A program made the translations under genes and the position numbers. 64,000 nucleotides of DNA, from NCBI GenBank assembly GCA_022495995.1, contig JAFEMH010000988.1, positions 498,807 to 562,806 on the forward strand. Direction: 5' to 3'. The notes beneath the pieces are model-generated. The model ran no database searches. It had not been told where the DNA came from and saw only the letters and a list, made by a program, of their open reading frames with translations. This stretch comes from Adenophora triphylla var. japonica (lineage: Eukaryota > Streptophyta > Magnoliopsida > Asterales > Campanulaceae). This document shows positions 1-64,000 of the stretch, piece after piece; within the stretch, counting starts at the first letter, position 1, and every line of letters begins with the position of its first letter.

Positions 1-251
1 ATCAAGGCATGAATAGGCAAAAGTTATGTCAGAATGAAATTACAAATTTTGAAAGAGGGAATTCAGAAAATACTGTATTTGTCAATTGCAATTGCATTCT
101 ATAGGATGCCATATTTATCATACCAATACACTAAAACACAGGCACACCATTTCAAATTAACAACACTTTTTTTTTTTTTAACAAAATTCTATATAACCGT
201 AAACGATAAAACGGATTAAGTGACGCTTTTCTAATTAAGGATATAGTAATG

Positions 252-1085
252 TTAATGCAATTTTACTATGGCACAAACATTGTACAAATAAATAAAGCAC
301 ATTTTTTTAAAAGTTTGATGTGAAAGTAAAGTGCGACACTTATTATGAAACGGATTAAGTATTACTTTATTTAAGGAGGATGGAGTAAGGGATGAAAAAA
401 GTGTACCTAGACTGCCATCCGTTTTCTTCGTACCATAAGCTACGAATAATAAACGACTAATGAGAAAATATGTAGTAGCAGGGGTACGATAATTAGAGAA
501 AGAATCATCCATTTGGTAAGTCCAAAGAAGAGTCGTGTCATTGATGTCCTTCTCCTCTTCCTCTTCTAAAACTTCTTCATAGACGGTCCTTATTCCACAC
601 TTTTCAACAGAAGAGACAATTGTTCCCGAGCCGTCCACAGGCAGAATATGGAAGGACAGTTCGATTTCATCACCGGCCTCCAATAGATCCTCACACTTCC
701 ACGTGCTTACCCACAAAAAACTTATAAATGTTGCACCAACTTCATTGTGTTTCTCATCTTCCTCAATCCTATGATGAATCTTGTAGGACCATGCTAAATC
801 CTTTGTCTTATTTCCAACTGTAACATTAATTTCTATATGCCCAAGAATCAAATATTTATCTGGATCTAGATCTAGTCTTATAGCAAAACAAATATTCAAG
901 CCCTGAATTTTTTTATTATCAACTGAAAAGGGAATGGTATATGGTACTTTTGATCTCCCCATTTCCTCATAAGAAACATCCTCTGACTCATCTTCTCCAT
1001 ATGGGAAGTAGGTTTTGAAGCAACTGGGAACCTTTTTACTTTTAACATAGGTGTTGAATATACCCATTTCATAATGTACCTGCAC
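252..1085 (-). pseudogene. TNL post-LRR (C-JID-like) domain, out of frame with the LRRs
   Basis: The open frame starts with VHYEMGIFNTYVKSKKVPSC, which matches the start of the C-terminal jelly-roll/Ig-like domain of TNLs (pattern GIFSTFLPGSEVPSWF). It continues through IQGLNICFAIRLDLDPDKY and WKCEDLLEAGDEIELSF to an acidic tail with a run of Glu. In ROQ1 and RPP1 this domain helps bind the effector. No ATG lies at its start, and a 43-nt intron would be needed to join it to the LRR frame, which is too short for a plant intron. A 1-nt indel is the simplest explanation. The last ~70 residues are not recognisable and may be read-through into the 3' UTR. Confidence 0.7.
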
Positions 1086-1954
1086 GGGTGCAACATATAA
1101 ATCATTCTTTCATTTATAATACATCCTATCGGCACTGATTCTAAACCCAGGTTCTTTATTACTTTTTTGTCGGCACTGCATGCTGGTACCCACTTTAAAC
1201 AGCCTTCAATTTCAACATATTCTCTGATCTCATCCATTTCAAATTGTATATATCCAGTGGTCGGTCTGACCTTAGTTCTTTTCAACTGTCTGCTTCCCTT
1301 AAGAGTCAAATACTCTACACAGCTTGGGGGATGTATAACTGACTGGAGCTGTGGACAACGATCCATATAGAGCATAAGATGCGTAGAATTTGATAGATTT
1401 TTGACGCAATCGGGCAACCTACTCATCAAGTTTCCACTTAGATCAAGCTTATTCAAGGAGGAAAGCGGACTAAAATCCCTCGGAAAACATCCATCAGACA
1501 GATTGCAGTCGCTAAGACTTAACTTCACCAAAAAGTGTGGTAAGCAAGAAAGTAGCTTGATCGGTCCCGTAGCAATAGCTGGTGATGCAAATTTCACTAT
1601 GCTATAACAATCATTTTTTGTCAACTCTCTTGGAAACTCAGTAAGAACACAGCCTGATAATTCCAGTGTTACTATAGATTGTGGTAAATCAGGAAGATCC
1701 CTCAGACTCTTGCAGCCTGATAATTCCAGTGTTACCATTGATTGTGGTAAATCAGGAAGATCCCTCAGACTCTTGCAGTTGCATAGATCCAGCAACACAA
1801 GTCCCTTGAGAATTCCAATAGTTTTGCAGACCTTAACCAAATTAGTACAACCCCTGAGAATCAATCTCTCAAGCTGGGGGAGTCCTCTGAAGTCAGGAGT
1901 TTGGCAAAGTTCCGGTGAGTAACTTAGATTAAGAAACTTCAGTGATTTAACTTC
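896..1954 (-). CDS. TNL exon 4: LRR domain (frame ends prematurely)
   Basis: The exon begins at the GCGCAG acceptor (ending at 1955) with EVKSLKFLNLSYSPELCQT, which continues directly from exon 3. LRR units follow, for example GLVLLDLCNCKSLRDLPDL and SSLNKLDLSGNLMSRLP, with a 21-residue unit present twice in tandem. LRRs of TNLs recognise effectors or guarded proteins and hold the receptor in its off state. After VPIGCIINERMIYML the frame leaves the family pattern and runs to a stop at 896. The expected continuation (a jelly-roll/Ig-like domain) is found in another frame from 1085 down. Confidence 0.8.
   Translation of the reverse strand, partial: EVKSLKFLNLSYSPELCQTPDFRGLPQLERLILRGCTNLVKVCKTIGILKGLVLLDLCNCKSLRDLPDLPQSMVTLELSGCKSLRDLPDLPQSIVTLELSGCVLTEFPRELTKNDCYSIVKFASPAIATGPIKLLSCLPHFLVKLSLSDCNLSDGCFPRDFSPLSSLNKLDLSGNLMSRLPDCVKNLSNSTHLMLYMDRCPQLQSVIHPPSCVEYLTLKGSRQLKRTKVRPTTGYIQFEMDEIREYVEIEGCLKWVPACSADKKVIKNLGLESVPIGCIINERMIYMLHPCRYIMKWVYSTPMLKVKRFPVASKPTSHMEKMSQRMFLMRKWGDQKYHIPFPFQLIIKKFRA
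1650..1775 (-). repeat. 63-bp tandem duplication within the LRR exon
   Basis: Units 1650-1712 and 1713-1775 are identical except for two bases (tactat versus taccat, and atagatt versus attgatt). The unit is exactly 21 codons, so the frame is kept and one LRR (SLRDLPDLPQS...) is doubled. The near-identity implies a recent event. Confidence 0.95.
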
Positions 1955-2110
1955 CTGCGCGGGAAAAAAGGTAAAACAATCGTAAAGTGGATGATTATTG
2001 CAGTCGAATTTAGGTAGAAATTCATTGTAAGCTTTGCATTTCTTGGGACAATCAAAATCCTAAAGATTGCATCAGTGCAGCACTTATTTATTAATAAACA
2101 AATGTCTTAC

Positions 2111-2509
2111 CTTGTATCCCTTCCAAACTTGTTTTAATCTGCTTTGTTGCAAGTCAAGAGCAACCAGGTTCTGCAAGGGTAACTCCATGGGTACATGTTC
2201 GAGAGGAAATCCGTGCCAACTTATCAATATCAATTTCTTGGGAAATTTACTACAGCATCCAGTGAGATATACATGGTTGAGCTTGACAAATTTCAGATTT
2301 ACCATCTTCGTAAACGCATCAATTTTCAATTCACCGTCATTTGAAGGAAAAAATCTGTCAATAACCTGTTCTTTTTTCTTTTTCACATAGCCAAGCACTT
2401 TTGTAATTAAGTGCTGATTTGCATCAGCGGCATCCAAGCTTGATCCATCAGACTCTACTCTACTTATCTTCAGCCAGTCAAGAACGAACCCTTGAACAGC
2501 TTCAGTACC
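2111..2509 (-). CDS. TNL exon 3: NB-ARC/LRR linker and first LRRs
   Basis: This exon encodes 133 residues in phase 0 at both ends. It opens with GTEAVQGFVLDW, the typical start of this exon in TNL genes (family pattern K-GTEAVEGI-LDL), and ends with LQQSRLKQVWKGYK, the usual last LRR of the exon. Hydrophobic LRR spacing is visible in FTKMVNLKFVKLNHVYL and LISWHGFPLEHVP. The acceptor is TTGTAG (ending at 2510) and the donor is ACAAG|GTAAGAC (2110-2109). Confidence 0.85.
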
Positions 2510-2608
2510 CTACAACACAGAAAGAATTAAAATATAATGTTCAACTGACTTGCAAAGCATGAAAGCATGCAATCACAAAAAGCTTAGACATTTAATAAAA
2601 AAAAATAC

Positions 2609-3722
2609 CTTGTCATATTTCAGTACTGAAAAAGAATCATCATGACACCACAATCTACTCCGTCGCCCAGGCTCGTGCAGGGATTCTTTTCTAACTATAT
2701 TTTGCCCCATATCTTGAATCACCGGATGCATCATCAACGTCATGTCATATGTTATTTTTGTTATCAGACATCTATCAATCAGATTTTGGATTCCCACCGA
2801 AGCATGCAGACCACAGTGGTCTAATAATTTTACTACATAATCTTCTTCTTCTCCCACAAAAAAGCAAGCAACATGCAAAAACAGATTTTTCACCGTCTCA
2901 TCTTCCAAAGAATCATAGCTTATCTGCATAACCTTCAGGACATCAGGGTTCCCAATTTCATCCCATTTTTGCAATTGCTTTTTCCAAAAGACAATATCTA
3001 ACTTTCTGCGTAGAGAAGAACCCAAAACTACAAGAGCCAATGGAAGGCCTCCACAGCGCAAGATTATCTCTTTTGATAGCTGCATGTATTCTTCTAGGGG
3101 GAAAAGTTGTCGAAAGGCATGCCAACTGAAGAGCTCCAGAGAGTCCTTTTCTTTTAAGCATTCAACATTATGGACCTTAGGATGAATGATGAAATCCTTT
3201 TGCAACGACATGTTCCTAGTAGTTACTAGGATTTTACTTCCAGGACACAGCCTCTGTGGTTGTCCAAGAAGTGCCTCTAACTGCTCCGTTTCACTAACAT
3301 CATCGAGAACAAGAAGGAATTTTCTATTGCATATAGCTCTCTTTATCCTTTCGGTGCCCTCATCACAGTTATAAATTCTTATCTCCTCTCTTTTATTTAG
3401 AATGGTTGAGAGAAGTCGACTTTGTACACCACAAACCCCAATTTGATCCCACATCGCTGTAATCCTTGCAAGGAAACAACTACCTTCAAAATCTTTATAA
3501 TATTCATTAAACAGGTGTGAGACAATAGTTGTCTTCCCTATTCCACCAATTCCGCAAATGATGAGGACATTATTGTCCTTGGATCTATTTTCCAACCACG
3601 AGTTAATCTCACGGGTTTGATAATTCATTCCAACTAAGACTTGAGGGATATTCAAATCCTTGCGGTTTGGTAGACTGTTTTCAACCTCACACACAATTCT
3701 ACCAATGAATTCCGTCTCAGAC
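2609..3722 (-). CDS. TNL exon 2: NB-ARC nucleotide-binding switch
   Basis: This exon encodes about 371 residues with the NB-ARC motifs in order: P-loop GIGGIGKTT, kinase-2 FLLVLDDV, RNBS-B ILVTTRN, GLPLAL, an RNBS-D-like LFLHVACFF, and the MHD position. NB-ARC domains cycle between ADP (off) and ATP (on) states. The MHD motif reads MHPVIQDMGQNIV, with Pro replacing the invariant Asp that contacts ADP. The acceptor (TTTCAG, ending at 3723) and donor (CAAG|GTATTT, ending at 2609) are good. The exon keeps an open frame throughout, with no stop, although the intron before it holds a 5-kb insertion. Confidence 0.9.
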
Positions 3723-4262
3723 CTGAAACGTGCATCAAAATAAATTTTAAAAATCACTTTCAGTTATACTTCCTGTGTCACACTCGAAGAGATGAGATTT
3801 GACTAAGCACACAAATTAAAGAAATTCGTTGACAGTAATTAAATATCTAAAGTGCTTGTTAGAACATTCAAATTCAAAACAATGAGAGAACATTTATTTT
3901 AAAGTAGCAGGAAATGAAGCTTAGGATAGTCAATTGGTTGAAAGGTACAAATCAAATTGAGAAATTTACTCAAATGGAATTGTTGAGAAGAAGTACCCAC
4001 CTCTTCAAATATGACGGACGGAGGTAGGATAAATGTAGCCAAGCCAAGAATTGCATGAAACTTCTATTTTTTTACAATATTCGCTCTAGTAAAATAAATC
4101 TTTTATTCAAATGGGGGCAATTGCCCCCATTAGCCCTTGTGTACCTCTGCCGGTGCTCCAAGTTGAAACAACAGTATGGGAATTACTATTTAAAAATATC
4201 AACAGGTGCATTATTTTACTTGTGCACAATCCTATGCATTCGAGTGATTTGGCTGACTATTC
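3723..4262 (-). other. TNL intron 1, acceptor-side part
   Basis: This is AT-rich intronic sequence between the NB-ARC acceptor (AG at 3724-3723) and the left end of the copia insertion. It contains no coding potential that I can support. The 5 bp at 4258-4262 (TATTC) are one copy of the target-site duplication. Together with 9412-9527 it indicates an original intron of about 0.65 kb. Confidence 0.75.
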
Positions 4263-4750
4263 TGTTAAGGATGAAGCTCCTAATGTTCCAAGAGACAAAC
4301 AAACAACGGATGAAGTTCCTGTGAATGAGGCGCCCGCCCCATCCTATTCCATGCGGCCGCCTCGCATCAAAGAGCCCAAGATGGAAGCCTCGGCCCTTGA
4401 GACGCACGCCTCAAGAAGTGTCAAGCGGCCGCCTCACCTGCACCATCCTTTGGCCCAACCTCCTGGTTCCCAGGCGCACGCCTCGGCCTATACGGGGCGC
4501 CCGCCTCACAGTCCAGAAGCTTCCTCAGCAAACAGTTTACAGACTTGATTTGTTTCCTAATTACAATTGTTTCCTAATCTACGTTTACTTCTTGTAATTG
4601 GTAAATATTGTTCCATACATAGATTAGGAAAACATCTCTACCATGTATAGATAGGATCTCTCAAATCCTTGTACAAATAGGACTCTCCAATTGTAACTAT
4701 ATATTGAACCATTGTGAATAAAAAAAAGCTAAGGCTTTCAAATTCTTACA
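4263..4750 (+). repeat. Copia 5' LTR
   Basis: This LTR is 488 bp, starts TGTTAAGG and ends TTCTTACA. The first ~240 bp are GC-rich with repeated CGCCTC/CGCCCGCC motifs; the remainder is AT-rich with a TATA-like run (ATATATTG) and an AATAAA signal near the end. Relative to the 3' LTR it differs by five substitutions. Confidence 0.95.
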
Positions 4751-4762
4751 TGGTATCAGAGC
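4751..4762 (+). other. Copia primer-binding site
   Basis: TGGTATCAGAGC directly follows the 5' LTR. It is complementary to the 3' end of initiator Met tRNA, the usual primer of plant copia elements. Confidence 0.95.
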
Positions 4763-4819
4763 ACTCAAGATCAATAGCCTAAATCCCAACTTTTTCAGCA
4801 GCCCCTCCCCCTCTTCCCC

Positions 4820-6394
4820 ATGGCCGGCAGCCCCTCCTCCTCCATCCCCAACTCCGCCGAACCCGATCAGCCTCTCCTCCTAGTCAACCTATCCTACTGT
4901 CGTTCCCTTACTCCTCTAACCTACCTTACATGGGCTTCCCAAATCACCTCTATCCTCTTTGGCCTCGACCTTCTAAAGTTTGTCGATGGCTCCCACCCCA
5001 AACCCGATGATACCATTATCATCGCCACTCCTGCCGTCGCGGAAATCGACGATGAACCGGCCAAACCCGCCACCACTACATCCACCCCTAACCCGGCTGC
5101 CATCACATGGTCTCGCCAAGATCGCCTCATCCTTGGGGCTCTCATAGGTACCTTAGATCCTACCGTAGCTCCCATAGTCCACCAAGCCACCACCTCCCAT
5201 GAAGCTTGGACCACCCTTAAAACTACATATGCTAACCCCTCCCGAGGCCACATGCTTCAAATAAAAGACAACCTTGCCAATCTCACCAAAAACCAACTCT
5301 CCATCTCGGAATACATGAATGCCGTCAAATCCTACATCGACAAACTTGCCATCCTAGGCAAACCCATGGATTCCGAAAACAAAACCTACACCATCCTCAA
5401 AGGTCTAGACTATGAAACATTCAAACCTGTTATAGACTCAACCCGAGCCCGTGATAACCCCATCTCCTTTGAAGCCCTCCATGAAAAACTCATCCAACAT
5501 GAACTCACCATCAAACAATCCACCCCCACCACCGCCTTCACCGCCCAAGCCCACCCATCATCAAGCCGCTTCAATAACTACCGCCCCTCCCAACCCTCGC
5601 CACCCTCCTCCCCCCATCCACCCTCTCGGCTTCCATTCAAAGGTAAGTGCCAATATTGCCACAACATTGGCCATGTCATCTCCCAATGTCGGAAATTCAA
5701 ACATGAACACCCCACCGTCAACATCCCCCCTCGCCCAAACCAAAACCAATTCCCCAACCAACAACATCCCCAAGCCCACACTGCCGCCTACAACAACCCC
5801 CCTCCTCCTCCCTCTTGGCTCATAGATAGCGGTGCCACCAATCACATTACCAATGACCTCTCCAACCTAGCCCTACACACACCTTACAACGGCAGTGACG
5901 ACGTCTTCATCGGCGATGGTTCCACTCTTCCGATTTCTCACATAGGTTCCTTCTCTCTCCCTACATCCTCCTCTCTTCTTAAATTCAATAGTGTCTTACA
6001 TGTCCCTCTCATTACTCGTAATATCCTATCCGTGTCTCAATTTTGTCGTGACAACAATGCCATCATTGAATTCTCACACTCTTCTTTTCTTATCAAGGAC
6101 AAAGCCACGAGTCACACACTCATCCATGAAAACCTTGAGGATGGCGTCTACATTTGGCACCCTCTGCCCATTCAAGCTCATTTAAGCTCTCTCTCATCGC
6201 AGCTATGGCATCATAGATTAGGACATCCCTATTCCCCCGTTCTTAGTTTATTATGTAGCAACTTCAGTTTATCTATTTCCCCTAGTTTACCTCCTTGTAA
6301 TTCTTGCTTTATCAATAAAAGTCACAAGCTGCCATTTGCATCTTCTACTCTTGTCTCCCATGCTCCCCTTGATCTCATATTCTCGGATGTATAG
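4820..6394 (+). pseudogene. Copia gag-protease (5' part of polyprotein, ends at a nonsense codon)
   Basis: The frame starts with MAGSPSSSIPNSAEPDQPLL and encodes 524 residues. In order it has a UBN2-type gag region (LTWASQITSILFGLDLLKF), a CCHC zinc knuckle (CQYCHNIGHVISQC, about residues 277-290), the aspartic protease site SWLIDSGATNHIT (about residue 335), and a GAG-pre-integrase motif (LWHHRLGHPYSP). It breaks off at TAG (6392-6394), in the position where copia proteins have Trp of the D-V-W-T-S-P motif, consistent with TGG changed to TAG. The integrase core continues downstream in the same frame. Codon use is strikingly C-rich at third positions. Confidence 0.92.
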
Positions 6395-7330
6395 ACCTCT
6401 CCCATTTACTCAATTGACAACTTTAAATCCTATGTCATCTTTGTCGACCACTTCACCAAATACATTTGGTTTTACCCCCTCAAACACAAATCTGAAACCT
6501 ACAACACCTTCCTCCGCTTCAAAGCTCTAGTCGAAAAATACTTCAAACGTCCCATCATTCAAGTCTACTCCGATAACGGGGGTGAATATCTCAAATTCAC
6601 CCCCACTCTTGGTCAAAATGGTATCACTCACCTCACTACACCCCCTCACACTCCTGAACACAACGGGTATGCCGAACGTCGTCACCGCCACATTGTTGAA
6701 ACCAGCCTCACCATTCTCTCAGAATGCCAACCTACCCCTCACCCTTTGGCGCTCTCACCACTGCCACCTACCTCATAAACCGACTACCCACCCCCACCCT
6801 AAACAATGATTCCCCTACTTCGGCATTTTCCGCTCCCCTCCAAACTACACCAAGCTCCGTAGTTTTGGTTGCCTTTGCTACCCATGGCTTCGCCCATACA
6901 CCACCCACAAACTAGACCCAAAATCCATCCCTTGTATCTTCGTTGGTTACTCACCCACACAAAGTGCGTACTACTGCCTTGATCCCACATCCCATCGAGT
7001 CTACACCTCTCGCCATGTCCGCTTTGTTGAAACCACATTCTCATATAACTCCCTCACCACCACATCCCCCACTACTTTCGCTCCTCCTCCCTCTGAATGG
7101 CACACCTTGTTTCTCCCTATTCAAACCACCACCTCCTCTATCCAACCTCCACCTAACCCCACCCCCTCCTCCCCCTACCCCTCCCACACCAACTCCTCCT
7201 ACTCCTACTCCCACCCCTAACCAATCCCCTACCCCACCTCAACCGGATACTCCACCACCCTCTCCCAACTCTCCAACTCCTCCACCCCCCCTCGCACTGT
7301 CACCACTAGACTATCCCATGGCATAACCAA
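6395..7330 (+). pseudogene. Copia integrase core, frameshifted
   Basis: The region continues the gag-pol frame after the stop at 6392. Recognisable parts are FVDHFTKYIWFYPLKHKS, VYSDNGGEYLKF (second catalytic Asp) and HTPEHNGYAERRHRHIVE (catalytic Glu). Near 6715-6730 the frame shifts, and the matching text then runs in other frames (for example TATYLINRLPTPTLNN, then VGYSPTQSAYYC). The Pro-rich stretch 7100-7300 corresponds to the linker between integrase and reverse transcriptase. Confidence 0.85.
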
Positions 7331-7430
7331 ATCCAACCCCAAGTATGCCAACCTCTCCCTCCTCACCACCCCCACAAGCCTTCCCACCACCACCAAACAA
7401 GCCCTATCCATTCCTCATTGGCGTAACACC

Positions 7431-8799
7431 ATGATTGACGAGTTCCAAGCCCTAACCAGCAACAACACTTGGTCCTTGGTTCCACCCACTTCAGCCCATA
7501 ACATTGTCGGATGCAAGTGGGTCTTCCGAGTTAAATACAACCCCGACAACACCATTCAGAAATACAAAGCCCGACTTGTAGCCAAAGGTTTTCACCAACA
7601 ACCGGGTATTGACTACACCGAAACCTTTAGCCCCGTTGTCAATCCAGCCACAGTCCGGCTACTTCTTTCCCTTGCCACAACCAACCATTGGCCCCTTCGC
7701 CAACTCGATGTCAACAATGCCTTCCTTCAAGGCACCCTCTCTGAAACCATTTTTATGACACAACCCCCCCAAATTTGAGGACTCCACCCACCCATCCTTT
7801 GTTTGTCGCCTATCAAAAGCAATCTATGGCCTCAAATAAGCTCCCCGGGCATGGTTTCAAGAACTCAAAACCTACCTCACCACATATGGCTTCCACCCCT
7901 CCTTAGCCGATCCCTCGCTATTTATCTTCAACAAATCTCCATCCCCAATTTACCTACTTGTCTATGTTGATGATATCATTGTCACTAGCCACTCCCCCTC
8001 TCACCTTCAGTCATTCATCTCCAACCTATCCAACCGGTTCTCCCTCAAAGACCTTGGCCCCTTATCCTACTTCTTGGGTGTTGAAGTCGTCCCTAACCAT
8101 CACGGGCTACTCCTCTCCCAAACCAAATATATCCATGACCTTCTCACCCGTCACAAAATGATTGACTTAAAGCCACTCCCCACTCCTATGGTAACATATC
8201 CTCCCCTTACTCGATCTACTGCCACTCCAGCTGTTGACCCCACTTCCTACCGTGCTATTGTTGGTGGACTTCAGTACTTATCATTCACTCGTCTCGACAT
8301 CACCTTCTCGGTCAACAAGCTTGCGCAATTCATGCAGAATCCACAATCCTCTCACTGGGTTGCATTGAAGCGTCTTCTAGGCTACCTTCATGGCACCATG
8401 CATCTTGGTCTTCGGATTTTTGAAAAGTCTCCTCCCTCTATTCATGTGTTCTGCGATGCCGATTGGGCTGGAGACAAAGATGATTTCGTATCCACTTCTG
8501 GCTTGCTTGTCTACTTGGGCAAGAACCCGGTCATTTGGTCTTCCCGAAAACAACGTGCTCTTGCTAGATCCACTACTGAAGCCGAATTCCGGGCTATCGC
8601 CGACACCACAGTCGAACTTACTTGGGTTGGGAACTTACTCACTGAGCTTGGGTTTCCATCTCTTGCTACACCTGTGATTTACTGTGACAACCTTGGCGCC
8701 ACCACCTACTCTTCTCATCCGATTTTTCACTCTCGCATGAAACACGTGGCTCTCTCATTTCACTTTGTTCGTGAGCAAATTCAGTCCGGTTCTCTTTGA
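7431..8799 (+). pseudogene. Copia reverse transcriptase and RNase H, one frameshift and one stop
   Basis: The RT begins near WSLVPPTSAHNIVGCKWVF and continues KARLVAKGFHQQPGIDYTET and LDVNNAFLQGTL. A run of seven C near 7767-7774 coincides with a frameshift. The frame then contains TAA at 7837-7839 within the motif AIYGLK-AP, where the family has Gln, so CAA became TAA. The active site YVDD is at 7963-7974. RNase H follows with FCDADWAGDKDD, IWSSRKQRALARSTTEAEF and YCDNLGATTYSSHP; the stop is at 8797-8799. Homology runs on past this stop (SDQLADILTKPLPR), so the last stop may also be a lesion. Confidence 0.9.
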
Positions 8800-8911
8800 G
8801 TATAACACATTGCCGGTTCGGATCAACTCGCAGATATTCTTACAAAGCCACTGCCTCGCATACGCTTCCAACTTCTTATCTCCAAGATTGGCCTTCTCTA
8901 CGGATCGTCCA

Positions 8912-8923
8912 CTTGCGGGGGCG
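8912..8923 (+). other. Copia polypurine-tract region
   Basis: The G-rich stretch CTTGCGGGGGCG abuts the 3' LTR and would prime plus-strand synthesis. It is not purely purine, as in many copia elements. Confidence 0.5.
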
Positions 8924-9411
8924 TGTTAAGGATGAAGCTCCTAATGTTCCAAGAGACAAACAAACAACGGATGAAGTTCCTGTGAATGAGGCGCCCGCCC
9001 CATCCTATTCCATGCGGCCGCCTCGCATCAAAGAGCCCAAGATGGAAGCCTCGGCCCTTGAGACGCACGCCTCAAGAAGTGTCAAGCGGCCGCCTCACCT
9101 GCACCATCCTTCGGCCCAACCTCCTGGTTCCCAGGCGCACGCCTCGGCCTATACGGGGCGCCCGCCTCACAGTCCAGAAGCTTCCTCAGCAAACAGTTTA
9201 CAGACTTGATTTGTTTCCTAATTACAATTGTTTCCTAATCTACATTTACTTCTTGTAATTGGTAAATATTGTTCCATACATAGATTAGGAAAACATCTCT
9301 TTCATGTATAGATAGGATCTCTCAAATCCTTGTACAAATAGGACTCTCCAATTGTAACTATATATTGAACCATTGTGAATAAACAAAAGCTAAGGCTTTC
9401 AAATTCTTACA
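8924..9411 (+). repeat. Copia 3' LTR
   Basis: This is 488 bp, five substitutions away from the 5' LTR. Its right end is about 117 bp from the TNL TIR exon, and its promoter would fire across that exon in antisense. Confidence 0.95.
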
Positions 9412-9527
9412 TATTCGAGTGTTTGGAGGTGTTTGTTTTTGCAATAAGAGGCTCAGAATGGCTGATTCATTCAGACATCTAAATATACAATGGGAATTGA
9501 AGTATATGTAGAATGTAGCAAACGTAC
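9412..9527 (-). other. TNL intron 1, donor-side part
   Basis: This carries the second TSD copy (TATTC, 9412-9416) and leads to the GT donor at 9527-9526. Confidence 0.75.
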
Positions 9528-10072
9528 CCGCCATTGATTTTGTTCAAGGTAAATCCAGCAAAATTTGCAGACTCGGTAAGCGCTACCTCCCATGCATGGA
9601 TCTTCTCCAAGCTTGCAATACCTTTCTCTTTGTGCCGATTAAAAGCTTCTTCAAAGCTTCCTTTTGATATCGACATCGATGCGTCAACCTGGTAGAAGAT
9701 TGGTAAAACCTTGAAATTATCTCGTATCTTCTTCTGTTCAAGAATCCTCACTAATTCATCAAGGCACCAAGTAGAAGATGCATAGTTCTCAGAGAAAATG
9801 ATAATAGAGATGGATGATTGTTTGATTGCATTCCCCAGTTCTTCTTTGAGACTTTCTCCTTTTTTCAATTCATCGTCGTCTCTGAAAGTATGGATCCCAG
9901 CTCGTTTCAGATGATCGCAGAGGTGATCAGTGAAACCATAGCGGGTGTCTGAACCTCTGAAACTCAAAAAAACATCATATCGATTGTAATCTAGATCGTA
10001 ACTCCTCTTCCTTTTCAAAGAAGTCGTACTAGATGAACTAGCAGAGGGGTCAAGATCACTCAAAATAACCAT
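9528..10072 (-). CDS. TNL exon 1: TIR domain
   Basis: This exon encodes about 181 residues. The first ATG is at 10072-10070; a TTG further upstream is not a credible plant start. A Ser-rich, basic leader (SSSSTTSLKRKRS) precedes the TIR domain. Motif TIR-1 is YDVFLSFRGSDTR, and the segment SSTWCLDELVRIL contains the Glu that is catalytic in plant TIR NADases. The usual DPSDVR-type motif is altered: after FYQVD the sequence runs ASMSISKGSF, so the TIR-3 region is atypical. The exon ends with codons for K-I-N-G and a split Gly codon at a good donor (CGG|GTACGT, GT at 9527-9526). This joins in frame to the acceptor at 3724-3723. Reading past the donor only meets intron sequence. Confidence 0.88.
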
Positions 10073-10223
10073 TGAATCAAACTTAACCAATATTGGTAAA
10101 AGGAATGGATGAGAGTTTTAAGAAAGAAAGAAAGAAAGAGCTAGAAGGTGAAATCTCTCAAACTAAGATGTATAAAAGGCAGTATAGTTGGGGGTTGATT
10201 ATAATAGACAATCAAATTAGACA
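10073..10223 (-). promoter_or_regulatory. Probable 5' UTR and proximal promoter of the TNL gene
   Basis: A GAAA microsatellite lies at about 10118-10139, i.e. TTTC repeats in the sense strand of the 5' UTR. TATA-like AT repeats (ATATATAGATATA on the minus strand) lie at 10224-10245. A candidate Helitron 5' end coincides with these AT repeats, so the native promoter may be short or replaced. Confidence 0.35.
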
Positions 10224-10846
10224 TCTATATATCTATATATAATAACAAGATAGTGGTAATAAAAAGGACTTTGAGGGGCATTTTCGTCATTTCACTGGGT
10301 GGCAAAAGGGCAAAAAATTCGACTTAAAGGACACGTGGCAATTTCTGATTGGGCTTTATTTTTTTTTAATTAATCTTTGAAAATTTGGACAAGTGTCGCC
10401 ATTTTGCTGAAGGGCGTTTTAGTCATTTACTTGGCGCGTGAAAGGGAAGCACCACCAAAGCCGCGTGAAGCCCATGAATTCAGCTCAAATTTGGTTTTTT
10501 TTTTTTTTTTTGGTTGGGACACTTGGCATACTCCTATTGGCTGGTTGGATTTCGATTTTTTATTTTTCACCCATTTCTTTTACCTAAATTATTTTATAAT
10601 AAATTAATTTTTTTAAAAAAAAAAAATTACACCAAAATTCATAATTTTTTTTTCTCTTTAAATAGAGACTATTTTCATTTGATTTGGACACAGAAAAAAA
10701 ATCTTTATTTTTAAATATAAATTTCTTAATTATCCTTTATTAATTTTTCAATATGTTTTTAGTCAAAATTATTTTTGAAAAAAAAACCCTCTTTTTTAAA
10801 TATAAATTTCTTGATTATTCTTTGTTAGTTTTCTTTTATTTTAATA

Positions 10847-11110
10847 CTCCCTCCGTCCCGGCCGACTTAGGATTTTTTGAAATGGCACGGGGATTAAGGA
10901 AAAGGTAAATGTTGTGAGTGTAATTTAAAAATAGGAGAGAGAATGAGTGGAGGGAATAGTAAATTATAATGGTGTTGTGAGTATTAAAATAATATAGGAG
11001 AGAGAATGAGTGGAGAGAATAGTGATTTAAGGTTTCCATTTTGGGCCGTCCTAAGTCGGGTGGGACGCCCAAAATGGCAAAAAGTCCTAAGTCGGCCGGG
11101 ACGGAGGGAG
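10847..11110 (+). mobile_element. Stowaway MITE (Tc1/mariner type)
   Basis: The 264-bp element begins CTCCCTCCGTCCCGGCCG and ends with its reverse complement (CGGCCGGGACGGAGGGAG), flanked by TA (10845-10846 and 11111-11112). It carries the family-typical internal motif GAGAGAATGAGTGGAG. Confidence 0.95.
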
Positions 11111-11165
11111 TATATTTTTAGTGAAAATTAATTAAGTGTAAAGTATTTATTTTTAATTATAAATG

Positions 11166-11189
11166 ATAATAATAATAATAATAATAATA

Positions 11190-11228
<39 letters not shown>

Positions 11229-11229
11229 T
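11166..11229. repeat. Palindromic AAT/ATT microsatellite
   Basis: (AAT)n runs directly into (ATT)n, giving a perfectly self-complementary AT tract of about 60 bp, able to form a cruciform. Confidence 0.95.
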
Positions 11230-11338
11230 TACTAATCATAAAAATAAAGAATCTAAAATAAAGTAAGTGTGGTGGGGTATAGGCCGATGAGTTGGGATGG
11301 TGTTGAATTTTTTTAAACAAAATTATTTATAAAATATA

Positions 11339-11611
11339 CTCCCTCCGTCCCAACATTTTATAGACTTTTAGTTTTTCACGAGAATTAAGGAGGAACTATT
11401 ATATTGAAAGTGTTGTGAGTGTGAAAATAAAATAGGAGAGAGAATGAGTGGAGAGAATAGTAAATTATAATGGTGATGTGAGTATTAAAATAATGTAGGA
11501 GAGAGAATGAGTGGAGGGAATAGTAAAGATTCCTTTCCATTTTAGGAAAGTATATATTATTGTGGGACGCCCAAAAAGGAAAGTTTATATATTATCATGG
11601 GACGGAGGGAG
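11339..11611 (+). mobile_element. Stowaway MITE
   Basis: A 273-bp element with TIR CTCCCTCCGTCCCA and its inverse GGGACGGAGGGAG, flanked by TA (11337-11338, 11612-11613). Internal sequence is close to the MITE at 10847. Confidence 0.95.
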
Positions 11612-13264
11612 TATAGGGTTATTTAATATAATAATAATCTATATCCATATATATATATACGGGAGAGTGTGATGAATGTGGGTTTTGATTTCTAATTAAT
11701 AAGTGGGATGGGGTAGTATGGTTAATTTGTTTATTTTAGTTTAATATATCAAACAATATATTTAATTATTTTTTTAAATAAATATTTGAAGCATAGTAAA
11801 TAAATTATTAATAAATTTATCAATTTTTCTATTCGTCTAAAAAAAGTGTGTATTTATAATATAGGAATTAATTTGATTGAAAAAAGAAAAAAAATAGTGA
11901 AGAAAATAAATAATATTTTTAGATAAAGAAATTATTATTTCACTTTATTTTATGTTTTGATTTTTTTTAATGTGGGTAGAAAATGGTGTATGTACTCATT
12001 TTACCAAAAGATTTGTCTCAATTTTTTAAGTCTTCATCTATATATTTAAAATGGGTCATTTGTTCATTTTAAGTTATATTGAGTTGTAACTATTGTCTCT
12101 ATAGTTGCTCTTTATACTAATCAATGTTTCATTTACTTTGCAATTTAAATAATTTTATAGCTCCCTTCATCCTAGAATGAGTTATATATTTTTTTTTATA
12201 AATAATTAGTTTTTATTTTGAAAAAAACAAAATTTTGCCATGAAAAATTATATGTCGCTACATCCAGAGTTAAAAGGTAAATTATTTTAAATATTGATAT
12301 GTAATGATGATAATACTTACCACTTTGATGTTTCTACTAACAATGTAGTATTCAAGAAAGTTTTCACAATATATAAAACAACTCGCTTTTCTTTTTATTT
12401 TATTTTAATTGTCGTCGTTTGAGCATACAGTTTGGGTAACTCAGAAGCATATTCTCAAATTATTATTTGTTGTAAACATTAAAAAAAATGGGATATCAAT
12501 TTAAATAATAATAAAAAAAATAATGGGATATATGTAGAGTTTTATGGGAGAGGAGGGTCAATTTACCCCCTTGTGTTGTTGGCTCCGTTCATATATATAT
12601 ATATATAATTTATATTTTTACAATGTTTATTTATAAATTTATATTTATTTTACAAAACTAATACACAATAATAATAATCAATTTTTAAATTTATTTGTTA
12701 ATTTTCGTTATCTATAAAATTTCCGGTTTTATTATGTATTACTTTAATTTGTTTATGTGTATGTATGTTTAATAATTTTTTAAAAAAATGAAGATGAATT
12801 AAAATAATTGATAGAAGAGAGAATTTATGTATTGTTCATATAGGGGATGATGACTTTGGATTTGAGTTTCTATTTAATTATTGGGTGAATCACTTATTCA
12901 TTATTTAATATCTCATAATTGTCTGTAATAAATATTTTAAAGTGTACGATAATTTATTTTTTATTTCACGATATTTGTATTATTGTTTTCCTCTTATATT
13001 ATGCCTATTAATAAAAGTCAAGGTAGATATTTATCCTTTGTTGGTCTTTTTTTTCAAATAGATACTATGTATTTTGACATTCTCAATTATATTTTGCATT
13101 TTTAAGAGTTCACAATCCCGTTGGTCAGAAGATATTGATATGTAATGATGATCTTTCTTCCTCTTTCGATAGTTGTACCGATAAAATTGACTTTTAAAGA
13201 TGTGTTTCACAATGTATCAAGATGTTTGTCTCATTTAGTCATTTTATTTAATTTTCGTATTTTT
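11612..13264. other. AT-rich noncoding sequence
   Basis: This contains no credible ORF. A short sequence (ATTGATATGTAATGATGAT) recurs near 12293 and 13134, and similar text precedes both Helitron-like hairpins. That suggests repeated copies of one Helitron 3' region. Confidence 0.5.
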
Positions 13265-13471
13265 AAGCATCAATAACTACCCGTGCATCGCACGGATGTA
13301 ACACTATCTTTATTTTAGTGACCTTCAATCTTATATTTTTACTCACAATATATGTTTCAAATAATATTTTTACAATGTATACAAACATCTCTATTTCCTT
13401 TTGTATTCGTTTGAATTTCGATCAGTTATTCATTATTAACTGTCCGTGTATCGCACGGGGGTTAAACTAGT

Positions 13472-13864
13472 AAGCATAACAACAAATTAGACAAAAAATA
13501 AATAAATATGATGAAAGCCAACGTAGTTGTTTTTGTTACACAATCATAAAGTATTACTGATATTTCTTTTGTGTATGCCGTCCAAGCTTTTATTTATTCT
13601 TTTTTTTTTCATATTTTTTATTAGTTAAATTGGTTTCTAGAAATTGCATGCCATCCAAGCTTTTGTTTGTTTTTGTTTTTGTTTTTGTTTTTATTTATAT
13701 ATATTCGTGTTATGGGTTACTAGAAAGTGCTCTCACGTTGTTTATGTTTTTGTTCATATTTATTGTACAAGATTTATGTAGCTAGTATATACTATTTTCC
13801 TTTAAAAAATATAGCTATCTTATATTTGGGGTATGGTTATGAATTATTTAAATGTTATTTTCTA
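13472..13864. repeat. AT-rich repeat, diverged copy of 14459-14640
   Basis: The stretch with TTTTTATTAGT(T/C)AAATTGGTTTCTAGA and CAAGCTTTTGTTTG occurs here (about 13513-13680) and again at 14459-14625. No coding potential is seen. Confidence 0.55.
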
Positions 13865-14153
13865 TGCCTTCTGTCTCACAAGTGAGTGGAGAATAAAAAA
13901 TTGGGTACAAATATTAAGGAAAAGTAGGAAAGGGAGTTAGTGGGAGGAGATGTTTGTGAGTATGAAAAATAAAATAGAAGAGAAAATGAGTGAGAGTAAT
14001 AGTAAATTGATTAGTGTTGTGAATAAAAGTAAAGTGGGAAAGAGAATGACCGAGAGAAATAGTGTAAAAACTTTGTCATTTTGAACAGTCTTCACTCATG
14101 TGAAACAAATGAAAAAAGAAATAAGTCTCCAGACTTACGTGAAATGGAGGGAA
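13865..14153 (+). mobile_element. Degenerate Stowaway MITE
   Basis: The interior retains the family motifs (GTGTTGTGA, GAGAGAATGA, AATAGT). The ends are decayed (TTCTGTCTCAC ... GTGAAATGGAGGGAA). Exact borders are uncertain. Confidence 0.6.
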
Positions 14154-14645
14154 TATTTATTACTCCCTTCTTTCAATTTACTGTATATTGGTCATGTTTA
14201 AAATGGTGGTAGTAGTTGAAGGAGTCTGTCACTAGTACATAAAAAATTGTAGCACTATCAAAATGTAATGAAAGTCAATATAGTTGTTTAATTTTGTTTC
14301 ACAATCAAAGGTTAGCACTATCAAAATGTAATGAAATTTCTTTGAAAAAAAAAAAAATCAATTGTCTTCTCTTTTTTTTTTCTGAAAAAATGATTCAATT
14401 GTCTTTTTTTTTTTTTTTTGTTAAAATACTTTATTTACCCATTGGTGTAACAAAAGTCAATATAGTTGTTTTATTTCACAATCAAAGAGTATGACTATTG
14501 AAGTTTCTTTTATGTTGAGTGCTCTACCATCCAAAAATTTATTTATTATTTTTCCCTATTTTTTATTAGTCAAATTGGTTTCTAGAGATTGCCTACCGTT
14601 CAAGCTTTTGTTTGTTTTCAGTTTTATTTATACATATAAGATTAA
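14154..14645. other. AT-rich noncoding DNA with a MITE end fragment
   Basis: TACTCCCTTCTTTCAATTTA at 14160 looks like a solitary Stowaway end. The rest is AT-rich and repeats text seen at 13513-13680. Confidence 0.45.
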
Positions 14646-14735
14646 GCCAAAATCTCGTAAAAATCAGTTTTTTTTAAGCTAAGAAAAAACGGGTTTTTAA
14701 AACAACGCATTTCACCAACGTCTTCCGTACGCGTT

Positions 14736-14981
14736 CTATAAAATTGAAGTTGCAACCGGAGGATTCAAACGATTAATTTGAATTCCCAGGAACCGATTAA
14801 CTGATTCTTTGTGTGAATTAGGGACGGGATTGATTACATGGGGAGGATAAATTTGTTGAAATTCCTTTTCGAGACGGTGGTGTACAACGGTGAGGTTGTG
14901 ATTGGCTTTGGCAAACAGATTCACCACCCCATCCAAAGCTTCATGTTGTTGTACTTGTTCTTCTTTTGGAACCGCCGCCAT
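14736..14981 (-). pseudogene. Captured first exon of an SKA2-like kinetochore gene
   Basis: The frame starts MAAVPKEEQVQQHEALDGVV and continues NLFAKANHNLTVVHHRLEKE. I recognise the second part as the N-terminus of plant spindle/kinetochore-associated protein 2-like proteins, from memory. Homology stops after QQIYPPH, exactly at a GT (14837-14836, CAT|GTAATC). The exon is therefore probably 14981-14838, and the residues beyond it are intron read-through. A retained donor site means genomic DNA was captured, not a spliced cDNA. The rest of the gene is missing, so no functional product is expected. Confidence 0.6.
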
Positions 14982-15059
14982 TTGTTCTCAATTTGAATTT
15001 CAGTCTACCTTCAATTTTGATTTTTGAATTAGAAGCAAAGGGAACCAGTAAGTCAGTAA

Positions 15060-15420
15060 CCAAGGTTACTTGGTTAGGGTTAGTTTAACAAAATGCCAGT
15101 GCCAGTTTAACAAAGTGCCGGTGTTAGTGTAAAACAAGTGCCAGTGTTAGTTTAACAAAGTGCCAGTGTTAGTTTATAAACTGACACTTAATATACATGC
15201 ACCGGCTCTTTTTTACACTGGCACTTTGTTACACTAACACTGATACTTTGTTAAACTGGCACTGACACTTTGTTACACATGCACCGGTACTTTGTTTACA
15301 CTGGCACTTTGTTAAACTGGTACTGGCACTTTTTTACACTGGCACTTTGTTACACATGCACTGGCACTTTGTCACACTGGCACTTTGTTAAACTGGCACT
15401 GACATAAACGGAGAAAACAA
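15060..15420. repeat. Inverted minisatellite (GTGCCAGTGTTAGTTTAACAAA type)
   Basis: The left arm (about 15085-15180) repeats GTGCCAGTGTTAGTTTAACA. The right arm (about 15200-15410) carries the inverse, CACTGGCACTTTGTTAAACT. The whole can fold into an imperfect hairpin of some 300 nt inside the Pack-MULE-like element. Confidence 0.85.
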
Positions 15421-15472
15421 AACACGTTTTTCCTAAGTGCCAGAAAAAATGCGTTTTTTGTAAGACCAACTC

Positions 15473-16534
15473 TAAGATTAATTATTTTTATAAAAAAATA
15501 ACAATAAAAAATTTGTAGCTATCTTATATTTCGGTTAGGTTTAATTCCATGAGGCTCCCTCTCCCCAAATCATTCTCAATAAAAGCCCAAGCGAGATCCA
15601 AAAGTTCACACACTATTGAAGGGCGAGATCAAAATCCCATAAAACTCCTCCCTCGTCAGCTCTTAAACCCTAAGGTATATGAGTTTTTTTTCACAATTTG
15701 AGAGAACAAATGACTCTTATATCTAGATATAAAAATAATTTAAGTCTTATAACCTTAGGTATAAGAGTGTACTTTATTATTTTTTAAGAAAATATAAAAA
15801 ATTGTGAAAAAATACTCATATACCTAATTATAAATAGTCTTATACATTTAGGTATAAGAATGTATATGAGAAGATTATTTAATAAACTATGAGTCCTTTA
15901 TATTTATTTTTAAGAAATAATGAAAAATGTGAAGAAAAAAATACTATTATACCTAGGTACAAGAGTATTTTATTTTTAGTCTTATACCTTTGGGTATAAG
16001 AGTGACGGGGGAGGAGTATATATGAGCATGAGTTTATGTGGAATTTTGCATCTCATTTGAACTTTTATAACTTTTACATCTCGCTCAGGGCCCTAAGATC
16101 TTCAGCTCTTTGGGTTATGGTTTTGAATTTTTATTTTTATTTTTGAAAATTATAATGGTTATAAATTTTATTTTGAAAACTAAATTATATGGTGATGTAA
16201 TAATTGATAGGTTGTTCAGCATATATACATTTTAAATGGTATACTTGAGTTCTCATCTCTCTTCGCAATTCAACTTCTAAATAAAAATATACATCAATTA
16301 TGGATTATGCGTTTCTTTTGATAGATCTGTACTATCAGGTTGGGTTGGTTGGCTAGGGCTAAGAAAAATATACAACAAATAATAGAGGCAGGTAAACTAA
16401 ATTTTGCATATTTGGATTCATTTTCGTACTAGTCTAGTGGGTAACCGACTCCGAATTTATCAAATTTTTTAATGTTTTGCATTTTTATATTTTATTTGAT
16501 AAATTAGCATAACATTTTTTTGGTAATATACATA
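15473..16534. other. AT-rich noncoding DNA with short palindromic repeats
   Basis: Between about 15670 and 16010 the motif TATACCTTAGGTATAAGAGT and its inverse recur several times around CCTAGGTA/TACCTAGG cores. No coding frame is convincing. Confidence 0.55.
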
Positions 16535-16805
16535 CGCCCTTCGTTTCCCTACAAACTACACACTTTTCTCATTAGGCGTCTCACTACAAATTACACACTT
16601 CCTAAAATGAAATTATTTTATTACTTTTATATTAATGGGACTCAGATATCATACTCACAAGTCACAACAACAATTCAATTATTATATCGTATCCCACTTT
16701 CTCTCTCCTACCTCACTTTTCATACTCACAACACCTAATTAACTAACAATTTCTTTAATTCTCGTGCAAATAGTAAGTGTATAACTCGTAATGGGACGGA
16801 GGGAG
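16535..16805 (-). mobile_element. Stowaway MITE (opposite orientation)
   Basis: The left end is CGCCCTTCGTTTCCCTAC (one diverged TIR) and the right end GGGACGGAGGGAG, with flanking TA at 16533-16534 and 16806-16807. The interior matches the reverse complement of the other copies. Confidence 0.85.
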
Positions 16806-17024
16806 TATATTTTATATGAATCAAAACATTTACACTTATAAATTTGTAGAATTGTGTTCAATTTTTATTATCTTTTATTATTGTACATAGTTTGTACTTA
16901 TTATGAGTTAACTTCTAATATTATAAATGATTGAATTAATGATATTAGCTATTATCTTTGACAAATAATGATTTTACAATGTATACAGACACATCATCAT
17001 TAGTAAATATTATTAGTTTAAAAG
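16806..17024. other. AT-rich noncoding DNA
   Basis: No ORF or element end is visible up to the TSD of the next hAT MITE. Confidence 0.5.
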
Positions 17025-17032
17025 TCTACAAT

Positions 17033-18275
17033 CAGGGCTGTAAACGAGCCGAGTCGAGCTTTGAGGTGTCAAGCTCGAGTTCGACTAAAAATTAACGAGC
17101 CGAGCTTTTTTCGAGCTCGACCCTGAAAAATTCGTTCGAGCTCGGCTCGAAACGAGTTTCGAGCTGTTCGCGAGCTTTTTTGCGAGCTTCTCGAACTCGA
17201 GCTTTAACGAGCCGAGCTCGAGCTTAACTCAATTTTTAAAAAAAATCTGAACTCAAACGATCTTTAGTTCGAGCTTTATCGAGCTTTTATTCGAATTCTT
17301 GAGCCTAAACGAGCCGAGCCGAGCTCGAGCTTTGTCTTTGTCTCTACATAATTTTTTTCAATTTTGATTTTTCATAATTCTTTATATTCTTACAAAAAAC
17401 ATAAAAATAATTGAAAATAATTAAGAAAAATATTTATTATTTATTTTATACTTTTCGAATGACATTTTAAAATTTCATATATTTTGAGACTGATTTTCAA
17501 ATTTATTTTGAAACGAATAGAGTAATAATTTTAAAATGTTTAATTTTTATGTATAAATGTATAATTTTTTTATTTTTTATGAATATAAATAAATATTTTG
17601 GATTTTTTTTAGTATTGAAATTTTTTTTCAAAAAATTATATAAAAAATGTTAGAAAAAAACTAAACAAATGAAAGTATAATAAAGAAATCAGAGTCGAGC
17701 TTATCGAGCCGAGCTCGGTCTCGAGCTCGAATCGTTTGCGAAAATTTTTATTCGAGCTTTTAACGAGCCGATCCCGATCCGAGCTTAAACGAGTCGATCC
17801 CGATCAAAGCTTGCCGAACAAACGAGTCGAGCTCGAGCCGGCTCGAAAAAAATTCGAGCCTAAAAATCGGGTCGAGCTCGAGCTCGAGTTAGACTCGAGC
17901 AGGGCCGGCTGATGAGAGGTGCAAGAGGTTCCTCTGCACCGGGCCCCAAATTTTGGAGGGCCCCCATTTTATCTAGGCCCATTAGGTATATAGCTTCAAA
18001 AAAAAAATTATGCGGTGCGAAAAGTAATGATCAATGTAATAGATTATTTTTGAATTTTATTGCTTAATTTTGTAAAACTTTAATCTTTATATAAAAGCAC
18101 TTATATATACATATTATATTTTTTGTATTAATTTTTAAACATTAGGGGCCAAATATTCACATTTCGCACAGGACCCCAATAATTATTGAGACGGGCCTGG
18201 ACTCGAGCCTTCTCGAGCTTTTACGAGCCGAGCCCGAACCAAGCCCGAGCCTGTTCGATTCGCGTAACAGCCCTA
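17033..18275. mobile_element. hAT-type MITE (CAGGGCTGT family)
   Basis: TIRs are CAGGGCTGTAA and TAGGGCTGTTA (inverse of the right end). A perfect 8-bp TSD TCTACAAT flanks it (17025-17032, 18276-18283). Subterminal regions are packed with the motif CGAGC/GCTCG (for example GAGCCGAGTCGAGC), typical of this MITE family. No transposase. Another MITE is inserted at 17900-18199. Confidence 0.93.
17900..18199. mobile_element. Nested hAT-type MITE (CAGGGCCGGC family)
   Basis: The 300-bp insertion begins CAGGGCCGGC and ends GACGGGCCTG (inverse CAGGCCCGTC). A perfect 8-bp TSD GACTCGAG is at 17892-17899 and 18200-18207. It lies inside the MITE at 17033-18275 and is therefore younger. Confidence 0.93.
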
Positions 18276-18283
18276 TCTACAAT

Positions 18284-18472
18284 GTATACATAATGTATCA
18301 GTAGAATATATTTTTACTATGTCTTAGAAAAGTTATTCTTCTAGCTATGGTTAACTAATATAACAATTATCATCTAAAAAATAGACGGTTAGAAATTGAT
18401 CTTATATATTAAGTTGAACGTCTAATATTTACCATGTATAGTAACTCTTAGGTTATATATTAATAGTTACCC
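18284..18472. repeat. Left flank of the nested transposon block; copy of a repeat also at 60240-60640
   Basis: The text AAAATAGACGGTTAGAAATT ... GAACGTCTAATATTTACCATG ... GGTTATATATTAATA recurs on the right side at 60258-60292 and 60568-60632, split there by a Stowaway. The 10 bp ATAGTTACCC at 18463-18472 are the left TSD of the Mutator-like element. Confidence 0.8.
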
Positions 18473-18730
18473 GAGATAAGTACATATTTCGTCCTTGACC
18501 TATAGTCACTTTCTCGTTTTAGTCCGAAATGTATTTTTTTTTCATTTTCCCCTTAATCTTGTGTTTTTTGGTTGATGTCGTCATTCCGTCAATCCTCAGT
18601 TCAATTTCCGTTAAAAATGCCTATGTGGCATGTTGAAATCATTAAAATGCTTAGTTGGCCCATAAATTTGATAAAAATGACTGAGTTGAAAATACCAAGG
18701 GTGAAAGTGTACTGTACTAAACTATTAACC
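18473..18730 (+). repeat. MULE left terminal inverted repeat
   Basis: About 258 bp, aligning with the reverse complement of 59905-60163. Shared blocks include TATAGTCACTT, GAAATGT, TGTTTTTTG, AATGTCGTC/GATGTCGTC, ATGTGGCAT and GCTTAGTTG. Confidence 0.88.
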
Positions 18731-19634
18731 CCATAAAATAATTTGTTAATATTAATATTTAATAATAAAATTAAAAGACTATTTACATTTTTATAATTTT
18801 TTATTATTATTTTATTAATGTTATAGTAATCTTATTTGAAATAACTTATTAAAGATTACTCCATTAATTTTCTCCCTTTTTCTCCGAAGATTATTAATTG
18901 ATGTTATAATAATTTTATTTTAAATTTCTACTTTCAATTTAGGCTATATTTACACCACCATAACTTCTACCAAAAGCCACTTTGTGACCACCCTCAACCT
19001 ACCTGCCACCACCATCACTACCACCATCCGTCACCACCACCATCCATCGCCACCACCATCCACCACCACATTTCAAACCACCACCACCCAATCAACATCC
19101 ATTAAAAACACCAACAAGCAAATCCTTATAGTAATATTCTACTCCTACCACTAAATCAACACATACACAACACCAAGTTCGATTCAAACAAAAAAATCCC
19201 AGATCCGAAAAAAAAAAAACAAAGCACCGCGATCTGAACGAAAAGAAAAATTCAAATTTTTAAAATATTGAAATAAAATCTCAGATCTGGAGGGAGAAGG
19301 CGATAATGCGAGAGAAAAAGAGAGAGACAATGAATTTGCAAATGGGTAGGCTTAGGGCAGCAATTGGAGAGCAATTTGGCGATGCCGACGTTGCTTCAAT
19401 CATCTGCCGCCAAAGCGAGGGAGGGAAGGGGATCAATTTTAGAGATGAAGGTCGAGAGATGGAGAGATTGGGGCGACAGCGATTGTGGCTGGATCTCGAG
19501 AAGGACGTTGTAGCAAAAAGGAGGAGAAGGAGGCGATATGGTCGTCGGCACTGGAATGGGAAGGAGAAGCGGTCGGAGATGGGAAGGAGACCAGAGTAGG
19601 AGACTGACTGGTTTTGGAGTTGACGGCGAGAGCG
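18731..19634. other. MULE interior, left part
   Basis: This holds a (CCA)n-rich stretch (18950-19090) and a 97-residue open frame at 19306-19599 that is rich in Arg and Glu and matches nothing I recognise. It may be a captured exon or chance. The last 8 bp (19627-19634, CGAGAGCG) are the TSD of the hAT insertion. Confidence 0.5.
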
Positions 19635-19741
19635 CAGTGGCGTATCTAGGATTTCTCGTGAGGGTGTGCAAAATCTTATGCAATATAAAAAAAATTGCAG
19701 GATAATATAATATGCATCATTTTTATAAATGCAAATAAAGA

Positions 19742-20331
19742 TTACAAAGATTTTCGACGTGATGACATTTCCTGAAAGTACTTCATGACTTCATCAATGT
19801 TTACATTGTCTAGTACATCTTTTTCAACATAAGACACTAAAGAATCATTTAGCATATCATCCCCCATACGATTACGCAACTCGGACTTCACAAGTTTCAT
19901 AGCATAAAATATCCTTTCGACTGTTGCAGTTGCAACGGGTAAAATTAAAGACAATTTGATCAACAAATATACCAACGGATAAGTCTTATGCTTGTTCTTT
20001 GCAACCAACTTCTGAGCAAGACTACTAGTCCCAAGAACAAGTGAGAAGTCTTCATCATTTCTGACATCTCTAATGTAGTTCTCAAGTTGATTATCAAGCA
20101 CACCAAGATCGAAATCAACATCAAACTCATGTGGGTAAAACGTGGCCAACTTAATCAAAGCTTTTTTGTCAAATGCAACAAACGAGTTACTTGGATCAAG
20201 ACAAGCTATTAGGCTTAGCAACTCCGTATTAGTGTTATCAAAAAGATCATTCAACTCTGAAAGTTGGGAATCTATCACCACATAGAACAATTCAACACGA
20301 TAATGAATCAAGTTGCTCACTTGGACACCTC
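19742..20331 (-). pseudogene. hAT transposase, C-terminal part with dimerisation domain
   Basis: The frame contains NLIHYRVELFYVVIDSQLSE near its start and the hAT dimerisation region LVYLLIKLSLILPVATATVE, followed by RIFYAMKLVKSELRNRMGDD. That is the conserved C-terminus of TTF-type/ZMYM1-like plant hAT proteins. It is cut at 20331 by the retrotransposon TSD ACCTC (20327-20331). The frame continues across that TSD with the sequence ending at 39071. The stop is near 19742. Confidence 0.9.
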
Positions 20332-22101
20332 TGTAAGTGCTCCAATTTGAGCTTGTTAGAATTTTCGTAAGAAAATTAACGAAAGTTATGACATTTCTAA
20401 CAATTCCTAACATTCCTAACATTTCTAACCAAGCAAGGGCAAAGTGGGCATTGTTATTTAAGGATAAACCAATAAAGGAATCCTAAAAAGCAAAAGAAAT
20501 TAAAGAAAAAAAAAATAGAAACTGCTGGATCAAAAACTGGCTGTTTAATTTGATTTTTTTTGAAAATATTCCTCTTGTCCAAAGCCTGAAGCAGCATTTA
20601 ATGAACAGTGCACGCTGAAGGACATATCCGCGCGGACATGATTGCAATTTTCAAAGGGCTATAAATTGAGGCCTTCAGTCTCAGAAATAAAAAAAAAACA
20701 CAATTTGTAACTGTACCTTGGCGAAAATAGTGAGAAAACAGTGAGAATTCTCTAGAATTGTCACCTTTTTCTCAACTATTCAACCAAAATCACACTCACT
20801 CAAACACTCTCATATTCAAGTCTTAAACACTCTTACATTCAAGCCTTCAAACACAAAACACAAGGAAGATAGGTATAACCTCCCTCTTCTTACCCTAAAA
20901 TTCATCCATGCATGCATTTTCAAGCTACAAAATGTAGTTCATTCATCTTCTTGTCTTAGATCCAAGAAGATCACCATGGAAGTTCATCTCCATGAATGAT
21001 CTTCTACAAGGATCAACATTACTTTCAAAGTGTTCTTCTTTTACTTACTTGCAAACAAGTTTTCAAAACCCTAAAACTCATTTTCATACATCAAATCTCA
21101 TTTTCAAAGGATAAAACTCCCCTTCCCAAGCAAATGAAGTGCTTAGTCCTAATGTACCCCAAGGATGGTTTGATATAGTTGATTCACCACTAAAATGTCA
21201 AGTAATCACTAATCAAAACCTAGGGAAATGGGGACAAACATGGATGCAAAACCCCCTTTAAAATCATGTTTTTCTTTCTTGAGAAGTTGCTGTCCAGTAG
21301 CAATTTTCTAAGACCCCAGTCCATGGTCTAATTTTTTGGACACAGATAAACTTGGAATTTGGTGTTCACTACAAAACACTTTTTGTAGCCAACATCCATA
21401 CCTTTCCAGAAATATTTTTATTTTATTTTTTGCGTGAGTAAAACTCCATTTTCCAAATTTTCTTTTGAAGGTCAGATCACCAGTTTCTGGAAGTCCAGAT
21501 CTCATATCTGATATTTCCAGAAGGTTTTGAGTCCTCAAATATTCTTCAAAATGGAAAATTCTTTCGTAGAAATCTTATTTGAGGAGTCTGGAACAACTTT
21601 TATTCTCTGAGTTTTCTCAGATTATGAATTTTTACAGCCCTTAAATCCATTTCAAAATCAAGTGTCCACTGCCTTTTTCATTCTGGCAGAAGTGGTTTCC
21701 AACTTCCAAAAATCTTTTGAGCACCAAAACTCAACCCAAAAATCACACCAAAAATCATGGGATCTTTCCAAAGTCTAATAAAGAATTACCAATTTTTACT
21801 TTCCTCAGTTTCAACTTATTTTGGCCAAAGTAACATGCACACACACACACAATAAATGGTTTTTAGCTTGGAAGACTCGTTTTACGAGGCATTCCGGGTG
21901 CACACTAACGTCCTTCCCGGCATGTAACGTGACCTCCGAACCCAAATCTCTAATCTCGGGCATTTTTCAAAGTTTTGGCCCTTAAAACAAAAATGGTGTG
22001 GCGACTCCGGTCTTTTTTCGATTGGTTTTTCAAAGAAACGAAAGATTTTCAAAAAAAGTAAAACCTTTTCGAAAGAAAATTTTGGCGGGCACATCATCAC
22101 A
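20332..22101 (+). repeat. Element 1 5' LTR
   Basis: TGTAAGTGCTCC ... ACATCATCACA. A TATA box (TATAAA, 20660-20665) lies 23 bp downstream of the palindrome TCCGCGCGGA (20627-20636). A short (CA)n stretch near 21840 differs in length from the 3' LTR. Confidence 0.92.
20627..20665 (+). promoter_or_regulatory. LTR core promoter with GC-rich palindrome and TATA box
   Basis: TATCCGCGCGGAC is followed after 23 bp by GGCTATAAATTGAGG. The same arrangement lies in the 3' LTR (37583-37621) and, in related form, upstream of the antisense genes of this element. Confidence 0.7.
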
Positions 22102-22120
22102 GTGGCGACTCCGCTGGGGA
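22102..22120 (+). other. Element 1 primer-binding site
   Basis: GTGGCGACTCCGCTGGGGA directly follows the LTR. It resembles the site after the 5' LTR of element 2 (GGGGACTCTGCTGGGGA). Confidence 0.75.
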
Positions 22121-23576
22121 AAATAAGCTTTTTCTAAAAAAAATGATATTTGGTATATTGGTGGAAACCATTAAACTTCCCGTTATCGCCTCCTAACACG
22201 AGTCGGGGATAAATTGTGGTTTAACAATCCCACGTACCGGTATCATTGTTTTCAAAAAAACAAAGAAAAGCTTTTGAGGGTCAAGCTTCCGTCCCGGCAT
22301 TTAAAAATCATTTGTTGTGTGTGTTGATTTTTGCACATTTTGGTGTTGTTCTGGCCGCCTCGGAAAAAGTCAAAATTTTGACTGTCGGAATCATGTCCCT
22401 AACTGTCGGAATTCTTGTGCTTATGTGCTTATATGTTCATTATTTTTCAAAAAAAAAAAATTCAAAAAAAAAAAAGGATTTTTCAAAAAGAAAATTTTCA
22501 AAAAAAAAAAATCATGCATCATTCTTTTTAAGACACATAAAAAAATTTCTATTTTACTCAGAAAAAGAAGATAGACTGCTTGCACACTACGCGCACGTGA
22601 CCGTACACTGCACACTACGTCCCTAACCCGGGGAAATCCTTGTCGCGGCCCGTTTGGTCTTATTACGCCTCTCGGTGCAAGCACAGGACTACCCAAAAAT
22701 CCCATGGAGCCTCGTGTCGACCATGCACTTGTCCGTGACACACTTTTGTCCGAGACCCGGTTGGTTTTTAGTCTGGTCTGTGTCATGCCCTGTCTGTGTA
22801 TAGACCTTTCCTTTCAAGCCTTTGTCGGCATACCGACTCAATATCTTTCGGGGACCCTAATCAGTCGAAGCTCTGCCGGTTTTCCGCCGCAGACTTTGAC
22901 TAAGATATTGACCGGCGCCTTGACTTCGGCTCGACCGGCACAAATTATACACTGACTCCCAGCATTGACACTGAGTCATCAAGGATTAATGATTATTCCA
23001 TGCCTAATTACGGCTTAACTGACGACAAGTCAAGATCAATCGTGGACATTTATCAGTCCAAATCGTGCCGACTTTTTTGTCGAGCCCTCGGACATGATCT
23101 TGACTTTGACGTCAGCTTTGTCCGTAATTTGCATCGAATGCTCGTTAAGACTCGATTACCCGCCGGACTTTTAGGATCGTTTTTCTTTCGGTCGGTGGGA
23201 CCCGCTTGCCCTATGTGACCCTCGCTCGGGGCCGTCCACCCCGGGAGGTCGAAATACGTGTGGAATACGAGGGGCTTATAGATGTAGTGACGGGGCCCAC
23301 CGATCCAGATCCGCAGTAGTTTGCGAAAAAAGAGCAATCTTTTCCAACCGATTAGGTTAATAAAACATGTTTTAAGTAAACGTGAACAAATAATCGCATG
23401 TTGCATGAGCCCAAAGCCCAAACACCTACCCTCCTTCATTCCCGCACATCGAACCCTCGTGCCTTTTCCCCGCAGGCTCCTCACAAAGGTTGGTTCCGAC
23501 ACCGGTCACCGTTTGATTAGTTGGGAAGAGTCAAGCGCATCATCGCCTTCGCCGTTTGTTCCGACTGGGTTTCGTA
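22121..23576 (+). other. Element 1 leader
   Basis: About 1.45 kb between PBS and gag without a supported gene. It includes runs of A around 22450-22510 and text such as GGGTCAAG/CGGCATACCG typical of Tat-type leaders. A matching region in opposite orientation lies in element 2 (47870-48700). Confidence 0.5.
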
Positions 23577-26500
23577 ATGTCCGCATCGGCCGGTAATGAT
23601 GGGGATAACGTCACTCCGCCTCCAGGACCCCTCGAGACAAAACAAAGCGGTGGAATCGGTTAGCGTAACGTATGAGATTACGACAGAAGCACAACCGAAT
23701 AGCCTTATGGAGGCTATTAAGAGCCACGGTTTGGCCGCCGGCCTCAATCCCGATGGCACCTTCACCGTGGAAGAAGACGAGGATGCCAATCCCACTCTCG
23801 GCCGCCCTGATTACTCCAGAATGCCACCACCCACCTCCTATGGTACCACTACCAGAACCCATGCTCCTCGGTCTTCGGGTCAGCCAGCCCCCCAGCTTCA
23901 GACCACTGGATCCATGCAGCCCGACGGCACAAATTAGTTCACAGTTCCTCAGTGGGGACAAAGCCAATACAGAATGTCTTCTCATGGTTGGGGCTATTTC
24001 GGAATGCCACAGCTAATGGGGATCCCGCCTCAGTTCGGAACCGATCAATCCGGGCCTTCGCAGCAACAGTTCAAAGGGCCACAACAACAGTTCGGCATGC
24101 CTCAACAGCCGTCAGGAGCCCCTCCTCAGAATGATGCCAGCTCAGCTGCTCCTCCCACAACTTTCACCAATCCATTCCTCGCTCAGGGTTCGATGGGTTA
24201 CCAAACCTCCATCCCAGTTTCATCGGAATCACCAGGACCGCAGTACCCCCCGGGTTATACACCATCGCCTCAGTCAGCCATGCAATTCAACAGTCAGGGA
24301 CAGCAGCCCGCACCTAAGCCTACTTATGGGCCCCACTTTGGAAATCCAAGCTATCCGGCTACAGCGGGACTGCCTCAACCCACTTTGCCGGTTGAAAACC
24401 CACAGCAAGCCGCAAGGTTCTATCCTTTTGCTCAGGGTCCTACTCATGCTCCCCAGGGTAACTTAGCCCAAGGACAGGTTTTCACCTACGTCCCCGGGCC
24501 GGCCATTCCATCCACCAGTCTGCCTCCAGTGGTAAGCCCCCTCTCCGGTTCAAATGCCACGGCTCCGCCACAAGACCCTCATCTGGCCTGGTTCATGGAA
24601 CAACACAAGGAAATGAAAGCGCAGATCGCTGAATTGACTGCCAAGAAGTCTGCTTTCCGGCCTACAGACCCGGACTCCATTGTTCCCCTGCCCCACAAAT
24701 TCGTGATGCCTAATCTGGATCTCTTTGATGGGACTGCATTCCCGAAAACTCATCTGGACACGTATACCTTGGCGATGAAGGCTAAAGGATGCACCAATCA
24801 GCAGTTGGCTGACTATTTCAGTCTGTCTTTGAAGTCCAGTGCCTTAAAATGGTTCTTTCGTTTGAAACCTGAAGCCAGGACTACGTGGGACCAGATTACC
24901 AATGCCTTCACAGAAAAGTACAAGGCCAACTTGGAATGGGAAACAAATAGAGTTGACCTACAAACAACAGTGCAGCGTCCCGACGAGAATGTTGGAGACT
25001 TCTACAAGCGGTGGAATCTGAAACTCAGTGAAATGGCCATCCCTCCTTCTGAAGAGGAACAACTGGATATCTTCCAGTCATGCCTGAAACCACACCTGAG
25101 AGCCTCCCTCAGTCACTTCCCGTACTCAGACTTACGAGCCATGGTTAACTCCGCAGCTAAATTTGAAAAGGCTTACAATCAGCAACCGGCCGCTGCACCT
25201 GCCTACAGATATCGGGCTCCTCCTGCAAACACTGCCCCTGCTCCTGCTAAAGGCAAAGAGATGATTAACTACGCGGGACAGGAATGTAATAACACAACTC
25301 CTTTCACTCCCAGAAAACCAGTCGAGCCCAGGCCACGGGTCATGAACCTCGAAAACTTTGGAATGCCTCTGAATGACATCTTTAGGGGACTGGTGAAAGA
25401 AGGCTTGCTGCGGCCTTTGGAGAATTTCCAACCCAGAAATCCGAACGCTCCCGTGGATACCTCAAAGTATTGTGCTTTTCATCAAGCCCACGGACATCTG
25501 ACTGACAACTGCTTCACTTTGAAAAAGGCAATCCAGGGATTGATAGAACAAGGAAAGTTGGAAGGCCCCGAAGGGCCTAATACAGTCAAAAATCCTCTGC
25601 CAAGGAACCATAATCAGGTGAATATGATTGAGTGCAGAGAACCTTCGCATGCCCAGGAAGATGCTGATGAAGGTCCCCAAATACCCATGGCCAACCTTGT
25701 CGAGGATCCTGAATTCGGATTCCCCCTCAGCCTCGAGGATATTGAACGGATCAACCCATCTTTGTCTCATGTCAGAGATTTCCTGCAAGAATATGAAACC
25801 CGCTACTTCTCAGAGGAAGGGATAGCTGATGCTGAAGAACTGGGGCTGTTCCAGTCAAAACATGAGAAAACCATTTACACAAGATGGTTAGAACAATCGA
25901 GAAGAATCAAACAAGAAAGCTTCCGGCGAGCGCCTGTACTGGGGCTTATCAGCAAAGAGGCCGAAGAGCATCTGGAGCTAGTACACTTCTGCAAGTTGGC
26001 TCTGGGAGAAACCAAATACGATCCCGAAGACAGTGAAACTGAAGAATCAGAGGAGGAAGATTCCTTCTATATCCTGTCGGGAGTCAAATACGTGCCACCC
26101 CCTCTCACTCTTCCCCCGCAGTTTCTGGGTGGAGAAGCCGAGTCGCAACTACCACTTCCGGGAATGGGAGCATATGATAATTTCTGCGGCTGCACGCACC
26201 CATATTCCCCTAACGGGTTTGATCGGCGTTCCCTCTCAGCCGAAATCCCGGTAGTATGGGAAGATGATTCCGATGACAGCGACGACGATGATGATGACGA
26301 GAGCGAAGAGTCAACTGAGGCCCCAGATCCGGAAATAATCTGGAACAATCATGCCGAAAATGAGCCCATGGGAGCCAGGCACAATGGTTGGTTGTCAGCA
26401 AGCAACGATGAAGAACCGCCGGAAAACACAAGTCAGATGCCAGTAGGGACAGGCCCCCAAGAGCTGCACCTCGTAAGATGCACTTGTGGTCAGTGTCCGG

Positions 26501-26991
26501 ATACTTCAGAGGATGAGGGACAGCAAAGCCCGCGCCCAGATCCGTACATATCCGAAATCCTAGAACACAATGTTCCTTATAAGAACCTGACTGGTGAATG
26601 GAAAGGGTTTATTGAAGCACTGGTCGAGAATGGAGGGTTTCAGCCACCAGAAGATGAAGAATTCGTAAACGTCATCGGATCTTTTTCTTCTTTCCCGAGA
26701 ACGGATGGCATAACAACCGTAAGGGTCACAACCGGGCCGCTTGAACGCAGCGAGTGCCTGCAATCACTGAAAAGGGTTATTGATCTGAACGTCTCCCCAG
26801 TGGCCTTCATACCTATGGATCCACATGACGCCTTCCTAATCGCTCCAGTGCCCGACAATGGACCCGGGTGCTCCTTATTTGGACACGGATCTATCGAGCC
26901 GCTACATCAAACTCCCGGGGGGAACGTTGCCTATCCTTCACTTGTGGCTGCCCTACTTGCAAGGGTGAAAGAAAAGAAGAATGTACGATGA
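23577..26991 (+). pseudogene. Element 1 gag
   Basis: The main frame 23974-26991 encodes about 1005 residues. It has a Gln/Pro-rich N-terminal part, a retrotransposon gag domain (LKSSALKWFFRLKPEARTTW and DENVGDFYKRWNLKLSEMAI, about residues 285-355), a Cys/His motif CAFHQAHGHLTDNC (about residues 500-513), and an acidic C-terminus (DDSDDSDDDDDDESEES). The same frame extends upstream through 23596 but is broken by TAG at 23935-23937. A likely true start, MSASAGNDGDN at 23577, is in yet another frame. The N-terminal segment LMEAIKSHGL resembles the gag of element 2. Gag packages the RNA. This copy has at least one stop and probably one frameshift. Confidence 0.85.
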
Positions 26992-27067
26992 AATGGAGGC
27001 CGATAGCCATAACTCGGCCATCCAGGGATGAGATCGAAAAGCCGCCGAGCCCCGACAATAGCGACTC

Positions 27068-27478
27068 TTGTTGTATGATAACTATGAGCAAAGGGCGGGC
27101 TATGGGAGCGAATCAGAGGACGCCCTAGCTTTGTGGGCCATCCAGGGGGCAACAACACAACCCCAGACTCAAAAGCCTGTGACTTGGCAAGCAGTTATAA
27201 GGGCCGCCCAGGAAGAAGCCAGTACAGCTCAGCCCCTCACCGTTGCTAGACTCCTTCAGAACCAGTGGCTGATAGCCAAAAAGGCTCCCCCGTTGACCTT
27301 AGCAGCTTTGAAGAAATCTAGTCAAGAAGCAACTGATGAGGAAGTTAACCTGTTGACCCGATCCGGGCAAATCTTCCAAGGGAATCCCAAGGCAGATAAG
27401 AAGGCCACAAACCAACCACCTGAGGAGAACCGCCGCCCCTATGCTAAAACAAGCTCGACCCCGTGCTCACCCAGTTGA
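27068..27478 (+). pseudogene. Element 1 gag-protease spacer, shifted frame
   Basis: The frame AGYGSESEDALALWAIQG ... EEVNLLTRSGQIFQGN belongs between gag and protease of Tat-type polyproteins. It is in a different frame from the flanking gag (ending 26991) and protease (from 27463), which share one frame. Two compensating indels near 26990 and 27460 would explain this. Confidence 0.65.
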
Positions 27479-28689
27479 AGCAAACACAGGCCAACATCTC
27501 TCTGTGGTCCCTACTCACTTCATCCTATCCCCACAAGCTAAAGCTGGAAGAAAGCCTGGCCCGCACCTTGGTCCCTATTGATGCCACTCCCAACGACATG
27601 GTACAGCTGATTGGAAACATCCGCTACGGAAACATAATCACTTTCACAGATCTCGACCTCCCTCAATTTGGGGCTGATCATAACGAGCCCCTCTTCATCA
27701 CAGTCCAATTGGATGAACGACGCCTCCCTCGGGTCCTGGTTGATAATGGGTCCGGAATGAATATCCTTCCGGCAAAGATCATGAGCCTGCTTGACATCAA
27801 GTCCACGGACTTAAAGCCTTCCTCCCTCACAGTCAAAGCTTACGACTCGACATCTCGAGCAGTCCTTGGAGTTGCTACCTTAGACCTCTGGTTTGGACAG
27901 AAATTGATACCTGTGGAATTCCAGGTTATTTACATCCCAATCACTTTTAATGCCTTATTGGGAAGACCTTGGCTATATCAGGTCAAGGGGGTTGCCTCAA
28001 GCCTCCACCAGTGTGTGAAATTCATATCGAATGGGGACCTGACGACCATTTACAGGGATTTAGTCACCTTGGAGGGCACGGATACAGGGGGAATACCTAT
28101 CCTGGAAATCAAACATGACGAGGAAGGTCTCATGTTAACGGGTTTCACGGTCGAGCCTCCCAAAGCCCAAGTGTGCAACATAGATTTGACAATCACCCGG
28201 GATAAAATCCCTCCGGTCTTGAAAATGATGAGAAAGATGAGCTATCTACCTGGCCTCGGTCTAGGGAAGCACCAACAAGGAACTCACAAACTCATCAAGG
28301 TGAAAGGACAGAACACTCGCCACGGCCTGGGATATGAGGCCTCCTCAGTGGACACTGCAAAAGGAAAAAGATTTGAAGCTATCACAGGAAGGGTCCCGGT
28401 CGACGACCCTAAGTCTCTCTCTTTCAGTCCTAATTTAGCTGACTACTTTGTAAAGGGTCCCACACAACCAGGTAACATCACAAAGCCCACTCCTACAGAA
28501 GGGTGGCTGAAGCTACAGGATAGCCTTAACAAGTTCAGGGGAGCCAAAGCTAACCCGGTCCGTAGAATGTTTCTGGACCTACCCAAGATACCCGGGGCTA
28601 CCACTACCATGAGAAGTGAGTACAGTTCGAGAAGCTCACAACCACAATTCCTACTGCCCAGGAAGGTCCGAAACCTGAGTTTGAATTGA
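27463..28689 (+). CDS. Element 1 aspartic protease with C-terminal G-patch
   Basis: This encodes about 408 residues. The retropepsin-like site is RVLVDNGSGMNILPAKI (Asp in D-N-G-S, about residues 90-106), with a second motif FNALLGRPWLYQVKG (about 167-181). A G-patch follows: KMMRKMSYLPGLGLGKHQQG and RHGLGYEAS (about residues 255-295). G-patch modules are RNA-binding/helicase-activating and are often found next to the protease in this Ty3 group. The frame ends at 28689, and remnants (ELTVPKAKATEVFSDDWDGP) continue in another frame. The protein would process Gag-Pol. Confidence 0.85.
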   Translation: MLTQLKQTQANISLWSLLTSSYPHKLKLEESLARTLVPIDATPNDMVQLIGNIRYGNIITFTDLDLPQFGADHNEPLFITVQLDERRLPRVLVDNGSGMNILPAKIMSLLDIKSTDLKPSSLTVKAYDSTSRAVLGVATLDLWFGQKLIPVEFQVIYIPITFNALLGRPWLYQVKGVASSLHQCVKFISNGDLTTIYRDLVTLEGTDTGGIPILEIKHDEEGLMLTGFTVEPPKAQVCNIDLTITRDKIPPVLKMMRKMSYLPGLGLGKHQQGTHKLIKVKGQNTRHGLGYEASSVDTAKGKRFEAITGRVPVDDPKSLSFSPNLADYFVKGPTQPGNITKPTPTEGWLKLQDSLNKFRGAKANPVRRMFLDLPKIPGATTTMRSEYSSRSSQPQFLLPRKVRNLSLN

Positions 28690-29387
28690 CCGTGCCGAAA
28701 GCCAAAGCCACAGAAGTCTTTTCAGATGATTGGGATGGTCCGATTATGCAACACCTATTCGGGGAAGAGATTCAGGTACCAGACCTGATTGATTTCAGCT
28801 CAGTCAAAGAAATGGTAGCAATGATCGAGGGAGGAGAACAGAAACGAGACAGCCCCTGAGTCATGAGATCACTGACAGCAATGCCGCTAAAGAATTGGGA
28901 AACTCTCTCAGGCCCGTCCGCGACCAAAGAAGAAATGATCACCAAGCCTGGATTGGCTCCCGTCCCTTTGTGTAAACCTAGGAAGAGTCCTCCGAGTCTC
29001 TCATTGTTAAGGTCGAGTCTCTAGGTTCGTCCGATGGCCTTACGCCTGAAGACTGCGAGTCTGTAGCAAACGCTGTACTCCCTTTCGTTCCTAATGAAAT
29101 GACGAACCTTTCTGAGTATCCCTTGATTGCCACTTTAACTAATGATGAATTAATTAATAAAAAAAAACATTTGATAATAATTCATTAGATAAAAAAGCAG
29201 ACACATTGAATAACAAAAAAAAATCAAACAAAAAAAAATCTTTAAGCAGGCTGTCCGGAAAGAGGAAAATCGAGCCCAAGCTGCCGAAGAGATTTTGACG
29301 AGTGTGAATTTGGGAACCGCGGAAGAGCCTAAAGAGACGCAGATTGGTGATTTCTTCAAAGGAACTGGAAAGGATGCTCTACAAAAT
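28690..29387 (+). pseudogene. Element 1 residual pre-RT region
   Basis: Fragments of the linker before RT are visible in mixed frames, ending with LTSVNLGTAEEPKETQIGDF and FKGTGKDAL. In relatives this is the text just upstream of the RT domain. An AT/A-rich stretch (29140-29240) interrupts it. The RT itself is absent. At 29381-29403 the sequence (TACAAAATCC repeated) passes directly into integrase. Confidence 0.7.
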
Positions 29388-30133
29388 CCTACAAAATCCT
29401 CAACTCAAGGAAAGTAGCCCTCTTCATCAAAGAGAACATCATATGCCGATACGGGTTGCCAGCCGAAATCGTCTCAGATAATGGATCCCACTTCGAAGGA
29501 GAATGTGAAAGGCTGCTGGCAGAATTCAGAATAACCCGTCACAAATCATCTCCTTACAGGCCCCAAACCAACGGAGCCGTCGAAACAGCAAACAAGACTC
29601 TGGAAAACATTATCCGGAAAACGGCTGTCCGAGGCAAAGATTGGCCCGAGAAGCTACACTTGGCACTCTGGGGCTACAGAACATCAGTCAGAACGGCAAC
29701 CGGGGAAACACCGTTTGCCCTCACATACGGAATGGAAGCCGTACTCCCAATCGAGCTAGAAATCCCCTCACTCCGTGTGTTGTTGGAGAGCCAGATCAAC
29801 GAGGTCGAATGGCTCCAAAGTCGCCATGATGAATTGGCCCTACTAGATGAGCGACGATTGAAAGCAATGGAACACATCCTAGCCTACCAAGGGAGAATGG
29901 CCAGAGCCTTCGACAAGAAAGTAAAGCATCGGGAGATCCGAGAAGGTGATCTCGTTTTGAAAGAAAAGCCCCCAGTCCGCATCAACCCCCTCGGCAAATG
30001 GGAGCCTGTCTGGGTCGGGCCATACATCGTCCAAAAGATCTTCTCCGGAGGAGCCATGCAACTTGCAGACCTCGACGAAAATCCCTTTTTACACCCAGTG
30101 AATGGTGACAAGCATCGCAGATACTACGCGTAA
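29388..30133 (+). pseudogene. Element 1 integrase, C-terminal half
   Basis: The text enters integrase at KVALFIKENIICRYGLPAEI and continues VSDNGSHFEG (second catalytic Asp) and SPYRPQTNGAVETANKTLEN (catalytic Glu), then the C-terminal DNA-binding region (VKHREIREGDLVLKEKPP, GKWEPVWVGPYIV). It ends NGDKHRRYYA. The zinc-binding domain and the first catalytic Asp are missing. No chromodomain is seen, as expected for Tat elements. Confidence 0.9.
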
Positions 30134-30565
30134 AACACTGAGGGAGTGCTAAAAGAGTAATACCCAACTAGGTTGAAAACCCGAAAAGGGCGGCCTAGGT
30201 AAAAAACAGGGTTGCACCAAAAAAAAACAACAAAAAAACAAAAACAAAAAAAAACAACAACAAAATCGACCAGGTCGAACTACGGAGACCTGAGCCCTTT
30301 TGTCCGAAGGGAACGTAGGCAGCCGGAAACGGTTCGTTCTAAAGCACAAATAAAAGTCATACTTTGACATCAATAAACTGATCAGACCATGAAAGCGTCT
30401 CGAAAAACTCCAAAGCAATTCACATATTCATTACAGTTAAAAACTTTTTGATGAGTCTAAGCCCGGTTCATTCCTACAACTGGCAACCTGCTAAAAGAAA
30501 CTAATATACATAATCAAACTAATGTGTCTGCTACGACAAGAAACGGATACTCGGAAACCTCAGAG
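30134..30565. other. Element 1 post-integrase spacer
   Basis: This contains GGGCGGCCTAGGTAAAAAAC and CAGGGTTGCACC, conserved in inverted orientation in element 2 (45690-45890). A poly-A/C-A-rich stretch and GAACGTAGGCAGCC follow. No gene. Confidence 0.6.
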
Positions 30566-31981
30566 TCACTCCATGCCACTCGTACTGGCCTCTCCCCTCT
30601 TCTTCCCCCTTTGAGTCTTCTTCTTCTGAACAGGAAAAATGTCGGTCTTCCTCCTACCAAGCTCTGGTATAGGAACAGGATCTATCAAACCAGCCTCTGT
30701 CAGGGCCTTGGTAGTCCTAGCATCATCTCTCATCTCCTGTAGCCTAGCTGGTAGCATAGGAGTCCTCCCCTCCTGTCTCTTGACATAAGCTTCATAATCG
30801 GTCACCACATCTCCGCTCCTGTCATGAGGGTTGGCCCTCGCCTCGGCCCTCCTCCTCTCGGAAACTGTCAGGTCCTCCGCACCCACAATGGCCTCACGCC
30901 GTCTCAAAATAGCCATCTGAGTCTCTCCAAAATGCCTCTCGTACCAATCCAGGTACCAAGTGGTCAAGAACACAGGTCTCGGACGCCTGAGGATAACTCG
31001 AGGAGGAAAAACGTCATACCTCCATACTCGGGACAGAAAGGAAAACACCGAAGGATCATCCATAGAAACAGGAGCCACCACCCTGGTGGCTATATCATCA
31101 AAGTCCTCCAAAGGAACCTGCTCTAAGCCGAACTGTCTCAGAACCAAAGACGGAATGTATAAGCTGGACTGAGAAAGCCCCGAAAGCATAACCACGGGAG
31201 ATCCGTCCTGAAGTACCCTCCGAGTCTCCACCTGCCAACAAGGCACTGACCATCTAATATCTTCTGTCTGGCGACCAGCCATCCAACGCTCCCACGAGCC
31301 CTGATCATCAAAATCTACAGCAACCCCTCTTCTGGCGAATGTCCAAGGCTTGATCATATCCGATGTTTCCCGAAGAACCCCCAGGCGCTCCATCAACCAC
31401 AGAGTCAAGAGGAACGGGCTGCCCCCGTGCATATACCTTTTCCCGGTAGCCAGCCTATCGAGAGCATGAAAAGTCTCCCCCAGGATCAAAGGTACAACAT
31501 CTCTGCCCAAGCGACAGTGAACAACAACATCCAGCAGAGACCGATGGCAGATCCCAAAAGAATAGACCATGAACAAGGTCCCCAACATGCAAAGTGCAAA
31601 GGCATCCCAATAGGCGTCGTCAAGCAAGCCTAAGCCCCTAAATCTATCAGGGAGACCGGAAATATCAAAGTGATCGGGACTACAGATCATACCTTGTGCT
31701 TCCTCCGGGGAAAGATGAAGGAGGTTGCACAATCTATCAACGAAAGAGGCCCCTCCGGGCAAAGGAACCGCAATCTCTTCCACCTCCGGACCGCCAAGCA
31801 AAGCCCAAAATTCTTCCACGGTAGGAACAACCTCGTTGTAAGAAATGCAAAAAACATGTCTTCTAGTATCCCAAAATGATGAAGAAGCTCTCAAGAGGTC
31901 GTAGTCCGGAATCAATTCTTTGAGGGACCATAAACACTTCACCTTGTACCTTTCTTCAAAGAATGACCTCCTCTCATGCAT
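30566..31981 (-). CDS. Antisense gene A of element 1: DUF7745/plant-mobile-domain-like protein
   Basis: A single open frame of 471 residues on the strand opposite to gag-pol. It starts MHERRSFFEERYKVKCLWSL and includes VPTVEEFWALLGGPEV and the tail QKKKTQRGKKRG, a basic nuclear-localisation-like end. The arrangement W-D-(x)n-F-(x)n-VPT-EE-ALL is what I associate with DUF7745, a relative of the plant mobile domain found in retrotransposons. Its function is unknown. Extra antisense ORFs at this position are known in Tat elements. The frame is uninterrupted although pol is destroyed. Upstream, on the same strand, TATCCGCGCGAAC lies at about 32145-32157. Confidence 0.7.
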   Translation of the reverse strand: MHERRSFFEERYKVKCLWSLKELIPDYDLLRASSSFWDTRRHVFCISYNEVVPTVEEFWALLGGPEVEEIAVPLPGGASFVDRLCNLLHLSPEEAQGMICSPDHFDISGLPDRFRGLGLLDDAYWDAFALCMLGTLFMVYSFGICHRSLLDVVVHCRLGRDVVPLILGETFHALDRLATGKRYMHGGSPFLLTLWLMERLGVLRETSDMIKPWTFARRGVAVDFDDQGSWERWMAGRQTEDIRWSVPCWQVETRRVLQDGSPVVMLSGLSQSSLYIPSLVLRQFGLEQVPLEDFDDIATRVVAPVSMDDPSVFSFLSRVWRYDVFPPRVILRRPRPVFLTTWYLDWYERHFGETQMAILRRREAIVGAEDLTVSERRRAEARANPHDRSGDVVTDYEAYVKRQEGRTPMLPARLQEMRDDARTTKALTEAGLIDPVPIPELGRRKTDIFPVQKKKTQRGKKRGEASTSGME

Positions 31982-32462
31982 AATTTGGGTGGATTTCTCA
32001 TGCTCACAATTCTCTGCATGGTTTTTCTCTCTTTCTCCCCGGAAATGGCTGTTTGAACTGGTGTTTGAAGAAGGTATTTGAATTTGAAATAAAGTGAGAC
32101 CAGATCTGAAGCAAAATTAAAGGACAATGTCAGATGCAGGTCCTGTTCGCGCGGATATGTTTGTCCCCTAAAAAAAATCTTTGCAACAGTCCAAATTGCT
32201 GTACCAAAGGAATATTTTGTCCCAGCCAAAGCCTGTCCAAACCAGTTCATGCACCAAACATCTACACCCTTGCCAAAAAACAGAGGCTCATGCAACATTG
32301 CATTCATACTGCATTGCATTCATAAAAAAAAATAATAACAATAATCCTAGAATTAATACATTCCAAAAAAAAAAAAAAAAGCAAAAAAAAATATGTGCAT
32401 AAAAATAAACTGTATCTGTCTAAATACAATCTCAATCTCAAAAAATCAGTCTCGAAGGATCG
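31982..32462 (-). promoter_or_regulatory. Region upstream of antisense gene A
   Basis: On the minus strand ACATATCCGCGCGAACA (32159-32143) matches the LTR promoter text ACATATCCGCGCGGACA at 16 of 17 positions. A weak TATA-like TTTAATTTT follows about 24 bp later. The remainder up to 32462 is A-rich and noncoding. Confidence 0.5.
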
Positions 32463-35416
32463 TCAGTCAGAGTCCTCGGTGGCTGGGCCTTCCCCCCGAT
32501 CCCTCTTGCGGCTCGGGCCCGCCTCCTCCGTAGCCATGAAGATCTCAGGCTCAGAATCTTCGTCCTCGTCCCCGGAAGAAGGCTCGTCAGGACCAACCGG
32601 CACGCTCTGATAGGGCAAGCCAAGATCTGCAAAAAAGTCATATCCGAAGGTGAATGCGTCGGACTCCTGGACGTGCGAAGAAGATCCACCATGCTGCCAG
32701 ACGTGTCCCTGCCCGTAAGGATCTCCGAGAATGACGTGGTCCGAAGGTAGTACCACGCGAGGATCAAGGAGAGGAGAAAGAGGAGTCTCGGAGGAAGTCT
32801 CTGAAGGAATAGGGGAAGCCTCCCGCCTGACAGGCGCCGGCTGTGGTTGCCTCGCTCTAGCCTGAGGGGCTCCACAAGCCACCATCCTCCTGATGAATCT
32901 CTTAGCCCCGATCACCTGCTTCGTCAGCTTCTCCACGACCACCTCCGGAAACTGCACGAAAGTAAAAGCGTCAGAAACAGTCGAAGCAAAAAAAAATGAT
33001 GACAGGAAAGAAAAGAAAAGACAGAAGCAAAAAAAAGAGGTGGGAAGGAAAAGCCGTACCTTCATACCCGGACGAGGTCGGAAAGCTCGTGGAAGCCGCT
33101 CAGTGAGGATCACGCACCCTCAATCGGACCCCATCCTGGACATATGAAAAGTCCGTCAGAGGGTACTGCGGGACCCCTAACCCCTCTCTATCCAGAACCT
33201 GGGGCGTCTTCAGCCTCCTCAAGACAAATACTGGATACGGCTCGATCGCCACGAATGCCGAGAAGTGTTGGCCGCCCCGGTAATCATCCCAGGTCACAGA
33301 TCTCTCACTAGGGTGCATCATGTCGGCGGGAGGCTCTACCGATGTCATCAAAGGCGAATTCACGCCATGCTGGCGCGTCACCCTCTCCCCCAGATAATAG
33401 GCGTCGCAAGTCAAGCCCCTCAAAATCCTCCGCTGCACGGTCCAAATCTCAGCGCCCTTCAGCTTCGCCACATCGAAACGATCCCAGGGATAGAATATCA
33501 TCTCTTCATCCGTCTCGGCCCTCGTCAAAGGAAGGCAATCCGAGTACCTGAGGGTCGTGCGCCCCCTAGAACCTTTCTTCTCTCGGGTATGCTTGGACCA
33601 GGAGCGCATGGCCGGATATGCCCCGATATACTCCGCCGGCTGCCGCCACATCGTGACGTGGAAGAACTCACAAAACCATGCCTGCGAAATATAAAGTCGA
33701 TTAAGTGCGGAAAAGAATGCGTGCTTAAAGGAAAAGGGAAAGCAAAAAAGAAAGCTTATACCTCCAGAGCAAACTCGAAGCAGTAGAAGGAACTCACAGC
33801 CTTCCGGCTGTATCTATCAAGAGCAAAGTAAAGCTCTGCCAGCCCGACCTCTCCCCAAGAGACCTCTCCAGCCATCCCCACATCCTCCAAACTCCTCAGC
33901 AAAGCAAACACCGCCGTCCCCTCGGCGTGTCCAAAAAGAGTGCTCAAAAAAGCAAACCATAAAAAGGCCCTAGCAATCTGCTCAGCGCCTATCCTCTCAT
34001 CCCCAGCCTCGTAGCTCCCGATGATCTCCACAATCTTCCCATAAACCACGGCATACTCCATCCCCATCCCCTTTTTGGGAATGGGGGTAAAGCCCAGAAG
34101 AGCCTGCAGGTCCACGTCGCTGTAGCCGTCGCGCCACTCAATGCTGCGTCCATTGAAGGACAGACCTGTGATCGCAGCGTAGTCGGAAGGCGTAACCGTA
34201 GCCTCGCCCCAGAAGAAGTGAAATGTGTGGGTCGCATCCCACCAATGCTGCGCCAAAGCAAACATCAGGCCCTTGCTCTTAGGGAACTTAACCAACCCCC
34301 TCAAGCACTCAATGAACTCGTATAGCCCGGTCTCAACAACAATCTGTCTCGGACTCATCAAAGCTCCTCGGCCCGCAATCGGAAGCCGGTCCCACAGGTC
34401 AACTACAGACTCCACTGATCCTCGAGTCTTCATCTTATTCAGCTGCTCCGTCACGTAGTTGTTTCCGCCCTGCAATAAAAGAAAAAAAAAAGAGAAAATG
34501 TCAAAAAAAAAAAAAATTGCATTTAAATAAAAGAAAGCATATACATGCATCATGCAACACAAAGTTTTGAAGAAAATTCGGCAGCATAACGACATGCAAT
34601 GAACCTAGCCCCATTTTTCTTGCACAAGAGAAAGCAGTTTTCACCAAATCCCAACCAACATTCATTCACACAAGGAGTCGACGGAAGTAAAAACTCCGTC
34701 CCATTTTTCATAAAATAACATGCATCATGCGTACATTCATTCATACACGGAGTCAATAAATCCGTCCCACTTTTTCAAAAAAAAAAGAGGAGCATGCACA
34801 CATTCATGTCAACATTGCAACAAAAAAAGAAGTCCGTCCCAAATTTGGGAAAATTTTCATCATAGTCTCTTATTTCAAATTTTTTTTTTTTTGGCAAAAA
34901 TGCCCATTCTTTTTCAAGTAAAATGCATTACCCATATACTCATTGCAAAATGCACAACATCAAAAATCCAATTTCAGTGTCAAGAACACAATTTTTCGAA
35001 ATTCAAGTCATAATTTTCGAATTTTTCATTGAAATTTTCGGATACAAAAAAAAAATGGCAAAATGCCAATTCTTTTTTCAAACAAAATGCACATTTGGGT
35101 TACCCACAAATTCATTACAACATGCAAAGCATCAAAATCAAAATCCAAGGCCAAGAACATCAATCATTCGAAATTCAAAAAAAAAAAATTCAAAATTCAA
35201 TTTCAAGCAAGAAATCGACAAAAGGAATCGAAAAGATTCGAAGTATACCGTTCGGAGGCTCGGATCAGTAGCCCAATGTTGCCACGCATCGGGGTAATGC
35301 TCCTCCGCAGTCGATTGCGAAAGAGAATAGTGCCTCCTCATTCGGACAAGCTCCAATCGCCTCTCCGCTACCGGACCGCGTCCTTGACCATGGATAGCAG
35401 CTTCCCCGTGTACCAT
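32463..35416 (-). CDS. Antisense gene B of element 1: four-exon plant mobile domain (PMD) gene
   Basis: Four exons join in phase 0 with GT/AG borders: 35416-35249, 34469-33762, 33681-33118 and 32951-32463, for about 642 residues. Exon 1 starts MVHGEAAIHGQGRGPVAERR. Exon 2 carries the PMD signature VVDLWDRLPIAGRGALMSPR and LMFALAQHWWDATHTFHFFW, then TPSDYAAITGLSFNGR. Exon 4 ends with an acidic, Ser/Arg-rich tail (PSRKRDRGEG). PMD proteins occur in plant transposons and in the host gene MAIN, which is linked to genome stability and silencing. The frame has no internal stop. The exon 3 donor (AGG|GTGCGT) is the weakest border. The role in the retrotransposon life cycle is unknown. Confidence 0.75.
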
Positions 35417-35548
35417 TGCTCAAAAATCAAAGAAAAATTGAAGAATTTTGGAGCTTTTTGGCCAACAATGGCGGTTTGGGCGAATTTTTCTCCCTCTCTC
35501 TCGTAATTTTCGAAACAGACTGTGAAGAAGAAGAAGAGAGGGCGGCGC

Positions 35549-35589
35549 CTTTTAAAAACCAATCTGACTTCCAATCCCCTCCGCGCGGA
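35549..35589 (-). promoter_or_regulatory. Probable promoter of antisense gene B
   Basis: On the minus strand TATCCGCGCGGA is followed after 23 bp by TTTAAAAGG, about 135 bp before the start codon at 35416. This repeats the LTR promoter layout, including a shared GATTG(G/C)AA just after the palindrome. Confidence 0.6.
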
Positions 35590-35679
35590 TAGGTTTGAAG
35601 GGTCAAAATGACCCTTTTGCCCTTTAAAATTTCAGGACTCTGCAGAGTTAACCAAAGTTAACCCCCTCTTCAAAAGAGC

Positions 35680-36382
35680 TTCCCGGCAGTCAAGCGTAAG
35701 ACCGATCTCCTCGAGGAAGATAACGAGATACCGTATCTTTCATCAAAATCATTCCACGGCAGTCAAACGTAAGTCCGATTTCCCTGAGGAAGATAACGGA
35801 ATTCCGTTTCTTTCATCAAAATCATAACCGGCAGTCAAACGTAAGATCGATCTCCCCGAGGAAGATAACGGGATCCCGTATCTTTCATCAAAATCATTCC
35901 ACGGCAGTCAAACGTAAGACCGATCTCTCCGAGAAAGATAACGAAATCCCGTTTCTTTCATCAAAATCATTCCCCGGCTGTCAAACTTAAGACCGATCTC
36001 CCCGAGGAAGATAACGGGATCCCGTATCTTTCATCAAAATCATTCCCCGGCAGTCAAACGTAAGACCGATCTCTCCGAGAAAGATAACGGAATCCCGTTT
36101 CTTTCATCAAAATCATTCCACGGCAGTCAAACGTAAGACTGATCTCTCCGAGGAAGATAACGGGATCCCGTATCTTTCATCAAAATCATTCCACGGTAGT
36201 CAAACGTAAGACCAATCTCCCCGAGAAAGATAACGGGATCCCGTATCTTTCATCAAAATCATTCGACGGCAGTCAAACGTAAGACCGATCTCCCCGAGAA
36301 AGAAACGGGATCCCGTATCTTTCATCAAAATTATTCCCCGGCAGTAAAACGTAAGACCGATTTCCCCGACGAATACGTCTGA
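35680..36382. repeat. 73-bp tandem array, ~10 units (element 1)
   Basis: Units begin CGGCAGTCAAACGTAAGACC and include GAGGAAGATAACGGGATCCC followed by GTATCTTTCATCAAAATCAT. Many units hold the perfect 12-bp palindrome ACGGGATCCCGT; others hold ACGGAATTCCGT or variants. Confidence 0.95.
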
Positions 36383-36589
36383 TTTTTCCCCAGCAAAGGC
36401 TAACAAAATCCCCAGCAAAGTTAACGGAATCCCAAAAAGCCAACGGAATCTCGAGCAGATCTCGAACTACGAAAGGGCTTGATTCCCACTAGGGATACGT
36501 AGGTAGCCTATCATTAGGTCCAGCCCCTCGACCAAAACGGTCACCCTCTCCTTCGGCAGCAGACGAAGTCCACCGAAAGGCCACTTCAA

Positions 36590-36745
36590 GTCAAGGTTCG
36601 AGGCACCTAAAACGCCACCATTAAGGTTCGAGGCACCTAAAACGCCATCATCAAGGTTCGAGGCACCTAAAACGCCATCTTCAAGGTCCGAGGCACCTAA
36701 AACGCCATCATCAAGGTTCGAGGCACCTAAAACGCCATCATCTCC
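36590..36745. repeat. 30-bp tandem array, ~5 units (element 1)
   Basis: Unit AAGGTTCGAGGCACCTAAAA followed by CGCCATCATC. Confidence 0.9.
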
Positions 36746-36822
36746 AGGGTCAAAGACCCGAACTACGACTGGCTTGATTCCTCTTAAGGATACGTAGGTA
36801 GCCTATCATTAGGTTCAGCCAT

Positions 36823-37045
36823 CCGACCGAAAATGGTCATTCCTATCCCCAGCAGAGCGGATAGCCATCCGACCGAAAATGGTCATTCCTATCCCCAGCA
36901 GAGCGGATATACAATTTCAGCCATCCGACCGAAAATGGTCATTCCTATCCCCAGCAGAGCGGATAGCCATCCGACCGAAAATGGTCATTCCTATCCCCAG
37001 CAGAGCGGATAGCCATCCGACCGAAAATGGTCATCTCTTATCCCC
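36823..37045. repeat. 46-bp tandem array, ~5 units (element 1)
   Basis: Unit GCCATCCGACCGAAAATGGT followed by CATTCCTATCCCCAGCAGAG and CGGATA; one unit is disrupted near 36910. Confidence 0.9.
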
Positions 37046-37286
37046 AGCAGAGTTTCTTTCCAGCAACCGACTGCAGAACTCGCTCATCAGGTTCAAGGCA
37101 CCTAAAACGCCATCATCTCCAGGGTCAAAGACCCGAACTACGACTGGCTTGATTCCTCTCAAGGATACGTAGGTAGCCTATTAAATAGGTTCAGCCATTC
37201 GATCACTTGATCATCCTGCCAAATATGGAGCCTTACTCTTATCGACGACCCCGCTTCCTTCGAAAGCGCCGTCGCCGAGGGGCTAC

Positions 37287-39070
37287 TGTAAGTGCTCCAA
37301 TTTGAGCTTGTTAGAATTTTCGTTAGAAAATTAACGAAAGTTATGACATTTCTAACAATTCCTAACATTCCTAACATTTCTAACCAAGCAAGGGCAAAGT
37401 GGGCATTGTTATTTAAGGATAAACCAAGAAAGGAATCCTAAAAAGCAAAAGAAATTAAAGAAAACCAAAAATAGAAACTGCTGGAACAAAAACTGGCTGT
37501 TTAATTTGATTTTTTTTGAAAATATTCCTCTTGTCCAAAGCCTGAAGCAGCATTTAATGAACAGTGCAAGCTGAAGGACATATCCGCGCGGACATGATTG
37601 CAATTTTCAGAGGGCTATAAATTGAGGCCCTCAGTCTCAGAAATAAAAAAAAAAAAACACAATTTGTAACTGCACCTTGGCGAAAATAGTGAGAAAACAG
37701 TGAGAATTCTCTAGAATTGTCACCTTTTTCTCAACTATTCAACCAAAATCACACTCACTCAAACACTCTCATATTCAAGCCTTAAACACTCTTACATTCA
37801 AGCCTTCAAACACAAAACACAAGGAAGATAGGTATAACCTCCCTCTTCTTACCCTAAAATTCATCCATGCATGCATTTTCAAACTACAAAATGTAGTTCA
37901 TTCATCTTCTTGTCTTAGATCCAAGAAGATCACCATGGAAGTTCATCTCCATGGATGATCTTCTACAAGGATCAACATTACTTTCAAAGTGTTCTTCTTT
38001 TACTTACTTGCAAACAAGTTTTCAAAACCCTAAAACTCATTTTCATACATCAAATCTCATTTTCAAAGGATAAAACTCCCCTTCCCAAGCAAATGAAGTG
38101 CTTAGTCCTAATGTACCCCAAGGATGGTTTGATATAGTTGATTCACCACTAAAATGTCAAGTGATCACTAATCAAAACCTATGGAAATGGGGACAAGCAT
38201 GGATGCAAAACCCCCTTTAATATCATGTTTTTCTTTCTTGAGAAGTTGCTGTCCAGTAGCTATTTTCTAAGACCCCAGTCCATGGTCTAATTTTTTAGAC
38301 ACAGATAAACTTGGAATTTGGTATTAACTACAAAACACTTTTTGTAGCCAACATCCATACCTTTCCAGGCATATTTTTATTTTATTTTTTGCGTGAGTAA
38401 AACTCCATTTTACAAATTTTCTTTTGAAGGTCAGATCACCAGTTTTTGGAAGTCCAGATCTCATATCTGAGATTTCCAGAAGGTTTTGAGTCCTCAAATC
38501 TTCTCCAAAATGGAAAATTCTTTCTTAGAAATCTTATTTGAGGAGTCTGGAACAACTTTCATTCTCTGAGTTTTCTCAGATTATGAAGTTTTACAGCCCT
38601 TAAATCCATTTCAAAATCAAGTGTCCACTGCCTTTTTCATTCTGGCAGAAGTGGTTTCCAACTTCCAAAAATCTTTTGAGCACCAAAACTCAATCCAAAA
38701 ATCACACCAAAAATCATGGGATCTTTCCAAAGTCTAATAAAGAATTCCCAATTTTTACTTTTCTCAGTTTCAACTTATTTTGGCCAAAGTAACACGCACA
38801 CACACACACACACACACACAACAAATGGTTTTTAGCTTGGAAGACTCGTTTTACGAGGCATTACGGGTGCACACTAACGTCCTTCCCGGCATGTAACGTG
38901 ACCTCCGAACCCAAATCTCTAATCTCGGGCATTTTTCAAAGTTTTGGCCCTTAAAACAAAAATGGCGTGGCGACTTCGGTCTTTTTTCGATTGGTTTTTC
39001 AAAGAAACGAAAGATTTTCAAAAAAAGTAAAACCTTTTCGAAAGAAAATTTTGGCGGGCACATCATCACA
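37287..39070 (+). repeat. Element 1 3' LTR
   Basis: This is 1784 bp. It carries the same palindrome (37583-37592) and TATA box (37616-37621) as the 5' LTR, and a longer (CA)n tract near 38795-38820. Confidence 0.92.
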
Positions 39071-40086
39071 ACCTCTTCTACAAACTCTTCCATCCCTCGA
39101 ATAAATTATGAAATTATCATTCATACTTGGTACCAAAATATCATTCTCAACACAAAAGCTTGTAGTTTCTTTCACCAAGTTCTCCCAACCATGTTCTCTC
39201 AATTCTTGTAATCTCTCTTTGGCTATTTTAACAAGCTTCATGGAATTTACAAGATCTTGATCCTTCCTTTGTAATGCTAGTGATAAATCAAGAGTGATTC
39301 CCAAAACCGATTTCATCAAATGCAACACAAAAGCAAACTCAAAGCAACATATATTTCTCAAAAGAGTCGTAGCTTGACCACTATGAGCCGCATCTTCACC
39401 ACTTACTTGTAAATGCTCTAACACACCAACCACCGAAGAGAACAAATTAATCAAACTCACAATTGTAAAATAATAAGAGTTCCAACGTGTATCCCCGGGC
39501 CTATTTAAAGTGGCTTCTTGATTCAAACCTTGGCCGGTTTCAAGATCACCATATAGCAATGATTATGAATACTATCATGGTTTCCCATATGTTTCCTAAA
39601 ATTCTCCTTCTTGTTCCAATTCGTATAACCTTCGCTTACAAACGTACCACCCCCTCCTTGATCTCCATGTAAAGGCTTAAAAAGATAGCAATAAAAACAA
39701 TATGCCGCATCTTTACTCTCACTATATTCCAACCAATCAAACTTTTCATACCAATCAACATTAAACTGACGTAAAACTTTATAAATCATGGTTTGAGGAA
39801 AATTCTCAAGGCGTGGTCGACAAGGGCCTTTAAGTAAGTAAGCTCTACAAATTATTTCAAGATCCTTAGAATTGCTAGCAAGGCGAGACAACGGTTTTCT
39901 CAAACCTGGATCAGCCCCATATTTAAAAGAGTTATCAACATTTACTTGAGGTTGAGAAGTACCTTGTCCAATTTCTTCTTGAACCCTTTCAACATTGACA
40001 ATATTAGTATCAATCTGAGTCGATGGCTCACATCGAGGGCGTTTGGAGAAGAATCCATCAAGTTTAGACTGTTTACCTACACACAC
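39071..40086 (-). pseudogene. hAT transposase, N-terminal part with TTF-type zinc finger, internally deleted
   Basis: The N-terminal frame begins near a splice acceptor (GTGTGTAG, AG at 40078-40077) with KQSKLDGFFSKRPR. The TTF zinc finger follows: FDWLEYSESKDAAYCFYCYL and NWNKKENFRKHMGNHDSIHN. Near 39545 the protein jumps to ETGQGLNQEATLNRPGDTRW, which in full-length relatives lies several hundred residues downstream. Most of the catalytic core is therefore missing, with a frame change at the junction. The part down to 39071 ends at the TSD ACCTC (39071-39075) of the LTR element and would continue in frame at 20331. Confidence 0.85.
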
Positions 40087-40127
40087 AGAGTAAACAAATT
40101 CAAAATCTAAACAAAACCCACAGTGCC

Positions 40128-41852
40128 TGTGAATGTGTGCCCAAATTCTGTTTTTGTGTTTTTAGTTTGGATTCACTTGAGTTTGAAAATATCCGGTTTA
40201 ATTTGAAAAACGGAGTCGCCACGCCATTTTGATTTCCTCAAAACTTTGAAAAAAAGGATTTAGGGTTCGGAGGTTAAGTTACCCCTTGGGAAGAACGGAT
40301 CGTCGTTCTCCCAAGGTGCCTTGCCATAGCAAGTCTCCCAAGATTCCATTTTTCGTGCTTGTTTGTGTGCTTTCTTGTGTGCATGTGTTGAAAAGAGGGG
40401 GGGGGGGAATGTTCCAAGTTGTCTTCCGGACGTATAAACCATTTAGTTGGTTATCGCTCGGGATTCCTTGGATTTTTATGTGTTCGGGACTTTGATCCCG
40501 TCCTCATCTTGGACTTGTGATCATCGCTATTTGACCTTGGGTCTTGCGTGATCAAGAGAAGGACTCTCTTTTATGGTCCAAAATGAGGTTCTTTAGAAAA
40601 GGAGTGTCCTTAGCCCATCAATCCTACATCTTGAGACGATTGAGCTTGTCTAGGGACTACTATGCTCGTCTCAAGTGATAATCGGAGATATAGGGTTCAA
40701 GGTTTATCCCTTTCTAAAGAGATTGTGGCACCTTTAATGGAAGAAACGATGTAAAGATAGGATCTTTACACCGATCCGCTCCAAAGGATACCAATGGGGA
40801 CTTGGGGAAATGCATGTTAAGAATAAAAATGACATTTTTAATGAAAAATATGACATTTTGGGGTGCAAGGGATGCTTTTTGTTTTTAAAGAAATGATCTT
40901 TGATGCAAAGGATGCACCTTTATGTGGAAAAATAGTGTTTTATATGCAAAGGATACATAAAGACTTCATTTTGAAAGTAAATGAAGCTATTTCAAGGTAA
41001 AGTAATGATTTTTAATGCAAAGGATGCATTTTTATGCATTGAAAATGGGTTTTAGGTACAAAGGATGCACCTTTAATGTAAAGAAATGATTTTTATATGC
41101 AAAGGATGCATTTTTATGAGCAAAGGATGCTATTCTAATGCAAAGATCGCATTTTTATGAGCAAAGGATGCTATTCTAATGCAAAGATCACATTTTTATG
41201 AGCAAAGGATGCTATATTAATGCAAAGGATGCAAAGGGAGGGGGAATATGATCTACATGTTCAAAGATATGATCTTTAGTAACAATATATCAAATACCAA
41301 GTAATATATAGCAATATGTAAATGCAAGGAGCAAGTATATCACATAAATTAAGTATAATGCAAGATAAGGGGGTGAGAGATTACCAATGGTGGTGACCTC
41401 TTTCTCTTTGGAAATCGCCTAAGGAAGGGACCAACTCTTGGAGGCTTCAAGGAGGAGGGAGGTGGCTCTTGGCACCTTCAGCTTGCTGAATTTTCGTAGG
41501 GATGTTTTTAGGAGAGTTTTTATGCTGAAAATTGTATATGGAAAAGGGTAGAGGAGGCCTCTATTTATAGGCAGTCTGGATAGAGCGAATGAAGCCGTGC
41601 GGCCAGGAGTTCCCTCCGAATGCAGCCGTGCGGCATTATCCCTTGTGACTCAGCATGTTTCTAGAATCATGCAAGGTGGCCTTTCTAGAAGGATTTCCAT
41701 ATTAAGGAAAATGTGCTTTTTTAATTTGAAGCAGTCCCTTCATCCCTCGGAAGGTTCGGAACAGTTCCGGAATTGCTCCTGAACTTTAGGAAAGTCCGGG
41801 AAATTGTCGGAAAACTTAACCGAAAGGCATGAGCCAGATTTGGGTACTTACA
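40128..41852 (-). repeat. Element 2 3' LTR (left copy)
   Basis: On the minus strand a TATA box CTATAAATAG (41570-41561) lies 24 bp after the palindrome-like GCCGCACGGC (41603-41594); a second copy of GCCGCACGGC is at 41634-41625. Within the LTR, about 40850-41240, the word CAAAGGATGCA recurs many times. Confidence 0.85.
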
Positions 41853-42104
41853 GAAGCCCCTCGGCAACGTCACTTATAGGGCGAGTAGGGTTGTCGATAG
41901 AAAAGGATCCGATCTGGCGAATGCCGAGACGGATTGGGTGACCCAGGTGGTCGAGTGGCTGAACCTTTGGAAGGCTACCTACGTATCTCGAGTAGGAATC
42001 AAGCCATAATCGTAGTTCGGAATCCACTGGGGAAAGGGGGTGTCACATGTGACGAATTGGATGAACCTAATGTAGGCTACCTACGTATCTCGGAGGAATC
42101 AAGC

Positions 42105-43665
42105 CAGGTCGTAGTTCAAACTTTTACTGAGTCGAAATGTTATTCTTTCATTCGGGAATAACGGAGATCGAAAGAGAGCGAAAGTTTATTCCTTCATTCT
42201 GGAATAACGGAGATCGCGAGAGAGCGAAATGTTATTCCTTCATCTTGGAATAACGGAGATCGAAAGAGAGTGAAATGTTATTCCCTCATTCTGGAATAAC
42301 GGAGATCGCGAGAGAGCGAAATGTTATTCCTTGATTCTGGAATAACGGAGATCACGAGAGGGGTCGAAATGTTATTCCTTCATCCTAAAATAACGGAGAT
42401 CGAAAGAGAGCGAAATGTTATTCCTTCATTCTGGAATAACGGAGATCGCGAGAGAGCGTCAAAATGTTATTCCTTCATCCTGGAATAACGGAGATCGAAA
42501 GAGAGCGAAATGCTATTCCTTCATTATGGAATAACGGAGATCGTGAGAGAGGTCGAAATGTTATTCCTTCATCCTGGAATAACGGAGATCAAAAGAGAGC
42601 GAAATGTTATTCCTTCATTCTGGAATAACGGAGATCGCGAGATAGCGAAATGTTATTCCTTCATCCTGGAATAACGGAGATCGAAAGAGAGCGAAATGTT
42701 ATTCCTTCATTCTGGAATAACGGAGATCGCGAGATAGCGAAATGTTATTCCTTTATTCGGGAATAACGAAGATCGCGAGAAAGGTCGAAATGTTATTCCT
42801 TCATCCTGGAATAACGGAGATCGAAAGAGAGCGAAATGTTATTCCTTCATTCTGGAATAACGGAGATCGCGAGAGAGGTCGAAATGTTATTCCTTCATTC
42901 TGGAATAACGGATATCGAAAGAGAGCGAAATTTTATTCCTTCATTATGGAATAACAGAGATCGTGAGAGAGGTCGAAATGTTATTCCTTCATCCTGGAAT
43001 AACGGAGATCGAAAGAGAGCGAAATGTTATTCCTTCATTCTGGAATAACAGAGATCGCGAGAGAGCGAAATGTTATTCCTTCATTATGGAATAATGGAGA
43101 TCGCGAGAGAGGTCGAAATGTTGTTCCTTCATCCTGAAATAACGGAGATCGAAAGAGAGCGAAATGTTATTCTGGAATAACGGAGATCGCGAGAGAGGTC
43201 GAAATGTTATTCCTTCATCCTGGAATAACGGAGATCGAAAGAGAGCGAAATGTTATTCCTTCATTATGGAATAACGGAGATCGCGAGAGAGGTCGAAATG
43301 TTATTCCTTCATCCTGGAATAACGGAGATCGAAAGAGAGCGAAATGTTATTCTGGAATAACGGAGATCGCGAGAGAGGTCGAAATATTATTCCTTCATCC
43401 TGGAATAACGGAGATCGAAAGAGAGCGAAATGTTATTCCTTCATTATGGAATAACGGAGATCGTGAGAGAGGTCGAAATGTTATTCCATCATCCTGGAAT
43501 AAAGGAGATCGAAAGAGAGCGAAATGTTATTCCTTCATTCTGGAATAACGGAGATCGCGAGAGAGGTCGAAATGTTATTCCTTCATCCTGGAATAATGGA
43601 GATCGCGAGAGAGGTCGAAATGTTATTCCTTCCTTCGGAGATCGAGAAAGATGGCGAAATATTAT
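42105..43665. repeat. ~46-bp tandem array, about 33 units (element 2)
   Basis: The unit is GAAATGTTATTCCTTCATTC followed by TGGAATAACGGAGATCG(A/C) and a GAGAGAGC-like end; some units are 48 bp (GAGAGAGGTC). Each unit contains the inverted repeat GTTATTCC ... GGAATAAC, a potential hairpin. The long open frames seen across the array are repeat artefacts. Confidence 0.95.
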
Positions 43666-43866
43666 TACCTTCTGGCAATAACTGAGATTTTTAACAAGAA
43701 ACGTTATCCCATTTGGCGATAACGGAAGGTTTTCCGAAGGAAACGTTATCCCATTTGGCGATAACGGAGGATTTTTAGGAGACAACGTTATATCCATTTG
43801 GATGTAACGGGAAAACTTGGGAGAAAGCGTTATTCCATTTGGAGATAACGAGAATATTTTGGGCAA
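43666..43866. repeat. Diverged continuation of the hairpin array
   Basis: Units of about 45-50 bp with CGTTATCCCATTTGGCGATA followed by ACGG. The inverted repeat is kept (CGTTATC ... GATAACG) while the sequence differs. Confidence 0.8.
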
Positions 43867-45100
43867 AAGTATTTCCTATTTTGATTTGGTAATCAATTAA
43901 GGTTATTTTTCTTTGTGCATGTCACATGAGCCACGGGCTGACTCTTTTGCGGGAAGGCAATGTGAGAGGATTTTTATGAAACAATGTGTTTGGATGCATG
44001 TGTTTGGGAACTGTTTGAGACAGGTTTCGAGCAAGTGGGGTCGTATCCCTTGGTGCGGAATGAGCTGCTGCTGTTGCTGAGATTTGGCTAATGCTGCCAA
44101 AAGGTATCATGTGGACCAAAATTCCCTCTTGGGCTGAGACTGGGTTTAAACCTCGGGTCGTGACTAATGTTCCTTTCTCAAACTCTGGCACTTGAAGCTG
44201 ATGCTGACAGGCTTTTAGAACCAAAGACCGAAGCAAATGCCAAAGTGACCAAACCTCTCTTCTGAGGATGGATGTGACTTATCGAAGCCCCGGTCTAAGG
44301 ATAAATTCTGCATAGCCCCAGGTTCTATTAAAGCAAGGAAAGATCCTTTCATTGGCAAACCCCCGGTTGGATGAACTGAGTAGGCAAAGTTTTAGGTTAC
44401 GAACAAGTGACTTGGTGAAGCCCTAATCTGATGACCTATCAAAAATTCCAATCTGATTGGTACTGCGAAAGTGATCCTGAGATTGATCTGACCAAGACTG
44501 AATCCATCTTGTGACATGGTGAGGAACCCGATGTGGACCCCCAAAAATGGCCAAAGAAGCCCCAGTCTAAGGAGATGGCTCGGCAAAGCTCCAATCTTGA
44601 AGAGTGTCAAGGCAGCCCTAATGCGAATTGTAGCAGAAGAGGGAAACCTATCTTTTTTCTCTTTTTTTTTTTAGTCAATCAGTCAACCTTAAGAAGATGT
44701 GAAAGAAAAGATTCTTAAAAATTTATACATGCAGGGACATATTTTTCGAAAGGTGGGAATAGATCCCGATTTATTTTGATGGCCTTATTCGATGTAGGCA
44801 CAAAAACTCGCTTTGGGTTTGACTCTTTTGAGAGAGTATAAGCATAGAAAGGTTTGTAAAAGTGTATGGAAGCCCCTGCTGATAGAAAATTAGTGTTTAG
44901 CACTATATTTCCTAAGATGTAGAAAAGGAAGACTTGTCAAGACATCTGAAAACTTGTTTTATTTACAATGATCACAAGATTGCTTAAAACCCTTTATTAA
45001 TGTTCGGGTTATTCAACTACTAATCTCGATATGAACAAACATTTTGATTAATCATGAGGAGAAAGTCAACCGATGTCGCGGATCAAGGTTGGCTAGGTAT
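43867..45100. other. Element 2 noncoding interior, left part
   Basis: No domain is recognisable. Short open frames on either strand lack homology that I know. Phrases such as AAGCCCCAGTCTAAGG and AAGCCCTAATCTGATG recur loosely (44280-44600), suggesting an old, decayed repeat array. Confidence 0.45.
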
Positions 45101-45320
45101 GAAAGAAAGGTTTGTGTATAGGGAGGTCATTGATGAGACCGGGTTTTCTGGAATTTGAATATGCTTATGAGAAAGGTCATTTGATGAGACCGAATTTTCT
45201 GGAATTTGAATGTGCTTATGAGAAAGGTCATTTGATGAGACCGGATTTTCTGGAATTTGAATATGCTTATTAGAAAGGTCATTTGATGAGACCGGGTTTT
45301 CTGGAATATGCTTATGCTTA
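45101..45320. repeat. ~50-bp tandem array, ~4 units (element 2)
   Basis: Unit GAAAGGTCATTTGATGAGAC followed by CGGATTTTCTGGAATTTGAA and TATGCTTAT. Confidence 0.9.
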
Positions 45321-45689
45321 TGACCGGACCATTTCTGGTTGCCTACGTTCCCCTCATTGTGAGGAGCTCAGGTCGCCGTAGTTCGACTTTGGCCGGATTG
45401 TGTTTGGCTTTGGGAAATGGGATTTGTGGTTCCTTTAGTAGAAAGGTTTAGATGAGGAGGTTGGATGATGAGGCATGGGCCTCGGGCTGATTCCTTGACC
45501 AAGTCATTTTTGGACGGTTGCTTCTGATTTTCTTCTTTCATTGGGGGATAAAGGATTTGCATGTGCCTAAAGGCTTATGAAATGTTTCTGCCTTTGCTTC
45601 GACCGCCCCATTGTTATTGACAACATTCATTCTTCGAGCTTTGATTTTGCCTGTCCGTCAAGTTTTTGATTGGCGGTGCTGGGTCCTTG

Positions 45690-45900
45690 GCCTCATTTTT
45701 TTTTTCAACCCTGTTTTTTGCCTAGACTGTCCCTTTACAAGGTTTTTAGCCTAGCTGGGCATTACTCTTTTTGCACTACATTTTTTCTTCTTTTTTTTTA
45801 TGTGCAACCCTATCTTTTGCCTAAACCGCCCTTTTTTTGGGATTTTCAGCCTAGCTGGGCATTACTCTTTTTGCACTAAGATTTTTTTCTCTTTTTTTTT
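45690..45900 (-). repeat. Element 2 post-integrase motif, duplicated
   Basis: On the minus strand GTAATGCCCAGCTAGGCTGA, an AAAGGGCGG block and GGGTTGCAC correspond to the element 1 spacer at 30150-30215. The block occurs twice here. It shows that the two elements are related and that the pol genes of element 2 were lost between here and gag. Confidence 0.7.
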
Positions 45901-46474
45901 AAAAGCACCTGAGGGCCAAGGCGAGCCCCTGCTTGAACTTTCTTGATACCCTTGAGGTCTAAGGCAAGCTCCTAGGTTGTTGTCGACATGGGGTCAATCT
46001 TTCGAAGCTGAGTGGCCTTTTGTTGTCCCTTGACGATGCCGTCGTCGTTGACTTGGTCAAGGTGATGGTGAGGACATGGTTTGAGAAGTGTATGGCTTGA
46101 TGAAGGCTTTTTATGAGATAAGGAAAGTGTATGGCTTGATTGAGGCCTTTTGTGGGGTAAGAAAAGTGTATGGGGAAGGCATTAGTTGACTTTCTCACAC
46201 TCATTAATCGGAATGTTAATTATTTCAAGAGATTATTTGTTGAGCAATGCAAGTGATCATATAAAATAAAACCATTTCATTAAATGTAATGTAGGTGTGC
46301 AAATAATGTCTTAAGCCTAGCAAGAAAAGAAGAAGACTCTTTTATAGAGAATTTAAGATTAATTACAATGTCCGAGGAGGACTTGATTGAAAGAGGAAAA
46401 CACTAGAACCTACGAAAGTTGACTGAGAGACTATATTATTTCTTAGTCTTGCTTGAGGATAGGTAACCCCTAGC

Positions 46475-47203
46475 CTAGCTACTCTTCGCTGGTTGGACTG
46501 CCAGGACGCTTGAGCTTTCCATTTTTCTGCTAGCTTCTGAATCCCCTATTGCAGACTGAGGCAGTGATCCGTTACGTGCCCATGATACTGGTGGAAGTGG
46601 AGGGATTTGAGGCCACGGGGCAGCAGGAGCAAGTACAAGGTGTCCAAAGAAACGGGCCGAAAAAGTCATGGGGACGAACTTTGTTGACTGAGCATATTGA
46701 TGGAAGGAAGTGAAACTGGGAGGACTTTGGGGGATATTGGGATCTGTTTGGGAGGATTCAAAGCTGGGTCTTATCTGAGGAGACGAGGGTGTTGGAGCCC
46801 TGATGGCCTGGGATGTTGGAAAGGACTGAAAAGGGGTAGTCCTTGGTAAGGGATCATATGTGGATAGAGGAGGGCATTGGTTATAGACTGGAGGAACTGA
46901 GATGGCTACTTCTGGAGTCTCATCTTCTACCATAACCAGGGAACCGTTGGACTCAACCACTATCTGAACCCCATGACGACGGAGCGCATCGATAAGCATG
47001 GCTTGCTGTTCCTCATGGACCTTATGACTATTTTCCAAGGCTAAGGCTAGCTCTTCTTCCCTAGTCATCGGGTTTCCTGTACCCTCACTGTTTTCTGTCA
47101 AATCTGTCATTCTGACTCTCTGAGCTGACAAAACTGACGATTTTGCCGAATTGTCTGAACCTGAAATTTCCGCACTGACAAGCCGCTGACCCGATATTCT
47201 CAC
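46475..47203 (-). pseudogene. Element 2 gag, N-terminal fragment
   Basis: An open frame of 242 residues with NPMTREEELALALENSHKVH (the N-terminal coiled-coil-like part of Ogre/Tat gag), then LIDALRRHGVQIVV, similar to LMEAIKSHGL of element 1. A Pro/Ser/Gln-rich region follows (QSPPSFTSFHQYAQST). The gag domain proper and the zinc motif are missing. A truncated protein of this kind could not form particles. Confidence 0.7.
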
Positions 47204-47379
47204 CCACTTCTTTCTCGCTGCGGGAAAGGGATAGACAAGGTTTAGACTCGGGGGTAGGCAAGGTTTAGACTCGGAGGTAAGTGTTTAGGCTTGGAGGTAA
47301 GTGTTTAGGCTGAAGGCTCAAGTAACATGCACTTATCGCTTAAGTTTTACTCAAAACACTTTTTCTCCTAATCCTGATT

Positions 47380-47765
47380 GATCGGAAAAGATGAGACCTT
47401 GAAAGGTCAAGATTGAAAATTGGAGATCGGACCGAGGAGGTCGCGATTGGAGATTTGACCGCGAAAGGTCGAGATAGAAAATCGGAGATCGGACCGAGGA
47501 GGTCTCGATTAGGGATTTGACCATGAAAGGTCGAGATGGAAAATCGGAGATCGGACCGAGGAGGTCTCGATTAGGGATTTGACCATGAAAGGTCGAGATA
47601 GAAAATTGGAGATCGGACCGAGGAGGTCTCGATTAGGGATTTGACCATGGAAGGTCGAGATAGAAAATCGGAGATCGGACCAAGGAGGTCTCGATTAGGG
47701 ATTTGACCATGAAAGGTCGAGATGGAAAATCGGAGATCGGACCGAGGAGGTCTCGATTAGGGATT
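47380..47765. repeat. ~61-bp tandem array, ~6 units (element 2)
   Basis: Unit GGGATTTGACCATGAAAGGT followed by CGAGATAGAAAATCGGAGAT and CGGACCGAGGAGGTCTCGAT. Confidence 0.92.
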
Positions 47766-49378
47766 CCAGAAATAGGACCATGCAATTATGATAATTGTTC
47801 AAGTTTACTTAAAACAGTGTCTTTTATTTATTTCTATTTGGTTGGAAAAGGGGGTTTGCCCTTCTTTTTCGCAACTACTCTAGATCCTGGATCAGTGGGT
47901 TCTGTCACTACGTCTATAAGCCCCTCGTATTCCACCTGTATTTCGACCTCCCAGGGTGGACAGCCCGGGCGAGGGTCCTATAGGGCACGCGGATCCCACC
48001 GACCGAGAGAGAAAAACGCTCCTAATGGGTCTAACGGGTCATAGGAACTTTTAACGCACGAGCAATGCGGATTATAGTCAAGGCAATACCGGGAAAGTCT
48101 CGTCTTTCAGCCTTAACAGAGTTTCGCTTGCGCGAACGACGTTTTGACTTTCGGTAATGTCCGAGAAAATAATAGGCATGGGTCGGGCGGTAAAAGCCGG
48201 ATGACACAGTGTCACATTGAACTTCGTTGCATACGCAGTGCGTGAGTCAAAGTCGAAGTCAATGCCGGGTCAAGATCTTGCCAATTTTTCCTTGTCGGAA
48301 TTTTGGCAAAGCTTCGCTTGAGCGAAAGATCTTTTGGATTTTTGGCATGGACTCGGTCTTGACTCTTACACATTTCGTGCGGGTCAAGGTCAAAGTCAAT
48401 GCCGGAGTCAAGATTCTACCAATTTTTTCCTTATCGGAATTTTGGCAGAGCTCCGCTTGTGCGGAGGACTTTGACTTCCGTTATGGACTAAGGCTTAACC
48501 TTTACGGGGATATGCAACTGGGCTATATGACACGGACTAGACCAAAAACCAACCAAAAGTCACGATTTTTTGAAACGTGTGACACGGACTGTGCATTGGT
48601 CGACACTGGCTGCCATGGGGAGTTTGGGGTGATTCCGTGCGCGCCCGGGAGCATCGTAAGGTCATGTCCGTGGCCTGCAACTGAACAACCACCCCGGGTT
48701 TAAAGGGACGTGCGTGCAAAGTGTACAGGATATATAAGGTGCGCGTAGTGTGCGGCCTCCTAAAAATATTCCTTTTTGAGTTAAAACAGAGATTTTCAGA
48801 AATGTGTTTTAAAGGAATGATTTTTCGGGACGGGGGAAAAATGCAACAATTAAGGCACGTAAATTTTCTGGGATCCCCGGTCAGTCTTGGAACTGAATAG
48901 CCCCAAGCTGCCAAGGCTGCCAGATTATCCTCAATTTTGTCCTGGTGAAATTGCCAATGAGGTCGCGCGGTCAGAATCCAGGGATGATTAAGCCGTACGG
49001 CTGCATGGATCAATTTTCCAGGTTCCAATCCTTTGCAGTTTCAGGTTATTCCCCGAACATTTTAAGCACCTTTCAGTAGGCTTCCTGTTCAGTTTCCAGA
49101 GTATGCACAATTTCCTAAGATGCAATATGCAATGCAATACAAGGAAAGAAAGCAAGCACGATAAATGGAATCCGCGACGGGAGGCTAACCCGCTCAAAGG
49201 AAAAAGCTTTCTTCTATTTTTTTTCGAAAAGCGGATACCGGTACGTGAGATTGTTAGACCACCTTTTATCCCAAGCCCCGGGTTAGGAAGCGATACAGGA
49301 AGGTTAGTGGTTTCCACCTATATACCGGGTATCGTTTTTTTTTTTGAAAATGAAAGCTTTTCTCCTTTGGGTTCGATC
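47766..49378 (-). other. Element 2 leader
   Basis: Noncoding. It contains text related to the element 1 leader in inverse orientation (for example CTCGTATTCCACCTGTATTT at 47923, ACTTTTAACGCACGAGCAAT near 48048). Two direct copies of a ~140-bp segment (AAAGTCAATGCCGG ... TTGGCA) lie at 48255-48350 and 48390-48480. Confidence 0.5.
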
Positions 49379-49397
49379 CCCAGCAGAGTCCCCAAAC

Positions 49398-51118
49398 TGT
49401 GAATGTGTGCCCAAATTCTGTTTTTGTGTTTTTAGTTTGGATTCACTTGAGTTTGAAAACATCCGGTTTAATTTGAAAAACGGAGTCGCCACGCCATTTT
49501 GATTTCCTCAAAACTTAAAAAAAAAGGATTTAGGGTTCGGAGGTTAAGTTACCCCTTGGGAAGAACGGATCGTCGTTCACCCAAGGTGCCTTGCCATAGC
49601 AAGTCTCCCAAGATTCCATTTTTCGTGCTTGCTTGTGTGCTTTCTTGTGTGCATGTGTTGAAAAGAGGGGGGGAATGTTCCAAGTTGTCTTCCGGACGTA
49701 TAAACCATTTAGTTGGTTATCGCTCGAGATTCCTTGGATTTTTATGTGTTCGGGACTTTGATCCCGTCCTCATCTTGGACTTGTGATCATCGCTATTTGA
49801 CCTTGGATCTTGCGTGATCGAGAGAAGGACTCTCTTTTTATGGTCCAAAATGAGGTTCTTTAGAAAAGGAGTGTCCTTAGCCCATCAATCCTACATCTTG
49901 AGACGATTGAGCTTGTCTAGAGACTACTATGCTCGTCTCAAGTGATAATCAGAGATATATGGTTCAAGGTTTATCCCTTTCTAAAGATATTGTGGAACCT
50001 TTAATGGAAGAAACGATGTAAAGATAGGATCTTTACACCGGTCCGCTCCAAAGGATACCAATGGGGACTTGGGGAAATGCATGTTAAGAATAAAAATGAC
50101 ATTTTTAATAAAAAATATGACATTTTGGGGTGCAAGGGATGCTTTTTGTTTTTAAAAAAATGATCTTTGATGCAAAGGATGCACCTTTATGTGGAAAAAT
50201 AGTGTTTTATATGCAAAGGATACATAAAGACTTCATTTTGAAAGCAAAGGAAGCTATTTCAAGGTAAAGTAATGATTTTTAATGCAAAGGATGCATTTTT
50301 ATGCATTGAAAATGGGTTTTAGGTACAAAGTATGCACCTTTAATGCAAAGAAATGATTTTTATATGCAAATGATGCATTTTTATGAGCAAAGGATGCTAT
50401 TCTAATGCAAAGATCGCATTTTTATGAGCAAAGGATGCTATTCTAATGCAAAGATCACATTTTTATGAGCAAAGGATGCTATATTAATGCAAAGGATGCA
50501 AAGGGAGGGGGAATATGATCTACATGTTCAAAGATATGATCTTTAGTAACAATATATCAAATACCAAGTAATATATAGCAATATGTAAATGCAAGGAGCA
50601 AGTATATCACATAAATTAAGTATAATGCAAGATAAGGGGGTGAGAGATTACCAATGGTGGTGACCTCTTTCTCTTTGGAAATCGCCTAAGGAAGGGACCA
50701 ACTCTTGAGGCTTCAAGGAGGAGGGAGGTGGCTCTTGGCACCTTCAGCTTGCTGAATTTTCGTAGGGATGTTTTTAGGAGAGTTTTTATGCTGAAAATTG
50801 TATATGGAAATGGGTAGAGGAGGCCTCTATTTATAGGCAGTCTGGATAGAGCGAATGAAGCCTTGCGGCCAGGAGTTCCCTCCGAATGCAGCCGTGCGGC
50901 ATTATCCCTTGTGACTCAGCATGTTTCTAGAATCATGCAAGGTGGCCTTTCTAGAAGGATTTCCATATTAAGGAAAACGTGTTTTTTTAATTTGAAGCAA
51001 TCCCTTCATCCCTCGGAAGGTTCGGAACAGTTCCAGAATTGCTCCTGAACTTTAGGAAAGTCCGAGAAATTGCCGGGAAACTTAACCGGAAGGCATGAGC
51101 CAGATTTTGGTACTTACA
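49398..51118 (-). repeat. Element 2 5' LTR (right copy)
   Basis: Closely similar to 40128-41852 by eye (about 2% different, plus a shorter G run at about 49669). One of the two GC palindromes is mutated here (GCCTTGCGGC). Confidence 0.85.
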
Positions 51119-52039
51119 GCCACCACAATCAAATAAATCAAAAATTACGTTTTTTGAATAAACAGAATTAGAAGATCATTTATGGTTTTGAATAAACTAT
51201 ATCATTACTGATTGTCCTTACAGAATGCTTAATGAATGTATCCTTGCACGGAAGTAAGGAAATCTTTGGTTTTCAGTACCATTTTCATCTTTGACATTTT
51301 TACAGTCACCTTTGCTACTACCACCACAACAGCACCCAACCCATTCAATAAACCTAATTCAATCACTCAACATATCATAAACCAAAACCCGAAAAAAAAA
51401 TTACTAAATCATAAAATCACTAAAGAAAAATTGATATAGTTGATGCTATAAATTCGAGATTATCCCTACATTTGTCCAAAAACCAGTGATTTTTTTTCTT
51501 TTTTCATGTACCCAGCATTTTATGGTTTTGAATAATTTTTGTGTAAATTTACACAAAAATTACGTTTTTGAAAAGAAACAAAATCATCAGTCGCCGGTTG
51601 GAGAAGAATCCAAATCATCAATTCAATATTTTTAAAACCCTAAAATTGAATTTTAAAAAATTACCTTTTTGAGAGTTGGTTAGCGAAGTCTGCGAAGCCA
51701 TCCCAAATCACCGGTAGCCGGTTGGAATCGTCAATCGAGTCAAGGGCTGCAGCAGTCTGGTCGGAATCGAGGTGTGAGTGTCGCCGACGGAATCGAGGGG
51801 CCGTTTTTGGTTGTTTGCGTAACTGAGGGCAGTGAATGAAATTGAATGAAAGAAAAAAGAAATCTCTTTAAGAAGAAGAAGAAGAGTTTTTATTTTCTGA
51901 TGTTACACTTTTCATCCCTTATCTTTCAAATAATACACTTTGCACCCCTAAGTTTTTTTTTTAAACTACTCGGTAATTTTTTTGCAAAAAGTCAGGGTGT
52001 GCAACTGCCCACTCTTGCGATGAACTAGATATGCCCCTG
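51119..52039 (-). other. hAT element, 5' region of the transposase gene
   Basis: Noncoding. It should contain the promoter, 5' leader and first intron of the minus-strand transposase gene. It ends with the hAT terminus (CTAGATATGCCCCTG) at 52039. A GAAGAAGAAG stretch lies near 51875. Confidence 0.55.
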
Positions 52040-52073
52040 CGAGAGCGTAGAGGGACAGGTAGGTGGAGTGTGA

Positions 52074-52760
52074 CACTACCAGAAAAAGGTGTTTTAGCGA
52101 CGGAAATTTCCATCGCTAAAATTAAATTTTCGTCGCTAAATATAAACACCGGCGGAAAAATTCCGTCGGTGGTCCGCCGCTACCAGCCTGTCGCAGTGCT
52201 CAGACGGGTCAATTTTCGCCGCTATTTTTTGATTTTACCGACGGAATTTAATTCCGCCGGTGATTTAATGATTCCAGCGACGGAAATTTCCGCCGTTAAA
52301 TCAATTTAATTTAATTAAATTTTCATTTCAGCGGCGGAAATTTCCGTCGCTGTAATAAAAATTAATTAAATTAAATTAATTTCAGCGGCGGAAATTTCCG
52401 TCGCTGTAATAAAAATTAAATTAAAATTAATTAATTTCAGCGGCGGAAATTACCGTCGCTGAAATTATTTTAATTTAATTTAATTTTGAATTTCAGCGGC
52501 GGAAAGACGGAAATTTCCGCCGCTGAAATTCAAAATTAAATTAAAATAAAATAATTTCAGCGACAGTAATTTCCGCCGCTGAAATTAATTTATTTTAATT
52601 TAATTTTTATTACAGCGACGGAAATTTCTGCCTCTATAATCAAAAATTAAATTAAAATTAATTAATATAGTGGCGGAAATTGCCGTCGCTGTAATTAAAA
52701 TTAATTGAAATAAATTAATATCAGCGACGGAATATTCCGTCTCTGATTCTGAAATAAATT
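52074..52760. repeat. CACTA left subterminal repeats
   Basis: About a dozen copies of (A/T)TTCAGCGGCGGAAATT and inverse forms, separated by ATTAATTTAATT-like spacers. Confidence 0.9.
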
Positions 52761-52901
52761 AAAAAAAAATAATTTAAAATATCAATAAACCAAAATTTTT
52801 TGTACCTGATATAACAATTCAATTTATAAAACTAAAACTATAAAAACTAAAAATCAAATATCAGCGTACCAAATAAAGACTAAATATCACCGTACCAAAT
52901 C

Positions 52902-52978
52902 GGGAGGGGGAGAGGGGGGAGGAGGAGAGAGGGGGAGGGGGAGAGGGGGGAGGGGGTATGGAGGGGGGAGGGGCTCCC
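52902..52978 (+). other. G-rich tract inside the CACTA element
   Basis: A near-pure purine run on the plus strand with many GGGG/GGGGG groups between GGGAGGGGGAGAGGGGGG and GGAGGGGCTCCCG. It could form G-quadruplexes. Confidence 0.85.
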
Positions 52979-53071
52979 GCGGGTACAAAATATCTCAAAT
53001 GTTTATAAACAAGTATAAAATAGTACAAACAAGTCTAAACGAGCCATCAACAGCGCCAAATATCTCAAATA

Positions 53072-54570
53072 TCAACTCGGGGGAGGCCGGAAATTACCCT
53101 GGGGGTCCTGGTCGAAACGAGCCATCAACAGCGCCAATTGTCTTTCAGTCTCTGCATGACGCCGATCAGTCTCCTCCTGCATCTGCGTCTGAACCGCCAA
53201 AGCCTCCGCAAGCTTTGCCCGCTCACGTCTCTCCTCATCCAACGCAGCCTGCAGACTGTCGACCCTCGGATCATGAAACGTGGTCGGGGCAACATTTCGC
53301 CGACGGCCGGTCGACGTCGACGGGCATTGCCGCCCGTAATCCCCCATCCCTAACACTCGGGCTCCTCTCTTTGGATGTCCCTCAGAGGTGACCGAGTGCC
53401 AAACATCAGGCACGAAGGGGATGGGCTCGCCGGGAGGCGTTCCTTCGGGAGCAACGGCGGCTTGATATGCAGTCTGTCAAAATAAAACAAACAATTATAA
53501 TCATATACACAATGTAAGGTACATAAATAAATTTACATATTCAAAATCAAGTCATTTAATGATAGTTTACTTACAAAGGCATTAGCAGAGCGATCGTCAA
53601 CCCATTGCGGAGGTTGATCGGGCGCTGTAGGATTCCGAAGATGGGTGCTAGCGTAAACATCCACAAAACTGATATTCTGGCCATACTCCCTTTCCTATAA
53701 ATAAAATAAGCGAGATTATTACTTTGAAATTTTATAAATGCAACATTTAAACTGATTTAAAAGCATGCATACACTACATTTACACTAAAACCATGGATTT
53801 CATAGCATCAACATGGCTCCCAGCTAACATACGTACATAAACCTATTTAAAAGCATCCATACACTACTACATTTAAACTAACATACATACCATGCGGTCG
53901 TGATGCTCGGCGATCGGGATCGTCCCCATGGTATGCATCGCCGCCGACCCCGAGGAGCCTGCTCTATTGGCCTTGGCCTGATTGGATATAGCCTTCGCCG
54001 CATCCGACCCCCAATATTCGCAAAATTGACGAAACACCTCCTCGGTCATCCAAGTAGGAGTCGAGGGCATTTCATTGTCCCGCCGCGGAGCCGATTAGTA
54101 TAATAATTTCTCTTCGTGGTACCTATAAAAAATATGAATATCTCGTAAACATATAATGATGACATTATAAAATTAAAAGAGTATAATCATTGTTAATTAA
54201 ACTAATTAAGGATAGATAAATATGTTACCAATAAAATCCCTAAATAGCTTGTGAGCCTGTATATCGAAAACATATCTAGCCGTCGCCTCGTCGATTTCCG
54301 GCGCCCAATAATATTTATCCTACAACATATAATGATAACATTACAAAACTAAAAGAGTATAATCATTATTAATTATAACATTTTAATAACAAACTAACAT
54401 TTAAGTTTTAAATAAAAACCATTAACACATTACCTTAAACTCCTCCCACGCATCCTCCTTCTGCCTCGGTGGCAATGATTTCCAGTTGGGCCAATACTCG
54501 GTCATTTTCCGAGACCGCCAATATTGCCTGATCTTAGTCCCTGTGGTAGGGTATCCCCCTACAAACCTGC
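53072..54570 (-). pseudogene. CACTA TNP1/Transposase_24-like gene, 3' exons
   Basis: Minus-strand pieces typical of plant Ptta/En/Spm proteins: GGYPTTGTKIRQYWRSRKMT with EYWPNWKSLPPRQKEDAWEE (exon about 54570-54430), RYVFDIQAHKLFRDFIG (about 54310-54240), SDAAKAISNQAKANRAGSSG with MHTMGTIPIAEHHDRM (about 54070-53890), and a coiled-coil tail LDEERRERAKLAEALAVQTQ (53413-53072). The exon at 54570 follows a good acceptor (TTGGCAG). Complete exon joining was not verified. In En/Spm, TNPA-type proteins bind subterminal repeats and assist excision. Confidence 0.65.
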
Positions 54571-54618
54571 CAAGTATATTTATACAATAACATTTTAACT
54601 TAAATAATGAATTATATA

Positions 54619-56436
54619 TGAAATTGTCACGGCTTGAATCACAAGTGATATCCAAGGTGATAACAGCACCAACGATAGCACTTGGGATGGCACACACACA
54701 CACTTCGAAAATAAAACAATTTTGTAAAAGAGTTTGCAGCGGAATAAAAACACCAAAATTGTTTTTTCTCAAGTTATATAAATATAACTTGAGAGTGCCT
54801 CTTAGGCAAGACTTTATAATCACTATGAATGAAGTTACAAAGCCGAAAGTTCCCTATAGCTATATCTATTTTAAGCTCTATGGAACAAGAGATAAAGAAC
54901 GGAATCCTATCCTAGCCTTCACACACCTTGATACCAAAGTAATCAAGTGCGAAATTACAAGGGAGAAAGGATTAAAAAGAACCAAACAAAGAACTCTATC
55001 TCTAAGCTTTTCGAAGGTGTGAATGTGAAATAATTGGCCTGTCTTCAAATAAACCTTCCAAGCTTATTTATAGTCTTCAAATACTTGAAGGCTACTCCAA
55101 TAACAGCCTTGGGGCTGGTCTTGCACGTGGAGGAAGTGTAGGGAGAGTGGGTTTATTTGTTTCCACAATTCTAGCTCCCACTTCCTATTTTGTAGCAACC
55201 GAGTTGTTGAATCCTCAAGCCATGCTTCCACGCCTTATACTACCTTGCTTTATCATCCTTGTACCTCTTCTATAACTCAGCAACAACCTTTGACAAAGTC
55301 TCCATAAGATTTGTTGTTGTTTGCCAAAGTTACGAATTAATACATAAAATGTATTAATTCTTTTCTTCCAATTTCCACACGTGTCTAGCTCCTTCTTTGA
55401 TGCTATTGCACCCTGAAATATAACCATAAACCATAGACTATACAGACCATATTAGCACGTTAGTCCATTAAATAACAAACAAGAAATATACAACTATATA
55501 ATTTTCAGTCCAGGATATCATCTACTATTGAAATTGTCACGGCTTGAATCACAAGTGATATCCAAGGTGATAACAGCACCAACGATAGCACTTGGGATGG
55601 CACACACACACACTTCGAAAATAAAACAATTTTGTAAAAGAGTTTGCAGCGGAATAAAAACACCAAAATTGTTTTTCTCAAGTTATATAAATATAACTTG
55701 AGAGTGCCTCTTAGGCAAGACTTTATAATCACTATGAATGAAGTTACAAAGCCGAAAGTTCCCATAGCTATATCTATTTTAAGCTCTATGGAACAAGAGA
55801 TAAAGAACAGAATCCTATCCTAGCCTTCACACACCTTGATACCAAAGTAATCAAGTGCGAAATTACAAGGGAGAAAGGATTAAAAAGAACCAAACAAAGA
55901 ACTCTATCTCTAAGCTTTTCGAAGGTGTGAATGTGAAATAATTGGCATGTCTTCAAATAAACCTTCCAAGCTTATTTATAGTCTTCAAATACTTGAAGGC
56001 TACTCCAATAACAGCCTTGGGGATGGTCTTGCACGTGGAGGAAGTGTAGGGAGAGTGGGTTAATTTGTTTCCACAATTCTAGCTCCCACTTCCTATTTTG
56101 TAGCAACCGAGTTGTTGAATCCTCAAGCCATGCTTCCACGCCTTGTACTCCCTTGCTTTATCATCCTTGTACCTCTTCTATAACTCAGCAACAACCTTTG
56201 ATAAAGTCTCCATAAGATTTGTTGTTGTTTGCCAAAGTTACGAATTAATACATAAAATGTATTAATTCTTTTCTTCCAATTTCCACACGTGTCTAGCTCC
56301 TTCTTTGATGCTATTGCACCCTGAAATATAACCATAAACCATAGACTATACAGACCATATTAGCACGTTAGTCCATTAAATAACAAACAAGAAATATACA
56401 ACTATATAATTTTCAGTCCAGGATATCATCTGCGAT
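54619..56436. repeat. ~910-bp tandem duplication inside a CACTA intron
   Basis: Copy 1 is 54619-55528 and copy 2 is 55529-56436, both starting TGAAATTGTCACGGCTTGAA and ending near CAGTCCAGGATATCATCT. They differ at few positions. The unit has no recognised gene. A pair of LTRs without interior (TG ... CA ends are present) or a plain tandem duplication are both possible. Confidence 0.9.
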
Positions 56437-56533
56437 ATCACTTGGGAAATCATCTACGATATCACCTGCAAATTACACTAACAATATATAAAACAAAAAG
56501 GAACCAACTTATATCAAATTAATGAAGCGTTAC

Positions 56534-56737
56534 TTACTGGTCATAATGTGACGATATCCGGACAAATATCCTCCCCTCAGAATCGACAGTAGTCTGAGTA
56601 TCGGCCCCAGAGGTGGAGCTAGTACTACTGCGTGAAGGGTCGACATCATCACTACCGGATCGGGACGGTTGCGTCCCAGTAATAGATGTGTAGATGGGCT
56701 TAGTCTTCTTACCCTTTCCCTTTCTACTAGAACTCAT
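56534..56737 (-). pseudogene. CACTA TNP1-like gene, first exon
   Basis: MSSSRKGKGKKTKPIYTSIT and a Ser/Thr-rich stretch lead to RIFVRISSHYD at a donor (CCA|GTAAGTAA). The next exon would be at 54570, so the ~1.9-kb intron contains the 910-bp tandem duplication. Confidence 0.55.
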
Positions 56738-57045
56738 ATCTGTATTACAGTAAAAATATTAAAATATACAACTTTAACAATAGGAAACAATATATTCACA
56801 ATACATCTAAAACTTTAAAGTTCTAATAATCTAAAGCATTCACAATTCATATAAAACTTTAAACTATTAATAATATAAAGCATTCACAATACATATAAAA
56901 CTTTGAAGTTCTAATAATCTAAAGCATTCACAATACATATAAAACTTTAAACTATTAATAATCTAAAGCATTCACAATACATATAAAACTTTAAAGTTCT
57001 AATAATCTAAAGCATTCACAATACATATAAAACTTTAAACTATTA
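56738..57045. repeat. Short AT-rich tandem repeat
   Basis: The unit AATCTAAAGCATTCACAATA followed by CATATAAAACTTTAAA(C/G) recurs about five times (56830-57045). Confidence 0.8.
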
Positions 57046-57607
57046 TTAATCTTCGTCCCATCATCATCACTGGACTCTGAATTACTACAAAACTCGAGTT
57101 CTTCATCTTCGTCTTCGGACTCTGATGAATCAAACTCTGGTTCCTCTTCCTCTTCCTCTTCCTCTGATTCATCAATATCAATGTGCGCGAGATGACCTGA
57201 ACGAGGCGGAGGAGTTGGCAAATTCACTGGTAAGATATTCCTCAGGTTCATCAACATTTTGAGGAATATGAGTGACATCATCTAATGGATGATTAGCTGA
57301 TGAAACGTTAGGTGACACTGGCATTTCATCCTCTTGATAGGGTGTTTCTAATGACGACTCTGTAGTTGTCGACGAGGGTAGGTTGTCAATCATGCTCCTA
57401 GCCTTGGTCATCCAGACAGCCCACCATCCGTCGGGTCGCGGACGAGGGTAGGGAGTCATGTATACCTGTTGTGCTTGAGATGCTAAGATGAAGACGTCGT
57501 CGCCATTATGTCTGGACGAGTCCTTTACATCGATGAGGTCAAATATGGCGTGCTTCTTAACACCTCACACAGCATCTCGCCAATCACAATTGAAGACGTC
57601 GTCACCA
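57046..57607 (-). pseudogene. CACTA TNP2 transposase, C-terminal remnant (DUF4216)
   Basis: On the minus strand YNGDDVFNCDWRDAV, an in-frame stop, then KKHAIFDLIDVKDSSRHNGD and DVFILASQAQQVYMTPYPRP follow the DUF4216 pattern (V-L-F-K-C-D-W ... D-P-F-I-L-A-S-Q-A). The tail is disordered and acidic (DESEEEEEEEEPEFDSSESE). The catalytic TNP2 core, expected at higher coordinates, is absent. The homology stops within a few bases of the heptamer array at 57608. Confidence 0.75.
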
Positions 57608-58968
57608 TTATAGGGTATAGTGTATAGGGTATAGGGTATAGTGTATGGGGTATAGGGTATAGGGTATAGGGTATGGGGTATAGGGTATAGTGTATAGGGT
57701 ATAGGGTATGGTGTATGGTGTATGGTGTATAGGGTATAGGGTATAGAGTATAGGGTATAGGGTATAGGGTATAGGGTATGGGGTATAGTGTATAGGGTAT
57801 AGTGTATAGGGTATAGGGTATAGTGTATAGGGTATAGGGTATAGTGTATGGGGTATAGGGTATAGAGTATAGGGTATAGTGTATAGTGTATAGGGTATAG
57901 TGTATAGGGTATAGGGTATAGTGTATGGGGTATAGGGTATAGGGTATAGGGTATGGGGTATAGGGTATAGTGTATAGGGTATAGGGTATGGTGTATGGTG
58001 TATGGTGTATAGGGTATAGGGTATAGAGTATAGGGTATAGGGTATAGGGTATGGGGTATAGTGTATAGGGTATAGTGTATAGTGTATAGGGTATAGTGTA
58101 TAGGGTATAGGGTATAGTGTATGGGGTATAGGGTATAGGGTATATGGTATAGTGTATAGTGTATAGTGTATAGTGTATAGTGTATAGTGTATAGGGTATA
58201 GGGTATAGTGTATGGGGTATAGGGTATAGGGTATAGGGTATAGGGTATGGGGTATAGGGTATAGTGTATAGGGTATAGGGTATGGTGTATGGTGTATAGG
58301 GTATAGGGTATAGAGTATAGGGTATGGTGTATGGTGTATGGTGTATAGAGTATAGGGTATAGGGTATAGTGTATGGGGTATATGGTATAGGGTATAGGGT
58401 ATGGGGTATAAGGTATAGTGTATAAGGTATAGGGTATGGTGTAAGGTGTATGGTGTATAGGGTATAGGGTATAGGGTATAGTGTATAGGGTATAGGGTAT
58501 AGGATATAGGGTATAATGTATGGTGTATAGTGTATGGTGTAAGGTGTATGGTGTATAGGGTATAGTGTATAGTGTATGGTGTATAGTGTATAGTGTATAG
58601 TGTATAGGGTATGGTGTATAGTGTATAGTGTATAGGGTATGGTGTATAATGTATGGTGTATAGGGTATATGGTATAGTGTATAGGGTATAGGGTATAGGG
58701 TATAGTGTATAGGGTATAGGGTATAGGGTATAGGGTATAGGGTATAGGGTATAGTGTATAGTGTATAGGGTATAGGGTATAGGGTATAGGGTATAGGGTA
58801 TAGTGTATAGGGTATAGGGTATAGAGTATAGGGTATAGGGTATATGGTATAGGGTATAGGGTATAGTGTATATGGTATATGGTATATGGTATAGGATATA
58901 GGGTATAGGGTATAATGTATGGTGTATAGTGTATAGTGTATATATAGGGTATAAGGTTTAGGGTTTAG
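57608..58968. repeat. Heptamer minisatellite (TATAGGG)n with variants
   Basis: About 194 heptamers over 1361 bp: TATAGGG is the commonest, with TATAGTG, TATGGGG, TATGGTG and TATAGAG as variants. The right end reads GGTTTAGGGTTTAGAA, two copies of the plant telomere unit TTTAGGG. A higher-order period is visible (the block TATGGTGTATGGTG at 57707, 57987 and 58281). Confidence 0.95.
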
Positions 58969-59204
58969 AATTTATTTATTTTTTCAAAAATAATATTTAT
59001 TGACTCATATTTATTTTTTTTTAGAGTAATTTAAAATAACTTTCATATTTTATATAAATAAAAATGATGATATTTATTAAATTAAAATTAATAAATATTT
59101 ATGATTTATTTATTTTTTCAAAAATAATTTTAAATATTTTAATGTTTTTTAGTTTGTTATTTTGTTAATTAGTTCTAAAATAAACAAAAATTACATTTTA
59201 TTAT
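58969..59204. other. AT-rich CACTA interior
   Basis: No gene; TTTATTTATTTTTTCAAAAATAA-type text recurs. Confidence 0.5.
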
Positions 59205-59739
59205 CAGCAACGGAATATTTCCGTCGCTGATAAATAAAAAAATATTAAATTATCAGCGGCGGAAATATTCCGTCGGTGTTTAATTAAAAAAAAAACATTT
59301 AATTTCACCGTCGGAATATTTCCGACGCTGATAAATTAAAAAAAATTAATTATTCAGCGGCGGAAATATTCCGTCGGTGTAATATTTCAAAAAAAAAATA
59401 AAAAATAATTTAATTTCACCGTCGAAATATTTTCGACGCTGATAAATAAAAAAATAAAAAAATGATATATTTTCACCGGCGGAATAATTCCGTCGCTGAT
59501 AAAGATTTAGCGGCGGAATATTCCGTCGGTAAATCAACCGCGAAAATAGTGGCGGTAATTAAACGAATATTCGAGGAATATTCGTTTTAGCGGCGGAATT
59601 TAGCGGCGGAATTAAATTCCGTCGCTAAATTTGACGCCAAAATAATTCCGACGCTAAAGCTTATATTCCGCCGCTATTTAGCGACGGAATGAGTCCGTCG
59701 CTGATTATTCCGTCGCTAAAACACCTGTTTCTGGTAGTG
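59205..59739. repeat. CACTA right subterminal repeats
   Basis: Motifs GCGGCGGAA(A)TATTCCGTCG in both orientations up to the TIR. Confidence 0.9.
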
Positions 59740-59904
59740 TGAGATGCTGGGTGGAAGAGAAAGGGGGAGATGAGAAAGCCCTTGTTTTTTTTCTCCAGAT
59801 ATAGGTCAAGTTAGAGGAGGGGGAAAAGAGGGTTAAAATAGGGGTCTCATTTGCAATATTGTTCCCCTTTTTTGTTTTTATTTTTTTTGTTATTTTTGTT
59901 TTTT
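59740..59904. other. MULE interior, right part
   Basis: This is noncoding, purine-rich sequence (GAGAAAGGGGGAGATGAGAAA) between the CACTA TSD and the right MULE TIR. Confidence 0.5.
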
Positions 59905-60163
59905 AGGGTTATTAGTTTAGTAAATAACATTTTCAACCCTTGTACTTCCATGTCAACATAATTTATTGTTGTTCAAAGTCAACTAAGCAAAATGGTGATG
60001 TAATTATGCCACATGGACATTTTAATAGAAAAATTGGCGGATGACTGACAGAAGGACGACATTAAACAAAAAACATGAGGTTAAGGAGAGAAACGAAAAA
60101 AAAACATTTCAGAGTAAAACGAATAAGTGACTATATGATGGGGACTAAATAGGTAGTTGTCTC
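59905..60163 (-). repeat. MULE right terminal inverted repeat
   Basis: This pairs with 18473-18730. It ends GTAGTTGTCTC, followed by the TSD ATAGTTACCC (60164-60173). Confidence 0.88.
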
Positions 60164-60173
60164 ATAGTTACCC

Positions 60174-60292
60174 TATATAGTACATTATGAGTAACTAATA
60201 TTAAAGTATTACCTAAATATTTTAAGGTATTAGAAAACTAATGTTTATAATTGTCATCTTAAAAATAGACAGTTAGATATTGATCTTATATA
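60174..60292. repeat. AT-rich repeat, copy A
   Basis: The ~70-bp text around GAGTAACTAATATTAAAGTA (60187-60250) recurs at 60904-60975. The part from 60258 matches the left flank of the MULE. Confidence 0.75.
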
Positions 60293-60567
60293 CTCCCTTC
60301 GTCCCGCTACAAATCACACACTTTCTTCATTGGGCGTCCTGTTACAAATCACACACTTCCTAAAATGGCAAATAATCTTTACTATTCAACCCACTAATTA
60401 TCTCTCCTACTTTACTTTTTTACTCACAACACCAATCAAATCACTATTTCCTACCCCACTTTCTCTCTCCAACCTCACTTTTCATACTCACAACATTTTC
60501 TCCATTATTTTTTTCCTTAATTTACGCGTAAACAGTAACTATCTGATTTCTATCGGGACGGAGGGAG
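60293..60567 (-). mobile_element. Stowaway MITE
   Basis: CTCCCTTCGTCCCGCTAC ... ATCGGGACGGAGGGAG, flanking TA at 60291-60292 and 60568-60569. It splits the repeat shared with the left MULE flank and is therefore younger than that duplication. Confidence 0.93.
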
Positions 60568-60645
60568 TATATAGCAAGTTGAACGTCTAATATTTACCAT
60601 GTATAGTAACTATTAGGTTATATATTAATAGGTACCCTATATACC

Positions 60646-60898
60646 ATCATTGTCCTATAGTAAGGTTCTTAGTTTTTTTGTTATTTGTCTAAAGAAACTT
60701 TGAGCTATAATTAGAGATTAATCAAACTATTCTAATGAAAATCTATAACTTGTTGTTGATACTATTTATAATGGTGTATCAATAACAAGTTTTAGATTTT
60801 TATAAAGATAATTAGATTAATCTTTAATTATTGTTCAAAGTCCATTCAAACAAACAAAAAAAAAAAAAACTAAAAACCTTACTCTGGGACGAATGATT
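60646..60898. mobile_element. Hairpin MITE
   Basis: The ends ATCATTGTCCTATAGTAAGG and, inverted, ATCATTCGTCCCAGAGTAAG pair, and complementarity continues through most of the 253 bp (GTTTTTAGT, AACTTTGA, GATTAATC, AACTTGTT). It could be transcribed into a long double-stranded RNA. Confidence 0.75.
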
Positions 60899-61187
60899 TA
60901 GTATATTATGAGTAACTAATATTGAATTATTACCTAAGATATTTTAATGTATTAAAAAACTAATGTTTCTAATTATATTTTACTATAATAATATATATTT
61001 CTTAAATAGTAAATTTAATGCTTTTCATATATAGTAACGGTGACAACTAACTAATAGTAAACTAAATAGGAATAGTTATCATATACCGTAACAATTATGA
61101 TTAACTAATACTATTAATAGTAATAGTTAACCTATATAATAACTATTATGATTAACTGATATTATTAGAATTAATAGTTGAAATAAA
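60899..61187. repeat. AT-rich repeat, copies B and following
   Basis: Diverged copies of GTAACTATTATGATTAACTA and of the copy A text (60904-60975). No gene. Confidence 0.65.
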
Positions 61188-61453
61188 CTCCCCCGTCCCA
61201 TCCGGAAAAAACACAAAATATCATTTTGAGTGTTACAATTGAAAATACACAATCTCAAAATGGAAAGTTTCTATTATTTTTTTATTCATAGCACCCACTT
61301 GTCATACTCAAAACAACTATTTACTTACTATTTCATACCGCACTTTCTCTTTCATACTTCACTTTTCATACTCATAACTCTTTCTCCACTATACACTCTC
61401 CTTAAATCCTATGTAAGACTCATTTTGTATCATTTCGGGTGAGACGAATGAAA
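61188..61453 (-). mobile_element. Degenerate Stowaway-type MITE
   Basis: The left end CTCCCCCGTCCCATCC and right end GGGTGAGACGAATGAAA are decayed; the interior retains ACTCACAAC/CACTTTCTCTTTC-like family text. Confidence 0.6.
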
Positions 61454-61530
61454 TATAGTAACTATTATGATTAACTAATACTATTAAATAGTAATAGTTA
61501 ATCTATAAATAGTAACTATTATGATTAATT

Positions 61531-61758
61531 TTTAGTGTCCCATTTAAAAATACACATTTTCAAAATAGAAACTTTTAAATACTAATTTATTCGTGGGACA
61601 CACTTGTTATACGCACAACAACTACTCACCTACTATTCTCTACCTCACTTTCTCTCTTCCACCTCATTTTTTATACTCACGACACTTACTCTACTATATA
61701 CTTTTCTTAATTCTCATGCAAAAGCAATTTTGTTTCTTTTTGAATGGAACGAAGGAAG
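61531..61758 (-). mobile_element. Degenerate Stowaway-type MITE
   Basis: It runs from AGTGTCCCATTTAAAA to TGGAACGAAGGAAG with family-like interior (CTCACTTTCTCTCTTCCACC). Borders are approximate. Confidence 0.55.
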
Positions 61759-61764
61759 TATATA

Positions 61765-61925
61765 CTCCCTCCGTCCCACGATAACCTGCAAAAAGACCCC
61801 TTTTGGGCATCCCACAATAATCTGCACTTTCCTAAAATGAAAGTGAGACACACTTCTCTCTACTCACAACCATTACCCACTTACTCCACTTTCTCTCTCC
61901 TACCCAACCATCGTAAATTAAATGT
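61765..61925 (-). mobile_element. Truncated Stowaway MITE
   Basis: Starts CTCCCTCCGTCCCACGATAA after TA; the interior is recognisable to about 61925, but the right TIR is missing. Confidence 0.65.
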
Positions 61926-62325
61926 TTAAAAAAGAATAATAAGAATATTTATTTTCTTTTCCAAAGTGAATACTTCAAATTCAAATGAATTGTCCTTTTA
62001 GAATAAAAAATAAATGAATATCAAACTTTTGATTTAGGATATTTTAAAAATATTTATTTAAGCAAAGATGCATAAATACACTTGCTATTCCAAATTCTCA
62101 ATTTTACAATTATATAATAAATAGTAAAATAACAAAGTAGTAAAATAAATCATTTAAGGAAAATTATTTTAAAATAACAATTCCTATTGAAATAATCACT
62201 GAAGTTTCTCACATCGCAAAATATGTGTATACAAAAATCTTACAAAATTTATAATATCCATTGTGTTGATTAAATAATTATAACCTATAATACTTTCATT
62301 AGTTTTAACTTTTTTTTATAAATTA
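61926..62325. other. AT-rich noncoding DNA
   Basis: I see no gene or element end here up to the TA before the next MITE. Confidence 0.5.
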
Positions 62326-62609
62326 CTCCCTCCGTCCCGCTAATATTAGCACAAACACTGTTTGCGCGGGAATTAAGGAATATGATATTTTAATAAAATG
62401 TTGTGAGTGTAAAAGAATGAGTGGAGAGAGAATGAGTGGAGGGTGTAATAAATTATAATGTTGTTGTGAGTATTAAAATAATGTAGGAGAGAGAATGAGT
62501 AGGGTTGGGTGAATATTTTATTAATATAAAGTTTCCTTTTTGGGAGTGTGCGGATATTAGCGGGACGCCCAAAAAGAAAAGTGTGCTAATATTAGCGGGA
62601 CGGAGGGAG
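62326..62609 (+). mobile_element. Stowaway MITE with long TIRs
   Basis: The TIR CTCCCTCCGTCCCGCTAATA continues TTAGCAC, matched at the right end by GTGTGCTAATATTAGCGGGA. Flanking TA at 62324-62325 and 62610-62611. Confidence 0.95.
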
Positions 62610-62871
62610 TATTTGGACGCATAATTAATATATTATAATTATATAACATCATGTAAACAAAATATATTAATATAACACAATTTTGCTATAACATACAACG
62701 CATGGGTGCAATACTAGTTATTAACTAATAGTATTAGCTAGAATGAGAATATCAAAAGTCATTTTGATTTTGATATGGTGTTGATGTGGTTTCTCCAAAA
62801 TCAAACTTCAATCTATCAATACATGTACACGTGGCAAAATTCATAGGGCTCCTCATCAACTTTTATGTATA
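62610..62871. other. AT-rich DNA with a possible decayed Helitron end
   Basis: AACGCATGGGTGCAATACTAGT (62697-62718) resembles a degenerate hairpin-CTAGT terminus. Otherwise unannotated. Confidence 0.3.
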
Positions 62872-63103
62872 CTCCCTTCTTTTTTTCGAAAAGATATTTT
62901 TTATCAACTTTAGTTAATTTTGACCTATACATTAATGCAAATTTATTCATTATATTGAAATTCTAGAAATTAAATGATAACTCATTAAATGATTTATCAA
63001 TAACAATTTTTAAAATTTCAATATAATGATTAAATATGCATTAATGTTTGGGTTAAAGTTAACTTGTGTTGATCAAAAATATCTTCTCGAATGAGATGTA
63101 AAG
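62872..63103. mobile_element. Hairpin MITE, decayed ends
   Basis: Arms TTCGAAAAGATATTTTTTAT and its approximate inverse ATCAAAAATATCTTCTCGAA, with inner pairing of CATTAATGCA and TGCATTAATG. The left end starts CTCCCTTC; the right end is unclear. Confidence 0.6.
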
Positions 63104-63203
63104 TGTATATACTCTGTATATAGATTTGTCACGCATTTTATTTTCGTCAATTTTGTCATTGTACTAACACACATGTCCAATTTTTCAGGCCATCCATATC
63201 AAC

Positions 63204-63495
63204 CGGTGGCGAAGCCACATTGAATCAAAGGGGGTCATTTGACCCCTTCAATTTTGAAATGTGTCAATTTTAGCAATATCAATTTTTTTAAAAAATGACA
63301 TTTTACTACTAAAAATGACATTTTACTACTAAAAATGATGAATTTATACATTTGACCCTCCCCTCCCCCTTAATTTTTAGAAAAAAATTGCACTAAATTA
63401 TTATTTGACCCTCTTGCATCCTAAATTTGTATACATCAATTATATTAATTATCACAAAAGCAATTTCGACCCCTTTACAAAAATTTCTGGCACTG
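63204..63495. mobile_element. Small hAT MITE
   Basis: The left end CGGTGGCGAAGCCAC and right end TTTCTGGCACTG are flanked by ATATCAAC (63196-63203) and ATATAAAC (63496-63503), an 8-bp TSD with one mismatch. The interior repeats GACATTTTACTACTAAAAAT. Confidence 0.65.
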
Positions 63496-63503
63496 ATATA
63501 AAC

Positions 63504-64000
63504 ACTTGTGTTCTTTGCTTTTGTATTGATCAATCATATACGCTCAGCAGCACTGGCATTACACAGTCTCTCCATCTTCAAGCCTCCGGGATGCTGAAAG
63601 GAAAAACGTTTTCAGGCCTCCATATCAACATATGTTACTACAACATTGAGAAGTGCTAAACCTCTCAGCAAATGTTATAAAGTATAGAATTCAACATCTA
63701 GTTTACGGTTCAACTAATCTATTAAATGCCCTAGTCACTTGTCAAAGAGAAAAACACAGACTTGGAAACCGGCTCCCCCAGTAAAAATTCCAAAAATAGG
63801 AGGTGGTATAATTCGTAAGAGAAAATAATAAAGAAATTACAATCAAGTAAAGCATCATTCATGAGAAGTTGACGTGCCTACTAGGTGTTTTTAAAGGAGG
63901 GAGTATGAGAAACTTTGTTGTATAAAAACTTAAAAGAATAATACTATGGGCACAAAATAGTCACAAAAATTTGCTTACAAAATCCTAGGTGTAATGATTT
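63504..64000. other. Unassigned sequence at the right edge
   Basis: A short open frame passes through here, but I recognise no protein. GGAGGGAGTATGAG at 63896-63909 looks like a solitary Stowaway end. A gene beyond the window cannot be excluded. Confidence 0.35.

Follow-up and report, generated by a model that had tools for sequence, protein, structure and literature searches.

The closest described systems to the locus considered here are the nested transposon clusters of plant genomes, exemplified by wheat chromosome 3B and by the MULEs of maize and rice. A maize study reports nested insertions in 191 of 530 candidate coding-MULEs (36%) (PMC3903597), and a wheat study gives 30,199 reconstructed nested insertions on chromosome 3B, up to eight layers deep (PMC4290129). 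Against these figures the original prediction's description of the present arrangement as uncommon is not supported. As in those clusters, transposons here lie in layers, the layering can be read from borders and TSDs, and transposase frames are broken by LTR elements. The locus differs in that MULE-like, hAT, CACTA and Ty3/gypsy elements occur together in a single block in which four TSDs can be read, in that paralogous empty sites lie within the same window (the whole 64,000-nucleotide stretch of Adenophora triphylla var. japonica DNA that was analyzed), and in that a non-coding MULE-like element forms the outermost layer.

The block is 41,711 bp long (18463–60173), and 1609 bp of this belongs to the MULE-like element itself. 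It has five layers, a conclusion held with high confidence: the MULE-like element contains a hAT and a CACTA transposon, and the hAT contains two LTR retrotransposons, designated A and B. The number of elements originally predicted is borne out by borders, termini, TSDs and LTR pairs, the measured lengths agree with the predicted growth to about 41.7 kb from a non-autonomous MULE of about 1.6 kb, and matching TSDs accompany four of the five elements as anticipated (MULE, hAT, CACTA and A, but not B). As a control for chance, exact matches were sought at two random window positions in 200,000 draws per length, and these numbered 8 at 10 bp, 18 at 8 bp, 256 at 5 bp and 3901 at 3 bp. At least five independent transpositions built the block. 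A separate observation concerns a TNL gene, whose matches, at 33–49%, are mostly from asterids and rosids among the matches listed (120 of 6773).

The hAT transposon (19635–52039, transposase on the minus strand) itself contributes about 2.67 kb and is divided by A and B. Its 8-bp TSD, CGAGAGCG, is present at 19627–19634, as the last eight bases of the left part of the MULE interior (18742–19634, plus strand), and again at 52040–52047, at the start of a short segment (52040–52073, plus strand) completed by 26 bp of MULE sequence that ends in the CACTA target TGA (52071–52073); a third copy of the 8-mer lies at 26298, within A. The ends, CAGTGGCGTATCTAG and CAGGGGCATATCTAG, form short TIRs in which 13 of 15 terminal bases agree. 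This likeness is weak by itself, 14 of 5000 random 40-mers having scored equally high, and the hAT call stands because the TSD and the transposase agree with it. The C-terminal part of the transposase, with the hAT dimerization domain (PF05699, E = 2.7e-7), occupies 19742–20331; the N-terminal and central parts, together with the A target copy (39071–39075), occupy 39071–40127, as located by tblastn of P0002; and the 5′ region and right terminus, recognized by terminal repeat and TSD, occupy 51119–52039, all on the minus strand. TSD, termini and transposase domain are thus in accord with the expectation of a hAT with an 8-bp TSD inside the MULE. Of 7984 candidates scored against the transposase, 1393 are homologues at E ≤ 1e-3, and its best relatives are from Erythranthe (Lamiales), with P0002 at 71% identity over 66% of the query; the interval 20338–19751 aligns with residues 632–826 of P0002, also at 71%. 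The 8-bp TSD and CAGNGGC-type ends are shared with hAT elements that encode TTF-type zinc finger or ZMYM1-like transposases. Unlike in those elements, about 275 residues, the counterpart of P0002 residues 200–474, are missing here (tblastn), and an LTR retrotransposon lies in the C-terminal coding region.

That retrotransposon is A, an Ogre-type element of 18.7 kb (20332–39070, plus strand) flanked by the TSD ACCTC (20327–20331 and 39071–39075). Once A and one TSD copy are removed the transposase frame is unbroken, in keeping with the predicted position of an Ogre/Tat-like element with this TSD inside the transposase frame, and the TSD and the restored frame show that A integrated into hAT coding sequence. 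All 120 homologues among the matches listed (120 of 1393) align across the insertion point; over the 22 residues inspected at the junction, 32 of these 120 have no gap and 88 have a gap nearby, this stretch of the protein being variable.

The LTRs of A (20332–22101 and 37287–39070, both plus strand) differ by 37 substitutions (K80 0.0212). Between them lie, on the plus strand, a gag ORF of 1005 aa (23974–26991; PF03732, E = 8.7e-9; relative P0001, E = 1e-174), an ORF with a G-patch domain (27463–28689; PF01585, E = 1.9e-7) and, about 660 bp farther on, an ORF with a weak integrase-core remnant (29351–30130; PF00665, E = 8.9e-4, at 19.9 bits short of the curated 32.6 cut-off). These are followed by antisense ORFs with DUF7745 and a plant mobile domain (30566–34604, minus strand; PF24924, E = 1.2e-9; PF10536, E = 4.3e-19) and by tandem repeat arrays with units of 73, 30 and 46 bp (35680–37052). 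The primer-binding site matches tRNA-Arg(ACG) at 18 of 18 positions, the sole such match in the window, and the anticodon was confirmed by ARAGORN. With the Ogre clade of Tat Ty3/gypsy elements A shares this tRNA-Arg site, its very large size, plant mobile domain ORFs and tandem repeats ahead of the 3′ LTR. Ogre elements are otherwise recognized by reverse transcriptase phylogeny and by an additional RNase H between RH and INT. A differs in that none of its 64 listed ORFs of at least 80 aa, all of them searched, matched reverse transcriptase or RNase H at E ≤ 0.01, so that phylogeny cannot settle its clade.

A plant mobile domain ORF reportedly occurs in 57% of Ogre elements and is thus common rather than defining (PMC6317226). 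For this reason, and because self-comparison revealed no flanking inverted repeat pair (short terminal repeats below its reporting limit would escape), a reading of these antisense ORFs as a separate inserted transposon was set aside. In PMC11963269, ORFs lying antisense between pol and the 3′ LTR are said to typify Retand, a related lineage, but the Retand-typical domain PF04195 had no match in the A ORFs searched. It is conceivable, if rather doubtful, that A represents a replicating Ogre lineage which has lost reverse transcriptase, retains gag, the G-patch ORF and the antisense plant mobile domain ORFs, and moves with the enzymes of another element, B being a partner reduced still further. 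A recent insertion of A fits its long open gag frame and its LTR divergence of 2.1%. One copy of A cannot place the deletion before or after integration.

B (40128–51118, minus orientation) is related to Ogre, and its LTRs (40128–41852 and 49398–51118), both complete with TG...CA ends, differ by 32 substitutions (K80 0.0189). Both retrotransposon LTR pairs lie within the hAT TSD, where two Ogre/Tat-like elements had been predicted. The ORFs of B yielded no retroelement domain match, reverse transcriptase included. Its primer-binding site matches tRNA-Arg at 24 of 26 positions and it aligns with A in collinear inverted blocks at 69–89%, features that mark it as a member of A's lineage, reduced by deletion. 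LTR retrotransposon TSDs measure 4–6 bp according to PMC6317226, and B has no 5-bp TSD: its flanks, GTGCC and GCCAC, share GCC only, and a 3-bp match arises by chance at 2%. Its LTRs indicate that B integrated into the hAT upstream of the matched transposase coding region and in opposite orientation, with its TSD probably lost through a small later change. The missing TSD and the heavy internal deletion relative to A could also point to a rearranged remnant, such as a recombination product between elements, rather than a simple separate integration, but two complete TG...CA LTRs differing at 32 of 1720 compared sites, and the location of both flanks within a single hAT whose TSD copies match, make this unlikely, and separate integration of B is retained.

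The other transposon within the MULE-like element is a CACTA of 7666 bp (52074–59739), internally deleted or rearranged. Of 31 bases in its CACTACCAGAAA ends 30 agree, and TGA flanks both sides as a 3-bp TSD, as foreseen for a CACTA inside the MULE. Subterminal motifs of the GCGRCGGA type number 13 and 12 in the end kilobases, with none in the 5666 bp between and two in window positions 1–52073. The coding trace, for which a TNP2-type transposase was the criterion, consists of a DUF4216 relic only (57181–57564, minus strand; PF13952, E = 2.1e-7), a domain presumably linked to CACTA transposases. The element also contains a tandem duplication (905 bp, 99%) as well as a long 7-bp array. TSDs and termini show that the hAT and the CACTA entered the MULE 26 bp apart.

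The outer element is bounded by the exact 10-bp TSD ATAGTTACCC (18463–18472 and 60164–60173), which has only these two copies in the window; it adjoins both ends, as had been proposed, and fits the range of about 8–11 bp given for MULEs in PMC3903597. The left TIR (18473–18741, plus strand) is 72% identical over 271 columns (E = 4e-31) to the reverse complement of 59896–60163, the inverted right TIR, which closes a segment (59740–60163, plus strand) that begins with the CACTA target copy TGA (59740–59742) and continues with MULE interior. The local score of this alignment, which the original prediction had put forward as a check, is 165 and thus well above random, 1000 dinucleotide-shuffled pairs having a mean of 20.6 and a maximum of 33. 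At about 269 bp the TIRs are long, as is expected of MULEs, though their identity is below the 75% cut-off used for mining coding-MULEs in maize and rice, which we take to be an operational threshold (PMC3903597). The left part contains no transposase domain, of MuDR type or other (7 ORF pieces of at least 60 aa searched), and the right part has no ORF piece of at least 60 aa; the MULE superfamily name is accordingly a putative one, taken from TSD and TIR length only.

Two paralogues in the right flank preserve the target without the MULE. The first (60568–60643, plus strand), a repeat copy, matches the joined flanks (18403–18472 and 60174–60179) at 94.7% over 76 bases (E = 2.4e-29), and the second, more diverged (61117–61164, plus strand), spans the joined flanks at 83% over 48 columns (E = 1.2e-7). 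Together, TSD, TIRs and empty sites show that a non-autonomous MULE-like element of about 1.6 kb entered one unit of a degenerate repeat, producing the 10-bp duplication. The outer element might instead be some other TIR transposon, or a chance AT-rich inverted pair beside a chance 10-mer, as the lack of a transposase match and a TIR identity short of the coding-MULE cut-off (PMC3903597) would allow; this is very unlikely in view of the TIR score, the exact TSD at both ends and the target uninterrupted at two paralogous sites. By that same evidence the outer element is a transposon, its superfamily name being less firm. Least credible of all is an assembly artefact within the block, for instance a misjoin or, at the B LTRs, a collapse: B has no matching 5-bp TSD, and the CACTA duplication and 7-bp array are hard to assemble, but an exact hAT TSD encloses B, an exact MULE TSD encloses the whole block, and matching outer TSDs are not expected from the joining of different loci.

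Nesting gives a partial order of insertion. The MULE preceded the hAT and the CACTA, and the hAT preceded A and B, so that the order claimed to be readable holds in these respects, while hAT relative to CACTA, and A relative to B, stay unordered. LTR divergence does not separate A from B in time: the pairs differ at 37 of the 1770 sites compared in A and at 32 of the 1720 in B (0.0212 and 0.0189), which is no significant difference (Fisher p = 0.72). At two assumed substitution rates, A would have integrated 0.8–1.5 and B 0.7–1.4 million years ago. Of the claim that the earlier state returns when a layer is taken out, there is independent proof for the MULE, from the right-flank paralogues that lack it, and for A, from the restored transposase frame; for the hAT and the CACTA the claim rests on TSD plus termini, and it does not extend to B, which has no TSD.

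All five layers now look inert: the MULE gives no transposase match, the hAT frame is both deleted and interrupted, the CACTA retains a relic only, and neither A nor B has a reverse transcriptase match. That automated annotation would overlook layers, as was guessed, is plausible: in the wheat study the sensitivity for nested features was 41% with CLARI-TE and 17% with TEannot, and for CACTAs it was 13% (PMC4290129). Structures of this kind are ordinary in plant genomes; the present one is real and unusually legible, and it leaves existing knowledge of plant transposons unchanged. As a clean worked example of insertion in layers, with empty sites in the window itself as an internal control, it is useful as a test of nested-element annotation.

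The outermost layer of the block (18463..60173) is a MULE-like element, so named from its TSD and the length of its TIRs. The 10-mer that forms the TSD, ATAGTTACCC, occurs at just two sites, 18463 and 60164, in an exact search of the 64-kb window. Directly inside these copies lie ~269-bp TIRs, mutually inverted and 72% alike in a self-comparison of the window (E = 4e-31), which score 165 when aligned; the best of 1000 dinucleotide-preserving shuffles reached 33. The element retains 1609 bp of its own sequence, in which no transposase match was found.

The MULE lies in a degenerate repeat, another copy of which is found ~400 bp further right. Across the junction, 76 bases of this copy agree with the joined flanks at 94.7% (E = 2.4e-29), just 6 of them falling past the target; for a second copy the agreement is 83% in 48 columns (E = 1.2e-7), with ~30 bases past the target. 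When two MITE-like inserts are removed from the first copy, its alignment lengthens to ~206 columns. Both copies show the MULE target without an insertion, at paralogous sites. The inserts lie at 60293-60567 and 60646-60897; one is Stowaway-like and has CTCCCTTCGTCCC ends with TA at each side, and the other is palindromic. A 207-bp palindrome at 62885-63091 (82% against its own reverse complement) is possibly another MITE.

Within the MULE, the hAT element (19635..52039) carries the TSD CGAGAGCG at both borders and keeps ~2.67 kb of its own sequence. Its ends are of the CAGNGGC type, with 13/15 terminal bases alike, a similarity that is modest by itself: 14/5000 random 40-mers scored as high or higher, the top score (64) probably reflecting overlap with the query itself. 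The minus-strand transposase contains the insertion site of A, an LTR retrotransposon, and its frame is unbroken through that site once A and one TSD copy are removed in silico. All 120 listed homologues (of 1393 matches) align over the site, where the 22 residues inspected form a variable stretch, gap-free in 32/120 and gapped in 88/120. The nearest relative among the matches listed, P0002 from Erythranthe, shows 71% identity with 66% of the query covered; its residues 200-474 have no counterpart in the hAT.

The CACTA element (52074..59739) is flanked by TGA on each side, has 31-bp ends with one mismatch and retains a DUF4216 relic. GCGACGGA-type motifs number 13 in its first kilobase, 12 in its last and 0 in the middle, compared with 2 in the preceding 52 kb. 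Exact matches between two random window positions arose by chance, in 200,000 draws each, 8 times for 10 bases, 18 for 8, 256 for 5 and 3901 for 3; because of this last figure, the 3-bp TSD carries weight only jointly with the termini. The CACTA also includes a 905-bp tandem duplication (54619-56431, 99% identity), reflecting either a recent duplication or an assembly effect, and ~195 copies of the 7-bp telomere-like unit TATAGGG, with variants TATAGTG and TATGGTG, at 57609-58968, terminating near TTTAGGG copies. TATAGGG is reported to form 15 consecutive repeats in one Arabidopsis telomere array (PMC11406999).

Both retrotransposons lie inside the hAT. A (20332..39070, plus strand) is flanked by the TSD ACCTC, and its LTRs are of the TG...CA form; B (40128..51118, minus strand) has two complete LTRs, and no 5-bp TSD was found at its borders. 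The predicted arrangement, a MULE holding a hAT and a CACTA, with two Ogre/Tat-like elements in the hAT, thus agrees with the borders, termini and LTRs, and the four predicted TSDs were found for the MULE, hAT, CACTA and A. A encodes gag, a G-patch ORF and a weak integrase-core remnant, with DUF7745 and plant mobile domain ORFs in antisense. No reverse transcriptase or RNase H match at E <= 0.01 was obtained in 64/64 listed ORFs of A or 15/15 of B (ORFs of at least 80 aa, 51 in one run and 28 in another); a few further weak matches in the first run (Rft-1, DFF40, YobI-ATPase; E 0.002-0.009) are given no reading. The gap of ~660 bp between the G-patch and integrase ORFs of A is, in our judgement, too small for both enzymes. 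B shares with A, in inverted order, collinear blocks comprising the leader, the pre-gag and post-integrase regions and the stretch that precedes the 3′ LTR. The primer-binding sites match tRNA-Arg at 18/18 positions in A and 24/26 in B, the anticodon being confirmed by ARAGORN. B also contains a 46-bp tandem repeat array of ~32 copies (42133-43636); such arrays may be able to seed satellites.

In its Ogre-type domain and tRNA-Arg primer site, A resembles Ogre. According to the literature, Ogre elements use this primer site, plant mobile and G-patch domains are among the commonest extra domains of plant Gypsy elements (PMC9289625), 57% of Ogre elements carry plant mobile domain ORFs, and the largest elements are non-chromoviruses of up to ~24 kb, often including tandem repeats (PMC6317226). 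The related Retand lineage, some members of which are non-autonomous, is reported to be characterised by antisense ORFs and tandem repeats that lie between pol and the 3′ LTR (PMC11963269). A therefore mixes Ogre-type features with an arrangement reported for Retand, and given that no reverse transcriptase match was obtained, its place in the Ogre clade is tentative.

Elsewhere in the window, a TIR-NBS-LRR gene occupies 252-10090 on the minus strand, with its TIR domain at 9479-10090, NB-ARC at 2573-3757 and LRR at 896-1864, all on that strand. A Copia element (outer borders 4263/9411, LTRs 99% identical, TSD TATTC) sits between the TIR and NB-ARC exons.

The original prediction of a readable insertion order holds in part. 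The MULE preceded the hAT and the CACTA, and the hAT preceded A and B; nesting gives no order for hAT versus CACTA, nor for A versus B. LTR divergence is 0.0212 in A (37 substitutions) and 0.0189 in B (32), values that do not differ significantly (Fisher p = 0.72). If 7e-9 or 1.3e-8 substitutions per site are assumed per year, A would be ~1.5 or 0.8 million years old and B 1.35 or 0.7.

Nested insertions are reported in 191/530 (36%) candidate coding-MULEs of maize (PMC3903597), and on wheat 3B 30,199 were reconstructed, in up to 8 layers and with 320 clusters exceeding 100 kb (PMC4290129); a review describes nesting as very common in repeat-rich plants, with DNA transposons invaded too (PMC10741241). 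The Adenophora block therefore illustrates well a phenomenon that is already known.
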